From contig JAZDSV010000024.1 of assembly GCA_036784855.1 (NCBI GenBank), positions 1 through 64,000 of the forward strand: 64,000 nt of DNA, read 5' to 3'. Below the pieces are notes generated by a model. The model searched no databases. It saw only the letters and a program-made list of their open reading frames with translations, and was not told the DNA's origin. This DNA comes from Aphelidium insulamus. Lineage: Eukaryota > Aphelidiomycota > Aphelidea > Aphelidiaceae. Position 1 is the stretch's first letter. Each line of letters opens with the position of its first letter. The position numbers and the translations under genes are program-made. This document shows, piece by piece, positions 1-64,000 of this stretch.

Positions 1-167
1 ATCATCACTGGGGTGAAGTGGGAAAATTTTTTCCGCCAATCACAACGTAGCGGCGAACAGCCGCTATTCCCCCTTGCGCTGTGTGTGCGCTATAAATACA
101 ATGTGCTTGTCAGTGTGTCAGCTCTTTGTTTATTCAGTCGGTGAGCCGCCGCCGCCGCCGTGCTCGC

Positions 168-2539
168 TCACTGGGCGCACTTGGTCTGGCAGGCCTTCTT
201 GAACGTGGATGGCGATATCTTGACGCCCCACGTCGCCGCAAAGGTCTCCATGCTGCCATTGCAGTGCTCATGCAGGCAGCGCAGCACCGGCTTCACCTGC
301 GTGAGCACTGCAATGGCAGCATGGAGACCTTTGCGCGCCGTCTCGGTCAGGTCCGCTGTTGTGGTTGTGTTCACCACATCGTTAATGGCCTGTATGGCCG
401 TCACTTGCGCTTGCAGGGTCTTGGCGTTCTTCAGCTCGCCTCGTAGCCCGTCCAGGTTGTTGTCGCCGCCACGCTTGCGCTTCTTGGCCACCGCTGCCTC
501 CACGCCCACCGCTGGTTCTGCACCACTGCGTTCGCCGCTTGGACCTGCCGGTGCAACAATCTGCAGGCCACTTGTTCCTTCTGCACTGCTGGCGTCGCTT
601 CGCTGTCGATGAACCTCCCACCGCGCCTCCATCACTTTCTGCTCGATCAGTCGGCCCAACGCATCCTTTATCGGTCCGTCCAGGTTTGCCAGTTGTGCCC
701 GTAGTTCATCGTCTAACGTCGACTGCTTCTTATAGTTCGTCGCCGCTTCTACCACGAATTTGACCGAGCGTTGTGGATGCGAAACTGGTGCGTTGCATAG
801 TACAACAATGAATTTCGATGCCACCGCGTACAGATTCTTTGAGGCGAGGTTGTTGTTGGCGTTCACCTGGCGACCGAGTTGCATATTCGCACAGAAGTTT
901 GGCACCCAAGTCGATTTCAATGTTCCGACGGCATTGCGCTGGGCGAGGTGCAACAGGAAACTTGCATCCTGCTTGTATAGCGCCGCATGGTTGTCGCACT
1001 TGTGGGCGCGCACTGTTCTTGATCTCGATATCGCCTCCACCGCCCCACACTGCAAGCAAGTACGCCGTTTTGCGATTAGAATGCGATCCGAATGGCCCGC
1101 GGCGATTAATCAGTTTGCCGCACAGGTCTTTGTATCGCTCGCTGGTACGTCTATATGTGTCATATAAGTCAATAAACAATTATTCAACGAAACCTGATAA
1201 CCAATATTTTCCTGTGGGCCTACATGGCCTTCTCCATTGGCATCGGCGAGGGTCTTGAGACGTTCCTGGGTTGGAAACAGGTATCCAGATTTAATACCTG
1301 AAATGTGAGTCAATTGCATGTAATAGAGCAGATACCGGCAAGGTGAATGAAGGCCAACAAATGGCGCACAGGGCACAGCATTGGCATGTCATCATCCTTC
1401 CACAGCATCAATGAAACGGCCCGATTGTCACTCTTCCCCATAATATAGAAGCCAATGCCGTCCACATCGCCGTTGCTGGGCTGAATTGACGTTATATCCC
1501 AATTGATGCAATTCGCCTTGTTGTCACATTTAAGTGACAGTTGTGACACCTCGTCTTCACGCAAGAACAGTCGGCATGCCACCAGCGTCATTGTCCAAAA
1601 CTCAAGGTCCCACAAATTGTTTGCACTGACGAGGTGGTCGCGGAGTGCCAGCAACTCCCATGGAGTGAGTGCCGAATCGCCTTGTGCCTGGTAGTTTGCG
1701 CTGTCCTTGTTGCTGCGCTTGTACACATTTCGCATCAGCACTGAGTCTCGTGGATTGCCACGCCGCCAAATCAATGAGTGACCGCGGTGGAACTTGCACC
1801 CCTCGGTGTCTTCCTTGTCCTTGTACAGCATGACGCACGTTGGACACGTGTCTTGAAAGGGCCCCAGCTGGCCGCGCGACTCGTGTATGGCACCAATAGT
1901 CGCCAGCATTTGGTCCACGTTCTTTGGGTCGTTCCAACCGCCCTGACACAGCATTGGCTCGCTCCTGACATTGAGAACCGGCGTGCCATCATCCTTGAGC
2001 AGCGGTGACCCGGCCGGCAAGCGCTTAAAACGCACAAAGAGCGAAATCGTCCGCGGCAGCATTGACGGACAGAATGGCTGCGGCGGCTCGTCCAGCAGCA
2101 TCAGCAGGCTTTCATAGTCGCCAATAAGGCTACAAAAGTATCTGAGACCTACGCAGCAGTGAGTGCATGTCGTGCGTGAGACGTACCACGTACCACGCTG
2201 GTGCTTGCAGTACATCTTCTCAGTGTTTCTGGTGATAGGCCGGCTACCGGCAACTGACATCTGCCACAGTGCCCTCCGTAAGACCAAGCTCCGTGCGAAG
2301 AGCAGTGACGCTGGCTTCGGCCAGTGCCGCAATGTCGTTCGGAACCTTGTACTGCGCGTAGTTCGACAGTTTGATAGCTGCCAATGCGTCGCCAGTGGCG
2401 TCCGTGGCATCCGTGGCTGTGGCAGTCACCGTGAGTGCCAGTGCTGGCGCCTGCGGGCGTCAGCAGTGGCATACACGGTAATGCCTACCTCCGGCCGGTG
2501 TAGCTGCGGCATTGAGCTCGATTTGCGTAGCGGCGGCAT
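168..2539 (-). CDS. Crypton-type tyrosine recombinase, probably frameshifted
   Basis: The catalytic pattern of tyrosine recombinases is readable in order: the first Arg in ACRLFLREDEVSQL, the His-x-x-Arg box in FGSHSNRKTAYLLAVWGG, and the His...Tyr end in HKCDNHAALYKQDA. After it comes a basic C-terminal part (KKRKRGG) ending in a Cys/His-containing stretch. The likely start is the ATG at 2539, followed by a short intron (GTAGGC...CGCAG). A second intron is placed near 2150-2265, and a third (GTATCT...TTTCAG) near 1271-1311 joins FIHLAG to IKSGYLFPTQ. The join near 1150-1200 is unclear. Between the conserved Ala-Arg and His-Lys the frame shifts by one base in a CCC run (GGG at 1004-1006 on the plus strand), which would disable the protein unless it is an assembly error. 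The recombinase should cut and rejoin DNA through the tyrosine. Family call firm, exon structure moderate. Confidence 0.72.
238..334. repeat. 39-bp inverted repeat, 19-nt loop
   Basis: Bases 238-276 and 296-334 are reverse complements with one mismatch, separated by 19 bases. The arms contain CTCCATGCTGCCATTGCAGT and its complement. The hairpin lies inside the 3' coding end of the recombinase gene, so both arms are also translated. A palindrome this long is far beyond chance; it could be a recombinase-related site, an mRNA hairpin or the trace of a local inverted duplication. Confidence 0.9.
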
Positions 2540-2705
2540 GTTTCAGACGATGGGAGAAGAATGTGAGGGAGACGCGAGGGAGACGCGCGTTTAATTAAGG
2601 GTGAAACGCGTTATTTGCACTTTATTTCACCTTTTATAATAGATAAGATTGCTTGCCGGTGGAATCAATCACACCGCTGTGATTGTAATTTATACACTAC
2701 ACACT

Positions 2706-5700
2706 ATGAGCAGTGTCAAGTCTGGGTTGACGGGCGGGTTTGGTGGTGGTGGTGGTGGCGGCGGCGGTGCATCGGCCGAGATGGTTGGCCGTGAGCTGGA
2801 CCGTCTACGGCTGGCCGGGGAGTGGAAAAAGGTGCTGGCACTGTGCTCCAGTCGGCGCTACTCCACCGCGGCAAAGAGTGGCAGTATGTCCCTGGATATA
2901 TCTGTCCATGCATACTACATAGATTATCTATAGGCGGGCCGCAGCTGCCACCTGCGAGCCATGTGGCTGCACAGAGCAACTTTTACCTGGCACTGCAGCG
3001 CATAAAGTCTGCACACCGCGCCTACAACAGCCAGGACTACGACGAGTGCTACCGGGACCTGTGTCTGCTGCGCCGCCCACTCCCGTACCGGCCATTCAAG
3101 CATCCACAGCTGCCGGAAATTGCGGTTGTTGATGTTGATAGAGCTGCTGATCAGCAGTTGTCTCTGCAACATGTAAGTCACACACTTGTATCAATTATAG
3201 TTCCGTGTCGTGTATACGTATAACTCTTTTACTGGGCAGATGGAGACAAGGCCCGCGGTGTTTATGCGTGCAATCAGCTGCTTCTATCGCGGCGAGTATG
3301 AACAGTGTCACGCCATAATGAGCCGCGTTCCGTGGAGTGCCGCCGATGCAGATCAGCTGCTGTCCACTGCTGTGGACGGCATGTCTGGCTATGCGCGGGT
3401 GGAGTTTGTGCAAGTTCTCTCACTGAAAGGTTTTTGTTTAATATGCTTTTACTCTGTTGACTTATGTTTATCCAGTGGTGATGGACCAGATGCACGCTGG
3501 AGTGGCGGGTCCGACTATGCGCACTGAGGAGCATCTGAGAGCTTTTGTACGGGTCTTGTCTTCGGCAAAGTTGATGGCTCCCATTCTGCACAACGCCGAC
3601 TGCTGGTTACCGCTGGTTGAAAGCGGCCTGTATCAAGTTTGTTTTCACGCGCTGGCACTTGTCGACTGGTTGGTATCAACACGTTTACCTGTCTATTAAC
3701 TTAATGGATTTAGTCCTTCGCAGTTGGCCGTGGACGCGTGCCGCCTCTACCTGAAACTTACTGGTATGCACTTGTCGGCTTCATTCCGCCCACTGCGACG
3801 CATATCGGTGCTGCGCAACTTGCTGCATTTGCTGCTGGCATCATCGTGCTTCAAGCGGCCAGGCGCCTATCAGCCACCAGCCTCCGAGCTTGCGCAAGCA
3901 GTGTCTACTGGTTCTCATAGTGATGGCGAAGACCTCATTTGTATTCCCGAAACTGTGGAGGACGAGTGTGCCCTGATACTGGAGCTGTATGAGCAGTTGG
4001 TGTGTGACACGATTCCATTCCCGCTGGCCGGCCAGGAGAACGCGGTCGTGGACAACTTGTACGATGAGATTGTGCTTGCCTACACCGCACTGAATCGCTT
4101 CGAGTCGCCGCTCGAAGCCTTGCATGCACACACCATCGATGATGAACAGAAGATAACTTGCAGCCGCGAACTGTTGCTGCAGAGTCTGTACCGCGGCCAG
4201 TCGCTCTCATTCCTGTCCAAGTCGATGCTGCGGTGCATCGCCATCACAGCCACACAGCTGGAGTCGCCGGATGAGGCGCTGTTCGCCGTCAAGGCCTACG
4301 TGGAGCGGGACAAGAAGGACGCGGCGGGCGAGTGGTGGCTGCGCAGCGGGGCCGCGTACGTCGCCACTCCGGTCGCCACGCCGCACCCACTCCCGGCCGC
4401 CATGACGGACGCACTGGGCGGCGAGACTCTGGCGGACGTGGTGCAGATGTTTTTCCTGGGCGCGCAGTTGGCGCTGGACACGTTTCAGCCGCAGGTCGCT
4501 ACGGCGTTCGCGGAGAGCGCTGCGGATCTGTGTCGTACGCACGCGCAGCGAGAACTGCGGCTTTTTATCCCCCTAGCCTACTACTATCTCGGACTGTGCT
4601 TTGGCCGTGTCTCCGCCGAAGGTAGATTTACATATGGCCTGTGTAACAGCATTGAATTTAATCATCAGCGCTGGAGTATGAGCAGTACTGCATGCTGCTG
4701 GAACACTCGGTGGCACTGTTTCGGGAAGCCGCTGTACTGGATGAAGGCAATCTGCGGTTCACGTATGCATTGGCACGGCATCTGGCCGACACTGGCAGGG
4801 TATAAACACTTGAATGATTGTCTTACAGGGGATTTTCATGTATGTAGGCACTGGAGGCCGATGAGATGGTGGAAAAGTGTCTGCGACTGGATCCTCGCAG
4901 TGTTCAGTGCTGGCATCTCAAATTGTTGGTGTCCACGGGGGCTTTTGACGCCGACACCAGCGCGCTACATCATCGTCTACAGAGAGCCCTGGATGTGCAG
5001 AGTAAATTTCATCAGCTCATTGATGCCGACGACTCGATGCACTCATTGGCCACAAAAGAGGCCATTTGGCGGTATTGATGTTCTTATAACATTATGTCTT
5101 TTGTTAATGATGCAGGTTCACATTGACCGAGACGTTGCTGCGTGAAGTGGCTTCCACAATTAGTTACAATAACAATGGCAATAGCGGGGACGACAACAGA
5201 GACTGCAATACTGTAGCTGAAGCTGACCAGACTGCTCTTTATGACAAACTCCTGCAATCACTTGCGCAATTGTACTTTCCACATTGTGGACAAGGACGCT
5301 CTGCGGATGCAGCTGAAAAGTACAAGGTCACATGTAAGTTGCATGCATTATCAACTCTATCATTAATTTCAAACTAACTATTATTGAAGCAAATCAAGTG
5401 TCACCCGAGCGTATAATAGCCGAGTTGAATCGCCACGACAACCTGCATCCACCGCTGCCGTCCATACACGGCACATGCCTGCCACACCACGACCCGCACG
5501 GTCCGTACTCGATGCCGGTGATACAGGCGGTGCAGATGAATGTCTCGGAACCGCTGCGGCATGTGTATCTGAAGCGCCGTATTCGCGCCGCATGGGGCAC
5601 GGTGTGTCTGCAGCGGGCTGGCATGCATCGGCGCCGCAAACAATGGGCCAGTGCCGAAGAGTGGTGTCAGATGGCGCGTGCGGCTGTCGACTGCGGCGAT

Positions 5701-6248
5701 GCAGACGTGGAATTTGAGGTATAATTATACATTTGTCTGTGTTGGTGGGCAATAACAAGCAATTAACACCGTGACAGGCAGGAATGATAACTGTGGCCAA
5801 ACTGCCACTCGTTGATAATGAACGCTACGACAACAACACGGAGCCGACGAAAGAGACACAAGAAGCGCTAGCAGCCGCACTGGCCCACTTTGAGAGCGCC
5901 GTGCTGCACGATGAGGATCATGCGGGCGCCCGCACAATGATCGGGTGGGTGTACTACCAGCAAGCTAAGTTCGAGATGGCGCGCGGAGCACTGGAACGGG
6001 CCACACGCGGCGGACGAGACGGGGTGGGCGGTGCTGGACTGGCCGGCTCGTGGGAGCCGTGGCTGTTGCTGGGTACAGCCCTGTTGCGACTGGAGAGGTA
6101 TGCACCGGCGGCGGATGCATTGGCTACGGCGACTGCACGGCACCACTCAAACATTGGCCTGGATGCTCTGCTGCAGAGTGGCACGAGTGGCAGCGGGTTC
6201 ATGCATGGACTGGAGGTGCTGCCGCGGTCTCTGTGCACAGCAATATAA
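2706..6248 (+). CDS. YPP1: TTC7/Ypp1 homologue, PI4-kinase complex scaffold
   Basis: Ten exons read as one frame: 2706-2883, 2934-3172, 3240-3429, 3476-3636, 3724-4621, 4669-4799, 4848-5071, 5116-5333, 5390-5718 and 5778-6248, all with GT-AG introns, giving about 1,012 residues. The protein starts after a poly-Gly run with ELDRLRLAGEWKKVLAL, as in TTC7 N-termini. It has TPR-like helices throughout (for example ALEADEMVEKCLRLDPRSVQ, AAALAHFESAVLHDEDHAG and WLLLGTALLRLERYAPAADA) and ends LEVLPRSL, comparable to the Pro-Arg-containing end of TTC7. TTC7/Ypp1 links PI 4-kinase (Stt4) to Efr3 at the plasma membrane, so the expected role is support of plasma-membrane PI4P. Length matches the family. 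The stop lies 25 bp from the convergent ankyrin gene. Assigned from remembered family features, not a search. Confidence 0.83.
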
Positions 6249-6273
6249 TGTTGACTATGTAAAATTATAATCT

Positions 6274-7167
6274 TTATTTCTCGGGCGACTGTCTTGCCTG
6301 TTCATCGCGGTACTCGATGCACCGCTCTGCAGCGTTGTTGATCGCATTATTGCATGTTTTGACCACATTTAAAACTGCTTCGCCGTGGCGCCGCGCCATT
6401 TCCTCGTAGTCAAGTACTTGCGGCGAGCATTTGGACGAAATCTTCTCGGTAATATAGTGCAGAAAGTCGGCGTGGCCACGAGACGCCGCCAAAGCCGCCA
6501 GACTATTGCCGGAACCGCATTGCACGCTGGCACCCCCCTTGAACAACAATTTGGCAACTTCAACGCTGCCTACTTCAGTCGCCAAGTACAGTGCATCATG
6601 ACCCTTATAGTTGTTTTCGTTCACGGTTCCCTTGAACCAGCTGACCACTTCTCTACCATTGATGTCCACATTAAGGAAGTGGGATACTACCTGTGGACAT
6701 TTGTAAAACGACGCGTACATCAGCATGGTCCAGCCTTCTTTGTCGCGCGCAATAATTTCGTCATGCTCGTAGTGAGCATCATTCATTGCTTTTTTAACTT
6801 GCTCCAAGTCGCACATACCGGCAGCCACCATCATTTTCGTCACCTTACGCTCACGATCCACCTTGAGTGGCGGCGGTACCGATGGTTTGAACTTGTTATT
6901 TTTGAATGCGCTCGGAATGGACAGTCGAGACAGTGCGCGCTGCATCACGCCCTTCTCTGGTTGCACTGTTTTGCTTGCCTCGTACGATTCAGGAGTGTTC
7001 ATATGATGACGAAATTGCACCCCGCCACGCTGCGACACGCCATTCTCTGGTTGCCCGGCCTTGCTTGCTTTGTACGATTCAGGAGTGTTCATATGATAAC
7101 GAAAGTTTATCACGCACTGGCCACACGCAACCATGGTACAGAAGAGCAGGGCAGTGAATATCTTCAT
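6274..7167 (-). CDS. Secreted ankyrin-repeat protein
   Basis: Single-exon ORF of 297 residues. It starts with a signal peptide-like sequence (MKIFTALLFCTMVACGQC) with no further membrane segment, so it is probably secreted or in the secretory lumen. Residues about 22-81 are two copies of a 30-residue repeat, each beginning FRxHMNTPESY. Residues about 108-240 are ankyrin-like: EGWTMLMYASFYKCPQVVSH, GHDALYLATEVGSVEVAKLL and SLAALAASRGHADFL. The C-terminus is charged, with Cys and many Asn/Ala. Ankyrin repeats are usually intracellular protein-binding modules, so a signal peptide in front is unusual. In symbiotic or parasitic microbes such proteins can be effectors, but nothing here proves that. 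No enzyme motif is visible. Confidence 0.75.
   Translation of the reverse strand: MKIFTALLFCTMVACGQCVINFRYHMNTPESYKASKAGQPENGVSQRGGVQFRHHMNTPESYEASKTVQPEKGVMQRALSRLSIPSAFKNNKFKPSVPPPLKVDRERKVTKMMVAAGMCDLEQVKKAMNDAHYEHDEIIARDKEGWTMLMYASFYKCPQVVSHFLNVDINGREVVSWFKGTVNENNYKGHDALYLATEVGSVEVAKLLFKGGASVQCGSGNSLAALAASRGHADFLHYITEKISSKCSPQVLDYEEMARRHGEAVLNVVKTCNNAINNAAERCIEYRDEQARQSPEK
6921..7100 (-). repeat. Two 90-bp direct repeats coding 30-residue units
   Basis: The sequence GATTCAGGAGTGTTCATATG occurs twice 90 bp apart (near 6987 and 7077). The two copies encode the duplicated FRxHMNTPESYxASK segment just after the signal peptide of the ankyrin protein. The high identity suggests a recent in-frame duplication. 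Confidence 0.85.
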
Positions 7168-7895
7168 AACGTTGTGCTAGTAGTAGTGGTGCAGAAATTG
7201 AAATAGTAATAACAAGAAGAAAACTGAAGAGAATTGAAATGTTGAAGCGAGGAGAGAATGACGACAAGCGAGATGCACGAGCGGTGCGTCAAGATCGGCG
7301 CATTCTCATTGGTGCGATCGATCGCGCGGTGCATCATGCTTGTGTATCCCGCGCTATACGCCCTCGTCAAATATAGATGCAATTAAAGTACGTTCCGATA
7401 CAGTGCAATGCAAGGCGCCACAAAGCATAATATAGAACAATTATCTCTGGCAGAAGACACAGCGTTAATCACACACATTTTGTGTGATTATATTTGTATA
7501 TATATTTGTAGAAAAAAGTATGCTGAACTACGTATGTGAACTGTGAAAATGCAATCATAGAATTCTTCACAAACAGTATGATGAACTCTGTGCGTGAACT
7601 GTGAAAATGTAATAATAGAATTCTACACAAACAGTATGATGTACTCTGTGCGTGAACTATGAAAATGTAATTATAGAATTCTACACAATAGCACGTGGCT
7701 TAAGTGAGGCAATTTTAACTCTAGCTCTAGTCTGTCTGGCCCCACAGCTTCTGTCAGCCTTCAGCGAGTGTGGCTGTGTGGCTCATTAGATGGCAAGTTT
7801 ATTAAATGTTTTAACCGCGGCCACTCTACATATGTAGACTTTGGTATAATTGTAGATTAGTATTAAATAACTAATCATCATCGGAACGTAATAAT
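7168..7895. other. Divergent intergenic region between ankyrin and PRP4 genes
   Basis: No convincing gene is present. The interval separates two divergently transcribed genes and should hold both promoters. It contains the 58-bp tandem repeat described separately and is AT-rich near 7480-7690. Nothing else is recognisable. Confidence 0.6.
7517..7690. repeat. 58-bp tandem repeat, three copies
   Basis: The unit contains AGTATGATG, a GTGAACTGTGAAAATG core and a TAGAATTCTACACAAA end. It repeats at 7518, 7576 and 7634, an exact 58-bp period, with a few substitutions between copies. It sits in the divergent promoter interval. Confidence 0.9.
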
Positions 7896-10009
7896 ATGGC
7901 CGGCATTAATGCGCGGATGGCATCGCCGCCACCGCCGCCGCCACGCGCCACCCAGCCACAGCCCGCCGCCGTCAGCTTCACGGACCTAAGTAGGCTTATA
8001 TGCAGACACCCTCCTTACTCACACTTGTTGATGATCACATGTGCAGTGCGCTCCAGGCCGGGCACGGACGCCCCGGTAATGCTGTCGGCCGAGCAGCGCG
8101 ACTTGTTGGCCGACCAGGAGCAGCGACACGCGCTCCGCCAGGTGGCCGTGCCCACAGATGACGCGCAGGTGTGTGTGTGCATAATATATAGGTTTGTGTA
8201 CTTATAATTGTCTACAGGTGCGCGCCCAACTACGCCTGCTACAGGAGCCCTTGACGCTGTTTGGAGAGGGCGCGTTTGACCGTCGACAGCGGTTGCGTGA
8301 ATGTCTGCTGCGTGGTGGTGGTCAAGGTGCGGGTGCAGGTGCTGCCATGGACATGGACCAGGAGACAGCGGCAGACGACGAAGCCATGCTGGAGGATGGC
8401 GGCGATGACGGCGGCGCTGATGACGAAGAGTTTTTCACACGCGGCTCTCTGGAGCTGGAGGACGCGCGCATCCAGACAATGCTGTTCAGTGTGCCGCGCA
8501 CCGAGCGCCGTCTGCGCCACCAGCGCACCGAGGTCGCCGTGCCGCTCACACGCGCCAAGGCCACGCGGAAACAACTGTACGCCCAGCTGCATGACACGTA
8601 CGAGCTGTGCGCCACACAGACCGCCGCCGACCGGCCGCTGTCGTCGTGCTGCATGCATCCGCTGGCGGAATCGGTTCTCACGGGGGATTTCGGCGGCCAG
8701 CTCAAGTTGTGGAGTGTTCCCGATGCCGCGCTGCTCGCCGAGTTCCGCGGTCATCGTGATCAGCGGGTGGGCGGGTTGGCGTGGCATCCGCACGTATACG
8801 CTGCCAGTAGCAGTGGCGATGCAGATGCTGGCACGGTGGAGTTTAGCAGTGGCGGCGGCGACGGGTCGGTGTTTCTGTGGTCGCGGGCGCAGTCTACACC
8901 GCTGCGTGCACTGCAAGGCCATGTGCTACGTGTGGCCAGCACGGCGTTCCACCCGAGTGGTCGGTGGTTGGGCACGGCCAGCTATGATATGTCGTGGCGG
9001 CTGTGGGACGTGGAGACTGGCGATGAGCTGCTGCTGCAAGAGGGACACAGTCGCGAGGTGTACGCCATCGGGTTCCAGCCGGACGGTGCTCTGGCTGCCT
9101 CTGGGTACAATTGTTGTGTGTTCTTTATGTTCTGACATTGTTGCTATATTATGTCATTGTTGTGTGCACATTATGCCTGTGCTTCTTGTGCTTCTTGGTA
9201 TTAGGTGGATGTTGTTATTCATCGCTGACTGTTTTAACTGTTCTGGCACTGTTTTTCACTGTTCTGTCACTGTTCTGACACTGTTATTGACTGTCACAAC
9301 AAGTATGACTGACTGTCCATTAATAGTGGTCTGGATGGAGTGGGCCGCGTTTGGGATCTGCGCACGGGCAGGTCGGTAATGCTGACAGAGGGACATGTGG
9401 CCGCGATAACCGCCGCCGAATTTCTGCCCTCCTCGTACCAGTTGGCCACGGCGTCCGCCGACCACACTGTGCGCGTGCACGACGTGCGCAACCTGAAGAG
9501 CAGCGTGGCCATAGTGCCGGCCCACACCAACGTCGTATCGCAGCTGCGTTTCCATCACAACTACTACGACTCGCGGGTGGAGGCTGCGGCGGAGCTTGCC
9601 GCATCCCGACGCCAAGCGGTGCCGGCGCCCACTAACGACAACATCATGGGCGACCAGCTGCCGGTCAACTTTGAAAAGTGGCGCCGCCGCGCCGAGGAAC
9701 TGGACGCACTGTCGCCGCGACAGCGCTCGTACTATGGAGACTTTGCGCTGACGTGCAGCTTTGATGGCACGGCCAAGGTGTGGGGAGTGGGCGACTGGAA
9801 GCTGCTCTCCACGCTGGCCGGCCACGAGGGCAAGGTAATGGCCGCCGACATGTCCTGGGGTACGAATGAGTGTTACTAGTTTCAGACATACTCTATAATA
9901 CACAGATGGCCGATGGATTGTCACTGCGTCATACGACCGCACCATCAAGCTGTGGCACTTGGAGGCAGATCAACAGGAGCATCCACCACACAAGGCAACA
10001 GCAATATAA
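7896..10009 (+). CDS. PRP4: U4/U6 snRNP protein Prp4 (WD40)
   Basis: Five exons (7896-7989, 8047-8168, 8218-9104, 9327-9859, 9906-10009) join in frame to about 579 residues. After a Pro-rich start, VAVPTDDAQ / VRAQLRLLQEPLTLFGEGAF is the splicing-factor motif typical of Prp4/PRPF4. A charged linker follows, then seven WD40-type repeats, including LSSCCMHPLAESVLTGDFGG, GRWLGTASYDMSWRLWDVET, GLDGVGRVWDLRTGR and, at the end, GRWIVTASYDRTIKLWHLEA. Prp4 binds Prp3 in the U4/U6 particle and is needed for spliceosome assembly in the nucleus. The 222-nt third intron is long for this genome. The stop is 49 bp from the convergent F-box gene. Confidence 0.93.
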
Positions 10010-10058
10010 GATGTATACACGCATTCAGAATAATGTACAAGTGAGATTCATTCCACTA

Positions 10059-13000
10059 TCATTGTTCCAGCAGACTCAGTTCCAGCACGTACTGCAGGTC
10101 GTCCTCCTCGGCGGCGGCAGCGGCGGCCATGGGATGCGGCACCACCTGCACACTGCTCCACTGATTGCTGCTGTTTCCGGCGCTGTTATTGTGGTGGTGA
10201 TGGTGGGAGAGGCCGGCTGGGCGGCCGTGCACGTTGCGTGCGTATCCACTGTGACTGCTGCCAGCGCCGCCGCCGGTGCGTCCGCTGGCCAGACCGCGCG
10301 GATTGCGCAGGTCCGACAAGTACGGGCGGTCTTCGGATGACTGTTCATCATCATCGTCATCATCATAATCGTCATAATCTTCGGCGGCGCTGTAATTCGA
10401 GGGTACTGCCGGCTCGCCAAGGGAAAATTCCCCGGCTTCATCGTTGTCGCCAGTCGTCAGGGACTCGGTGGCAGGCGACAGCACCGGGGAGAACACGGGG
10501 CTAAAGTAGCCAGATGCGGCTGCGGCCGGGAATCCCGACAACGAGGACACTGAGCCTATAACGGGGCCAGTGGCCGAAGCGCTGCCGCCGATGCCGCCCG
10601 TGCCCGACGCTTGCGCCGATAGCGACGATCCATTGGACGAGGAGATGGACGACCGAGGCGACGTGGCCATCATGAATTCGCTGAGAGACATTTTCCACTG
10701 CTGCTTCGACGTGGTGGGGGTGGATGGAGTATGGGAAGATGATGATGATGCCGCGTTGGTGGCTGCAGTTGATGGCGGCGGCGGCGGCGATCCAAATGCC
10801 ATTGTGGACGACTGTCGACGGCCAGAACGATGATGGTTATGGCCGTGAGTACTTATGCCACTGATCGCCACGGGAACACTGCGTGCTAAAGACGTTTCAT
10901 CGCGGTGTGCACCAGCCTGCGGTATCCATTGTGGCTTGGTGGCGGTGGCAGTACTGCTGCTCGTGCCTTGTTGTTGCTCATTCGCTGTAATATTAGACGC
11001 TGGGATTGTTTGAGAGTGGCGGCGGCCTGGTTGCGCCATGGCCGGGTTGTTGGGCGCCGAGCGACTTAGCGGTGGGTAGGAAGACTCGTCCGAGAATTCA
11101 TACGCTGCCGGAGAGATTGCTGCAGCCATGCTACTTATCGTATCTGCAGTAGCGTCTCGGCCACCGCCACTAGAGGTGGAGCCAGATGTGCGCACCTGGA
11201 TGGGATGCGTCGCTGACGTCTCCATTGACAACATGATGGCGTAGTCTAGCTGCTCCTGGGGAGTCAGTCCCGCTAGTTCGTACTGGCGTGATGACGCCGC
11301 CATTGATGTTGGCATTGCAGTACTACTACTGCCGGCGGCTTGACTGTCTCCGGGACGAGTGGCGGACGAGCGACGCCGAGCCCGCTCCATTTCATTGCGC
11401 TCCAGCTCCAGTTGCCGATTGCTCTCCTTCAAGTCGCGTTTGGCCTCCAGGTGCACTGGTCGACATTACAGTGGGAGATATATATATATATATATATACA
11501 TTTATAGAACGCGGCAAACATACGCTGTGTTTTAGGGCTGCCAAATGGCATGCCTTGCTTGCGTCTGCTTCCCGCCGCTGCCGCCCGTTTGCTCTTTTTG
11601 GATGATCGATGCAGGTCCTGCCAAATGCACATTTCCATTAAAGTACTATATGGCTCCATAACATACCAGCTGGCGGCCCGGATCAAAGTTCCATGAGCGC
11701 AACTGTGCGCCCACAGCTACGATAAGTTGTCGCTGCGTGGCAAACAAGTGAATCTTTTGCTTGCGTTCGTGTGCCAAGATATTCGATGCCGCAATTGAAC
11801 GACCAGGACGGTGCCGGTAGTGAAAGTGCCGACTGTTGAGCACTTGCAGACAGTCGCCACTGAGTGCATCGTGGATCCGCACCAGTTCGTCGTCGCCAGC
11901 AGAAATAATCTTGAAAGCGTCCACATACACACTTGACACAGGGCCGTCGTGTCGGTCAGCGCACTGCATTCGGGGCACTCGCTCTGGTGTTGTGGTGTTT
12001 ACTTCAATGGGTTTTCCCTGAAGGTATTAGGTATGGATCGAATACATAAATCTATCTTGCCTTGGTGGAGGAAAAGCGAGTAACCACCCGGCGGCAGTCA
12101 AACAGGCAGACGCGGCCATCTTGCAAGCCGCAGACAACAACACACAGGCGATGCTCCTTCAAGTCGCCGGTGACGGGATCGTTGACCAGCACACAGTCAT
12201 TGTCCCACGACAGGGCAGTGATGTCACTGGGTGGTTCGACTGAGAGCACGGCCGCGGTGACACCAGAGTCCACGTGCAGGAACGTGAGCCGTGAGCCGCA
12301 CGCAACTGCCAGCAGACCCGAGTGTCCGGCATACAGCGGTGCCACGGTCACTGTTCCGCCGCCACCCAAATCAGCCAGTGGCAGTAGGCGATCAGGTGCA
12401 CGGTGGTCCGGCGTTGAAGATGCTGTAACAGCCTTAAAATCCCAGCACGCGTGCCATACGCAAATGTGACCAGAGTTGTAGCTGCTGGCAGAAGTGACCG
12501 CCATAATTGTGCCCGTCTTCTGGTCCGCGTTCAAGTGGACAATACTGCTGCCGCTGCCTGTCCTGGGTTTTAACATACTGCAGCGTAATTAAGACATAAA
12601 TCAACACGACCATTCAGCAGAGCACAGAGAGAGTGCCGTCCCGCAGAGACATCGTAAATGTGCGCCCGGCCATCCTGCCCGCCAGACACTATGTACTTGT
12701 CACCGCCATCGCGCCCCTGCACCGCTGTCAAAGCAGTGACAGGGCCGCGATGTTGGGCGACAGAATCTGGGCCGCCTTCTGCCTCTTCGCTGACTGTCAT
12801 GGCCACCACTGCGGACCCGATTCCACCGTCAGTCAGCCGGGTTGCCAGCGCTACTCTGCCATCTGGCATGCCAACCACTGCTCGATTGCTATAATATGAT
12901 GTTCTCACTACATAAACGTATACATAGTATATCCAAGAATCTATGCGCCTACCTGCTCAGTAGCAATGCGGACAGTGGAGATGGTTGGCGTGGAGCAGCC

Positions 13001-13681
13001 GTGTCCATACTGGGCGCCACCGGGACCAGGTCCCGCGACACTCGCCCGTTGGAGAGATCACAAGACGCAACCAGTCCTGGTAAAAATGTGAACATACAAA
13101 TAACACCCAAGCATACTCATGAAGCATACCAGTTTCCCGGGAGCCCACAACTAGTTTATGCTGCTGCTGTTGAACATCCAGCGCGTCCACCTGGCCGATC
13201 CGAGGCTCAAACATTATATTTGCACACCTCTCCGAGGTCCGCCACATTCTGAAATAGTACAACTTAGTTAAATAGTATATATATATATATATATATTATG
13301 TACATGACGAACCTAAAGAGCTGCAGGCGAACAGAGTACTCATCTTGCCAAGTGCGGGACAGGCGCCTGTGCATCATAATAATCAAACCACAATACAAGA
13401 GAGAGAGAGAAGAATCTAAAGCACCTGTAAGGCACCCGACGCCACCGAAGCAGGAATGCATCGCGCCAGCACGAGTCATCCGCGATTATGTGGGCCCAGC
13501 GCCGGCACGCCAGCCGGCACCGTACCTATACACGAGGGTACGTATGTGCAGTACACAAGTACACCTAAACGCGTACCAGTTCATGCGGGGCCAGATGCGC
13601 CAGAACGTGCACCACAACCTCATCTGGCAGGTCCAGAATGTGAGCGGAGCTCCGTGGCATCGGTGTTCCACCAGGTGGCAT
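10059..13681 (-). CDS. F-box / WD40-like / UIM protein, Ufo1-like
   Basis: Start at ATG 13681. Exons on the minus strand: 13681-13571, 13525-13425, 13366-13313, 13248-13130, 13076-12953, 12888 to about 12610, about 12576-12061, 12017-11667, 11617-11524 and 11455-10059; the join near 12577-12612 could not be resolved. The N-terminus is an F-box (LDLPDEVVVHVLAHLAPHEL, then RCRLACRRWAHIIADDSCWR). WD40-like repeats follow (KYIVSGGQDGRAHIYDVSAG, FKIISAGDDELVRIHDALSG). The last exon has a Lys/Arg/Glu-rich helix, long low-complexity Ser/Ala/Pro regions and two UIM-like motifs (QLDYAIMLSMET, DLQYVLELSLLEQ). F-box, WD repeats and C-terminal UIMs in this order match yeast Ufo1, an SCF substrate adaptor. 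One intron (12018-12060) begins with GC rather than GT. Introns near 11480 and 13280 contain TA runs. Confidence 0.82.
11479..11500. repeat. TA microsatellite in an intron
   Basis: An alternating TA run lies inside an intron of the F-box gene. A similar run lies in another intron of the same gene near 13276-13297. Confidence 0.85.
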
Positions 13682-14430
13682 TGTGCTTGGCGGCTATTCA
13701 ATCACAGCCCTTCTTAGTGGTTGTAGTTAAGCAGCAGCTTTATAAGCAGCCTTTCAATGGCGGTGTTTCACAACACATTGCATTTAAATACATTCATGGA
13801 GAAACTTTCTCTATCAAACAGAGTAAATAAAGCCTGCTATACTGAAGTGAATAGTAATTTGGCAAGAGTTCTCATCACCGATCTTGATGTACCCGTGAGA
13901 TACAACTCTGCATTACTGTGCATGCAATTCATAGCTTGCAAGCGGCAACCATTTTAATATTATTTTCAATGAGTCTTTGGTTGATTCCACACACTTGTCC
14001 ATGTTCTTACATATATCCGACATATGACAGGGAACATACTGACTGTCAAATGAACTTTATGCATATTAAACTTGCCACACTAATGAGCATATTACTTGCC
14101 ATATGGTTTTTCTATCAAAGCCTTACTTGAATACATGAAATTCACCAAGCCTGGTAGCAGCAATACACAGCCACAGTGAAATCTGAAGATCTATAATAAT
14201 ACAATCGTTATCACTTGTGGTAGCAGACGCATGCCAGTATATGTGCATATTGATGTGGATATATGTTTGTTTACATGTGAACCGAGTAAACACAGCGCGG
14301 CACAAGCGCATGCGCAGCGCAGAGTCACGGTTGTAAATACATTCATTCATTCATTTCACAGTGAACACTCAACACACACACACAACACACAACAGAGAAC
14401 AGAGAACAGAGAACAGAGAAAACAGTCGCC
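13682..14430. other. Divergent intergenic region, F-box and AF10-like genes
   Basis: No supported gene. The interval should contain promoters for both flanking genes. Just before the start codon at 14431 there is a run of about four ACAGAGA units (14391-14421) in what is probably the 5' leader of the AF10-like gene. Short ORFs here are not conserved-looking. Confidence 0.55.
14391..14421. repeat. ACAGAGA short tandem repeat in 5' leader
   Basis: About four copies of a 7-bp ACAGAGA unit directly upstream of the likely start codon at 14431. It is purine-rich and probably untranslated. Confidence 0.8.
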
Positions 14431-17400
14431 ATGCTCGCCGCCTCGCCGCCCCGACCGCCGCCCGCCCTCGGCGTGGCCGTGTCATTGTCTCCGCCAAAGC
14501 CGTCACCCGCCCGTGACTGCGTGCCGTCCGTCTCCGTGTGGGTATGTGCGTGTGCCCCGGTGTGCGATCAGTCGCCAGCCAGCCAGCCAGTGTTCTGACC
14601 TCTCGTACCTTGCTGCTGTAGAAGGCCGCCCAGCCGCCCGTGTGCTGCGTCTGTTTCGATGGCGGCTACATCGACACCGACGACCAGCACCTCACCTCTG
14701 CTGCTGCGTGTAATGCTGATGGTGCGCTGTCCGTGTCGGCCATGCAGCGGCACAATCCCATGAACAAACTGCTGGTCTGTGCCGCGGAGGACTGCGACGT
14801 TGCCGTGCATCCAGGCTAGTGTGTGTGGCAGTGCATGCAGTTGCATGCAATGATGTATGTATGTATGTATGTATGTAATGTTATGAGTGCAGAGTGTTAT
14901 GGCGTCTCCATGGCTCTGCTGGCACAACTGTCGGCGCCTGGTGGTGAAAAGTGGCGGTGCGATTGGTGCCGGCACAACACGCCCAGCTGCGTGGATGAGG
15001 CGGTATGTGTAGCTACATCTCTCACTTGTGCCATCTACATTGTATTCTATTGCTGTGTGACTATATCCATTACTGCAATCACTGACTATATGGACAGCGC
15101 TGCGTGTTGTGTCCGAATAGTGGTGGAGCGTTGAAACAGCTGCACGGTAGTCAGGCCTGGGCTCATGTGGCGTGTGCCTTGTGGATACCCGAGGTGCAGT
15201 ATGTGGACACAGAGCGGTTATGCGGTGTTGATATACGCATGGTGCATTCATCGCGCTGGGATAAGGTTTGTTTCGTGTAGTTAGTATTTAGTGTCTAATG
15301 TAATCTACTGTATGTGTATATGTGTATACATCTTTGTCTGTGTATGGCTGTGTGTATGCAAATGTATTAATTAAATCGTGGCAGTACTGCCATTTGTGTC
15401 TATGTATATGTATGTGTATCTACCTTTGTATGTCTATGGCTGTGTGTGTGCGTGCAGGTGTTGTATGTAAAACACACACGTGCATTAATTATATCGTGGC
15501 AGTACTGCCATTTGGGTCTATGTATATGCATGTGTATCTACCTTTGTATGTCTATGGCTGTGTGTGTGCGTGCAGGTGTTGTATGTAAAACACACACGTG
15601 CATTAATTATATCGTGGCAGTACTGCCATTTGGGTCTATGTATATGCATGTGTATCTACCTTTGTATGTGTATGGCTGTGTGGGTGCGTGCAGGTGTTGT
15701 ATGTAAAACACACACGTGCATTAATTATATCGTGGCAGTATTGCCATTTGTGCGAGCAAACAGCAGACGCCGGCATTGGAGCCTGCTTGAGCTGTGCGCG
15801 AGATGGCTGCACCAGAGCATTTCACGTATCGTGTGCGCTCAAGTGGAACCTGATTGAAGATGTACTATTAAAGTCGGACGAGTCAAGCAACAGTGCTGCG
15901 CGTGGCAACCCCGACATACTTGTCCCGCAGCTATTGTGCCAACAGCATTGCGTGCAAGACACTTCGTCAGCCTCAAGTACCGGTTCTTCTATGGTACGTT
16001 GAATTTGAAATATTAAGTTGATGTTTTAAGTCGTAATCCACTCAGACACTCCATCCGTGGGAGCAGTGGCGACGACAGCGACCGTCACTTGCCACGCCTG
16101 TTCGGTCCGAGCTGTCCATAATATCCAGACAGTACGAGAACGTGGACTTGGTTGACGACGGGGCAGCGGTGGACGCTGGAGCCGTGTCCACCCGCCCACC
16201 GCAGTGGCAGACGGGAGCTGCGGATGATTTACAGCGCAGTTTCCACGACATGTATATAGTTTATGATAACGGCAAGTTTTTTTCATTCTGGTTATCACAT
16301 ATATAATGACTAGAGCGTGCGGCAAAAGTGCGCCAAATGGCCAACGAGTGCCAGCAGCTGTTTGAGGAACGCGATCGCTTGCAGCAGGAAATAATAACGC
16401 TTCAAAAGGGTAAAGCTTCACTGGCCGCCTCGCTGGAACAGGCAACCGAGCAAACTGGGCGCGAGGAGAAAAAGTGTGCAGCCATGCAGCGCTCACTGAT
16501 GGCTCTGGTGGAGGCCGGTCGCAGCAAGCACTGGGACTGGTCAAAGCTGGCGGATGCGCCGCTGGCCACACCGCTCACACCCCCGGCGGATCTGTCCAGC
16601 ACTGAGGTGACCGAGTACTTTTTGCAGATGAATTCCCAGGTTGGCCGCATTGTTCCGTGCCCCGTCAACGTTCCCGCTGTCGATGGCAGCGACTTGACTC
16701 TCACGCTACCCAACCTGTCGTTCCACTGCGGCCAGACAGACATGATGTTGCCGCCGAAAAAGCCGCTGCACAATCTTCGCACTTGTGCCGGCTGTCACAC
16801 GCGACTGCTACCCGCCACGGCGCCGTGCCTGCCACAGTACCGCGACACTCTGCTTGAGTGCTGGCGATGTTCGCAACGCCGTCACTTGACCTGCGTCGAG
16901 CCACCTCTTGCCGCGCCGCCACCCGCCTCCGCCAAGCGCTGGCAGTGTCAAGACTGCGAACAGGGCAAACCACTGAGTTTAGGCGACTCTGCTAATGGTG
17001 GCGACGATGCGTTGTACGTGCAGGCACCGCGCAAGAATGGCAACAGCAGTGTGAAGCGGGTGCGACAGAAGCCATGTGCCAATGTCTCGTCGCCAAACAG
17101 CGGACCGCCGCCGCCGTCCAGCTCTAGTCGGCGCCGTGTCACAGCCGTTAATAATGTGACACCCCACGGAAGCAACAGTCAGCGGGCAGGTGGGCATGGT
17201 ATGCAGAGCCCCGGTAGTGGTTCCGCTGCCGGCAGGCGACCTGGAAACGGCATTGCTTCCGCCACCTCAGCTGCACCGCAAGCCCCGCCGCTGAAACCAA
17301 TGTCGATGCAAGAGGCGCTGGATGCACTCCACGCCGCGTGCGGTCCCGAGCCACAACCTCCAGCCACTCTGCTTCGCATGCAAAACAATTGCTCCGCCGC

Positions 17401-18535
17401 CGACGTCATCTACCGCGCTCCTGTGTTTGACGACCTCAACGCCGAAGATCGCGTGCAGATTACGCGGTGTGCAATGTGGCGCGTGGTGAACAATCTGCCG
17501 CCGGGAGTCGGCGCGCTGGACGTGCAACAAATGGTGATGGAGGGCAAGACCTGCTCATTCGGTCAGTTCTCGCTTGCGTTCAATGGTGCCAGCAGTTCAG
17601 CTGCACTCCCCGCTGCCAGAGATGACACGCTGGAGAGTCTGGCGCTGGCCGCCGGACTAGAGACGGAAGAGTCGTCCCACTTGATGTCACTGGGAAAAGT
17701 CGAGGAGGCAGCGCGGCAAGCCGACCAGCAGCCACAGACCGCCGTGTCGCCATCTGAAGTATTTCAGTCGCCCAGCGGGACGCGGAGTCGCAGCGGCGCT
17801 CCGCAGCCTGGCAGCTACAATGTGGACGACGATGATTGCGACGACGAGTTTGAAGACGACGCCAACGACGATGACTACGATGATGAATACGTGCAGCCGT
17901 CGTCATCAGGCACCTCAAGTCGGCCGCGCGCTATCGCTCGTTCACAGAGCTCTGGCACGGTGAACAGTAGCGCGTCCGGGACGACCATCACGATCAAGTC
18001 TTCTGGGTTGAAGCCGGAGCGACAGGCCACCCGCTGGGAGGGCGATTTGTATAAACCATTTTGGACCCGCGGTTTCGGCAAAGGAAAGGAGGGCTGGTGT
18101 GGGATCTGCAAGCCGGGCATCTGGCTCAAGACCAAGACCAGCGTCTACTGGTACGCACATTGTGGTTGTAAAAATATACTAACGGTACAAAGGTACCACA
18201 TGCACAACTTTCATGGAATCTCGTCGATTGCTGGCAACTTTTTCACACCGCCCATGCAGACGCGCACGGACCCGGCGAGCGGGATGTTGGAGGGTCTGTG
18301 CTACCAGTGCAAGAAATGGATTCCGATACAGAGTGATAAACCGGTCAATGTGGAGGAAATCTACTGGTACAAGCACGCGCAAAAGTGCCATCGACTGCCG
18401 CCTGATGACAATGACGAGTTTGACATTGCGTTGGTGCCGGGGCAGAGGGCATCGGAGAAGGAAGCGTCCGGCAATAACGTTAACGGGCATGCCGGTAATT
18501 TTGTTGTTTCTAGCCTGATGGATATCGACGGCTAG
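14431..18535 (+). CDS. AF10-like PHD-zinc knuckle-PHD protein with DUF4451 C-terminus
   Basis: Eight exons (14431-14541, 14622-14814, 14893-15002, 15098-15265, 15739-15993, 16046-16271, 16314-18150, 18193-18535) join in frame to about 1,080 residues. Residues about 40-240 form the PHD-Zn knuckle-extended PHD module of AF10/BRPF/JADE proteins: CCVCFDGGYI, CYGVSM, WRCDWC, RCVLCPNSGGALKQLHG, WAHVACALWIPEVQ, CARDGCTRAFHVSCALKW. This module reads histone H3 in its families. A coiled coil follows (QMANECQQLFEERDRLQQEI), then a C-x2-C zinc-finger-like segment (CAGCHTRLL, CWRCSQRRHLTC), acidic and Ser-rich linkers, and a C-terminal DUF4451/Rua1_C-type domain (LYKPFWTRGFGKGKEGWCGI, YHMHNFHGIS, CYQCKKWIPIQ, YWYKHAQKCH). 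Two introns (14815-14892, 16272-16313) use GC donors. Probable nuclear chromatin regulator; the combination with DUF4451 is one I do not recognise. Confidence 0.82.
15385..15738 (+). repeat. Three 118-bp tandem repeats carrying the 3' splice site
   Basis: GTGGCAG followed by TACTGCCATTTG recurs with acceptor AG ends at 15384, 15502, 15620 and 15738, an exact 118-bp period. Only the last is followed by the exon coding YCHLCEQ. Each unit therefore repeats the intron's acceptor and the first dozen exon bases. The units are nearly identical and lie in a 473-nt intron, much longer than its neighbours. Confidence 0.92.
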
Positions 18536-18683
18536 CCTGTTAAATATGGTGATAATGTATGTAAATCGATGGACCACGTCCGTCCGTGTAAAGTAAAAAC
18601 GTGCAAGTTCATATATTTTACTATTGTATTAAATTGAATTGCATTGCATTGCGTGTAATTGCATGTGTGTTTGCTGTGATAGT

Positions 18684-21600
18684 TTAGACGCAGTCGTCCT
18701 CACTGTTGTCTGACGCGATCGAAACGCGCGTAGGACTTTTTGGAGAAACTTCCACCATGACCGAGTTCTGCATGACTGGAAGAAAAGCAATCGCAGTCTT
18801 GCTGGACGCGAAGCTGCTGCGTCGCGTAGCTCCACCGCGCATCTTGACCACAAGCATGGCCAGAACAACGACCAGGCCAAATACGGCACCAATCAGCTCC
18901 ACTGTCATGACAATCGGTGCCGTTTCCACATCATAGCCATAGCCGCTGCTGCTGCTTGTCTGCCCCTCTTCCTCCTCTTCCTCATTCTGTTCCTCGGCCG
19001 GCTTATCATTGAATGATCGACGGCTTAGGTCGACTGATTGCGGAATGGGACTGGCGTCAGTGCCAACATTGGTGCTTGCACTTCCGTCATCTGAGGCACC
19101 ACCATCAGTCGGTTCAGCAGAGTCATCATCCACAGACAATGTTGCCGACTCATCGTCGGTGCTATCATCAACGGATGAAGTGACAACTGCATCACTGTCG
19201 TCATCGGTGGAGCTGCTTGTATCACTGCCGCTGTCGGACGATGGGGCGGCTGGCTCGATGGGAGTTGTTGGTGTTGCCACAATAGACACCTTTGCCAGAT
19301 AATTAAATAGAATTCCTGATACTTTATACGAATTCAACATACCTTTGTGGAGCTCACTTTCGTGCTCGAACTCTTCACACTGGTTTTGGCCGTAGCGCTA
19401 GATGCCTTCTTTGTGGTTGTCGATACTTTCACCGAGCTTGTGCTGGAAGCTTTGACCGATGTTGCCTTGACTGAGCTAGTGGCCTTGGCAGTGCTTGACG
19501 CTTTCACGGTTGTAGTTGCTTTAGCAGTACTGGATGCCTTGATGGAGCTGCTGGGTCGCAGAGAGGTTGTCGGCTTTGCAGTGCTAGTGGCTTTCGCCGT
19601 GCTACTTGGCTTGATCGTGCTTGTCGGTTTAACTGTGCTAGTCGGCTTTATTGTGCTAGTCGGCTTGACAGAGCTTGTCGGCTTGACAGAGCTTGTCGGC
19701 TTGACAGAGCTAGTAGGCTTGACAGAGCTAGTCGGCTTGACAGAGCTAGTCGGCTTGACAGAGCTAGTCGGCTTGACAGAGCTAGTCGGCTTGACCGTGC
19801 TTGCTGGCTTCACTAAGCTTGATGGCTTCACGGAGCTTGATGGTTTTACGGTAGTCGGTGCCACGACGCTGCTGCTGGGCCTGCTAGGTTTTACGGTAGT
19901 CGGTGCCACGACGCTGCTGCTGGGCCTGCTAGAACTTGATGGCTTCATCGAGGAGCTAGGCACAAGAGGCTGAGCAGTAGAAGAATATACCGGTGATTCC
20001 GACAAAGTAAATTCGGACATGTCTGATTGCACGGTGGTTGGGTCGAGCTCGCTTTGCGACATAGAGACTGAATTAATATCAGTCAAAGCGGGCAAATCAG
20101 TCTCGGAAACAGATGGAAGCGGCACAGTCTGCGATTGCGCAATGGAGGTTAGCTCCACGGATCCAGATGCGGATGACACGGACGAATCACTTGATGGAAC
20201 CGCAAAGTCAACTCGCCACATATCGTTCAGATAGGAGGAAGGTCCGGTCAAGCCACCAAAGAGAACCATAGATTTGCTATATGCCAGCGAAGCACCAGCA
20301 TACAAATTACGACCTTGCGGGTACGGTCCAGATGACGTTACGCCAAGGGTACCATACGTATTGGCCTCATTGGAGCCCACAATCCACGCCCATTGATTAA
20401 TGCTGTAATCAAAGATCCACATTTCGTTCAAGTTGGCATTATAAGTTGCCGCATTAATACCATAGCCACGACCTCCATACAGGCTGAGATAAGTTGTACC
20501 GTGCACCCTGGAGAATATCGCCGACGCCCTCGCACCTGGGGTGTATATGGCACTAAATACACCACTGGCGCCTCGTACTGGCAATTGATTTATCACAGCT
20601 CCGCCAGAGATCCATGTCCAGAAACCCGAGGAGAAGTCGTAGCTCCACAGATCGTTGAAGTATGCTACGGAAAGGTAAGTAGACTCTCTACCATGAGTCC
20701 TCAAACTAACCTGCTCCAGTGCCTGTCAAACCGCCAAACATGTACATGACAGCAGTCGTCGGATGAATCCAAGTGGAGTGCATGTTGCGACCCCCCGGCA
20801 GATTGGTACTGCTAGCAACACCCTTTGTACCAAAGACGCTGCTCACTGTGAGCGAGTTAACGCTACCGGCTAACCACGTCCACGCGTTGGTGTCCAGATT
20901 GAACTTCCACATATCGTTCAGGTCGGCTGAGAGAGCCATTATAGGTAACTTGACGTGATAGCAAATCAAGGACTTACCCGTCGTTCCATTAAGGTCAGAG
21001 CCGAATCCGCTCATCATTATCAGAAGATTTTGTGATGGATGCGCTACCATTGCAGCATTGCGACGGAATGAGGGGAAAACCGAGCTACTCTCCACATTAA
21101 GCGTAGGATTAACACCGGCACCACCACCCAGCCACGCCCACAAACCGCTGGTAGCATTGTAGCGCCACATATCGTTGTAACGACCTGCATTTGTCAATGT
21201 TTCAAAATTGAAGATTGAGCAACGTACCTCCAACAGCGCCACCAAACATGTAAAGATAATTATCACGTGGGTTGATCAAACATGCGGATCTCCCCAGCTG
21301 GCCGGGGAATGTGGTGCTGCTTTCCACGCCACGATTTCCAGTGCTGGCAGTATTTGACGGATTCTCAGGCAGCATGGTCCACTCATAAGTAGCCAAGTTG
21401 AAGCGCCAGAAATCTTTCAGGTAGTTCACTGCAACGGTTAGGCAGATACGACGAGCAGGCAATCATTGTACTTACGAGTAGCAGTGCCGTAGCCTTGACC
21501 TCCATAAAGATAGATCTTGTAATTCGTATCGCGAACAGTTACCACTAAGCACGGCATTATTCGTGCACCTGGATAGATGAATGATGACGGCACGCCAATC

Positions 21601-24600
21601 GCCCCTTTCGAACTGATAGCATTTGCAGATGAATTGCCCGAGATCCATGTGGCAGTAATGTTGATCATTGCCGATGGTGACGGTGATGGAACTTGCGAAC
21701 CAACTGATGTTGTCGTTGCCACGGTGGTCGATGATGCAGTTGATGGTGCGATGGTTGATGAAGCAACAATAACGCCAACAGTTGAGGTGGCCATAACAGT
21801 GCTTGTTGATGGAATTACCAAAGATGGCATTTGCGCACTTGAGCTGTCAATGGAGGAAGCCATTGCAGTACTTGTTGCTGGAATTGTCAGTGATGGCAAT
21901 TGTGCACTTGAGGTGTCAGTCGAGGCTTCCATTGCGCTGCTCGTTGATGGAATCGCCTGTGATGATGATTGCGCAGTTGATGAAGGCTGCATGACTGAAG
22001 CAATATCTGAACTGCTACTGACAGCAGTCAACGTCTGAGCATCAAAGCTGGATACATTGTCGTCCGTGACACTGGAAGTAAGAACTGCGGCAGAGCTCGC
22101 AATTAGACTTGAACTATCTGGTGCCCAAGATGACGAAAGAGCCGAACTGGGCAACAAACTGAAGATGCTGCTGCTATCAGCCATGGACGAGGACATAGGG
22201 GCCGACATGGACGGACTGGCAGGAATCTCAACCGAGAAAGAACTAGTAGCTTCAATAATTTCCGAGTACGAGCTTACATCCATTGTCAAAGACTGCGACG
22301 CGACAACAGTTGGCATCGACGAATCAGATACAGAGCTTGGGTACAATTCTGACACCAAAGTCTGCGAAGATTCCACTGCAGCCGATGACAGTGTCGATAT
22401 TATCAATGAGCTGGACTCCATAGCAGAGCTCGGGGATAGCGTCAACAAACCAAGCGACGATGATTCCATCAGAGCCGAACTGAGTGACGGCGTCGGTGCT
22501 CCAAGCGACGATGATTCCATCATAGACGACGTTGATGATGACGTCGGTGATAAAAGCGATGATGTTTCCATCAGAGCCGAACTATGTGACGGAGTAGGCG
22601 CTCCAAGCGATGCTGATTCCATTGCAGACGAAGTTGGTGACTCAGGCGGAATTTCAAAAGTTGAACTTATTCCGGCTGTTGTCGTGATTGCCACCGAGGA
22701 TGATAACTCTGAAGGTGTGGCAGAAGACGCAAATAAAGATGCTACCGAGGATGAAGCAAGTGACGAAGTGCTTGAAACCGCTTCAATAGACGATGCATCG
22801 TTTGTCGTAGAAATCACCGATGATGTAGCCACCACCGAGGCTGCCGAGCTAGATGATGCGGTAGTAGTGCCAACACCCGAAGAAGTCACCATCACCGATG
22901 AAGAAGAGCCAGCAGCATTTGACGTAGAAATTCCAAACTGTAACGATATTGCCGAGGAAGCCGCTGTCGTAGATACAGCAAGTGAAGATGCGGTGCTGGT
23001 TGCTACTGCGATGGCAAAATCCACTTTCCACATGTCGTTCATATAATTCGCTGTGCCAGTGAGCCCACCGAATATAATGCTCGACTTCTGGAACGCCAAT
23101 GGCACGGAACCGTACAAGTTGCGGCCTTGCGGGTACGGTCCAGTTGTTGTGACACCCTTTGTTCCATAAGTGTTGGCCTCATTCGAACCCACAATCCACG
23201 CCCATTGATTAACGCTGTAATCAAACATCCACATCTCGTTCAGGTTGGCATTGTAGGTGGCGGCATTGATTCCATAGCCACGACCACCGTACAAGCTCAG
23301 ATAGGTGGTGTTGAATACTCTCGAGAATATTGCTGACGCTCGGGCACCCGGAGTGTATGTGGCATCAAACACACCAGACGATCCATACGTTGGCAGCTGA
23401 TTGTTGGCACTACCACCGGAAATCCATGTCCAATGGCCAGATGAGAAATCATAGCTCCACATGTCATTAAAGTAGGCTGCAGTAGATCAATGATGGCAAT
23501 TAATTAAGTTAATACATACCAGTTCCAGTACCAGTGAGACCACCAAACATGTACAAGGCGTAACTTGTTGGGTGGATCCACGTGGTGTGCATGTTACGGC
23601 CACCAGGGAAATTGGCAGAGGTTGCAGCACCCTTGGTGTCAAAGACGCTGCTAACTGTCAACGAGCTGATGCTGCCGGCAAACCAGGTCCACGCATTGGT
23701 GTCCAGATTGAATTTCCACATGTCGTTCATATCGCCTTATTGATAAGTTGACTTATACGTATAAAATTCACTGTACCAGTTGTCCCGCTCAGGTCCGCAC
23801 CAAAGCCGCTCATTATAATCAATATGTTGAGCGTTGGATGAGCAACCATTGCGGCGTTACGGCGAGTGGACGGGAAGATTGTGCTACTCTCCGTGTTGAT
23901 TGTGGCCGTTGTGCTCGTGCCGCCGCCCAACCACGCCCAGTAACCGCTGGTCGGATTATATCTCCACATGTCATTGTATCGACCTACAATTTAATAATTG
24001 TTTCAGATGTTTGAAATATAGATATAGATACCTATACTAACGCCGCCAAACATGTAAAGGTAGTTGTCACGCGGGTTGATCAGACAAGAACTGCGGCCAA
24101 AGGCACCAGGGAATGTGGTGCTGCTTTCCACACCGCGTGTTCCAGTCACCGCCGTAGTTGTTGGGTTTTCTGCCAGCATGGTCCACTCGGAAGTGGCCAA
24201 GTTGTAACGCCAGAAGTCCTTTTGGTAGGCAACTACGGGCGCAATGTCAGTCAATAGCAGTGAAGCGCATTGTGCTTACGCGTGGCCGTGGAGTAACCCT
24301 GACCGCCATACATATAAATCTTGTAGTTGGTGTCCGATACAGTGATGGCCACACAGGGCATCACACGCCCACCAGGAAAGGTAGTTGTTGATGCTACGCC
24401 AATTGTTCCCTTTACGCTGGCAGAGTTTGCAGATGATGTTCCAGCAATCCATGTTGAAGAAACGTTGACGGAAGTCACAACGGTTGGCACAGCAATTGTG
24501 GATGACGACAATGATGATGAAGAAGAAACCGTAGATGACGCCACAGATGAAGAAGAGGCAACAGTTGACGGCGACGCGGACGACAAGGCAACGGTAGATG

Positions 24601-27479
24601 TAGAAGAGGCAACAGTTGACGGCGACGCGGACGACGAGGCAACGGTAGATGTTTCCATAGTGGATGTCACTACCAATACACTGCTGCTTGTTGTGGTTAC
24701 CATAGAGCTCTGCATCGCCGATAATGAAGACAATAAAACCGTAAGACCAGTATCGGTACTAGAACTTGTCAATGTCGTCGCCGCCGAGCTAGACAAAGTG
24801 TCTGATGTCGCTGATGGCACAGTAGACACCGTTGAAGATACACCAAAAACGCTGGAACTCGAGAACGTTGTCGTGGCTATATCAGCTGATGCGATGATAG
24901 ACACGGAGCTGCTGTCATCCAAAGAGCTGGAGCTAATTGCAGAAGCCGCAGTAGTTGTTGCAATCACATCAGTTGACGACGTCATGCTGCTGCCACCGAT
25001 AGTTGTGGTCACAGTGATGGTTGTGAAATCAGCAGTGCTCGCTGTGGTCGAAGTTTCGAGAACATCGGTGCCGGAGGCCAAAGTGGTTGCTGCTGATTCG
25101 CTTACCAAATAAGTACTGCTTGCACCAACCGGGAAAGAGCTGGATGAGGGCGAATCACTAATGACTACTGATGTCGACGGGGATGAGCTTGCCACCGCAA
25201 GTGACGACGGGGCCACCGAGCTGTCAGTTGAGCTGGTTACAATTGCTGACGACGATGGGGAAGTTGCAACCATTGATAATGAAGTGGAACTGGCGGCCAC
25301 AGAACTGTCAGTTAGGCTTGCTTCAATCGAAGAAGTAGTCGAAGTGGGCGCGACTACTGCAGCAGACGACGATGTGGAACTGGCGGCCACAAAGCTGTCA
25401 GCCGAGCTCGATGCGATTGCAGATGACGATGTGGATGATGATGTGGAACTGGCGGCCAAATAGCCGTCAGTTGAGCTTGCTTCAATCGAAGAGGTAGAGG
25501 CAGAGGGAGCAACTACTGCAGAAGACGATAAAGTGGAACTTGCGGTCACAGAACTGTCAGCAGAGCTCGACGCTAAAGTGGAACTTGCGGTCACAGAACT
25601 GTCAGCAGAGCTCAATATGTTTGCAGATGCGGCCGAGGTTGTCACTGCAATTTCGGTCGACGACAACGTGGCGCTAAGAGTCAAAGAAGTTGAGGCCACA
25701 GAGCTGTCGGTCGAGGTTGACAATACTGCAGCCGCGGACGAGGAAGTAACGACTACCGCAGCTGAGGATGATGTGGTGCTTTCGGCGACAGATGAAGATT
25801 CAGAAGAGGTGGCAATGGAGCTAGACACGATTGCAGACGTCGATGCGGTTGTCACTGCCACTGCAGCTGACGACGACGTGGAACTAGCAGCCGCCGATGA
25901 CGACGAAGAGCTCGTGGTCACTGCCACTGCAAAGTCCAACTTCCACATGTCATCCATGTAGTTTGCCGTGCCTGTTAGTCCTCCAAAGTATATCACTGAC
26001 TTCTGGAAGGCCAGCGGCGCGCAAACGTATAAGTTGCGACCTTGTGGGTACGGACCGGACGATGTGACACCCTTGGTGCCATAAGTATTGGCTTCATTGG
26101 ATCCCACAATCCACGCCCATTGATTAGTGCTATAGTCAAACATCCACATCTCGTTCAGGTTGGCGTTGTAAGTCGCAGAATTAACACCGTAACCGCGACC
26201 ACCATACAAACTCAAGTAAGTGGTGCCATAGAGCTTGGCAAAAATAGCCGAAGCTCTGGCACCCGGGGTGTAGGTGGCATCAAACACGCCACTAGCGCCA
26301 TAAGTTGGAACCTGATTGTTGGCTGTGCCACCCGAAATCCACTTCCAATAGCCGGATGTAAAATCATAGCTCCACATATCGTTGAAGTAGGCTAAATTAT
26401 AGTAAGATGTAAGAAAAGTTGTATAGCGTAGAATCAGTAATTTTAAATTACCTGTGCCCGTGCCAGTCAGACCGCCAAACAGATACATTGCGTAAGTGGT
26501 TGGATGAATCCACGTGGTGTGCATGTTGCGGCCACCGGGGAAATTGGATGCGGTTGCAGCGCCTTTGGTGTCGAATACGCTGCTCACCGTCAAGGAGTTC
26601 ACGCTGCCCGCGAACCAAGTCCACGCATTGGTGTCCAGATTGAATTTCCACATATCATTCATATCACCTAAGTATTATAGTTCATTACACTAGTTGAGCA
26701 CATAATATTTGTATACCAGTGTTGGTTCCGCCCAAATCAGCGCCAAAGCCGCTCATCATAATCAGGATGTTGAGGGTTGGATGGGCGACCATTGCGGAGT
26801 TACGGCGAGTGGAGGGAAAGATTGTGCTGCTCTCCGTGTTGATTGTTGGTGTAGTGCCCGTACCACCACCCAGCCACGACCAGTAGCCGCTGGTCGGGTT
26901 GTAGCGCCACATGTCGTTGTAGCGGGCTGAACGCATAAGGACATTATTATTGCAATACAGGCAGCAGTAACTTACGGCCTGAGACTCCGCCAAACATGTA
27001 CAGATAATTGTCACGAGGGTTGATTAGACACGAGCTTCGTCCGAAGGCACCGGGGAAGGTTGTGCTACTTTCCACGCCACGTGTTCCCGTAGCAGCCGTA
27101 TTTGACGGATTCTCAGTTAGCATAGTCCACTCGCTGGTGGCCACATTGTAGCGCCAAAAGTCCTTTTGATACGCGACTGTAGTAGCAAGTGTCAGTGGCG
27201 GAATCAGTACACATGGCTCTACGTACGCGTGGCAGTGGAGTAGCCCTGACCGCCATAGAGATAAACCTTGTAGTTGGTGTCCGAGACAGTGATAGCCAGA
27301 CAAGGCATCACGCGACCACCCATGTAGATGGTTGTCGATGGCACTCCGACTGTTCCTTTCACGCTGGCAGAGTTTGCAGCTGATGTGCCCGCTATCCACG
27401 TCGATGTCACATTGATGGACTGCGCGTATGTGCCGCCACTCAGTGCTGCAAGCAGCACCAGAATCGCGGATGAAAACAT
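18684..27479 (-). CDS. KelF: three-propeller Kelch/mucin membrane protein
   Basis: Starts at ATG 27479 with a signal peptide (MFSSAILVLLAALSGGTYAQ). Approximate exons: 27479-27227, 27176-26976, 26926-26717, 26667-26452, 26391-24280, 24231-24034, 23983-23779, 23734-23521, 23477-21477, 21427-21226, 21183-20980, 20925-20714, 20666-19343 and 19292-18684, about 2,700 residues. Three Kelch propellers follow one another, each opening with a TWIxG...YGGQGY blade, then KDFWRYNLAT, NDMWRYN, NDMWKFNLDTNAWTW, a NDMWSYDF blade, and further blades ending FGGLTG / MWKxDF. Long Ser/Thr-rich linkers separate them; the last contains KPTSSV repeats. The end has an acidic stretch, a transmembrane helix (LIGAVFGLVVVLAMLVV), a basic juxtamembrane KMRGGATRR and a tail ending SEDDCV. 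Probable O-glycosylated cell-surface adhesin or receptor. No catalytic motif is visible. The join from the second linker directly into a third propeller is read through in one frame. Confidence 0.85.
19617..19803 (-). repeat. 18-bp minisatellite coding KPTSSV units
   Basis: Repeated TTGACAGAGCTAGTCGGC units, read on the minus strand as Lys-Pro-Thr-Ser-Ser-Val, at least seven near-perfect and several degenerate copies. It lies in the mucin-like stalk of KelF, where copy number can change without frameshift. Confidence 0.9.
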
Positions 27480-27876
27480 TTGTCCAGTGGGCACTGGCGG
27501 AAAGGCAGAAGAAGTGAGAGAGAGAACAAGACCGCGGCAGACAACTGTGTTTACACCGTGTCCGAATTGCTTCGAGGGCTCCGATTGGTCGAGTGATCCT
27601 ATTCGCGTCATTTCCATGGAAAACCTTGAAGTTTGACTTTATTCAAAGCGGCCCAGTGCCATAGCCGTCTCACGAGTATGAAGTAGCCAGCTGCTGCCAC
27701 AGTCGCTTAATATTTGCGGAAGGTTGTCGACGCGTCAAAAAATATGTCGGAATTGGTACAACGACGAAAATCCTCCTCAATATTGCATATGTAAAGGGTG
27801 TTCAATTCAATACTAATAATTGCATTAAAATATTATTATTTCAGTAAATTGTGCTCTTGACCATATTAATGATAGT
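27480..27876. other. Intergenic region between KelF start and KelE stop
   Basis: Upstream region of KelF. Bases just before the ATG resemble those before KelE (GTCCAGTGGGCACTG in both), so the 5' leader was duplicated along with the gene. No other gene is visible. Confidence 0.6.
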
Positions 27877-30800
27877 TTAGACGCAGTCGTCCTCACTATT
27901 ATCTGATGAAATTGAGACACGTTTCGGACTTTTTGGAGAAACTTTAACCATGACCGAGTTCTGCATGACTGGACGATAAGCAATCGCAATCTTGCTGGAC
28001 GCGAAGCTGCTGCGTCGTGTAGCTCCACCGCGCATCTTGACCACCAACAAGACCAGTAGAACTACGAGGCACAATACGGCACCAATCAACTCCACTGTTA
28101 CAACTATTGGTGCTGTTTCCACATTATAGCCAAAATCACTGCCCAATTCTTCCAGTTCCTCAGATGGGCTGTCACTGCATGTCCGCCCCACTACCTCTTC
28201 CTCCTCTTCCTGTTCCTCGGATGGGTTGTCAGTGCTTGTCTGCTCCACTTCCTCTCCTGCTAGCAGCTCTTCTTCCTCAGATGGTTTGCCGCCATCATCA
28301 ATGCATGTCGGCTCCACTTCCTCTACAGCCTCTTCCTGGTTCTCACATGGTTTTTCGCCATCATCACAGTAAGTCAGCTCCACTTCCGCTTCCCTTTTCA
28401 CTGCTTCCTGTTTTACAGATGGTTTGTCATTATATGATCGGCGGCTAAGGGATACTAATTGTGGAGTGGGACTGACAGAAGCCTTTGCACTCGAGGTCTT
28501 AAATGTCGTCGTTAGTTTTGCTGTGGTCGTGACTTTCTTGGTGCTTGATGTAGCCTTAGCACTGGTGGTCGGCTTTGTGGAACTGGAAGTTTTGCGGGTT
28601 GTTGTGGCCTTTGTTGAGCTGGTTGATGTCTTGAGAGTAATCGTCGACTTTTTGGTGCTCGTTGGCTTCACGGAGCTAGAAGTCTTCCGAGTCGACGTTG
28701 CCTTTGCGGTGCTGGTCGAAGCCTTGCGAGTAGACGTGGCCTTTGTTGAGCTGGTCGGCTTGACGGAACTGGAAGTCTTCCGACTCGACGTGGCCTTTGT
28801 TGAGCTGGTCGGCTTGACGGAACTGGAAGTCTTGCGACTCGACGTGGCCTTTGTTGAGCTGGTCGGCTTGACGGAACTGGAAGTCTTGCGAGTAGACGTG
28901 GCCTTTGTGGTGCTGGTCGCCTTTACAGTTGTTTTAACAATGATAGTTGGATTGGTGCTAGTGACCGGTTTTGCTGTGCTTGAGGCTGTTTTTATCGTGC
29001 TTGTTGGCTTGACTGAGCTTAATTTCACTGAGCTAGTCTGCTTTACAGAGGTGCTGACTGTTGGCCGGATTGTTGTGGTCGCAAGTACTGTAGGCAAATT
29101 ATTGGCCACAGACGTCGCCATTGAGAGTGATTCTGATGAAACCAACGTAAAACCAGTCATTATGGCTTCAGACGTGACGGTCACAAATGTGGTCAAAGTT
29201 TCCGCGTCATTAATTGTAGTGGAAACAGATGCCGAAATGGCGGTAGCAACATTGCCCCCAATGCTGAAATCCAATTTCCACATGTCGTCCATGTAGTTTG
29301 CAGTGCCAGTCAACCCTCCAAAGAGAACGACCGACTTTTGGAATGCAAGCGCGGCACCAGAGTAAAGATTGCGGCCCTGCGGATAGAAATCTGGCGAGGT
29401 CACGCCCAGTGAACCATATGAGTTGGCCTCGTTTGAGCCCACAATCCACGCCCATTGATTAATGCTGTAATCAAGGAACCACATCTCGTTCAAGTTGGCG
29501 TTGTAGGTCGCAGAGTTAATTCCATACCCACGCCCACCATACAAGCTCAAGTAAGTGGTGCCGTACAGCTTGGAAAATATTGCAGTTGCGCGGGCGCCAG
29601 GGGTGTACGATGCGCTAAATATGCCACTCGATCCATACGTGGGCAAGTGGTTATTGGAGGTGCTGCCAGAGATCCACGTCCAGTACCCAGTTGAAAAGTC
29701 ATAGCTCCATAGATCGTTCATATAACCAGTGCCAGTGCCGATCAGACCGCCAAACATGTACATGACAGCTGTCGAGGGATCAATCCAGGTAGTGTGCATG
29801 TTGCGCCCTCCAGGGAAGCTGGAGCTACTGGCCACGCCTTTCGTGCCAAATACGCTGCTTACGGTCAATGAGTTGGCGCTACCGGCAAACCAGGTCCACG
29901 CATTTGTGTCCAAATTGAATTTCCACATGTCGTTCATGTCACCTAACAGCTGTCAAAAACTAGCAAATCAATATGCATTACGTACCGGTGGTCCCGCTAA
30001 AATCAGCACCAAAGCCGCTCATTATAACAAGAATGTTGAGCGTTGGATGAGCAACCATGGCAGCATTACGGCGAGTGGACGGAAAAATAGTGCTACTTTC
30101 CGCATTGATTGTTGGTGTCGTGCTCGTGCCACCACCAAGCCATGCCCAGTAGCCGCTGATTGGGTTGTAGCGCCACATGTCATTATATCGGGCTAGAGGA
30201 TGTTTAAGCCAACGGCATCAAGTTGTTACAAGTTGTTTCTGGTACTCACCTCCTGTGACACCACCAAACATGTAGAGATAATTATCACGAGGGTTGATGA
30301 GGCACGCCATGCGTCCTAGAGTGCCCGGGAAAGTACTGTTGCTTTCAATACCTCGGGTTCCCGTAACTGCAACATTCGTGGGATTTTCGGGCAGCATCGT
30401 CCACTCGCTAGTGGCCAGATTGTAGCGCCAGAAGTCCTTTTGGTAGCCAACTAGGAGAAGTTTTAAGTACATTGATTTGTGCGACATATTTGCTTACAGG
30501 TTGCAGTGGAGTAGCCCTGTCCACCATACACGTAAATCAGATAGTTGGTGTCCGAGACAGTGATGGCCACACAAGGCATCACCCGTCCACCAGGATAAAT
30601 GGCGGTCGATGGCACTCCAAAAGTTCCCTTGACGCTGACTGAATTGGCAGCCGATGTCCCCGCAATCCAAGTTGCCGAAACGTTCACAGACACAAATGTT
30701 CCAGCGGGAGTGGGTGACGGAGAGCTCAGTAGTGTGCTTGTATTTGTGGCAACGTCGGCGGCGGAAGTCGTCGGCGCCTCAATGCTAGAAGTTGGAACGA

Positions 30801-33800
30801 CGATACTCGAGACACTAGCACTACTAGAAGTAACAACGACCGAGGAACTAGTAGCACTGCTAGATTCACTTGAAGACGCAAAAGCTGACGAACTGGCGCC
30901 GGTGGACGAGGCCGCGGTAGGGATTGCGCTGCTTGACACAAGAAGAGAGCTCTGAATCGCCGACGAGGACAGCGCGCTAGTTGGCACCGCAGCAGAGGAA
31001 CTAATACTGCTTGACGCCATCACAGCCGAACTCGAGCTTGATACCTCATCCGCTGACGATGTCGAAATGTCAATAGAGGACTTTGTCACACCTGTTGATG
31101 ACGATGAAGCACGTGCGGAGGATGTCTCCATAAATAGTGATGATGACTCACCCGCACTACTTGATAATGTTGGAGCGGCGGCATACGGCGTTGATGCGTC
31201 AGTAGACGTTGCCATAATGGACGACGACATTGGTGAGGATGTTTCCAGCACAGCGGAAGATGTTTCCATCATGGCGGAGGATGTTTTTAGCACGGCGGAA
31301 GACGTTTCCATCATGGCGGAGGATGTTTCCAGCACGGCGGAAGACGTTTCCATCATGGCGGAGGAAGTTTCCATCACGGCGGAAGACGTTTCCACCATGG
31401 TGTAGGAAGTTTCCATCATGGACAAAAACTGTTCCGCCGAAGACGAAGGAGCAAGCGACGAAATGGCCCAAGTTGAATCAGATGACGACGATGTAAGAAC
31501 ATCGGAATGCGAGGTGGTCACCAAAATGTCGGACGACAAAGTCATCCCAACAGCGGATGTGCTCAATGCCACGTCTGTAAGCGACGCGTACGACGTGATA
31601 GTAAACATTTCAGACATCGAAGAAGAAGTGCTATCAAGCACAGAAAAGTCCAACTGCCACATGTCGTTCATGTAGCTTGTCGTTCCAGTAAACCCGCCAA
31701 ACAGTATCATCGATTTCTGAAACGCTAGTGGAGCACACACGTACAAATTACGACCTTGCGGATACGGTCCCGAAGATGTGACGCCCTTAGTTCCATAACT
31801 ATTGGCTTCATTAGCTCCCACAATCCAAGCCCATTGATTAGTGTTGTAATCAAACATCCACATCTCGTTCAAGTTGGCATTATACGTTGCGGCATTAATT
31901 CCATAGCCACGACCACCGTACAAGCTCAGGTAGGTGGTACCATACACTTTCGAGAATATTGCCGAGGCGCGGGCACCGGGGGTGTAAGTGGCATCAAACG
32001 CGCCAGAATAACCATACGTGGGCAACTGATTGTTGGCACTACCACCGGAAATCCATGTCCAAAAACCAGATGTGAAGTCATAACTCCACATGTCATTGAA
32101 GTAGGCTGCAGCATATCAAAGATAGCAATAACGATAGCTAATACATACCCGTTCCAGTGCCAGTCAGACCACCAAACATGTACATTGCGTATGTTGTTGG
32201 GTGGATCCATGTGGTATGCATGCTACGACCACCAGGATAATTGGCAGAGGTAGCAGCACCCTTGGTGTCAAAGACGCTGCTAACTGTCAACGAGCTGATG
32301 CTGCCGGCAAACCATGTCCACGCATTGGTATCCAGATTGAATTTCCACATGTCATTCAAGTCGCCTAACAATATTAAACATGGTGGCGAAGTTGCAGCGA
32401 AGCATACCTGTGGTAGAACCACCCGAATCAGCACCGAAACCGCTCATCATAATCAACATGTTGAGCGTTGGATGAGCAACCATTGCGGCGTTACGGCGAG
32501 TGGACGGGAAGATTGTGCTGCTCTCCGTGTTGATTGTGGCCGTTGTGCTCGTGCCGCCGCCCAACCACGCCCAGTAACCGCTGGTCGCATTATATCTCCA
32601 CATGTCATTATATCGACCTGAGCACAGTTAAGCATTAGGTATGTTTTGAAAGTGGCACTTACCCGAGTTTATGCCGCCAAATATGTAGAGATAGTTGTCG
32701 CGCGGGTTAATCAGACAAGCACTGCGGCCAAAAGCACCCGGGAACGTAGTGCTACTTTCCAAACCACGCGTTCCAGTAACTGCAGTAGTGGTTGGGTTTT
32801 CTGCCAGCATGGTCCACTCGCTGGTTGCCAAGTTGTAGCGCCAAAAGTCTTTTTGGTAGCCCACTGTGAGCGACATTGTCAGTAATTACTAGAAAATGGC
32901 GATATGCTTACGCGTAGCAGTGGAGTAACCCTGACCACCGTACAAATAGATCTTGTAGTTGGTGTCCGAGACAGTTATGGCCAGGCACGGCATAACGCGT
33001 CCACCCGGATAGATTGACGTTGATGCCACGCCAACTGTTCCTTTTACGCTGGCAGAGTTTGCCGATGAAGTGCCAGCAATCCACGTCCCAGTAACATTGA
33101 TAGTCGCTGATACAGATGAAAAACCAACAGTGGAGGAAGACGCAGAGGAAGAAACATCGATAGTTGATGACGGCATATAAGTTCCAAGAGTAGAACTGAT
33201 CAATAAGCTTGATGAAATGTCTGTCGTGGATGATGATAGTGCAACTGATACTGCAGTTGTCGATTCAGTTATGCTGGAGCTCACTGTCGCATCATCAAAG
33301 TCCGTTGACGTGCCAGTTGCTTCAATGATGATCGTAGTTGACAACTCCTCAGATCCAACGGCCGACAAAGAGCTTGAGCTATCCACAACATTTGTCACGT
33401 AGCCGTAGCTGGAAGTAGATTCCATCACTGCTGTTGTTAAAAGCACATCAGGCAAAGTAGAAGTTGCTGTGGCACTATATGCCGAGTCAACAACTGATGA
33501 TGTTGCAACCGCAGAGGACATGTCAGATGCACTCGATGTTGCTGCGCTTGCTAATCCAATCACGCTCGTGGTGCCAACGTCAGTTGAGCTTACTATGGAT
33601 GTATCAATCATGTTCGTGGTACTGAAGTCAGCCAAGCTGGCCACGGAAGTTATAAGCACGTTCGTGGTGCTGAAGTCTGTAGAGCTAGCCACAATCTCGG
33701 CGGTTGTTGTCAATGTGATTGCTACTACATCAGTTGACGATGTCGAACTTGCTGCAGATGACCAAGCCGTCGAGCTTACAATGTCTGGGGTTGCAAAATC

Positions 33801-35308
33801 CAATTTCCACATGTCGTTCATATAATTCGCGGTTCCCGTCAGGCCACCAAAAATAACACTCGACTTTTGAAACGCCATCGATGCACAACCATAAAGATTG
33901 CGGCCTTGCGGGTACGGTCCAGATGAAGTGACGCCCATGGTGCCATAGGTGTTCGCTTCATTCGAACCCACGATCCATGCCCACTGATTAGTAGTGTAAT
34001 CAAAGAACCACATCTCGTTCAAGTTGGCATTGTAGGTGGCGGCATTTATTCCATAGCCACGCCCACCATACAAACTCAGGTAGGTGGTACCGTATACCGT
34101 AGAGAATATTGCGGACGCGCGGGAACCCGGCGTAAATGTGGCATCAAATACGCCGCTGGAGCCATACACCGGGACGCGGTTATTTGCTGTACCTCCCGAA
34201 ATCCACGTCCAATAACCCGAAGAGAAATCATAACTCCACATATCGTTAAAGTAGGCTAGTAGTTCTGAGACATGTTGCAAAATTCAGTCAGGTAAGCTTA
34301 CGTGAGCCCGTGCCAGTAAGACCACCAAACAGATACATTAAATATGTTGTTGGGTGAATCCACGTGGTGTGCATGTTGCGGCCACCAGGAAAGTTGGATG
34401 CGGTTGCAGCGCCTTTGGTGTCGAATACGCTGCTCACGGTCAGCGAATTTACGCTGCCCGCAAACCAGGTCCAAGCATTTGTGTCCAAATTAAATCTCCA
34501 CATATCGTTCATATCGCCTACTGGTAAGTTAAATTTATACAATGGATATTCAATGTACCAGTTGCGCCGCTCAGATCAGCACCAAAGCCGCTCATCATGA
34601 TCAGAATATTGAGTGTTTGGTGGGCGACCATCGCGGCGTTACGGCGAGTGGAGGGAAAGATTGTGCTGCTCTCGGTGTTGATTGTTGGTGTTGTGCTTGT
34701 GCCGCCGCCCAGCCATGCCCAGTACCCACTTGTGGGGTTGTAGCGCCACATGTCATTGTAACGACCTATGACTTGAGAATTGCACAAGCTCGACGTTTCC
34801 CCATACCTCCGCTAACACCGCCAAACATGTACAGATAATTGTCACGAGGGTTGATCAGACAGGAACTGCGGCCAAAGGCGCCCGGAAACGTGGTGCTGCT
34901 TTCCGTACCACGTGTTCCAGTCACCGCAGTAGTTGTCGGGTTTTCGGCCAACATGGTCCACTCGGAAGTGGCCAGATTGTAGCGCCAAAAGTCTTTTTGG
35001 TAGCCAACTGTGGGTGACATTGTCAGTCATTACGAGTAAATGGCGATCTGCTTACGTGAGGCCGTAGAGTAACCCTGGCCGCCGTACATGTAGACTTTGT
35101 AGTTGGTGTCCGAGACAGTGATAGCCAGACACGGCATCACGCGTCCACCCGGATAGATCGTCGTCGACGGTACTCCGACTGTTCCTTTCACGCTCGGAGT
35201 GTTTGCGGCTGATGTGCCCGCTATCCACGTGGATGTCACATTGATGGACTGCGCGTTTGCGCCGCCACTCAGTGCTGCAAGCAGCAACAGAATCGCGGAT
35301 GAAAACAT
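27877..35308 (-). CDS. KelE: three-propeller Kelch/mucin membrane protein
   Basis: ATG at 35308 begins a signal peptide (MFSSAILLLLAALSGGANAQ) nearly identical to KelF. Approximate exons: 35308-35056, 35008-34808, 34767-34560, 34519-34304, 34256-32913, 32864-32661, 32620-32409, 32365-32150, 32106-30507, 30452-30251, 30192-29986 and 29943-27877, about 2,300 residues. Architecture: propeller, Ser/Thr linker, propeller, linker with METSSAV heptads, propeller, Lys/Thr/Ser-rich stalk, acidic region rich in Glu, transmembrane helix (LIGAVLCLVVLLVLLVV), KMRGGATRR and a tail ending SEDDCV. In the third propeller two blade exons are fused (GLIGTGTGYMNDLWSYDF), so one intron found in the other propellers is missing. 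Tail and membrane segment are of the same type as in KelF and KelD. Likely a surface adhesion or recognition protein; function not shown. Confidence 0.85.
28736..28897 (-). repeat. 54-bp minisatellite in the KelE stalk
   Basis: Three units starting at 28736, 28790 and 28844 with an exact 54-bp period. They encode 18-residue Ser/Thr/Lys units containing SSVKPTSSTKAT. Partial copies flank the block. Confidence 0.9.
31241..31404 (-). repeat. 21-bp minisatellite coding METSSAV heptads
   Basis: About eight 21-bp units of the type GTTTCCATCATGGCGGAGGA, read on the minus strand as seven-residue METSSAV/METSSAM units. It forms part of the linker between the second and third propellers of KelE. Confidence 0.9.
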
Positions 35309-35775
35309 TTGTCCAGTGGGCACTGACGCAAAGGCAGAATAGTTGAAAAGTCGGGTGAAAGAGCGAACTTAGGTCGCCGCCGGCATCAATGCGCCCAGAG
35401 CTCGGATTGGCCGCGCGAACATTATCGTTGTCAAGGTGAGTTTCCATTGCAAGTACGTCGTCAAGGTACCATCGTCAAGGTGCAACCAAGCATTAATGCT
35501 CATTCCAAGACACTACACCTTGATTTCGACAATAACCGGATGTAGGGTGGAGTGTAGCGTAAGAGGGTGGGTTATACAGCACGCTGTTGATCAAGACCGT
35601 AGCTTGTCCTTGATGTAAGAGATGTTGTTGACATTCCATCGCCCACACTGCATTCCGAGCGACCTGCAGATTTGTACAGCATGGTGAGATTATATTTACA
35701 ACCTAATAATATGCAACCATGTATATACAGGCCTTGGTCACAGCTTATATTTGACTGTTTGGCACCTCCATCACG
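35309..35775. other. Intergenic region between KelE start and kinase stop
   Basis: Upstream region of KelE and downstream region of the kinase gene. I see no ORF with family features, no tRNA and no long repeat. Confidence 0.5.
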
Positions 35776-37608
35776 TCAAGGCTCGCATTCCATAAGTGAC
35801 GGAGTCTGATCGGCGTACGCAGTGGTTAACAAGCTGCACGGGACTGGAGCACCATGCTGATTCTCGGCGCCGCCCGCCATCAAATTGCTCTCGATCAGTG
35901 CGTAGAGGGCCAGCACCGGGTGCTGTTCCCGGAACTGGCGATCAGTGGTGGCAAAGGCGCGACGCAGCACCGCGTCCACCTCCTGCACCGTGAATCCGAA
36001 CCCGCCACCGAACCCGCACCCTGTGACGGATTTAATGCTCACAATGTGCTTCAAGTCGGGGGCAGTGGGCTGCGTGAAGGAGTAAGAATTGGCGGCCACG
36101 GATCCGTCGGGGTGAACGCGGCTCACTGTGGCGGTGGCGGCGTCTGGAAAATCATAGGAAGCCGCGTGGAACGGCGACCGCTTCAGTAGCGCGACAATGC
36201 GCGGATCTGGCGTGGGTCCGCGGCCGTGGTGGGCGCTCAGCGGCGGCAAATTAAAAGACTTGGCGGTGGCTGCCACGAACGGCACCGGCGCCAGTGTGTG
36301 GGCCAGCAATGAGCTGCTGCTGCCTATGGAGGTGACTGGGCCAGTCATCAAGCTGTCGGCACTGGCAGGCTCATCACGCGTGAGCCACGGGTGCTGCCGT
36401 GCATCTCGCATGGTGGCACGACGTCGCGGGTCCACGCAGAGCAGCCGAGCCAAAAAGTCCCGGCTGCCCGCGCTGAGATGCGCGGGGTACTGCACGCGTC
36501 CTGCCTTGATCTTGGCGTGCAGTGTCGCGAGGTTCGTGTCGTCAAAGGGCACCGTGCCGCACAGCAGCACGTATGCAATCACCCCGATGGACCACATGTC
36601 CACCTCGGGACCGGTGTACGGGCGGGCCTGCAGCAGCTCGGGCGCCGCAAAGTACAGCGACCCGCAGAACGTGGACAGCTGGCGGTCGCGGCGGTAAAAG
36701 TTGCCCAGGCCAAAGTCCAGCAGTGTCACCTTGACAGACTGCTGGTGCTGTGGCAGAGATGTTGCCGGCTGGGCGCCATCTGGGCCGGGCAGGGGCGCCG
36801 GCGGCACATGCACCATAATGTTCTCGATCTTGAGGTCGCGGTGCACCAGCGAGCTGTCGTGACAGTAAGCCACGGTGTCCATGAGTTGCCGCAGTGCCTG
36901 ACGCGCCTGCCACGCTGGCATACGGCCCCGGCGCTGCACGTGCTCCAGCAGCTGTGTGCCCTCCACCCACTCAAACACTAGGTAGTAGTGGTCGGCGGCG
37001 ATGACAAAGTCCAGCAGGCGCACAATGTTTGGGTGGCGCAGCAGGTGCAGCGTGAATGCCTCGCGCACAATGCGCAGTTCCCGCTGCGCGTCATACTCCA
37101 GATCAATGGGTGGCGGGGTGATGGGCGAGGGTGCGACTGGGGGCGGCCCGGATGCCGACTGTCGCTGCTGGCGCGCCAGTTTGCGCTTGTGATATGCGCG
37201 CGCCACCTTGTTCATCACGTCGTCGGGGAAGCGTGGAATGATCTTCACGGCGGCCATCTGGCCAGTCTCCGTGTGCCGCGCCAGCTTCACCTTGCCCATG
37301 CTGCCCTGGCCGATGGTTTGGAGCAGTGCGAACCCGTTCACCACCGAGAAGGGTTTCGGGTGCACGTAGGCCGGTACGGAACGCGATGCCTGTGACGACT
37401 GCGGTTGGGACCGTGGGCGTGTAGATGCCGCGGCACTGTTACGCAGCGGCACTGGCACTGACGGGCGACGTGGTTGACGCATGGGCGCGATAGGACGCGT
37501 TCTCGTGTCTGGCACGGAGCTGCTGGTGACAATCGACAGTTTTTGCATTGCGAGGGATATTGCCGTGATGGATATGTGCGTGTGATATGCTATGCCGCGC
37601 CGTGGCAC
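35776..37608 (-). CDS. Ser/Thr protein kinase, Kin1/PAR-1-like
   Basis: Intronless ORF of up to 610 residues; an internal Met at residue 21 (MQKLSIVTSS) could also be the start. Kinase domain at about residues 93-405: glycine loop IGQGSMGKVKLA, Lys in AAVKIIPR, catalytic loop VHRDLKIEN, DFG in LLDFGLGNFY, activation segment LSTFCGSLYFAAPELL, and CGTVPFDD. The sequence GSMGKVKLA and the long Pro-rich insertion between the beta-3 Lys and helix C resemble yeast Kin1/Kin2, which act in polarity and exocytosis. It is shorter than Kin1/Kin2 and I do not recognise a KA1 domain in the 200-residue C-terminal part, so orthology is uncertain; another CAMK-group kinase is possible. The N-terminus is basic and Ser/Pro-rich. 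Confidence 0.82.
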   Translation of the reverse strand: MPRRGIAYHTHISITAISLAMQKLSIVTSSSVPDTRTRPIAPMRQPRRPSVPVPLRNSAAASTRPRSQPQSSQASRSVPAYVHPKPFSVVNGFALLQTIGQGSMGKVKLARHTETGQMAAVKIIPRFPDDVMNKVARAYHKRKLARQQRQSASGPPPVAPSPITPPPIDLEYDAQRELRIVREAFTLHLLRHPNIVRLLDFVIAADHYYLVFEWVEGTQLLEHVQRRGRMPAWQARQALRQLMDTVAYCHDSSLVHRDLKIENIMVHVPPAPLPGPDGAQPATSLPQHQQSVKVTLLDFGLGNFYRRDRQLSTFCGSLYFAAPELLQARPYTGPEVDMWSIGVIAYVLLCGTVPFDDTNLATLHAKIKAGRVQYPAHLSAGSRDFLARLLCVDPRRRATMRDARQHPWLTRDEPASADSLMTGPVTSIGSSSSLLAHTLAPVPFVAATAKSFNLPPLSAHHGRGPTPDPRIVALLKRSPFHAASYDFPDAATATVSRVHPDGSVAANSYSFTQPTAPDLKHIVSIKSVTGCGFGGGFGFTVQEVDAVLRRAFATTDRQFREQHPVLALYALIESNLMAGGAENQHGAPVPCSLLTTAYADQTPSLMECEP

Positions 37609-38027
37609 AGTGAGGAATAAGAAGGCTAATGCAAACTGTGCGCGCCGAAGCGAATTTTATGAACGCACGAAATTATGAAACCGTCGCGCAGTGAAACGCG
37701 AGATTTACAACCTGAAACACTCTGAAACAACCAATCAACGACCAGTGATCTTGGTTTCAAACCTTCACGCTACCCTGTTCCGAAAATATACTGCAAAGAT
37801 GTCTATGAAGTGTTCCAAAACTGCTTGCTCCAAATATTGCTGCAATACTTGCTTAAGACTCATAATAGATAACTTACTGCAAAGATGTCTATGAAGTGTT
37901 CCAAAAGTACTTGCTCCAAACATTGCTGCAATACATGGTTAAGAACTCACCGTTTCAGTTATTCAGTTAATATTATATATTGCTCGCGTGCAATCGAACT
38001 CACTGCGCATGCGTATCACAGGCGTAT
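37609..38027. other. Intergenic region with direct repeat
   Basis: No supported gene. The left part is the kinase upstream region and the right part the KelG downstream region. An 86-bp direct repeat (given separately) occupies much of it. Confidence 0.5.
37791..37960. repeat. 86-bp direct repeat, two copies
   Basis: CTGCAAAGATGTCTATGAAG begins at 37791 and again at 37877. The copies continue to match, with scattered substitutions, through a TGCTCCAAAxATTGCTGCAA segment. Confidence 0.88.
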
Positions 38028-39801
38028 CTAGAAGAGCGCAAAAACACCAGAAATCATCAGACACAAAACCATGACTGCCGCGGTAATTAGTGCCAATAGT
38101 TGAGCAGGGGTGGCTTTAGCACTCTGCCTCAATCGCGGGCCTCCACTGCTGTCACTTCCTTCTGAAAAGTATGTTGTCGTTATGGTTGTACCGTCCCCAG
38201 TGGAGGTTGGATATGATTCCAGTATTGTCGATGCTTCCTCTGAAGTGGTTACTGCAGTCAAACCAGTCGATACATGTTGCCCATTACTAGTTGAAGTTTG
38301 ACTCCCAATACGATTGGTTACCACACTGATGTTCATCGTTAAATCCAACTGCCAAATGTCATTGAGATAACCCGCCGCCGAATACCCAAATAGAATCAGC
38401 ATGGACGAGCTGTTCGGCAGGCTAACGGAGCTCATGCCTCGGCGGGCAGATGGAATGGCGTCTGCTGACGGTACCCCCAATTGGCCATACCCGCCCGGGG
38501 ATGCACCGACATGTGCACTGATCCATATATTCTTGCGTGTGTCGTACAGCCAGAGGTCGTTGGAGTCCAAAGAGCACTCGCTGCCACCGAACAGTGCAAT
38601 GTACTGGAAACCAATTAGCGTGGACATGGCAGAGTAAGCAGTGCCAGCGGGTTCAACAGTTTGAACATTTTTTTGGCACAAAGTACTGAAACTGTCACCC
38701 CTTAGTTGTTCCCACAACTGGCCGTTGGAATTGCTGGACCACAATTCGTTGATGAAATCTGCATATGGTAGAATTGTGAATCATTGATCAACAATACGTC
38801 AGCTTACTAATCACCCCATAGTTGGTGGTGAATGAGCCTCCAAACATTATCAGTTTGTCGGTAACATTATCATATATCAGTGAGTGCCCGTTGCGTGCTC
38901 CGGGAAACGTCTTGGTGCTTGGTATAATGTTGCTTGATACTGTTGCGGTTCCGCAGAGCCACTTCCAGTTGGCAGTAACGCAGTTAAAATGCCATACATC
39001 GTTTAAATCAGCACCTACATATTAAAGAGTATACAGCGGTACTGTGTTCTATACCTTTGACACCAGTAATGGCAATAGATAAACCGCCAAAAATAACCAT
39101 TGTAGCCTGTCTGACGGCTACCATGGCCGAATCACGACGAGCAAGTGGAAATATATCCGACAGTTCTACACCAACTACAGGCGTGGATGTTGATGGTCCC
39201 CCTCCCAACCAGGTCCAGTAATTATTTTGTGCATTGTACCGCCATATATTGTTGAAAAGTGCTGTTGAATTAGATGCGTATGGTAATGTGCTCCCAACGG
39301 CACGTACTTCCAGTATTCTGACCTGCGAACAAGTACAGTTTATCGTCCGACGGGCTTATCGCACATTTTGATCGTAACAGAGGTCCAGGGTAGGTGTCAG
39401 CACTTTCTTGTAGTCTAGTGCCGAATGACATGGACTTGCTGCCATGCGCAACCAGCATGTTCCACGTTTTTGCTGACACGTCGTAACGCCAAAAATCACC
39501 AAGAGTGACCATGGTGGGCTCTTCTAACGTCAGGCACACGTTTACATGGCACACCATGTACGCTTACGTGTATAATATCCGTTCCCGCCATGAATAAACG
39601 GTGCGGCACCGTCAGCCGTGATTGTCACGCACGCGTTGGACCGGCCGCCGGGCAGTGAGCGTCCAGATGTATTGGTAGCCACAGAGTTCGGCAAACTTGA
39701 GCCGCCAGCCACGTCATGGTGAAGTTACTGTACTGTGCAGTAGCAAATGCTGTAATGGTCGCCAGTAATAGGCATCGTAGTGCATGAACCGGCTCTCCCA
39801 T
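38028..39801 (-). CDS. KelG: divergent single-propeller Kelch protein, apparent frameshift
   Basis: ATG at 39801 gives a signal peptide (MGEPVHALRCLLLATITAFA). Approximate exons: 39801-39569, 39508-39319, 39260-39058, 39011-38807 and 38758-38028. Blades match the Kelch array in order but are strongly diverged: LPGGRSNACVTI...GGNGYYTR, LGDFWRYDVSAKTWNML, FNNIWRYNAQNNYWTWLGGG, DLNDVWHFNC, and INELWSSNSNGQLWEQL. The stalk is short and the protein ends with a hydrophobic segment and almost no tail (LLALITAAVMVLCLMISGVF), as expected for a GPI-anchor signal or a tail-less membrane anchor. In exon 1 the frame changes directly after the conserved Thr-Trp-Leu; a loss of four bases from a GGCT repeat would explain it. 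So it may be a pseudogene, an assembly error or misread splicing. The first intron is phase 1 as in the main array. Confidence 0.68.
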
Positions 39802-40299
39802 CTGTGGTGTATTTGTTCCTGGAACAGTTGTCGGCAAGTGACTCCAAGTGGGTGCCATTTTAACTGTACATAACCTGTGCAACAATAAACACCCGAGATA
39901 CAACCCACCGCCACTGCGCTGAAATATTTGTTTTACTTGAGTTATCACCAGCCTGACATATGTAAAGCGAATGTATCAGAGTCAGTGGTAATTTTATTAT
40001 TCGACGCGTCTAAAGTGTATTTACATTTCATCTCTGAACTCCAGAGTCTGCTGTCATAAGGCCAGCATCGAACAAGAACATGAAATTAAATCCAATAACG
40101 GCAATTATAATGAGTCGGAATGACTTACTATGCAGTCTGACAACGCTGAGCACATTGACACTTGCAGCAATCCAGTAAGCAGCGATCGCCATGCGCGTTG
40201 CCTGATTGGCGCGATCTTACACCCAGCTGCGCTGCTGCAAGTCGGATGGCAGTCACAACAACTTACTTTCACCTAGCCAGCTATTCACTAGAAGTAGTA
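39802..40299. other. Divergent intergenic region, KelG and subtilisin
   Basis: Head-to-head spacing of about 500 bp between KelG and the subtilisin gene; the two may share a promoter region. No gene or repeat recognised. Confidence 0.5.
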
Positions 40300-41975
40300 A
40301 TGTTGATAAAGTACGCCGTAATTCCCTTGCTGTGTCTATGGCAGATGGCGCGCGCCTCCGCGGTCGATATTGGATCATCGGCGGGACTTCAGGCTGCAAT
40401 CGATGCCGCGGTGGCCAAAATGGCATCCGATTATCGGCTAGTGGCACCGGCAGCACTGGCCGCGTTCAATGTCACTACGGTGCGGGACCGGGCGACACTC
40501 GTCCCAAATCGGTACGTTGTCCGCTTACGGGAAGGCAGCGCGGCCATTGTCGCTGCGGTGGCCAGCCTGTTTGAAACCGTACTCGGACTAAAGGTGCATG
40601 CACAATTCGCGCACTCGCTGCCCGGCTGTGCCATTGAGCACGCGGGAACACTGCCCGTGGACATGCTGCGGCGCATTCCGTGGATCGCGGCCGTCGAGGA
40701 GGATTTCTACCACTCTGGCCGGCAGGTGCAGGACCTGACCAACAACCCGGTGGCCAACTACGGCCTGGACCGTATCGATCAGCCGCAGCTCCCGATGGAC
40801 GGCCGGTACAACTTTTCACTCACCGGCAAGGGCGTGCACATTTACGTGCTGGACTCGGGGGTGTATGTGCAGCACCGGGAGCTAGATGGACGCGCCACCA
40901 CCGGCTACGTGGCTTCCTCGCTCTCTGCCGATGGCGTGGAGGACTGCACAGGTAGGTCTTGGTGATTAGTGGCATTGGCCGTATAACACCATCTGATCTT
41001 ACACTGCCGGTCAGGTCACGGCACACATGTGGCGGGCATCGCTGCTGGGCGCAACGCCGGTGTGGCCAAGGAGGCGCAGGTGGTGTCGGTGCGTGTGCTC
41101 AACTGCCAGGACTCAAGCCTGAACTCGGAGGTGATCGCCGCGCTGGACTGGATCATTGGCAATGCGCAGCTGCCCGCCGTCATCAACATGTCGCTGGGGC
41201 CGCTGATGGGCGCCACGGGCCAGTATGCGCAGTCGCCGAGTCTCGGTGAGTGGCACCAGGTGTGCAAATTTAGATGCAAGCTGACTGTACATACACCCAT
41301 GCAGATGCCGCCATAGAGAGCGCCATTGAGGCCGGGATGCCGGTGTTTGTGGCGGCTGGCAATGACGGCCGAGACGGCTGCTCCGGCTCGCCGGTCACAT
41401 CCAGCGGCGTCACCGTAGTGTCCGCGACGGACCGCGACGACAACCGCGCCCTATTTGCCAACTTTGGCCCGTGTGTCAACTTCTTCGCGCCCGGCCTGGA
41501 CATCATCTCGGCGGCGCCGGGCGGCCCGGCCAACTACGCCGAGAAGAGCGGCACCAGCCAGGCGACCCCGTTCGCCGCCGGGATCGCCGCTCTGTACCTG
41601 CAGCAGAACCCGGGCGCCACCCCCGCCCAGGTGCTGTCCGCCATGACTGCGGCGGCCGTGTCGGGCGTGCTGAGGGACGTGCAGACGGCGCCCAACCTGC
41701 TGGTACAGGCATTCGGCGCCGGAGCCGCCACCGACGACACGCTGGTGCAGCTGCTGCCCGCCGTGCCGCCATTCAGCCTGGCCACCAATGTCACGGCACT
41801 GTCGATAATTATCGCCGTGTCGGCACTGGTGTGCGGCGCCACCGTGGCCTTTGTGGCGCACCTCATGGCGAAAAAGCGCGGCACAACCACACGGGCAATG
41901 ATCACTGGCGCTCTGTGCTGCCGACCATGGAAGAAGCCTTCTCCGGCAGCGGCCATGTCACAGCCACCACATTAA
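40300..41975 (+). CDS. Membrane-anchored subtilisin-like protease (S8A, proteinase K type)
   Basis: Three exons (40300-40951, 41015-41245, 41305-41975) join in frame to about 517 residues. The chosen ATG at 40300 gives a signal peptide ([20 protein letters not shown]). An I9-type inhibitor propeptide follows ([13 protein letters not shown]...[13 protein letters not shown]...[12 protein letters not shown]). The catalytic triad is visible: Asp in HIYVLDSGV, His in [11 protein letters not shown] split by intron 1, Ser in [12 protein letters not shown]; the oxyanion Asn is in [15 protein letters not shown]. Proteinase K-type enzymes degrade proteins or process precursors. Unlike most of them it ends with a transmembrane helix ([20 protein letters not shown]) and a short basic tail, so it should be a type I ectoenzyme at the surface or in the secretory route. 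SQATP replaces the usual SMATP. Confidence 0.9.
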
Positions 41976-42074
41976 AACTTTCGTCTTTGCCACTCACTCC
42001 ACTGCTGTATCAAGAACATATTATATCACTGCATTTTACAGTACAAATATCTTTTGTAGCATTTAAGCAGCCGG

Positions 42075-42800
42075 TCAAGGTGCATCACCCGCCTGTTCTT
42101 TCTCTGCCTTTCGCTGCTGTCGTTGAAGATATCGCCTGCACGATCAGATAATATGATTACACCATATTTAGATGCAATACAATAATCAATACAGATGGCA
42201 ACATATGACCAGAGATAGCACCGATATAATACGCACTGGCGAGACTGTTGCAGCATAAAGTCTAGACGCTGTTGAAAGCTCTTTTGCCGGTCATCACCGC
42301 TGGCCTGCCACACTTGACGCGGTGGCGCCAACGGGGCAGCTGATGCTGTTACAGGTTTCGCCACTGGAATCGCGGCGATCGAGGATTCCACTGATTTGGC
42401 ATTTAAAGTGGTCGAAGTAGTACCATCGACAGGCGTGTATGGCAACTAGAGAGATGTCAACTCATATAGTAGCGTCACATCAGAGACATGCGTGAGTGGT
42501 ACGCGTCAGGAAACGGTCAATGGTGGCCGTTACGGTGCCACCGGTGCGCCGCAGATCATCTTCCACCGCCTGGCGCGACAACTCGGGCAGCAGGTCACGC
42601 ACGGCAGCCACGTCAGCCGCGGTGAATGGCGCGGGAGTACTGGTGGCAGACGACTGTTGGGAGTAGTGGTTGCTGCGTCGTGGGGTCCCCGAGACTGAGA
42701 GTGGGCGCGGTGGCTGTAGCAGGGAGCGCACCAAGAACCGCAACGCCACAAAGAATATGGCTGCCACCAGCGCGACCGCGGTCCAGTTGGTGGATGCCAT
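42075..42800 (-). CDS. CUE-domain ER membrane protein, Cue1-like
   Basis: The likely start is ATG 42800 (MASTNWTAV); an in-frame ATG at 42836 is an alternative. An N-terminal membrane helix (VALVAAIFFVALRFLVRSLL) is followed by a Pro/Ser linker and a CUE domain (DVAAVRDLLPELSRQAVEDD ... TIDRFL). After an intron near 42445-42490, whose exact join I could not settle, comes a Pro/Ala linker and a charged helix (GDDRQKSFQQRLDFMLQQSR). Another intron starting near 42225 then leads to RYLQRQQRKAEKEQ and a stop at 42075. An N-terminal anchor, CUE domain and C-terminal basic helix match yeast Cue1, which binds ubiquitin and recruits and activates Ubc7 in ER-associated degradation. Identification rests on architecture. 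Confidence 0.7.
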
Positions 42801-42836
42801 GTATGTGTGCTGGATTATATGTAATTGTGTGTTCAA

Positions 42837-43543
42837 TTGATTGCTTGGGAAGGATTATTTTCACCGCTTAAAGCAACAGCGCCACATGTTGTTGTCAACT
42901 AATGGATAAATGCAGATTTCGCCGGTATCAACATTGGTTGTTCACCATACGGCAGAGTATGCAACAATGATAAAGTAATACCAATAGATTGTTGTCAGTT
43001 CAATGGAATGGTTCAAATGTATTCCCACTTGACAGTCAGCTGTACATTGATATATCAAATTGCATTACATAGATGTTGCTCAAAAGCAATATTTTTGTCT
43101 TGACACTTACTTGGCTACTCATGCATCCTTTTGTATCGGCAATCCGAATCTCAGATTCTATTGGGAATGTTGGACAGATATGGCAGAGAAGGCTACTTGT
43201 AATGACTAGGTCCAGAATTCTATAATTGTCTACATACCCATCACAGCCAGAAGCTACGCTTGCGCGCCAAGAGACTCGATGACCCACGTCAACAACATAT
43301 TTAGGTGCATACTGGTTGCCAACATATAAATCTCAGTACATCCACACCAATAACACTATATCCAATGTCATGCCAAGTGTACGCAAGTCTTCCAGCACTT
43401 TCAACGGAAGAATTCACCACTGCAAATTCGCACCACACTGACGAACAGCGCCCCTGACGGGCCCCTTTATTTCAGCGCCCCGAGCAGTCATCACGGATGT
43501 CGTTTCAGCCGCACGTGGCTAAACACTCGCGCCCAACACCGCA
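42837..43543. other. Divergent intergenic region, Cue1-like and Kcs1 genes
   Basis: No supported gene. A minus-strand ORF of 83 codons near 43036-43287 has no recognisable features and is not called. Should contain the promoters of both flanking genes. Confidence 0.5.
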
Positions 43544-44446
43544 ATGACTCCGCCTCTGTCTCCGCCGCCCACGTCATCGTCCCCGCTCAAGCAACACCCA
43601 CCATCCGACTCGAATATCGGTGTCGTCACGCTGTCGTCGCCGCTGCCCTCGCCGCCCGCGTCGTCCACTGCGCCAGTGCATGCCACTCAACAGCGATCCG
43701 ATGTCGCGGCGCTGCCTGCAGCGTCCTCGCCGCCGCACACACCGCGGCGCACCCTGTCGCCCAGCATCGCGCAGTACACTAGCGGTCTGATGCAAGCTGC
43801 GTACGCCAGCGACCTCGACACCGACTCCAACGACGACGATTCGGACATTGAGTCGTTTCTGCGCTCGCTCAGCGTATCGCATGGCGGCCGTGGCACTTCT
43901 GCCGAAGATGACGAAGAAACCCAGATACACTCACCGCCCGCCGTGCAGCTGGTTCCGTTCGTGAACCAGGTGGGCGGTCATGCGGCCTTTCTGCGCTTCA
44001 GCGAGAAGGCCGTCTGCAAGCCGCTGGACCCGCACGAGCGCACCTTTTACGAGACCATGGACCGTGACCACCACCAGTTGCGCACCTTCACCCCCATATA
44101 CCTGGGCGTGGTCAATGTGCGCTATCCGCCGCCATCTAATGGCACTGCTCTAGGCACCAATGACTCTACTGACAATCAACCCGCGTCCAAGTCCGTGTGG
44201 GGCCTGCCCGTGCCCGAAGTCATACTGGAACAGAACCCCAGTGAGCGCGTCAAGGCCTGGCTGAGCTCAACGTCAGACAAGACGAAACGGTTGCGGAACC
44301 GGGTGCTGCGCGATGCATTCTCGCCGCAAAACATTCGCGCGCGCCAGTTGTTCTTGCAGCGACAGCGTGAACTGCACTCGGGCAGCATATCGGCCGGGGC
44401 CACCGTGCAGCGCACCGATGTGGATGATATGTCGCCGGTATGTATA

Positions 44447-44495
<49 letters not shown>

Positions 44496-46133
44496 TATAG
44501 CTATATGTATACCTGGATATTGAACGATGTAATTGTTTAGACGGACGTCCGCTGCCTGTTTGGATCACTGCCATCGGAGAGTGCGCGTCCAGCAGTTGAC
44601 ACGGCCCTTCTTGGTGACGCGGCACACGCCGCTTACTTGAAGCCGCCGTTACAGAAGGGCTTCCATCATTCCACACCGGAACTGGGAACCAGCACAGCTG
44701 CCAAGCTCAAAGGGGACATTACTGCCTCTCCAGAAGGTAGCGACGGCGGTGACAGCGACAATGTGGGTGGCCATGGCAAGCAAGACGACATCCCCGTTTT
44801 TGCCATGGATGATGACGATGATGATGCGGACCGTGCCGACAGTCTTGATGCAGTGCTCTCATCTGCTGGATCGCCGTTGTCACCACTACAATCCGCAGAC
44901 ATCATCAATGACAAGATGGCGGCCACTCGCGCCCAAATGTCACAATCTATTGCAATCCGCGTACTGAGCGCCAAATCCCAGGCCGCCGAAAGCGCCCCTC
45001 ATGAGCACAATGCCGACGATCGCCACTTGCAAGAGCCAGCGTCGCGAGGCAGTCTTGCACAGTCACTCTCGCGATCATCATCATACGAGGAAGTGCACGG
45101 CAGCCAGGAAACAACGCATTTTATCAACCCGTGGTCGCTGCATGTCTACGCATCGCACATTGAGCGGCTGCGTGCAAACTCCTCGGCATCTCAGCCACCG
45201 TCATCATCGCCCATGGATCCGCGGGAAGGGACGACTACTAGCACTACAACTATTCCAGTGCTGCAGACCCCCGAATCACCAGCTGCTCCAGCCACTAGTC
45301 TGCACAAGGAACCGCTGCACAAGTTCCTCTTGCTGGAGGATTTGACCTACGGACTGAAGCATCCGTGCATATTGGACTTGAAGATGGGCACCAGACAGCA
45401 TGGGCTGGGCAGCAGTCTGGCCAAACGGCGCTCTCAACTCCAGAAAGTAGCAGACTCCACCAGCGCCACTCTGGGCACGCGCCTGTGCGGCATGCAGGTC
45501 TACAACTGCAGCACCAACCAATACATATTCCAGGACAAGTATCTTGGCCGCACCATACGCACGTCGTCCCGGCTCCAGCAGGCCCTGGAGTCGTACCTGC
45601 ACGACGGCTTCGAAGTGCGACCGTCTCTCATACCACCGCTAATGGCTCAGCTGAGACAGTTGCAGCGGGTGGTGGCCTCTCTCGATGGATACCGCTTCTT
45701 TGCCTCCAGTCTGCTGCTCATCTACGACGCCGACTGCGACAACCACGACCGCATATTCATCCGCATGGTGGATTTTGCACACTGTGTCACCAAGGCACGA
45801 CTGGACAGTGCCCTGCGTGACATTATGACAGGGAGTGGCGGTACCACGCCGTTAGACAACGGTGACAGTACCGTCAGTGGTGGAATTCAGAAGCAAAAAA
45901 TCATCGCCAATAGTGCACCGTTAGACCACATGGACACCGCCGCTACCACTAGCGGCGGCTATAGCAACAACAACCGGAATAACAGCGGACTCACCCGCGA
46001 GGAAGCACGGGCCACATTGTGCGCACAGGAAGAGGACGACTTCACCGGGCCGGACAGTGGCTACCTGCTGGGACTGCAGACACTGCTGGACATGTTTGAC
46101 GCCATACAAGCCGCTGCCGCTCAAGACGCTTAA
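43544..46133 (+). CDS. KCS1: Inositol hexakisphosphate kinase, Kcs1 type
   Basis: Two exons (43544-44437, 44541-46133) joined in phase 0, about 828 residues. The first part is Ser/Pro-rich and acidic, then has [32 protein letters not shown]-type sequence of the IPK family N-lobe. After a long variable insertion the C-lobe has [20 protein letters not shown] leading into GTRQHG (the P-x3-D-x-K-x-G motif), [31 protein letters not shown] and IRMVDFAHC (metal-binding Asp). This family makes inositol pyrophosphates (5-InsP7) from InsP6 in cytoplasm and nucleus. The length and the split lobes fit yeast Kcs1. The intron contains a long TG run. Confidence 0.92.
44449..44493. repeat. TG dinucleotide microsatellite in KCS1 intron
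   Basis: About 22 TG units, between the 5' splice site and the rest of a 103-nt intron. Confidence 0.95.
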
Positions 46134-46302
46134 ATACACTTGCATTGCATGTTAATTTGTGTGGTTGTCGGTGTAATGCAGCTATGTTCTATGCATCATT
46201 TTTACTTGCGCATTACGCTCAAATCATCGCGCTAGCATTGAATTTCTTTTATTCCATTAATTTCATAAATTGTAGACTTACTCAGCAGAACTACCAATGC
46301 GA

Positions 46303-49300
46303 TTAGACGTTGTCGTCCTCACTGTTGTCTGACGCAACCGAGACACGCTTCGGGTTGTGCTTCACGTCAACCATGACGGCATTCTGCATCACGGGCTGAT
46401 AGGTAATAGCTGCTTTGCCGGACGTGAAACTACTGCGTCGGGTCGCACCACCGCGCATCTTGACCACAAGCATGGCCAAAACAACAACCAGGCCAAAGAC
46501 GGCACCAATCAACTCGACTGTCTTGACAATGGACGCGGTGTCCACCTCGTCATCATCATCATTCTCATTCTCGCCATTGTCATCATCGTCGCTCTCATTC
46601 TCGCCATTGTCATCATCATCGTCATTGCCTTCCTCGGCCATCTGCTCCTCCGCTACCTGCACAGCCGCACCATCGTTGAATGATCGGCGACTCAGGTCGA
46701 CTGATTGAGGAGTGGGACTGGCATCCACGTTGGCATCAGTGCTTGCACCGCCGTCATCATCAGCGGTCATGGTTGGGTCAACAGAGCCATCATCAGGCGT
46801 CACTGTCGGGTCGATAGAGCCATCGTTAACCGATGATGTCGCGGATGTGTCATCGCTACCGTCATCCACTGACGACGTTGGCGCAGTGGTGGCAAGCGTC
46901 GCCGAAGACGCCTTCGTGGAGGTTAACTTTGTAGAAGTGGTGCGTTTTGATGATGATGATGACGTGGACGCTACCTTTGTGGAACTTGCCTTCACACTGG
47001 AGGCCTTCGTGGAGGTCGGTTTAACAGTGGTTGTGACCTTCTTGGTGCTCGTAGTTGTCTTCACGGAGCCGGTGGGTTTGACGGAACTAGACGATTTGCG
47101 AGTAGTTGTAGCCTTGACCGAGGTGCTCGTAGTTGTCTTCACGGAGCCGGTGGGTTTGACGGAACTAGACGATTTGCGAGTAGTTGTAGCCTTGACCGAG
47201 CTGGAGACCTTGGTGCTGGTCGCTTTTGCAGTTGTTTTAGCGCTACTTGCTGGTTTGGTGCTAGTTGCAACTTTGGTTGGGCTGGCCGGTTTGGCAGTGC
47301 TTGATGCTGGCTTCGCCGTGCTTATCGGCTTCACCGAACTAATTGGCTTTACCGTGCTTGAGGGCTTCACAGTGCTTGAGGGCTTCACCGTACTTGTGGG
47401 CTTCACCGTGCTGGTTGGCTTTGCAGAGCTCGCAGGCTTTACTGTGCTGCTGGCTGGCTTCACAGAGCTTGTCGGTCTGATTGAGCTGGTTGGCTTCCTG
47501 GAGCTGGTCGGCTGAACCGAGCTTGAATAGTCCACCAAACTGCTTGGGGGAGGCATGATAGACATTGGAACATCCGTCGGCGGTAGATCTGTCGATGTTG
47601 GTTCTGGGCTAGGCTCAGTTGATGATGCCTCCACACTGAACTCGAGCGAAGACGTTGCCAAAAAGGTCTCGCTGGAGAAAGCCGTCGGTTCCACCAGGCT
47701 GAAACTGGTTGCTGTCACAATATCTGAAGAAATTGCCGGCGCAGCAGAACTGGCGGCAATGCTGCTACTGGAAGACGCTGTTGATGACGCAACACCAACG
47801 CTGAAATCCAGCTTCCACATATCGTCCATATAGTTTCCAGAGCCAGTCAATCCGCCAAAGAGAACGACCGATTTTTGAAATGCAAGGGCGGCACCAGAGT
47901 AAAGGTTGCGGCCCTGCGGATAGGAATCTGACGAGGTCACACCCAGTGAACCATATGAGTTGGCCTCATTTGAGCCCACAATCCACGACCATTGATTAAT
48001 GCTGTAATCAAAGAACCACATCTCGTTCAAGTTGGCATTGTAGGTCGCAGAGTTGATTCCGTAGCCACGACCACCATACAAGCTCAAGTAAGTGGTGCCG
48101 TACAGCTTGGAAAATATCGCAGTTGCACGGGCGCCAGGGGTGTGCGATGCGCTAAATACGCCACTCGATCCATACGTGGGCAAGTGGTTATTGGAGGTGC
48201 TGCCAGAGATCCACGTCCAGTACCCAGTTGAAAAGTCATAGCTCCATAGATCGTTCATATAACCAGTGCCAGTGCCGATCAGACCGCCAAACATGTACAT
48301 GACAGCTGTCGAGGGATCAATCCAGGTAGTGTGCATGTTGCGCCCTCCAGGGAAGCTGGAGCTACTGGCCACGCCTTTCGTGCCAAATACGCTGCTTACG
48401 GTCAATGAGTTGGCGCTACCGGCAAACCAGGTCCACGCATTTGTGTCCAAATTGAATTTCCACATGTCGTTCATGTCACCTAACAGCTGTCAAAAACTAG
48501 CAAATCAAAATAGCATTACGTACCGGTGGTCCCACTAAAATCAGCACCAAAGCCGCTCATTATAACAAGAATGTTGAGCGTTGGATGAGCAATCATGGCA
48601 GCATTACGGCGAGTGGACGGAAAAATACTGCTACTTTCCGCATTGATTGTTGGTGTCGTGCTCGTGCCACCACCCAGCCATGCCCAGTAGCCGCTGGTCG
48701 GGTTGTAGCGCCACATGTCATTATATCGGGCTAGAGGATGTTTAAGCCAACGGCATAAAGTTGTTACACTCTGGTACTCACCTCCTGTGACACCACCAAA
48801 CATGTAGAGATAATTATCACGAGGGTTGATGAGGCACGCCATGCGTCCTAGAGTGCCCGGGAAAGTACTATTGCTTTCAACACCTCGGGTTCCCGTAACT
48901 GCAACATTCGTGGGATTTTCGGGCAGCATCGTCCACTCGCTAGTGGCCAGATTGTAGCGCCAGAAGTCTTTTTGGTAGCCAACTAGGAGAGTTTAACCTA
49001 CATTGATTTGTGCGACATATTTGCTTACAGGTTGCAGTGGAGTAGCCTTGTCCACCATACACGTAAATCAGATAGTTGGTGTCCGAGACAGTGATGGCCA
49101 CACAGGGCATCACCCGTCCACCAGGATAGATGGCAGTGGATGGCACGCCATAAGTTCCCTTGACGCTGACTGAATTGGCAGCCGAAGTTCCCGCAATCCA
49201 AGTAGCCGAAACGTTCACAGACACGAATGTTCCAACGAGAGTGGGCGACGGAGAGCTCAGTACAGTGCTTGTACTTGTGGCAACTTCGGCGGCGGAAGTC

Positions 49301-51705
49301 GTCGGCGCCTCAATGCTAGAAGTTGGAACGACGATACTCGAGACACTAGCACTGCTAGAAGTTGCAACGACCGAGGAACTAGTAGCACTGCTAGAATCAC
49401 TTGAAGACGCAAAAGCTGACGAACTGGCGCCAGTGGACGAGGCCGCGGTAGAGGCCGCGCTGCTTGACACAACAGAAGAGCTAGGAATCGCCGACGAGGA
49501 CAACAGCGTGCTCGATGGTGCCGCAGCCGAGGAACTCACGATGCTGCTTGAAGCCAACAACGTCGAAGAAGACGCCGCTGACAATGTCGAGACGTCAATA
49601 GAGGACGTTATCACAACTGTTGATGAAGATGAATCAACTGCGGAGGAAGTCTCCAGGGACGACGTTGAAGACTCACCCGTACTACTTGAAGGTGTTGGAA
49701 CGATCGACGACGAAACGTCAGTAGACGTGGCCACAACGGATGATGATTGCGCTACCGATGAAGAAATGACGGAAGATGTAGCCATCAGAGACGACGACAG
49801 AACCGCCGATGACGACATGGCTGAAGGTGTTGCCATATCGGACGACGACTGTGCCGCGGATGAAGAGAAGGCTGAAGCAATATCGGACGACGACTGTGCC
49901 GCGGATGAAGAGATGGCTGAATATGTCTCCACTACGGACGAGGACTCTGCCGCCGATGACGACGCAGCAAACGAAGACGTAGCAGAGTCAGATGATGTTG
50001 ATGGAAGAGGAAGGTCCGAAGACGAAGTGGCTACCAAAATGTCCGACGACGATGGGATTCCTGCAACGGATGTGCTCAAGGCCACGTCCCAAGATGAAGC
50101 AGATGCGGATTCAGATGACGATGCCACTGCTGACGACGATGTAGCCGTGGACGGTGTCGCAAAGTCCAGCTTCCACATATCATCCATGTAATTCGCTGTC
50201 CCCGTCAATCCACCGAAAATGATTGTACTCTTCTGGAAAGCTAGACTGGCACATCCGTAAAGATTGCGGCCTTGAGGGAACGGTCCAGACGATGTGACAC
50301 CCTTTGTTCCATATGAGTTGGCCTCATTCGAGCCAACAATCCACGCCCATTGATTTATGCTGTAATCGAATACCCAGATTTCGTTCAGGTTGGCGTTATA
50401 TGTGGCAGAGTTGATTCCAAAGCCACGACCACCATACAAACTCAAGTAGCTGGTGCCGTACAGCTTGGCGAATATTGCGGAGGCTCGAGAACCCGGCGTG
50501 TACGTGCCATCAAACACACCACTGGAACCGTACACCGGGACACGGTTGCTCGCCGTTCCTCCCGAGATCCACGTCCAATACCCAGACGAAAGATCGTAGC
50601 TCCACATATCATTAAAGTAGGCTATAATATGTGTTTTAAAATATGGCCGCAGAATATATTCAAATATGCATACCTGTGCCCGTGCCAGTCAGACCACCAA
50701 ACATGTACATTGCATATGTTGTTGGGTGAATCCACGTGGTGTGCATGTTGCGGCCGCCAGGAAAGTTGGATGCGGTCGCAACGCCCTTGGTGTCGAATAC
50801 GCTGCTCACCGTCAAAGAGTTCACGCTGCCCGCGAACCAAGTCCACGAATTGGTGTCCAGATTGAATTTCCACATATCATTCATATCACCTAGTTATTAT
50901 GGTTTATAACACTCGTTGAGCACAAAATATTTGTATACCAGTGTTGGTTCCGCCCAAATCAGCGCCAAAGCCGCTCATCATAATCAGGATGTTAAGTGTT
51001 GGGTGGGCGACCATGGCCGCATTTCTGCGAGTGGAGGGAAAGATTGTGCTGCTCTCCGTGTTGATTGTAGGTGTAGTGCCCGTACCGCCGCCCAACCAAG
51101 CCCAGTAGCCGCTGGTCGGGTTGTAACGCCACATATCATTGTAGCGGGCTGCAAGCATTAGGATTTTGTTGCCTTTTATCATCTTGGAAGTTGTAACTTA
51201 CGGCCAGATACACCGCCAAACATGTACAGATAATTGTCATGTGGGTTGATCAGACAAGCACTGCGGCCAAAGGCACCGGGGAACGTGGTGCTACTTTCCA
51301 CACCACGTGTTCCCGTCACCGCAGTAGTTGTCGGGTTCTCGGCCAGCATGGTCCACTCGCTGGAGGCCAGGTTGTAGCTCCAAAAGTCCTTTTGGTAGCC
51401 AACTATATGTGTAGTCAGTGACTGTGACATCAGTACCCATTGCTCTACTTACGCGTGGCTGAGGAGTAACCCTGACCGCCGTACATATAGACTTTGTAGT
51501 TGGTGTCCGAGACAGTGATGGCCACGCACGGCATCACACGCCCACCCGGGTAGATGGTCGTTGATGGCACGCCGACTGTTCCCTTCACGCTCGGAGTGTT
51601 TGCCGATGAAGTGCCCGCAATCCACGTGGATGTCACATTGATGGACTGCGCGTTTGTGCCGCCACTCAGTGCTGCAAGCAGCACCAGAATTGCGGTAGAG
51701 TACAT
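46303..51705 (-). CDS. KelD: two-propeller Kelch/mucin membrane protein
   Basis: ATG at 51705 begins a signal peptide (MYSTAILVLLAALSGGTNAQ). Approximate exons: 51705-51454, 51402-51203, 51150-50941, 50889-50675, 50622-49032, 48983-48782, 48732-48525 and 48480-46303, about 1,680 residues. Order: propeller 1, Ser-rich linker, propeller 2 (with the same fused blade exon as KelE), Lys/Ser/Thr stalk with duplicated 78-bp unit, acidic Asp/Asn/Glu region, transmembrane helix (LIGAVFGLVVVLAMLVV), KMRGGATRR, tail ending SEDDNV. The part from the end of the Ser linker through propeller 2 is nearly identical, introns included, to the corresponding part of KelE, pointing to recent duplication or gene conversion. 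Probably a cell-surface protein as for the other members. Confidence 0.85.
47045..47200 (-). repeat. Perfect 78-bp duplication in the KelD stalk
   Basis: GTGCTCGTAGTTGTCTTCAC begins at 47045 and at 47123 and the 78-bp units look identical throughout. They encode 26-residue Ser/Thr/Lys units including RKSSSSVKPTGSVKTTTST. Confidence 0.93.
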
Positions 51706-52197
51706 GTTCAAACAAGGTTGGTACAAGCACTGAGTGCTCGCGCAAGCTTCTGTACCGACTTGAACGTGCTGACTCGGCGCGCTCTGATTCGCTGGTCGTG
51801 TTTGTCGGCGTCAGCCAAACCTTATGCCAAACCTTATCCATTCTTTGTGGCCTGTCCGTGTCAAACCTTATCCTCTTAAGCGTACAACAGGAACTACCAG
51901 TTGGCATCACTTAACGCCTCAGCAACGTAGTTCATGTTGTTCAAGTGATGCCAACTGGTGTGTTGCCTTTTATATATATGTGTCTTATGTGCCATACCTT
52001 GACGTATGTACTCAACTCTGCTATAGAGGTCTTCACTCTAACCAACACGGTAGAAGAACGCCATATGATGCATTCAAACTGTGGTCACCACTACCATACC
52101 AATTTCCACAATTTGAATGCATACGTAGAGCCTGGATGAAGATGCATTAACACATTTAAATTTAATTATTTAATTTGACGTAGAGCCGATGTATCTC
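51706..52197. other. Intergenic region between KelD start and KelC stop
   Basis: KelD upstream region. It contains several AAACCTTATCC-like direct repeats (about 51820-51872) and a 17-bp inverted repeat listed separately. No gene. Confidence 0.55.
51896..51959. repeat. 17-bp inverted repeat upstream of KelD
   Basis: ACCAGTTGGCATCACTT at 51896-51912 is the exact reverse complement of AAGTGATGCCAACTGGT at 51943-51959; the spacer is 30 bases. It lies about 200 bp upstream of the KelD start codon and could be a regulatory palindrome or a small mobile-element relic. Confidence 0.9.
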
Positions 52198-55100
52198 TCA
52201 AACGCGATCGTCTCCGTAATCACTGAATGTCAGGACCGTGGGCACAGCCGGAGCGTACGGTGGATCACTGCCAAGGTGCATTGAAGTTTCCGTAGGCACC
52301 TGCACATAATCACTACTGCCACCAGCGCCTTCCATCAGTATGGTGTCGGGCTGCAATTGCACAGAACCATTGGCCCCCACGACGTAGTTCATCGATGCCG
52401 CGTACTTGTCCACTGAACCCTTTCCATTTGCCTTTGAGAGGCGCACGCAGCGCTGGCGCAACTTTATCGCAATCACTCCGATGATGATCACAACAGCAAC
52501 CAGTGCAGCAATTATGCCCGGCTGGGCAAACACGGTGCCAATGTTGTCGAGACCTGTGAGTGCTGCGGCATCACCGCTGCCTGGACTGGCACTTCCATCC
52601 GGCGTTGGGCTGGCGAGTGATGAGTCACTCGAGCTAGCTGCTGTAATCACCGTCAACTTGGTGCTGGTGCCGGCAACTATAGCCGTGTTGATTGGAGCGG
52701 TCGTGATTGTTGTGGACCGTGTTGCTGATGAAGAGCTCGTGGTTCCCTTTGTCGAAGTGCTGGCCAGTGTGCTAGCCAGAGTGCTCGACTTTGAGGAGCT
52801 GCCTGTCGTGACAGTAGACATCGCAGCAGACGTCACCGACGAAGTAACCGGCTTGGAGCTACTAGCGGAAGAGCTGCTGCTACCAGGCAAACTGCTAGAC
52901 GCGGTAGACGTGCTGCGAATCGATGAGATGGTGCCACTTGACACAGGAGAAACTACTGGACTCGAACTGGTCGACGACGCGATCACAGACGTTGTTGTCG
53001 CTGTTGATGATGGCCGAGTAGATGACGTGGATGCCGCTGCAGAAGCTGTGCTGACCAGAACGGACGATGACGATGACGATGCTACTACCGACGCCACCGA
53101 CGATGTTGCAGATGCAGACGGTGAAGACGAGGCGACAGCAGATGTACTTGTGGCTGCCAGAGCCGAGGATGTCGACGACGAAGCGCTGTTAAAATTGGAT
53201 GAGACGCCAGTTGAAGTTGCTTGTGTGGCTGTCGACGATGCCGCTGCCGAGCTTGAACTGGACGTCAAAGTTGCCGACTGTGACACTGTTGACGATGCCA
53301 ACACACTTGAAGAAGTCGACGCTATTGCAGAGGAAGTGACGGACGAACTTGTGACCGCGGCGCTTGAAGAAGCCGACGAAGAAACCACTGAACTTAAAGT
53401 TGCCGACGACGATGGCAAGGGAGTCGTTGACGCAGCAGTTGATGTCGTCAAAACAACAGTTGATGTCATAAGGGACGACGAGGCGACAGACGACGAGTCA
53501 GTTGACGACGCAATCGGTGAAGACGTCAATGCAGTTGTTGTTAGTGTTGACGTCGCGGCCACAGTCGATGAAATCACTGACGAGCTTGACGTCGGTGCTG
53601 CTGACGATGATGTCGATGATACCACGCTACTACTTGCTACCGTCGATGAGACTGTCGAAGTAGACGGCACAGCTGATGATGTTGCGGTACTTGTGGCAAT
53701 CGAAGAGTCGGTCGAAGTGGAAATTGCCACATTCGAGCTCGAAGACGTCAGAGGCGCAGTCGAGGAAGCCATGGTGCTAGAACTTGGGTCTTGCGACGAC
53801 GAGCTTGAACTAGGAACTGCTGAGGATGAACTCATGGTACTGCTGGCAACTGCGGAAGAAAGTGATGAACTGGCCGCCGTGGAGCTTGCAGCAACAGAAG
53901 TCGATGTGGCGGATGTTAACGTGCTAAAATCCAACTTCCACATGTCATCCATGTAGTTTGCCGTGCCTGTCAGTCCTCCAAAGTAGACAACAGACGTTTG
54001 GAAGGCCAGCGGTGCGCAAACATACAAATTACGGCCTTGCGGATATGGTCCACTTGATGTGAAACCCATCGTTCCATAAGTATTGGGTTCATTGGATCCC
54101 ACAATCCACGCCCATTGATTAGTGCTATAGTCAAACATCCACATCTCGTTCAGGTTGGCGTTGTAAGTCGCAGAATTAACACCGTAACCGCGACCACCGT
54201 ACAAGCTCAAGTACGTAGTGCCATAGAGCTTGGCGAAAATAGCCGAAGCTCTGGCACCCGGGGTGTATGTGGCATCAAACACGCCACTAGCGCCCTGGGT
54301 GGGAACCTGATTGTTGGCTGTGCCACCCGAAATCCACTTCCAATAGCCGGATGTAAAATCATAGCTCCACATATCGTTGAAGTAGGCTAAATTATAGTAA
54401 GATGTAAGAAAAGTTGAATAACATAGAATCAGTCATTTTAAATTACCTGTGCCCGTGCCAGTCAGACCGCCAAACAGATACATTGCGTAAGTGGTTGGAT
54501 GAATCCACGTGGTGTGCATGTTGCGGCCACCGGGGAAATTGGCGCTGTTGGCAACACCCTTTGTATCAAAAACGCTGCTCACGGTCAGCGAGTTCACGCT
54601 GCCCGCAAACCATGTCCACGCATTGGTGTCCAAATTAAACTTCCACATGTCGTTCATGTCGCCTTACTGATAAAAGGAATGTATAAAATGGATATTCACC
54701 GTACCAGTTGCCCCGCTCAGGTCCGCACCAAAGCCACTCATCATAATCAAAATGTTGAGCGTTGGGTGGGCGACCATTGCTGAGTTACGGCGAGTGGACG
54801 GGAAGATTGTGCTGCTCTCGGTGTTGATTGTCGGTGTTGTGCTTGTGCCGCCGCCCAACCACGCCCAGTATCCACTTGTGGGGTTGTAGCGCCACATATC
54901 ATTGTAGCGGGCTGTAAGACATACTCAGATCTTGTTACTGGCACAGGGCAAATACATACGTCCTGAGACACCGCCAAACATGTAAAGGTAATTGTCACGG
55001 GGGTTGATGAGACAAGCACTGCGGCCAAAGGCGCCGGGGAACGTGGTACTACTCTCAGTACCGCGCGTTCCCGTAGCAGCCGTAGTTGACGGATTTTCAG

Positions 55101-55471
55101 TAAGCATCGTCCACTCGCTGGTGGCAAGATTATAGCGCCAAAAGTCCTTCTGATAGCTCACTGTTGTTGGCAGCGTTAAACGTAGTGTGAAGAAGCAATA
55201 CTTTTTGGTACTTACGCGAGGCACCAGAGTAACCCTGGCCACCGTATAGGTAAACCTTGTAGCTAGTGTCTGCGACAGTTATGGCCAGACACGGCATCAC
55301 GCGTCCACCCATGTAGATGGTTGTCGATGGCACGCCGACTGTCCCCTTTACGCTGGCAGAATTCGCTGATGATGTTCCAGCAATCCACGTCGATGTCACG
55401 TTGATGGACTGTGCATGGACATTGCCACTCAACGCCGTAAGCAGCAGCCAGACCAGCAGCAGCTGCGCCAT
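52198..55471 (-). CDS. KelC: single-propeller Kelch/mucin membrane protein
   Basis: ATG at 55471 starts a signal peptide (MAQLLLVWLLLTALSGNVHA). Exons about 55471-55216, 55160-54960, 54913-54704, 54664-54447 and 54388-52198, roughly 1,025 residues, all introns phase 1. One Kelch propeller (about 400 residues) is followed by the longest Ser-rich stalk in the set (about 400 residues almost entirely Ser, Thr, Ala, Val), the motif GDAAALTG, a transmembrane helix (FAQPGIIAALVAVVIIIGVI), a basic KLRQR and a cytoplasmic tail with SSDYVQVPTETSM and the end DYGDDRV. The tail type is shared with KelA and KelB, not with KelD-F, yet its propeller exons 4-5 are closest to the first propeller of KelF. Surface receptor or adhesin by architecture. 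Confidence 0.86.
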
Positions 55472-55766
55472 ATTTAAGAGCTTTTTGGCGGAGCGGACGC
55501 GATGTTGACGCACTTTGTCTGCTTAACAACGGTATAACCCGCTGATTGATGGAAAAGCGCGGGCGGCGTCATTCTCGGCGGATTGGACGCGTCGAGTTCG
55601 GTCCAAGATGCCGGTCACTATATGACAAAAATGTAGTAACTAGATATGCTCCATATAGGTATAACCGTACTTACAATACCGCACGTACTTCTCATGGCTA
55701 ATTTTTAGTTACTGTTAGCCTGAACTTTAGAGATTTATTTAACGCTGCAACCTGCAAGAAGGCTTG

Positions 55767-58479
55767 TCAAACACGATCATCGCCATAATAATCGTGCGAT
55801 TGCTGCGGGAAAGCACCTGGTTCGCCATACTCTTCCGTCGCTGGTGCTGGCTGCGATGCTGATGACTGCGTAGTCTCATTCCCACTAATCATTAAAGTCT
55901 CCGGTGGTGGTGGTGGTGAACGTTGTTGTTGGGACAATTCGGATTGCGCCACAGACGTTTGAGTGGGCATTTGTGCATATTCGCTATTGTGAGATGCATT
56001 ATTGTTCGCCATTGCATGTTCACCATATGATCCGTCGGGCATGGCCACTTGATGTATCGAGGTCAGCGCATGATCCATGTCACGGCCTGGCTTTCCGCCA
56101 TCGTTTCTACCGCGAGAGACCATGTTGTTAAGACGCGCACGTCGCTGCTGGAGCTTGATTAGCAGGATGCCGGTCAGAATCACAACAGCGACCAGAGCGG
56201 CAATGACTGCCGGCTGGGCAAAAATGTCGGCCACTCCAGATTGATTGTCAGACAGGGCCGCTGTGTCACCCGGTACTGCAAGAGTTGTGCTTGCCTGCAC
56301 TGTTGAACTTGAGCCAGCAGCTGTCACTGTCAATTTGGTGCTGGTGGTTTTAGGTCCAATACTGGACGTTGTTGGGGGTGTCGCAGTGGCAGCATTTATG
56401 CTACTGCTACTGCTGATTCTAGTCGAGGAACCGAGCAGCTGCAATGATGACGATGGTGTCGCTGTCACAGAGGCAGATCTTGATGTCGAGCTTGAGCTGC
56501 TCGATACCGCCAAGCTTGAAGTAGATGTCAGAGTTGAGCTACTCACTTGCACTTGAGACACCGTAGAACTCGAGATGAATGACACGACTACCGAATCGCT
56601 GCTCAACACGGTCTGTGAGCTGATTGAAATCGTTAGCGAGCTCAAATCAGAGCTGCTGCTAGCAGTTGACAGCATCGAACCAATGCTGGATAAACTCGAT
56701 GTGACCATGCCGGTGACAGCTGTTGCTAGCAATTAATTATTCCTGTGCAGTCATCGTGATGAAGAAATACCTGCTGAAGTTGTCTCAGACGTCACAGTGC
56801 TGGAATCCGCAGAGGTTGACGCAACAGATGATGTAACAGGAGTTGACGCAATAGACGTAGCTGTTGCGATGGAAGAAACCAAACTCGAAGACGACGATGA
56901 TGTGCTAACAGGTGGTGCCACCGAGAAATCCACTTTCCACATGTCTCCCATATAGTTGGTGGTAGAGCCAGCAAACCCGCCAAAAATTACCAGTGACTGA
57001 TTAAACGCCATGCTACTACTTGCATACAGATTGCGACCCTGGGGATAAGGGCCAACCGACGTTACTCCCTTTGTACCATAAGTATTAGCCTCATTTGAAC
57101 CCACAATCCACGCCCATTGATTAATGCTATAATCAAAGAACCACATTTCGTTGAGATAAGCGTTGTATGCGGCGGAATTGATTCCATAGCCACGACCACC
57201 ATACAAACTTATGTAGGTAGTACCATACACTTTGGAAAATATCGCTGAAGCTCTGGCTCCCGGTGTGTACGTGACATCAAACACTCCGCTTGATCCATAG
57301 ACAGGCGACTGGTTGTTGGCGGTACCACCCGATATCCACGTCCACAACCCAGCGGCGTAATCATAGCTCCACATATCATTATAGTATGCTGCAAATGATA
57401 TAAGGATCGTAGACAATCAACTATGAAAACTTACGAGGGCCCGTGCCACCCAGCCCGCCAAACAGATACATCACAACCGTGGTCGGGTTCATCCACGTGG
57501 AGTGCATGTTACGACCGCCAGGAAAGTTGGAGGCGGTTGCAGCGCCCTTCGTGTCAAAGACTGTTGGAACGGAAAGTGCACTGACACTGCCGGCGAACCA
57601 TGTCCACGAATTGGTGTCCAGATTGAACCGCCACATGTCATTCATATCGCCTGCCCAGATAAGCAAAAGATAATTTGCAAATACCAAAGCACCCATTCGC
57701 ACCTGCGTTGCCGTTTAAATCTGAACCAGATCCACCCATTATTATCAAAATATTCAACGTCGGGTGAGCGACCATGGCAGTGTTGCGGCGGGCAGAGGGA
57801 AAGATTGTGCCGCTCTCCGTGTTGATGCTAGGAGTTGCACTTGTTCCACCACCCAACCATGCCCAGTAGCCGCTGGTTGGATTATAGCGCCACATGTCGT
57901 TAAAGCGAGCTATGTGGATGTTTAAATTACCAGGATTTTGGACACATCCATAAGCTACTCACATCCAGTGACACCGCCAAACATGTACAGATAGTTGTCG
58001 CGTGGATTAATCAGGCACGCCATGCGTCCAAGCGTTCCGGGGAAACTAGTAGCGCTCTCAAAGCCACGCGTTCCCAGGGACGCAGTGTTGACCGAGTTCT
58101 GCGTCAACATTGTCCACTCCATGGTGGCGACATTCAACACCCAAAAGTCGCGAAGATAGTTTACTGCGTCACAATTATTACCACTTGGCGCATTGAAAAC
58201 ATACAACTTACGTGTGGCAGTGGCGTATCCTTGACCGCCATACATATAAAGCTTGTAGTTGGAGTCCTGGTTCGTCATGGCTATGCACGGCATGACACGC
58301 GCGCCCGGATAGATGGTGGTGGATGGGACGCCTGTGGTGCCCAGAACACTGACGGAGTTGGCGGTGGAGGTGCCCGATATCCACGTAGACGTCACATTGA
58401 CTGCTTGCGGTAAAACAACATTGAGCAGGCACGCGAAAGCTATGAGGCGCAAAGCTGCTGCAGCAAAACGGTACTTCAT
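55767..58479 (-). CDS. KelB: single-propeller Kelch/mucin membrane protein
   Basis: ATG 58479 with signal peptide (MKYRFAAAALRLIAFACLLN). Exons about 58479-58211, 58166-57962, 57911-57704, 57652-57438, 57389-56771 and 56729-55767, roughly 825 residues. Propeller blades differ from KelC-F in characteristic places (NYLRDFWVLNVAT, SYDYAAGLWTW, TNYMGDMWKVDF) but match KelA. The Ser/Thr stalk is split by an extra intron, also as in KelA. Then GDTAALSD, a transmembrane helix (FAQPAVIAALVAVVILTGIL), basic KLQQRRAR, and a tail with SEYAQMPTQTS and the end YGDDRV. The tail is Gln/Pro-rich. KelA and KelB form a subfamily by propeller sequence and exon structure. Confidence 0.86.
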
Positions 58480-58881
58480 TTGTGTCTGTTACTTTTAACA
58501 CGTTGCTGTTCTGGGACTAGCCGCTGTTTCGTCAGTCGCCAAGTTTGTGATTGGTTGCCATAGGTCGTGCAGCTATAAACACTGCCCGGCTTTCCATTAC
58601 AAGAACAATTCTGCAGCTCCTACATTTCCATTACAAGAACAATTCTGCAGCTCTTACATTCAAGCAAAGTTCCCTTCTATCTTGACTTATCGTTTCAATT
58701 GCACTATTACACTCTGATTATTGCAAAACATAATAGAGGCCTTTAATTGAGAAAGCAAGCCGGCTTTACTTGCGTAAATCAAACTTACAGCACCGCCATG
58801 ATCATGGCGAGGAGAATGTTTGAGTGTATGTCTGAATATGGCTCGGCGAAATCAGCCATGACAGCGTCGTGGTTGTGCTGA
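58480..58881. other. Intergenic region between KelB start and KelA stop
   Basis: KelB upstream region. Contains a two-copy 34-bp tandem repeat (58591-58658). Overlapping short ORFs here are not supported as genes. Confidence 0.5.
58591..58658. repeat. 34-bp tandem repeat, two copies
   Basis: TTTCCATTACAAGAACAATT begins at 58591 and again at 58625; the units differ at one visible base. Located about 110-180 bp upstream of the KelB start codon. Confidence 0.9.
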
Positions 58882-61800
58882 TTAATTCGGAGACGCTGCG
58901 TTAGCGTCATCCCCTTCCTTGAGCATATTTGAATCTTGTTGCGCAGAATAAGAATCAGCCACCACATCATTTGAATACACAGTCTCCCGATTTGCTTCAG
59001 CGTCTTCGTACTCACTAGCAAACTGCTGTGGATAGCCATTGTGCTCGTTAATAAACTGCTGCGGATCGCTACGATTCTCATTGCCAAACTGCTTTGAAAA
59101 GTCGTTGCTCGTGTTAGCATATTGCTGTGGATAGCCATTGCTCTCGTTTGAATACTGCTGCGGATAGCTGTTGTTCTCGTTCGAGTCAGTGCCAAACTGT
59201 GGCTCTAGTTCTACAATTTGCGTGGATGCTTGAATGTTTGCCTCCGCTGCCACGTGCAAAGAAGTAGGCAATTGAGTAGCCGCACCACTTCCACCTGTAA
59301 TTTGAGTCTCCGCGGCGGATCGTTGGACACTTTGCATGTCAGCAGCAACGGTCGTCAAGCCCTCCTGAACTGCCTGATTTGTACCATTGCCAATCATAAG
59401 CGTTGCTGACTGAGGTGCATGCGTCGACTTCTGGGCATATGTCATTGTTGGCGGCTGCGACGCCAAGTTGCCATAAAGCAACATCGTCTGTGGCGGTGGC
59501 TGCTGCGACTGCTCCGATCGTGCCATCGATGTCTGCGTCGGCATCTGCGCATAGTCACTACTGTACGATAGGCGCGAGGTCGTTGTGATGGATGCTGTAT
59601 CCGGCAGAGCTACATGGTGCATTGACGTCAGTACTTGGTCAAGGCCGCCGCCGTTTTTCCCGCTGCCTCCACCAGAAAAGTTGTTTCGTCGGGCGTTTCT
59701 CTGGTGGACTTTGATCAGCAGAATACCGGCCAAAATTACAACGGCAACCAGCGCGGCAATGACGGCAGGTTGTGCAAATATGCTGTCGGATCCCGAAGAA
59801 TTGTCCGACAGAGCAGCTGTGTCACCCGAGCCAGCGGGGGTCGATGTGGCCTGCTGTGTTGTGCTGGTCTTTGATGTGACAATCAACTTGGTGCTGCTAC
59901 TTTTTAGGGACGAAACGGCGGTAATTACCACTGCCGCCGTAGTGGTGGCGGCTTTTGAGCTGCTTGCTATCGGCGAGCTGCTACTGCTGCTACTTCTGGT
60001 CGATGTTCCTTGCTGGACTGCGCCGCTAGATGTTGTGGATGTAGTAACTGACGCGGATTTTGAAAACGAGCTAGAGCTACTGCTACTGGAACGAGTCGCG
60101 CTCGACGATGCCGTCGAACTGGCAGTGCTTGAGGCCAACTTCGAACTAGTCACTGGTACAACCGCAGAAGACAGTTGAGTTGTTTGAGATGCCAACAAAG
60201 TCGGAGCGGGAGACACCGTGGCCGAACCACTGCTAGAACCAGCTTGTGAAATTGATGCCGTATCGCTGCCAGTTGACACCATATAATCGGTGCTACTGGC
60301 GGTAGGCAGTACCGAATCAGTGATTGACGCACTCGATATCGTCACGTCTGTGGCAGATGATACTATAAAAAGATAAATTGATACATATCAACAATAATGC
60401 GCTCATAAGCTTACCGCTGGATGCTGAAGCTGTGTTCGTGTCGCTAGAGCTTGAAACGGATGACGATGTGCCCGTCGCCGCGGAAGCGGTGGATACCGAG
60501 ATTATGGAAGACGTTGCGACAGATATAGCCGATGATGTGGATGACGCTACTTCCACGGATGACGAGGTGCTCGCCGGCGATAGCAAAGAGAAATCCAGTT
60601 TCCACATGTCACCCATGTAGTTGGTGGTAGAGCCAGCCAACCCACCAAAAATAATCAATGACTGATTAAATGCCATGCTACTGGATGCATGCAGATTGCG
60701 GCCTTGTGGGTACGGTCCAGATGATGTGACGCCCTTTGTTCCATAGGTGTTTGCTTCATTCGAACCCACAATCCACGCCCACTGATTAGTGCTGTAATCA
60801 AAGAACCACATCTCGTTGAGATAGGCGTTGTATGCGGCGGAATTAACACCGTAGCCACGGCCGCCATACAAACTCAGGTAAGTGGTGCCGTACACTTTGG
60901 AGAATGTTGCCGCTCCCCTAGCACCCGGTGTGTAGCTGGCATCAAATACTCCACTTGCTCCGTAGACGGGAACCTGATTGTTGGAGGTGCCGCCGGAAAT
61001 CCACGTCCACATCCCCGCCGCATAGTCATAGCTCCACATATCATTGAAGTAGGCTGACAAGTTGAAATTACAATAGCATAATTATACATCATTGCAACTT
61101 ACGCGCGCCCGTGCCAGTAATACCGCCAAACAGGTACATGATCACCGTTGTAGGGTTCATGTAAGTGGTGTGCATGTTGCGGCCACCGGGAAAATTAGCT
61201 GCAGTTGCAGCGCCCTTGGTGTCGAACACGGTTGGGACAGCAAGCGCGCTGACACTGCCAGCAAACCAAGTCCACGCATTGGTGTCCAAATTAAATCGCC
61301 ACATGTCGTTCACATCGCCTTAATGGTGAGCACTATGGATAGTAGAAGTACGATCTAGCTGTACCGGCGTTGCCGTTTAAATCAGCACCAAAGCCGCTTG
61401 CAATAATAAGAATGTTGAGTGTAGGATGCGCAACCATGGCAGTGTTGCGGCGTGTAGTGGGAAATATGGTGCTACTCTCCACATTGAGTGTTGGCGTTGT
61501 GCTCGTGCCGCCGCCCAACCACGCCCAATAACCACTTGTGGGATTATAGCGCCACATGTCATTGAAACGGGCTGGAGCCATTAGCGCGTTAAATACTGTG
61601 CTATGAACGTACCGCCTGTTACACCGCCAAACATGTACAGATAGTTGTCACGTGGATTAATCAAACAGGACATGCGTCCAAGTGTGCCGGGAAAAGTGGA
61701 AGCACTCTCAAAGCCGCGCGTTCCCAGCGACGCGGTGTTGACTGAATTCTGCGGCAGCATGGTCCACTCCATGGTGGAGACTCTCAGCACCCAAAAGTCG

Positions 61801-62126
61801 CGAAGATAGTTCACTGTTTAAACGATTAGCGTCCAGCATGCATGTACAGACAAACACATACGCGTGGCAGTCGCATATCCTTGACCGCCGTACAAATAAA
61901 GCTTGTAGTTGGAGTCCTGATTTGTCATGGCCATGCAAGGCCCGATGCGCCCACCCGGATAGATGGTGGTGGATGGGACGCCTGTAGTTCCTACAACACT
62001 GACTGCGTTGGCGGTGGATGTGCCCGAGATCCACGTCGAAGTAACATTGATTGCTTGAGGCGATACAACGTTGAGCAGGCACGCGGCCGTAATGAGGAAC
62101 CGCGTACCGATCGCTTTCTTGTTCAT
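58882..62126 (-). CDS. KelA: single-propeller Kelch/mucin membrane protein with repeat-bearing tail
   Basis: ATG 62126 with signal peptide (MNKKAIGTRFLITAACLLNV). Exons about 62126-61862, 61814-61614, 61573-61365, 61319-61106, 61053-60416 and 60358-58882, roughly 1,000 residues; introns are phase 1. Propeller resembles KelB (NYLRDFWVLRVST, SYDYAAGMWTW, TNYMGDMWKLDF). Ser/Thr stalk, GDTAALSD, transmembrane helix (FAQPAVIAALVAVVILAGIL), then KVHQRNARR and a much longer cytoplasmic tail than its sisters. The tail has SDYAQMPTQTSMA, a Gln-rich part and about six degenerate 12-13-residue units of the type NESNGYPQQYA (plus-strand 59000-59190). It lacks the Asp-Asp-x-Val end and finishes GDDANAASPN. 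Confidence 0.86.
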
Positions 62127-62714
62127 GTTGGCTCTACTGGAGGGTGGCGCTTTGTTCAGCCAAGTTTTGTCTGTTGGCCGTCATACACGGCTGCGGCGAT
62201 TGGTCGACAGCACCGAAAGCTTTTACTATTTTTAGTTACACGCGCAATAATTGATGCCTATCTTGGGAACTAGCCGTGAGTAAGTTAGTTTCTAGCTGCT
62301 GCGTGACCAAAGATAATATACGGTTGTATATCATCTATGTGTCCATAATCACATCCATACCATATGTATACGGTTATGGGTACAATATCCCTTTTCTTTT
62401 CGCGCGAATTAGCGAATGCTCTGCCTTGCCCCCGAATTTATCACTCCGTGCAGCCAGGAGGATTTGAACAATGCACACCACAACACTGCATATTATCGTG
62501 TAACCATCTCACACCATAAGGTACAAGGAAGGTCAGGAAAAGTGAAATAGCGAACATATAAATAAACCTCTATGGCCGCCCGCAACTTATATTTATATAT
62601 ATGGAACACGATGCGTAGTCGGGATTCTTTTCCTCCACCGGAGGATTGCCATGTCTAAATAATTAGGGTGAGCATAACATATTTATGTGGGTGTTATAAT
62701 ACATATGTGGAGAA
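62127..62714. other. Divergent intergenic region, KelA and bZIP
   Basis: No supported gene. Should contain promoters for KelA (minus) and the bZIP gene (plus). AT-rich, without recognisable repeats or tRNA. Confidence 0.5.
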
Positions 62715-64000
62715 ATGATGTCCAAACTGACTGCACTGCACAACCCTAGTTCCCACGCGACAAGCGGAATGAACGATCCAGCAATTTTCGGCCTTATGCT
62801 GGACGTGGAGCCGCGTGCAGTGCCGGCGCAGGAAAAGCCGGGTCCTCAGCAAGATCCTCTGGTGTCGCTTCTGCTAATGTCCGGCGACCCCGATACTGGA
62901 TGCGGCAGCGATGACGCGCGGGATATCGCGTCATACGTTGACGACGGATCATGCACGCCAGCGCTGGGCGCATCATCGTCCGAGTCCTCCTTCACGTCCG
63001 GCGCACCGGATGCGGTGGATACGCCGTGCTTCAACGTGTATGCCCCTCGAACACAGCACTGTCATGCAGCCACTCGGCATCAGCCGCCGAGCGACGCGTA
63101 CGGGAGCGACAGCGCGCCATCGTTGTCCATGTCACCGTCCTCGCCGCCGCCGCCTCCAATGGAAAATGACGATGTGCAAGCGCATCAGCCAATATCTGCT
63201 GCAACGGCCAACACCACCGACACGGAACCGAAGCGTCGCCGACGCACCATCAATGAGAAACGCGCCGCGCAGAATCGCGAGGCTCAGCGGAATTTTCGCC
63301 AGCGCAAAGAGCAATATGTGGCGGCACTGGAGGCGCAGGTGCAACAACTGCACATGGAAGCAGCAGCGGTGCGCCAGGAAAATCTTTATCTGCGTCAGAT
63401 AGTCTCTGCGAATGGCGGGGCGATTCCTCCGCCACCATCAACGTCTCCGGTGCACGCGTCAGCGCCGTATATCGGGCAGCAGGATGGTATTCAAGATGTG
63501 GTCGGCCGCATACCTAGCGATCAGTCCGAGATTAATGCCGGAGATCTTTTCGCAAGCGACGCGGTAAAGCGGGATGAAGTTGCGGACCAGTGGCCCGACA
63601 CGATGCCCGCGCCCAGTCTGGACAATGCTGAGAATGCAGACAACAATCCCGTGTCGCTATTCACGGCAGATCCGACCATGCTGCCGCCAGCGTTTGGCGG
63701 CACGATGGCCATGGACAACGAGTTGTTTGCCTCACTCAACGGCGCGTCCGCCGCCTCCATGACATCGCGGTGGCAAGAGCCGAGCATGGAGTCGCTGCTG
63801 GCCGACGACCACATACTGCCGCCCACATTTGACGCGGAGGACTGTGCTCTGATGCCAGCTGATGTTGTTCCCGAAAGCTGCGGCATTGAAGCAGCCGGTA
63901 ACAACGGTACCGAGCCAGACAACAAGAAGACAGCCTGCGACGCCATTCAGAAGCAGTGCGAGGAGATCAACGAGAGTGTAATGAGCTCGCTGTGCAACCT
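62715..64000 (+). CDS. bZIP transcription factor, Yap1/Pap1-like, partial
   Basis: Open reading frame from ATG 62715 (a second ATG follows at 62718) to the window end with no stop, 428 codons visible. After an acidic, Pro/Ser-rich part, residues about 174-227 form a bZIP: basic region KRAAQNREAQRNFRQRKEQY, then a leucine zipper (VAALEAQVQQLHMEAAAVRQ, ENLYLRQIV). The basic region has the QNR-AQR-FR-RK pattern of fungal AP-1 factors (Yap1, Pap1). Cys residues in FDAEDCALMPADVVPESC and in TACDAIQKQCEEINESVMSS near the visible end could form a cysteine-rich domain like the redox-sensing region of Yap1, but the C-terminus is missing. Expected role: nuclear stress-response regulator. Confidence 0.85.
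   Translation, partial: MMSKLTALHNPSSHATSGMNDPAIFGLMLDVEPRAVPAQEKPGPQQDPLVSLLLMSGDPDTGCGSDDARDIASYVDDGSCTPALGASSSESSFTSGAPDAVDTPCFNVYAPRTQHCHAATRHQPPSDAYGSDSAPSLSMSPSSPPPPPMENDDVQAHQPISAATANTTDTEPKRRRRTINEKRAAQNREAQRNFRQRKEQYVAALEAQVQQLHMEAAAVRQENLYLRQIVSANGGAIPPPPSTSPVHASAPYIGQQDGIQDVVGRIPSDQSEINAGDLFASDAVKRDEVADQWPDTMPAPSLDNAENADNNPVSLFTADPTMLPPAFGGTMAMDNELFASLNGASAASMTSRWQEPSMESLLADDHILPPTFDAEDCALMPADVVPESCGIEAAGNNGTEPDNKKTACDAIQKQCEEINESVMSSLCN

Follow-up and report, generated by a model that had tools for sequence, protein, structure and literature searches.

What does a tandem array of genes for stalked Kelch proteins do for the aphelid Aphelidium insulamus? The array lies in the window, the whole 64,000-nucleotide stretch that was analyzed (C91:1-64000, on contig C91; GC 52.6%), and the genome searched totals 17.95 Mb over 169 contigs. 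Neither Rfam nor tRNA scans returned a match in the 64-kb window. An earlier note on this DNA had placed six paralogous minus-strand genes at 18684..62126, and all six (A-F) are open from ATG to stop once spliced. The spliced models carry the receptor layout proposed there, consisting of a signal peptide, one or more Kelch heads, a Ser/Thr stalk, one transmembrane (TM) helix, and a tail. The count of eleven propellers also holds, with 1, 1, 1, 2, 3, and 3 in genes A to F, whose proteins are 1002, 820, 1022, 1685, 2309, and 2722 aa long, respectively.

58882..62126, minus strand: gene A (spliced model), signal peptide, 1 propeller, Ser/Thr stalk, TM helix, 274-aa type II tail
62054-61862, 61813-61613, 61571-61365, 61318-61103, 61053-60590, minus strand: propeller exons of gene A
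55767..58479, minus strand: gene B, signal peptide, 1 propeller (58404-56925), stalk, TM helix, 129-aa type II tail
52198..55471, minus strand: gene C, signal peptide, 1 propeller (55408-53926), 470-aa stalk, TM helix, 86-aa type II tail
46303..51705, minus strand: gene D, signal peptide, propellers at 51645-50161 and 49221-47803, stalks of 313 and 428 aa, TM helix, 52-aa type I tail
27877..35308, minus strand: gene E, signal peptide, propellers at 35248-33795, 33104-31645, and 30690-29266, stalks of 230, 318, and 390 aa, TM helix, 53-aa type I tail
18684..27479, minus strand: gene F, signal peptide, propellers at 27419-25931, 24472-23016, and 21665-20204, stalks of 486, 450, and 416 aa, TM helix, 53-aa type I tail

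Signal peptides and membrane helices were called from hydropathy alone. All six N termini have a hydrophobic core (best 9-residue hydropathy 2.6-3.3), and each protein has one strongly hydrophobic stretch near its C terminus (19-residue mean 2.8-3.2). The stalks span 220-486 residues with a Ser+Thr content of 40-57%, and the tails after the helix have 52-274 residues. The 3′-most intron was picked from 4 (A), 5 (B), and 12 (F) open alternatives, so the 3′-most junctions of these three genes are uncertain.

A 426-aa propeller template was taken by hand from gene C and used for spliced alignment to twelve window regions. Eleven regions gave complete, stop-free propellers of 425-427 residues (one starts at template residue 2) with scores of 1772-2297, compared with 470 for the twelfth, KelG. 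All 42 introns within the eleven propellers are GT-AG, in phase 1, and 41-60 bases long; nine propellers consist of five exons and two (D2 and E3) of four, both without the fourth intron. By eye, the introns sit between GG (or SG) and a following [KN]-D-[FM]-W motif, with R for K in A and B. The inner propeller exons are symmetric modules because every intron is in phase 1 at a matching motif position. Six Kelch repeats, or blades, were counted by eye in each unit from the GG and the spaced W/Y, and the first strand (xINVTSTWI) would close the last blade of the propeller. A Pfam scan of seven window frames (six from A, C, D, and E, plus KelG) returned significant Kelch matches, with PF24681 down to 6.2e-14. 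PF24681 was over the cut-off in the D frame (52.3 versus 50 bits) and PF13418 in six of the seven frames. The best match among solved structures in a sequence search was muskelin (4.1e-11). AlphaFold2 gave a pLDDT of 32.6, too low to use, for half a propeller (blades 4-6, from an alignment of 11 window frames), and the closed propeller fold is predicted from the sequence match to Kelch proteins.

The earlier note had counted KelG as a seventh relative, and this stands in part.

38028..39860, minus strand: KelG, diverged Kelch propeller (39709-38343), C-terminal hydrophobic stretch, no long tail; start not fixed

The alignment score of 470 supports a distant Kelch relative, but the signal-peptide frame of KelG differs from its first-blade frame as assembled; KelG may therefore be a pseudogene, or its assembled sequence may contain a base-level error. 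Unlike A-F, it ends right at the hydrophobic stretch.

The five inner junctions of genes D, E, and F, where a stalk leads into a further propeller, all lie within unbroken frames of 464-807 codons.

48943..50688, minus strand: open frame joining the last exon of D1, the stalk, and the first D2 blade exon
32892..34283, minus strand: open frame joining the last exon of E1, the stalk, and the first E2 blade exon
30466..32115, minus strand: open frame joining the last exon of E2, the stalk, and the first E3 blade exon
24254..26674, minus strand: open frame joining the last exons of F1, the stalk, and the first F2 blade exon
21441..23486, minus strand: open frame joining the last exon of F2, the stalk, and the first F3 blade exon

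Upstream of the inner propellers, the 9-aa hydropathy maximum is 0.8-1.7, versus 2.6-3.3 at the six N termini, and there is no signal core. Since each inner propeller continues the reading frame of the stalk before it and lacks a signal core of its own, the inner propellers are not separate genes, and the multi-propeller genes described in the earlier note survive at sequence level the proposal that each propeller is separate. A genome search with the first blade gave 93 matches (150 of 168 candidates scored). A filter for multi-propeller genes (match starting at query 1-5 and reaching at least 61, in a frame of more than 300 codons; diverged arrays may be missed) left the five window junctions and one match on contig C119, which, in the frame read, begins with a hydrophobic stretch of its own. 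No multi-propeller gene beyond D, E, and F was found in the genome by this search of 150 of the 168 candidates.

Head number varies between the paralogues through duplication or loss. The D1-stalk-D2 unit is colinear with E2-stalk-E3 over 3.9 kb at 82% identity; judged from this alignment, E is D plus one head, or D is E minus one head. The stalks were 34-65% identical in nine pairs compared and carry tandem repeats, of which those at 47044-47200 and 19842-19932 are perfect. Because the stalks hold such repeats, stalk length is likely to differ between isolates.

The tails, described in the earlier note as conserved, proved to be of two types. The type I tail of 52-53 aa is common to D, E, and F, and its membrane-plus-tail segment has 3 genome matches. 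The type II tail of A, B, and C has 4, the fourth being K4 at C91:111.6 kb, outside the window. The TM helix and tail are 73-84% identical among D, E, and F and 42-56% identical among A, B, and C. The gene C head is closest to F1 (94.4% identity), and the DNA match between the two starts within the exon for the signal peptide and stops exactly where the propeller ends. By this match gene C is a chimera, with an F1-like head and a type II tail like those of A, B, and K4. Since gene C pairs such a head with such a tail, heads and anchors have been exchanged. YxxPhi, a weak motif that arises by chance, occurs in the tails of five of the six genes, and B-F end in a C-terminal DDxV. A PDZ partner for this C terminus was considered and dropped because a search of the genome for PDZ domains found none. 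The name GPI adhesin was also rejected for A-F, in which 52-274 residues follow the helix.

The array runs past the window, with last-exon copies (51-84% identical) up to 150.7 kb of contig C91 and a more distant copy (last exon 41% identical) at 173.5 kb. Five genes on this contig (K1, K2, K3, K5, and K6) have the same kind of ectodomain, a stalk, and a membrane helix, followed by a kinase-like domain. Their last exons are 51-84% identical to that of gene C in K1, K2, K3, and K5 and 41% identical in K6. Anchors (the membrane helix and its flanks) were compared against 1000 shuffles in 36 comparisons in all. Those of A, B, and C resemble K1 (0 of 1000 shuffles each) and K2 (1, 0, and 2 of 1000), and more weakly K3 (45, 36, and 8 of 1000). 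No match of the A-C anchors was found to K5 (113-623 of 1000) or to a gene on contig C129. For D, E, and F, the counts were 7, 13, and 5 with K1 and 0, 3, and 3 with K2; a common origin of these anchors with K1 and K2 is unsure because the shuffles reach 5-13 and 0-3 of 1000, respectively.

Genome-wide, 88 kinase-like matches were found, of which 76 are about 160 aa or longer; the 12 shorter ones were excluded, and three of the 76 kept contain internal stops. A Kelch exon lies less than 2.5 kb upstream on the same strand in at least 53 of the 76, a lower bound counted among the Kelch matches listed, which leave out most of those in the window. Of the other 23, 20 agree with Ephrin_rec_like repeats in contig and frame length. 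The earlier note had overlooked this link of related Kelch heads to kinase-like domains at 53 genome sites. Among the matches listed, 30 of 83 Kelch clusters, several A-F genes included, have no downstream kinase-like match; kinase-less Kelch proteins are thus common and need not partner kinases.

The kinase-like domain is shortened. All seven scanned proteins (on C91, C129, C64, and C119) match PF00069 and end at position 190-198 of 263, which we take to be the region just after helix F; K1 and K5, both scanned, match Pfam kinase models. A stop codon follows the end of the match by 0-22 codons in all 12 cases examined. K5 has a donor-like site near its end, and a missed splice is possible in single cases. 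Catalytic residues were read by eye in 14 of the 76 domains. The lysine is present in all 14 and the HxD aspartate in 12, and the DFG aspartate is kept in three (K5, R1, and R2) and missing from 11. K1-K3, K5, K6, R1, R2, and others do not qualify as complete active protein kinases, with the C-lobe cut at 190-198 of 263 and the DFG aspartate mostly missing. None of the 88 genome matches falls within C91:1-64000, and Pfam detected no kinase-like domain in the seven window frames. A-F are therefore not receptor kinases, and this name was rejected for proteins with tails of 52-274 aa and no kinase match in the window. They share their ectodomain type with the kinase-bearing paralogues and have a TM helix and tail, a receptor-like-protein layout.

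A propeller tree groups A, B, and K4 (100/100), C with F1 (100/97), and D2 with E3 (99/100), and places K5 with D1, E1, C, F1, E2, and F2 (80/87). Kinase-less and kinase-bearing genes do not fall into separate groups in this tree, in which 9 of 15 inner forks are open. The simplest reading is that A-F would have lost the kinase-like domain.

Relatives of the gene C head were sought among about 5.8 billion proteins, and 124 were found (best 120 listed). Those with organism names are bacterial; the search scored the 7999 candidates that shared most words, and relatives may be missed. The EukProt relatives among the 120 listed are P0084, from a Paraphelidium transcriptome, and P0018; each matches Kelch and kinase models. 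When the R2 kinase region served as query, one of 1219 candidates, the metagenomic P0241, reached 1e-10 or better. P0084 and P0241 both combine Kelch repeats and a membrane helix, judged by eye, with a kinase-like domain that PF00069 matches up to position 192-193 of 263, where the match also ends in the present genome. P0018 differs from the shortened aphelid domain by a full-length tyrosine-type kinase (to 259 of 263). A signal peptide and a single TM helix were seen by eye in P0084 and P0018, and P0241 begins inside the propeller. All three carry a kinase-like domain, whereas A-F do not, and by eye none has the head-stalk-head layout of D, E, and F, although P0084 could be a cut transcript.

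The family had been discussed as fungal, and in the strict sense this is not supported. The nearest EF2 proteins (first five of the best 120 listed) are environmental sequences (82-85% identity). Among the matches listed, Paraphelidium, Paraphysoderma, and Amoeboaphelidium reach 80-82% and chytrids about 79-80%. In a quick EF2 tree of the query and 44 of the best 120 listed matches, 31 fungal rows form a clade (100*) that does not include this genome, which sits next to environmental rows and close to those of aphelids. Aphelidium is classified by NCBI taxonomy within Fungi, as Aphelidiomycota, and passages of PMC10608142 treat aphelids as sister to Fungi. In the sections of PMC3975115 and PMC8657485 on the life cycle, an aphelid attaches to an alga, encysts, and injects (zoospore attachment, PMC3975115). 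A passage of PMC10608142 cites Mikhailov et al. (2022, Curr. Biol.) for a difference between aphelids and fungi in receptor-like protein kinases, and these are probably the same wider family as the present genes or overlap with it. The main texts of PMC10608142, PMC10406608, and PMC6299283 do not contain the word kelch. A family combining Kelch heads, a mucin stalk, a shortened kinase, and kinase-less multi-head members was not found among the papers listed on Kelch in aphelids, chytrids, protists, or early-diverging fungi. The same was true of papers listed on Kelch mucins or adhesins, on holomycota receptor kinases, and on Paraphelidium or aphelid kinases.

Several known systems share parts of this design. 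Plant receptor-like proteins work together with receptor-like kinases, and the likeness lies in a single ectodomain type shared by receptors with and without a kinase, in tandem arrays, and in exchangeable ectodomains. The plant ectodomains are of other kinds and presumably of unrelated origin, and the kinase-like domain of the aphelid genes is shorter than theirs and in most cases lacks the DFG aspartate; a partnership in aphelids is suggested by analogy. Fungal mucin-like adhesins and flocculins also have a signal peptide, a binding head, and a repeated Ser/Thr stalk. They are usually GPI-anchored to the wall with a non-Kelch head, whereas A-F carry Kelch heads, a TM helix, and a cytoplasmic tail. 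Attractin/LZTR1, muskelin, and KLHDC proteins have Kelch blades in common with A-F; muskelin and KLHDC are intracellular, and attractin carries CUB, EGF, and C-type lectin domains.

These features leave a receptor or co-receptor of the host surface to be weighed against simpler roles. The main rival is pure adhesion, in which the kinase-less A-F would be stalked, multi-head glue between zoospore or cyst and alga with no part in signaling, and we regard it as a serious possibility that falls short of probable. The tails show no catalytic or known signaling domain, the long Ser/Thr stalks contain internal tandem repeats, up to three heads of the same type in series suggest avidity, and an attachment step is described in part of PMC3975115. 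A mere anchor, however, need not be conserved, and the TM helix and tail of D, E, and F are more alike (73-84%) than their stalks, although those of A, B, and C reach only 42-56%; moreover, 53 of 83 Kelch clusters (among the matches listed) lie upstream of kinase-like domains. Enzymes of the cell surface would be suggested by the names of relatives, with 14 of the best 120 listed called N-acetylneuraminic acid mutarotase and PF13418 called galactose oxidase central domain. Such names may rest on the repeat itself, and NANM (PF24996) went unreported at E 0.001 in all seven window frames scanned. We regard glycan oxidases or epimerases of the galactose oxidase or NanM type as very improbable.

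The earlier note had also likened the array to a self/non-self recognition locus with variable heads, and a locus of that kind, or one for mating, would account for the tandem paralogues, the chimeric gene C, and the variable head number. The heads of A-F are 70-97% identical across the eleven propellers, and whole-propeller dN/dS is 0.04-0.13 in 46 of 55 pairs, the other nine having a saturated dS and no ratio. dS is below 1 in only five of the 55 pairs, the youngest being D2/E3 (0.12), so most duplications are old. These values indicate heads that are for the most part old and constrained by purifying selection, although a few selected sites could hide in pairwise averages. With dN/dS this low, the eleven heads give no hint of an arms race. 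They lend no support to diversifying recognition, which we consider very improbable, and the term variable does not suit them. Least credible of all is the reading of each propeller as a gene of its own, with the multi-propeller proteins as read-through artefacts, given the five uninterrupted junction frames and the missing signal cores described above.

What stands of the original interpretation is the layout of stalked, multi-propeller membrane receptors encoded by tandem paralogues; its fungal assignment and its variable heads are not supported. The reading that we favor, at about even confidence, is that A-F are aphelid type-I membrane receptors, a kinase-less branch of a Kelch receptor (pseudo)kinase family, and serve as host-surface receptors or co-receptors. 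Stalks rich in Ser/Thr, and probably O-glycosylated, would hold one to three six-bladed propellers well away from the cell. Placed on the surface of the zoospore or cyst, the stalks would extend to the algal wall, and propeller faces would bind a ligand at the surface, for which a glycan or glycoprotein of that wall is the likeliest candidate. Extra heads would add reach and avidity. By analogy with plants, a signal may pass sideways to paralogues that have a head of this kind together with a kinase or pseudokinase, as in a co-receptor partnership; alternatively, the short conserved tails could serve an output such as endocytosis, or the proteins may simply hold. Duplication and recombination would alter head number and the pairing of heads with tails, as the D/E pair illustrates for head number and gene C for a head joined to a different anchor. 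Host contact is a plausible site of action because the aphelid life cycle involves attachment, encystment, and injection, and this role is drawn from lifestyle.

More tentatively, and with some doubt, aphelids may have evolved their own pattern-recognition system of some 76 Kelch/Ephrin_rec-like receptors with a mostly-pseudokinase module that, in all cases examined, stops about three quarters of the way through the domain. To this system kinase-less proteins with one to three heads on mucin stalks would add long-range antennae for contact with the host. Kelch propellers and receptor kinases are known kinds, and it is the mixture of head, stalk, shortened kinase, and multiple heads that may be new; the wider family may be partly described already because PMC10608142 credits the difference in aphelid receptor-like kinases to Mikhailov et al. 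(2022). A large receptor repertoire in the sister group of Fungi would supply concrete genes for how an alga-killing parasitoid recognizes its host. It raises the questions of how a kinase-like domain that lacks its final part, and in most cases the DFG aspartate as well, can function, and of whether the lineage leading to Fungi lost such receptors.

The Kelch genes extend to further arrays on other contigs of the same genome, many of which have kinase-like domains among the matches listed:
C129, 404-520 kb, Kelch array
C150, 181-206 kb, Kelch array
C86, 340-410 kb, Kelch array
C98, C101, C105, C117 and C160, Kelch arrays

Kinase-like domains are also paired with a second ectodomain. When matches were paired genome-wide by contig and frame length, Ephrin_rec_like repeats lay in a common frame with 20 kinase-like matches. 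Two such receptors are found on the contig of the window (C91), each with an Ephrin_rec_like match in the genome search, a transmembrane helix and a kinase-like domain containing HRD and DFG:
C91:122827-126036, plus strand, receptor L014
C91:127429-130533, plus strand, receptor L015, with 11 Ephrin_rec_like stretches (Pfam)

Four C91 regions contain Kelch exons and no kinase-like match:
C91:104812-110936
C91:166301-167733
C91:201917-202955
C91:210300-211553

In two of these regions, 104.8-110.9 kb and 201.9 kb, the exons stop within or just past a hydrophobic stretch, as does KelG, the diverged Kelch relative in the window, and their products are possibly GPI- or tail-anchored. The first-blade frame of KelG differs from its signal-peptide frame (window 39860-39560), which may reflect a pseudogene or an assembly base error.

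Pfam identifies four neighbours in the window:
8194-9135, plus strand, PRP4-like WD40 protein
16328-18535, plus strand, Rua1_C protein with an additional weak PHD match
35776-37608, minus strand, protein kinase
44637-46133, plus strand, inositol polyphosphate kinase
A tandem repeat (118-base unit, 3.3 copies, 97%) occupies 15366-15750.

All five of the window receptors B, C, D, E and F terminate in D-D-x-V despite their two tail types, and a genome-wide search detected no PDZ domain. The motif [DE]Y[AV]Q[MV]PT[QE][TS]S is retained in the tails of receptors A, B and C and of K4, a C91 paralogue outside the window, and is a possible sorting or phosphorylation site.
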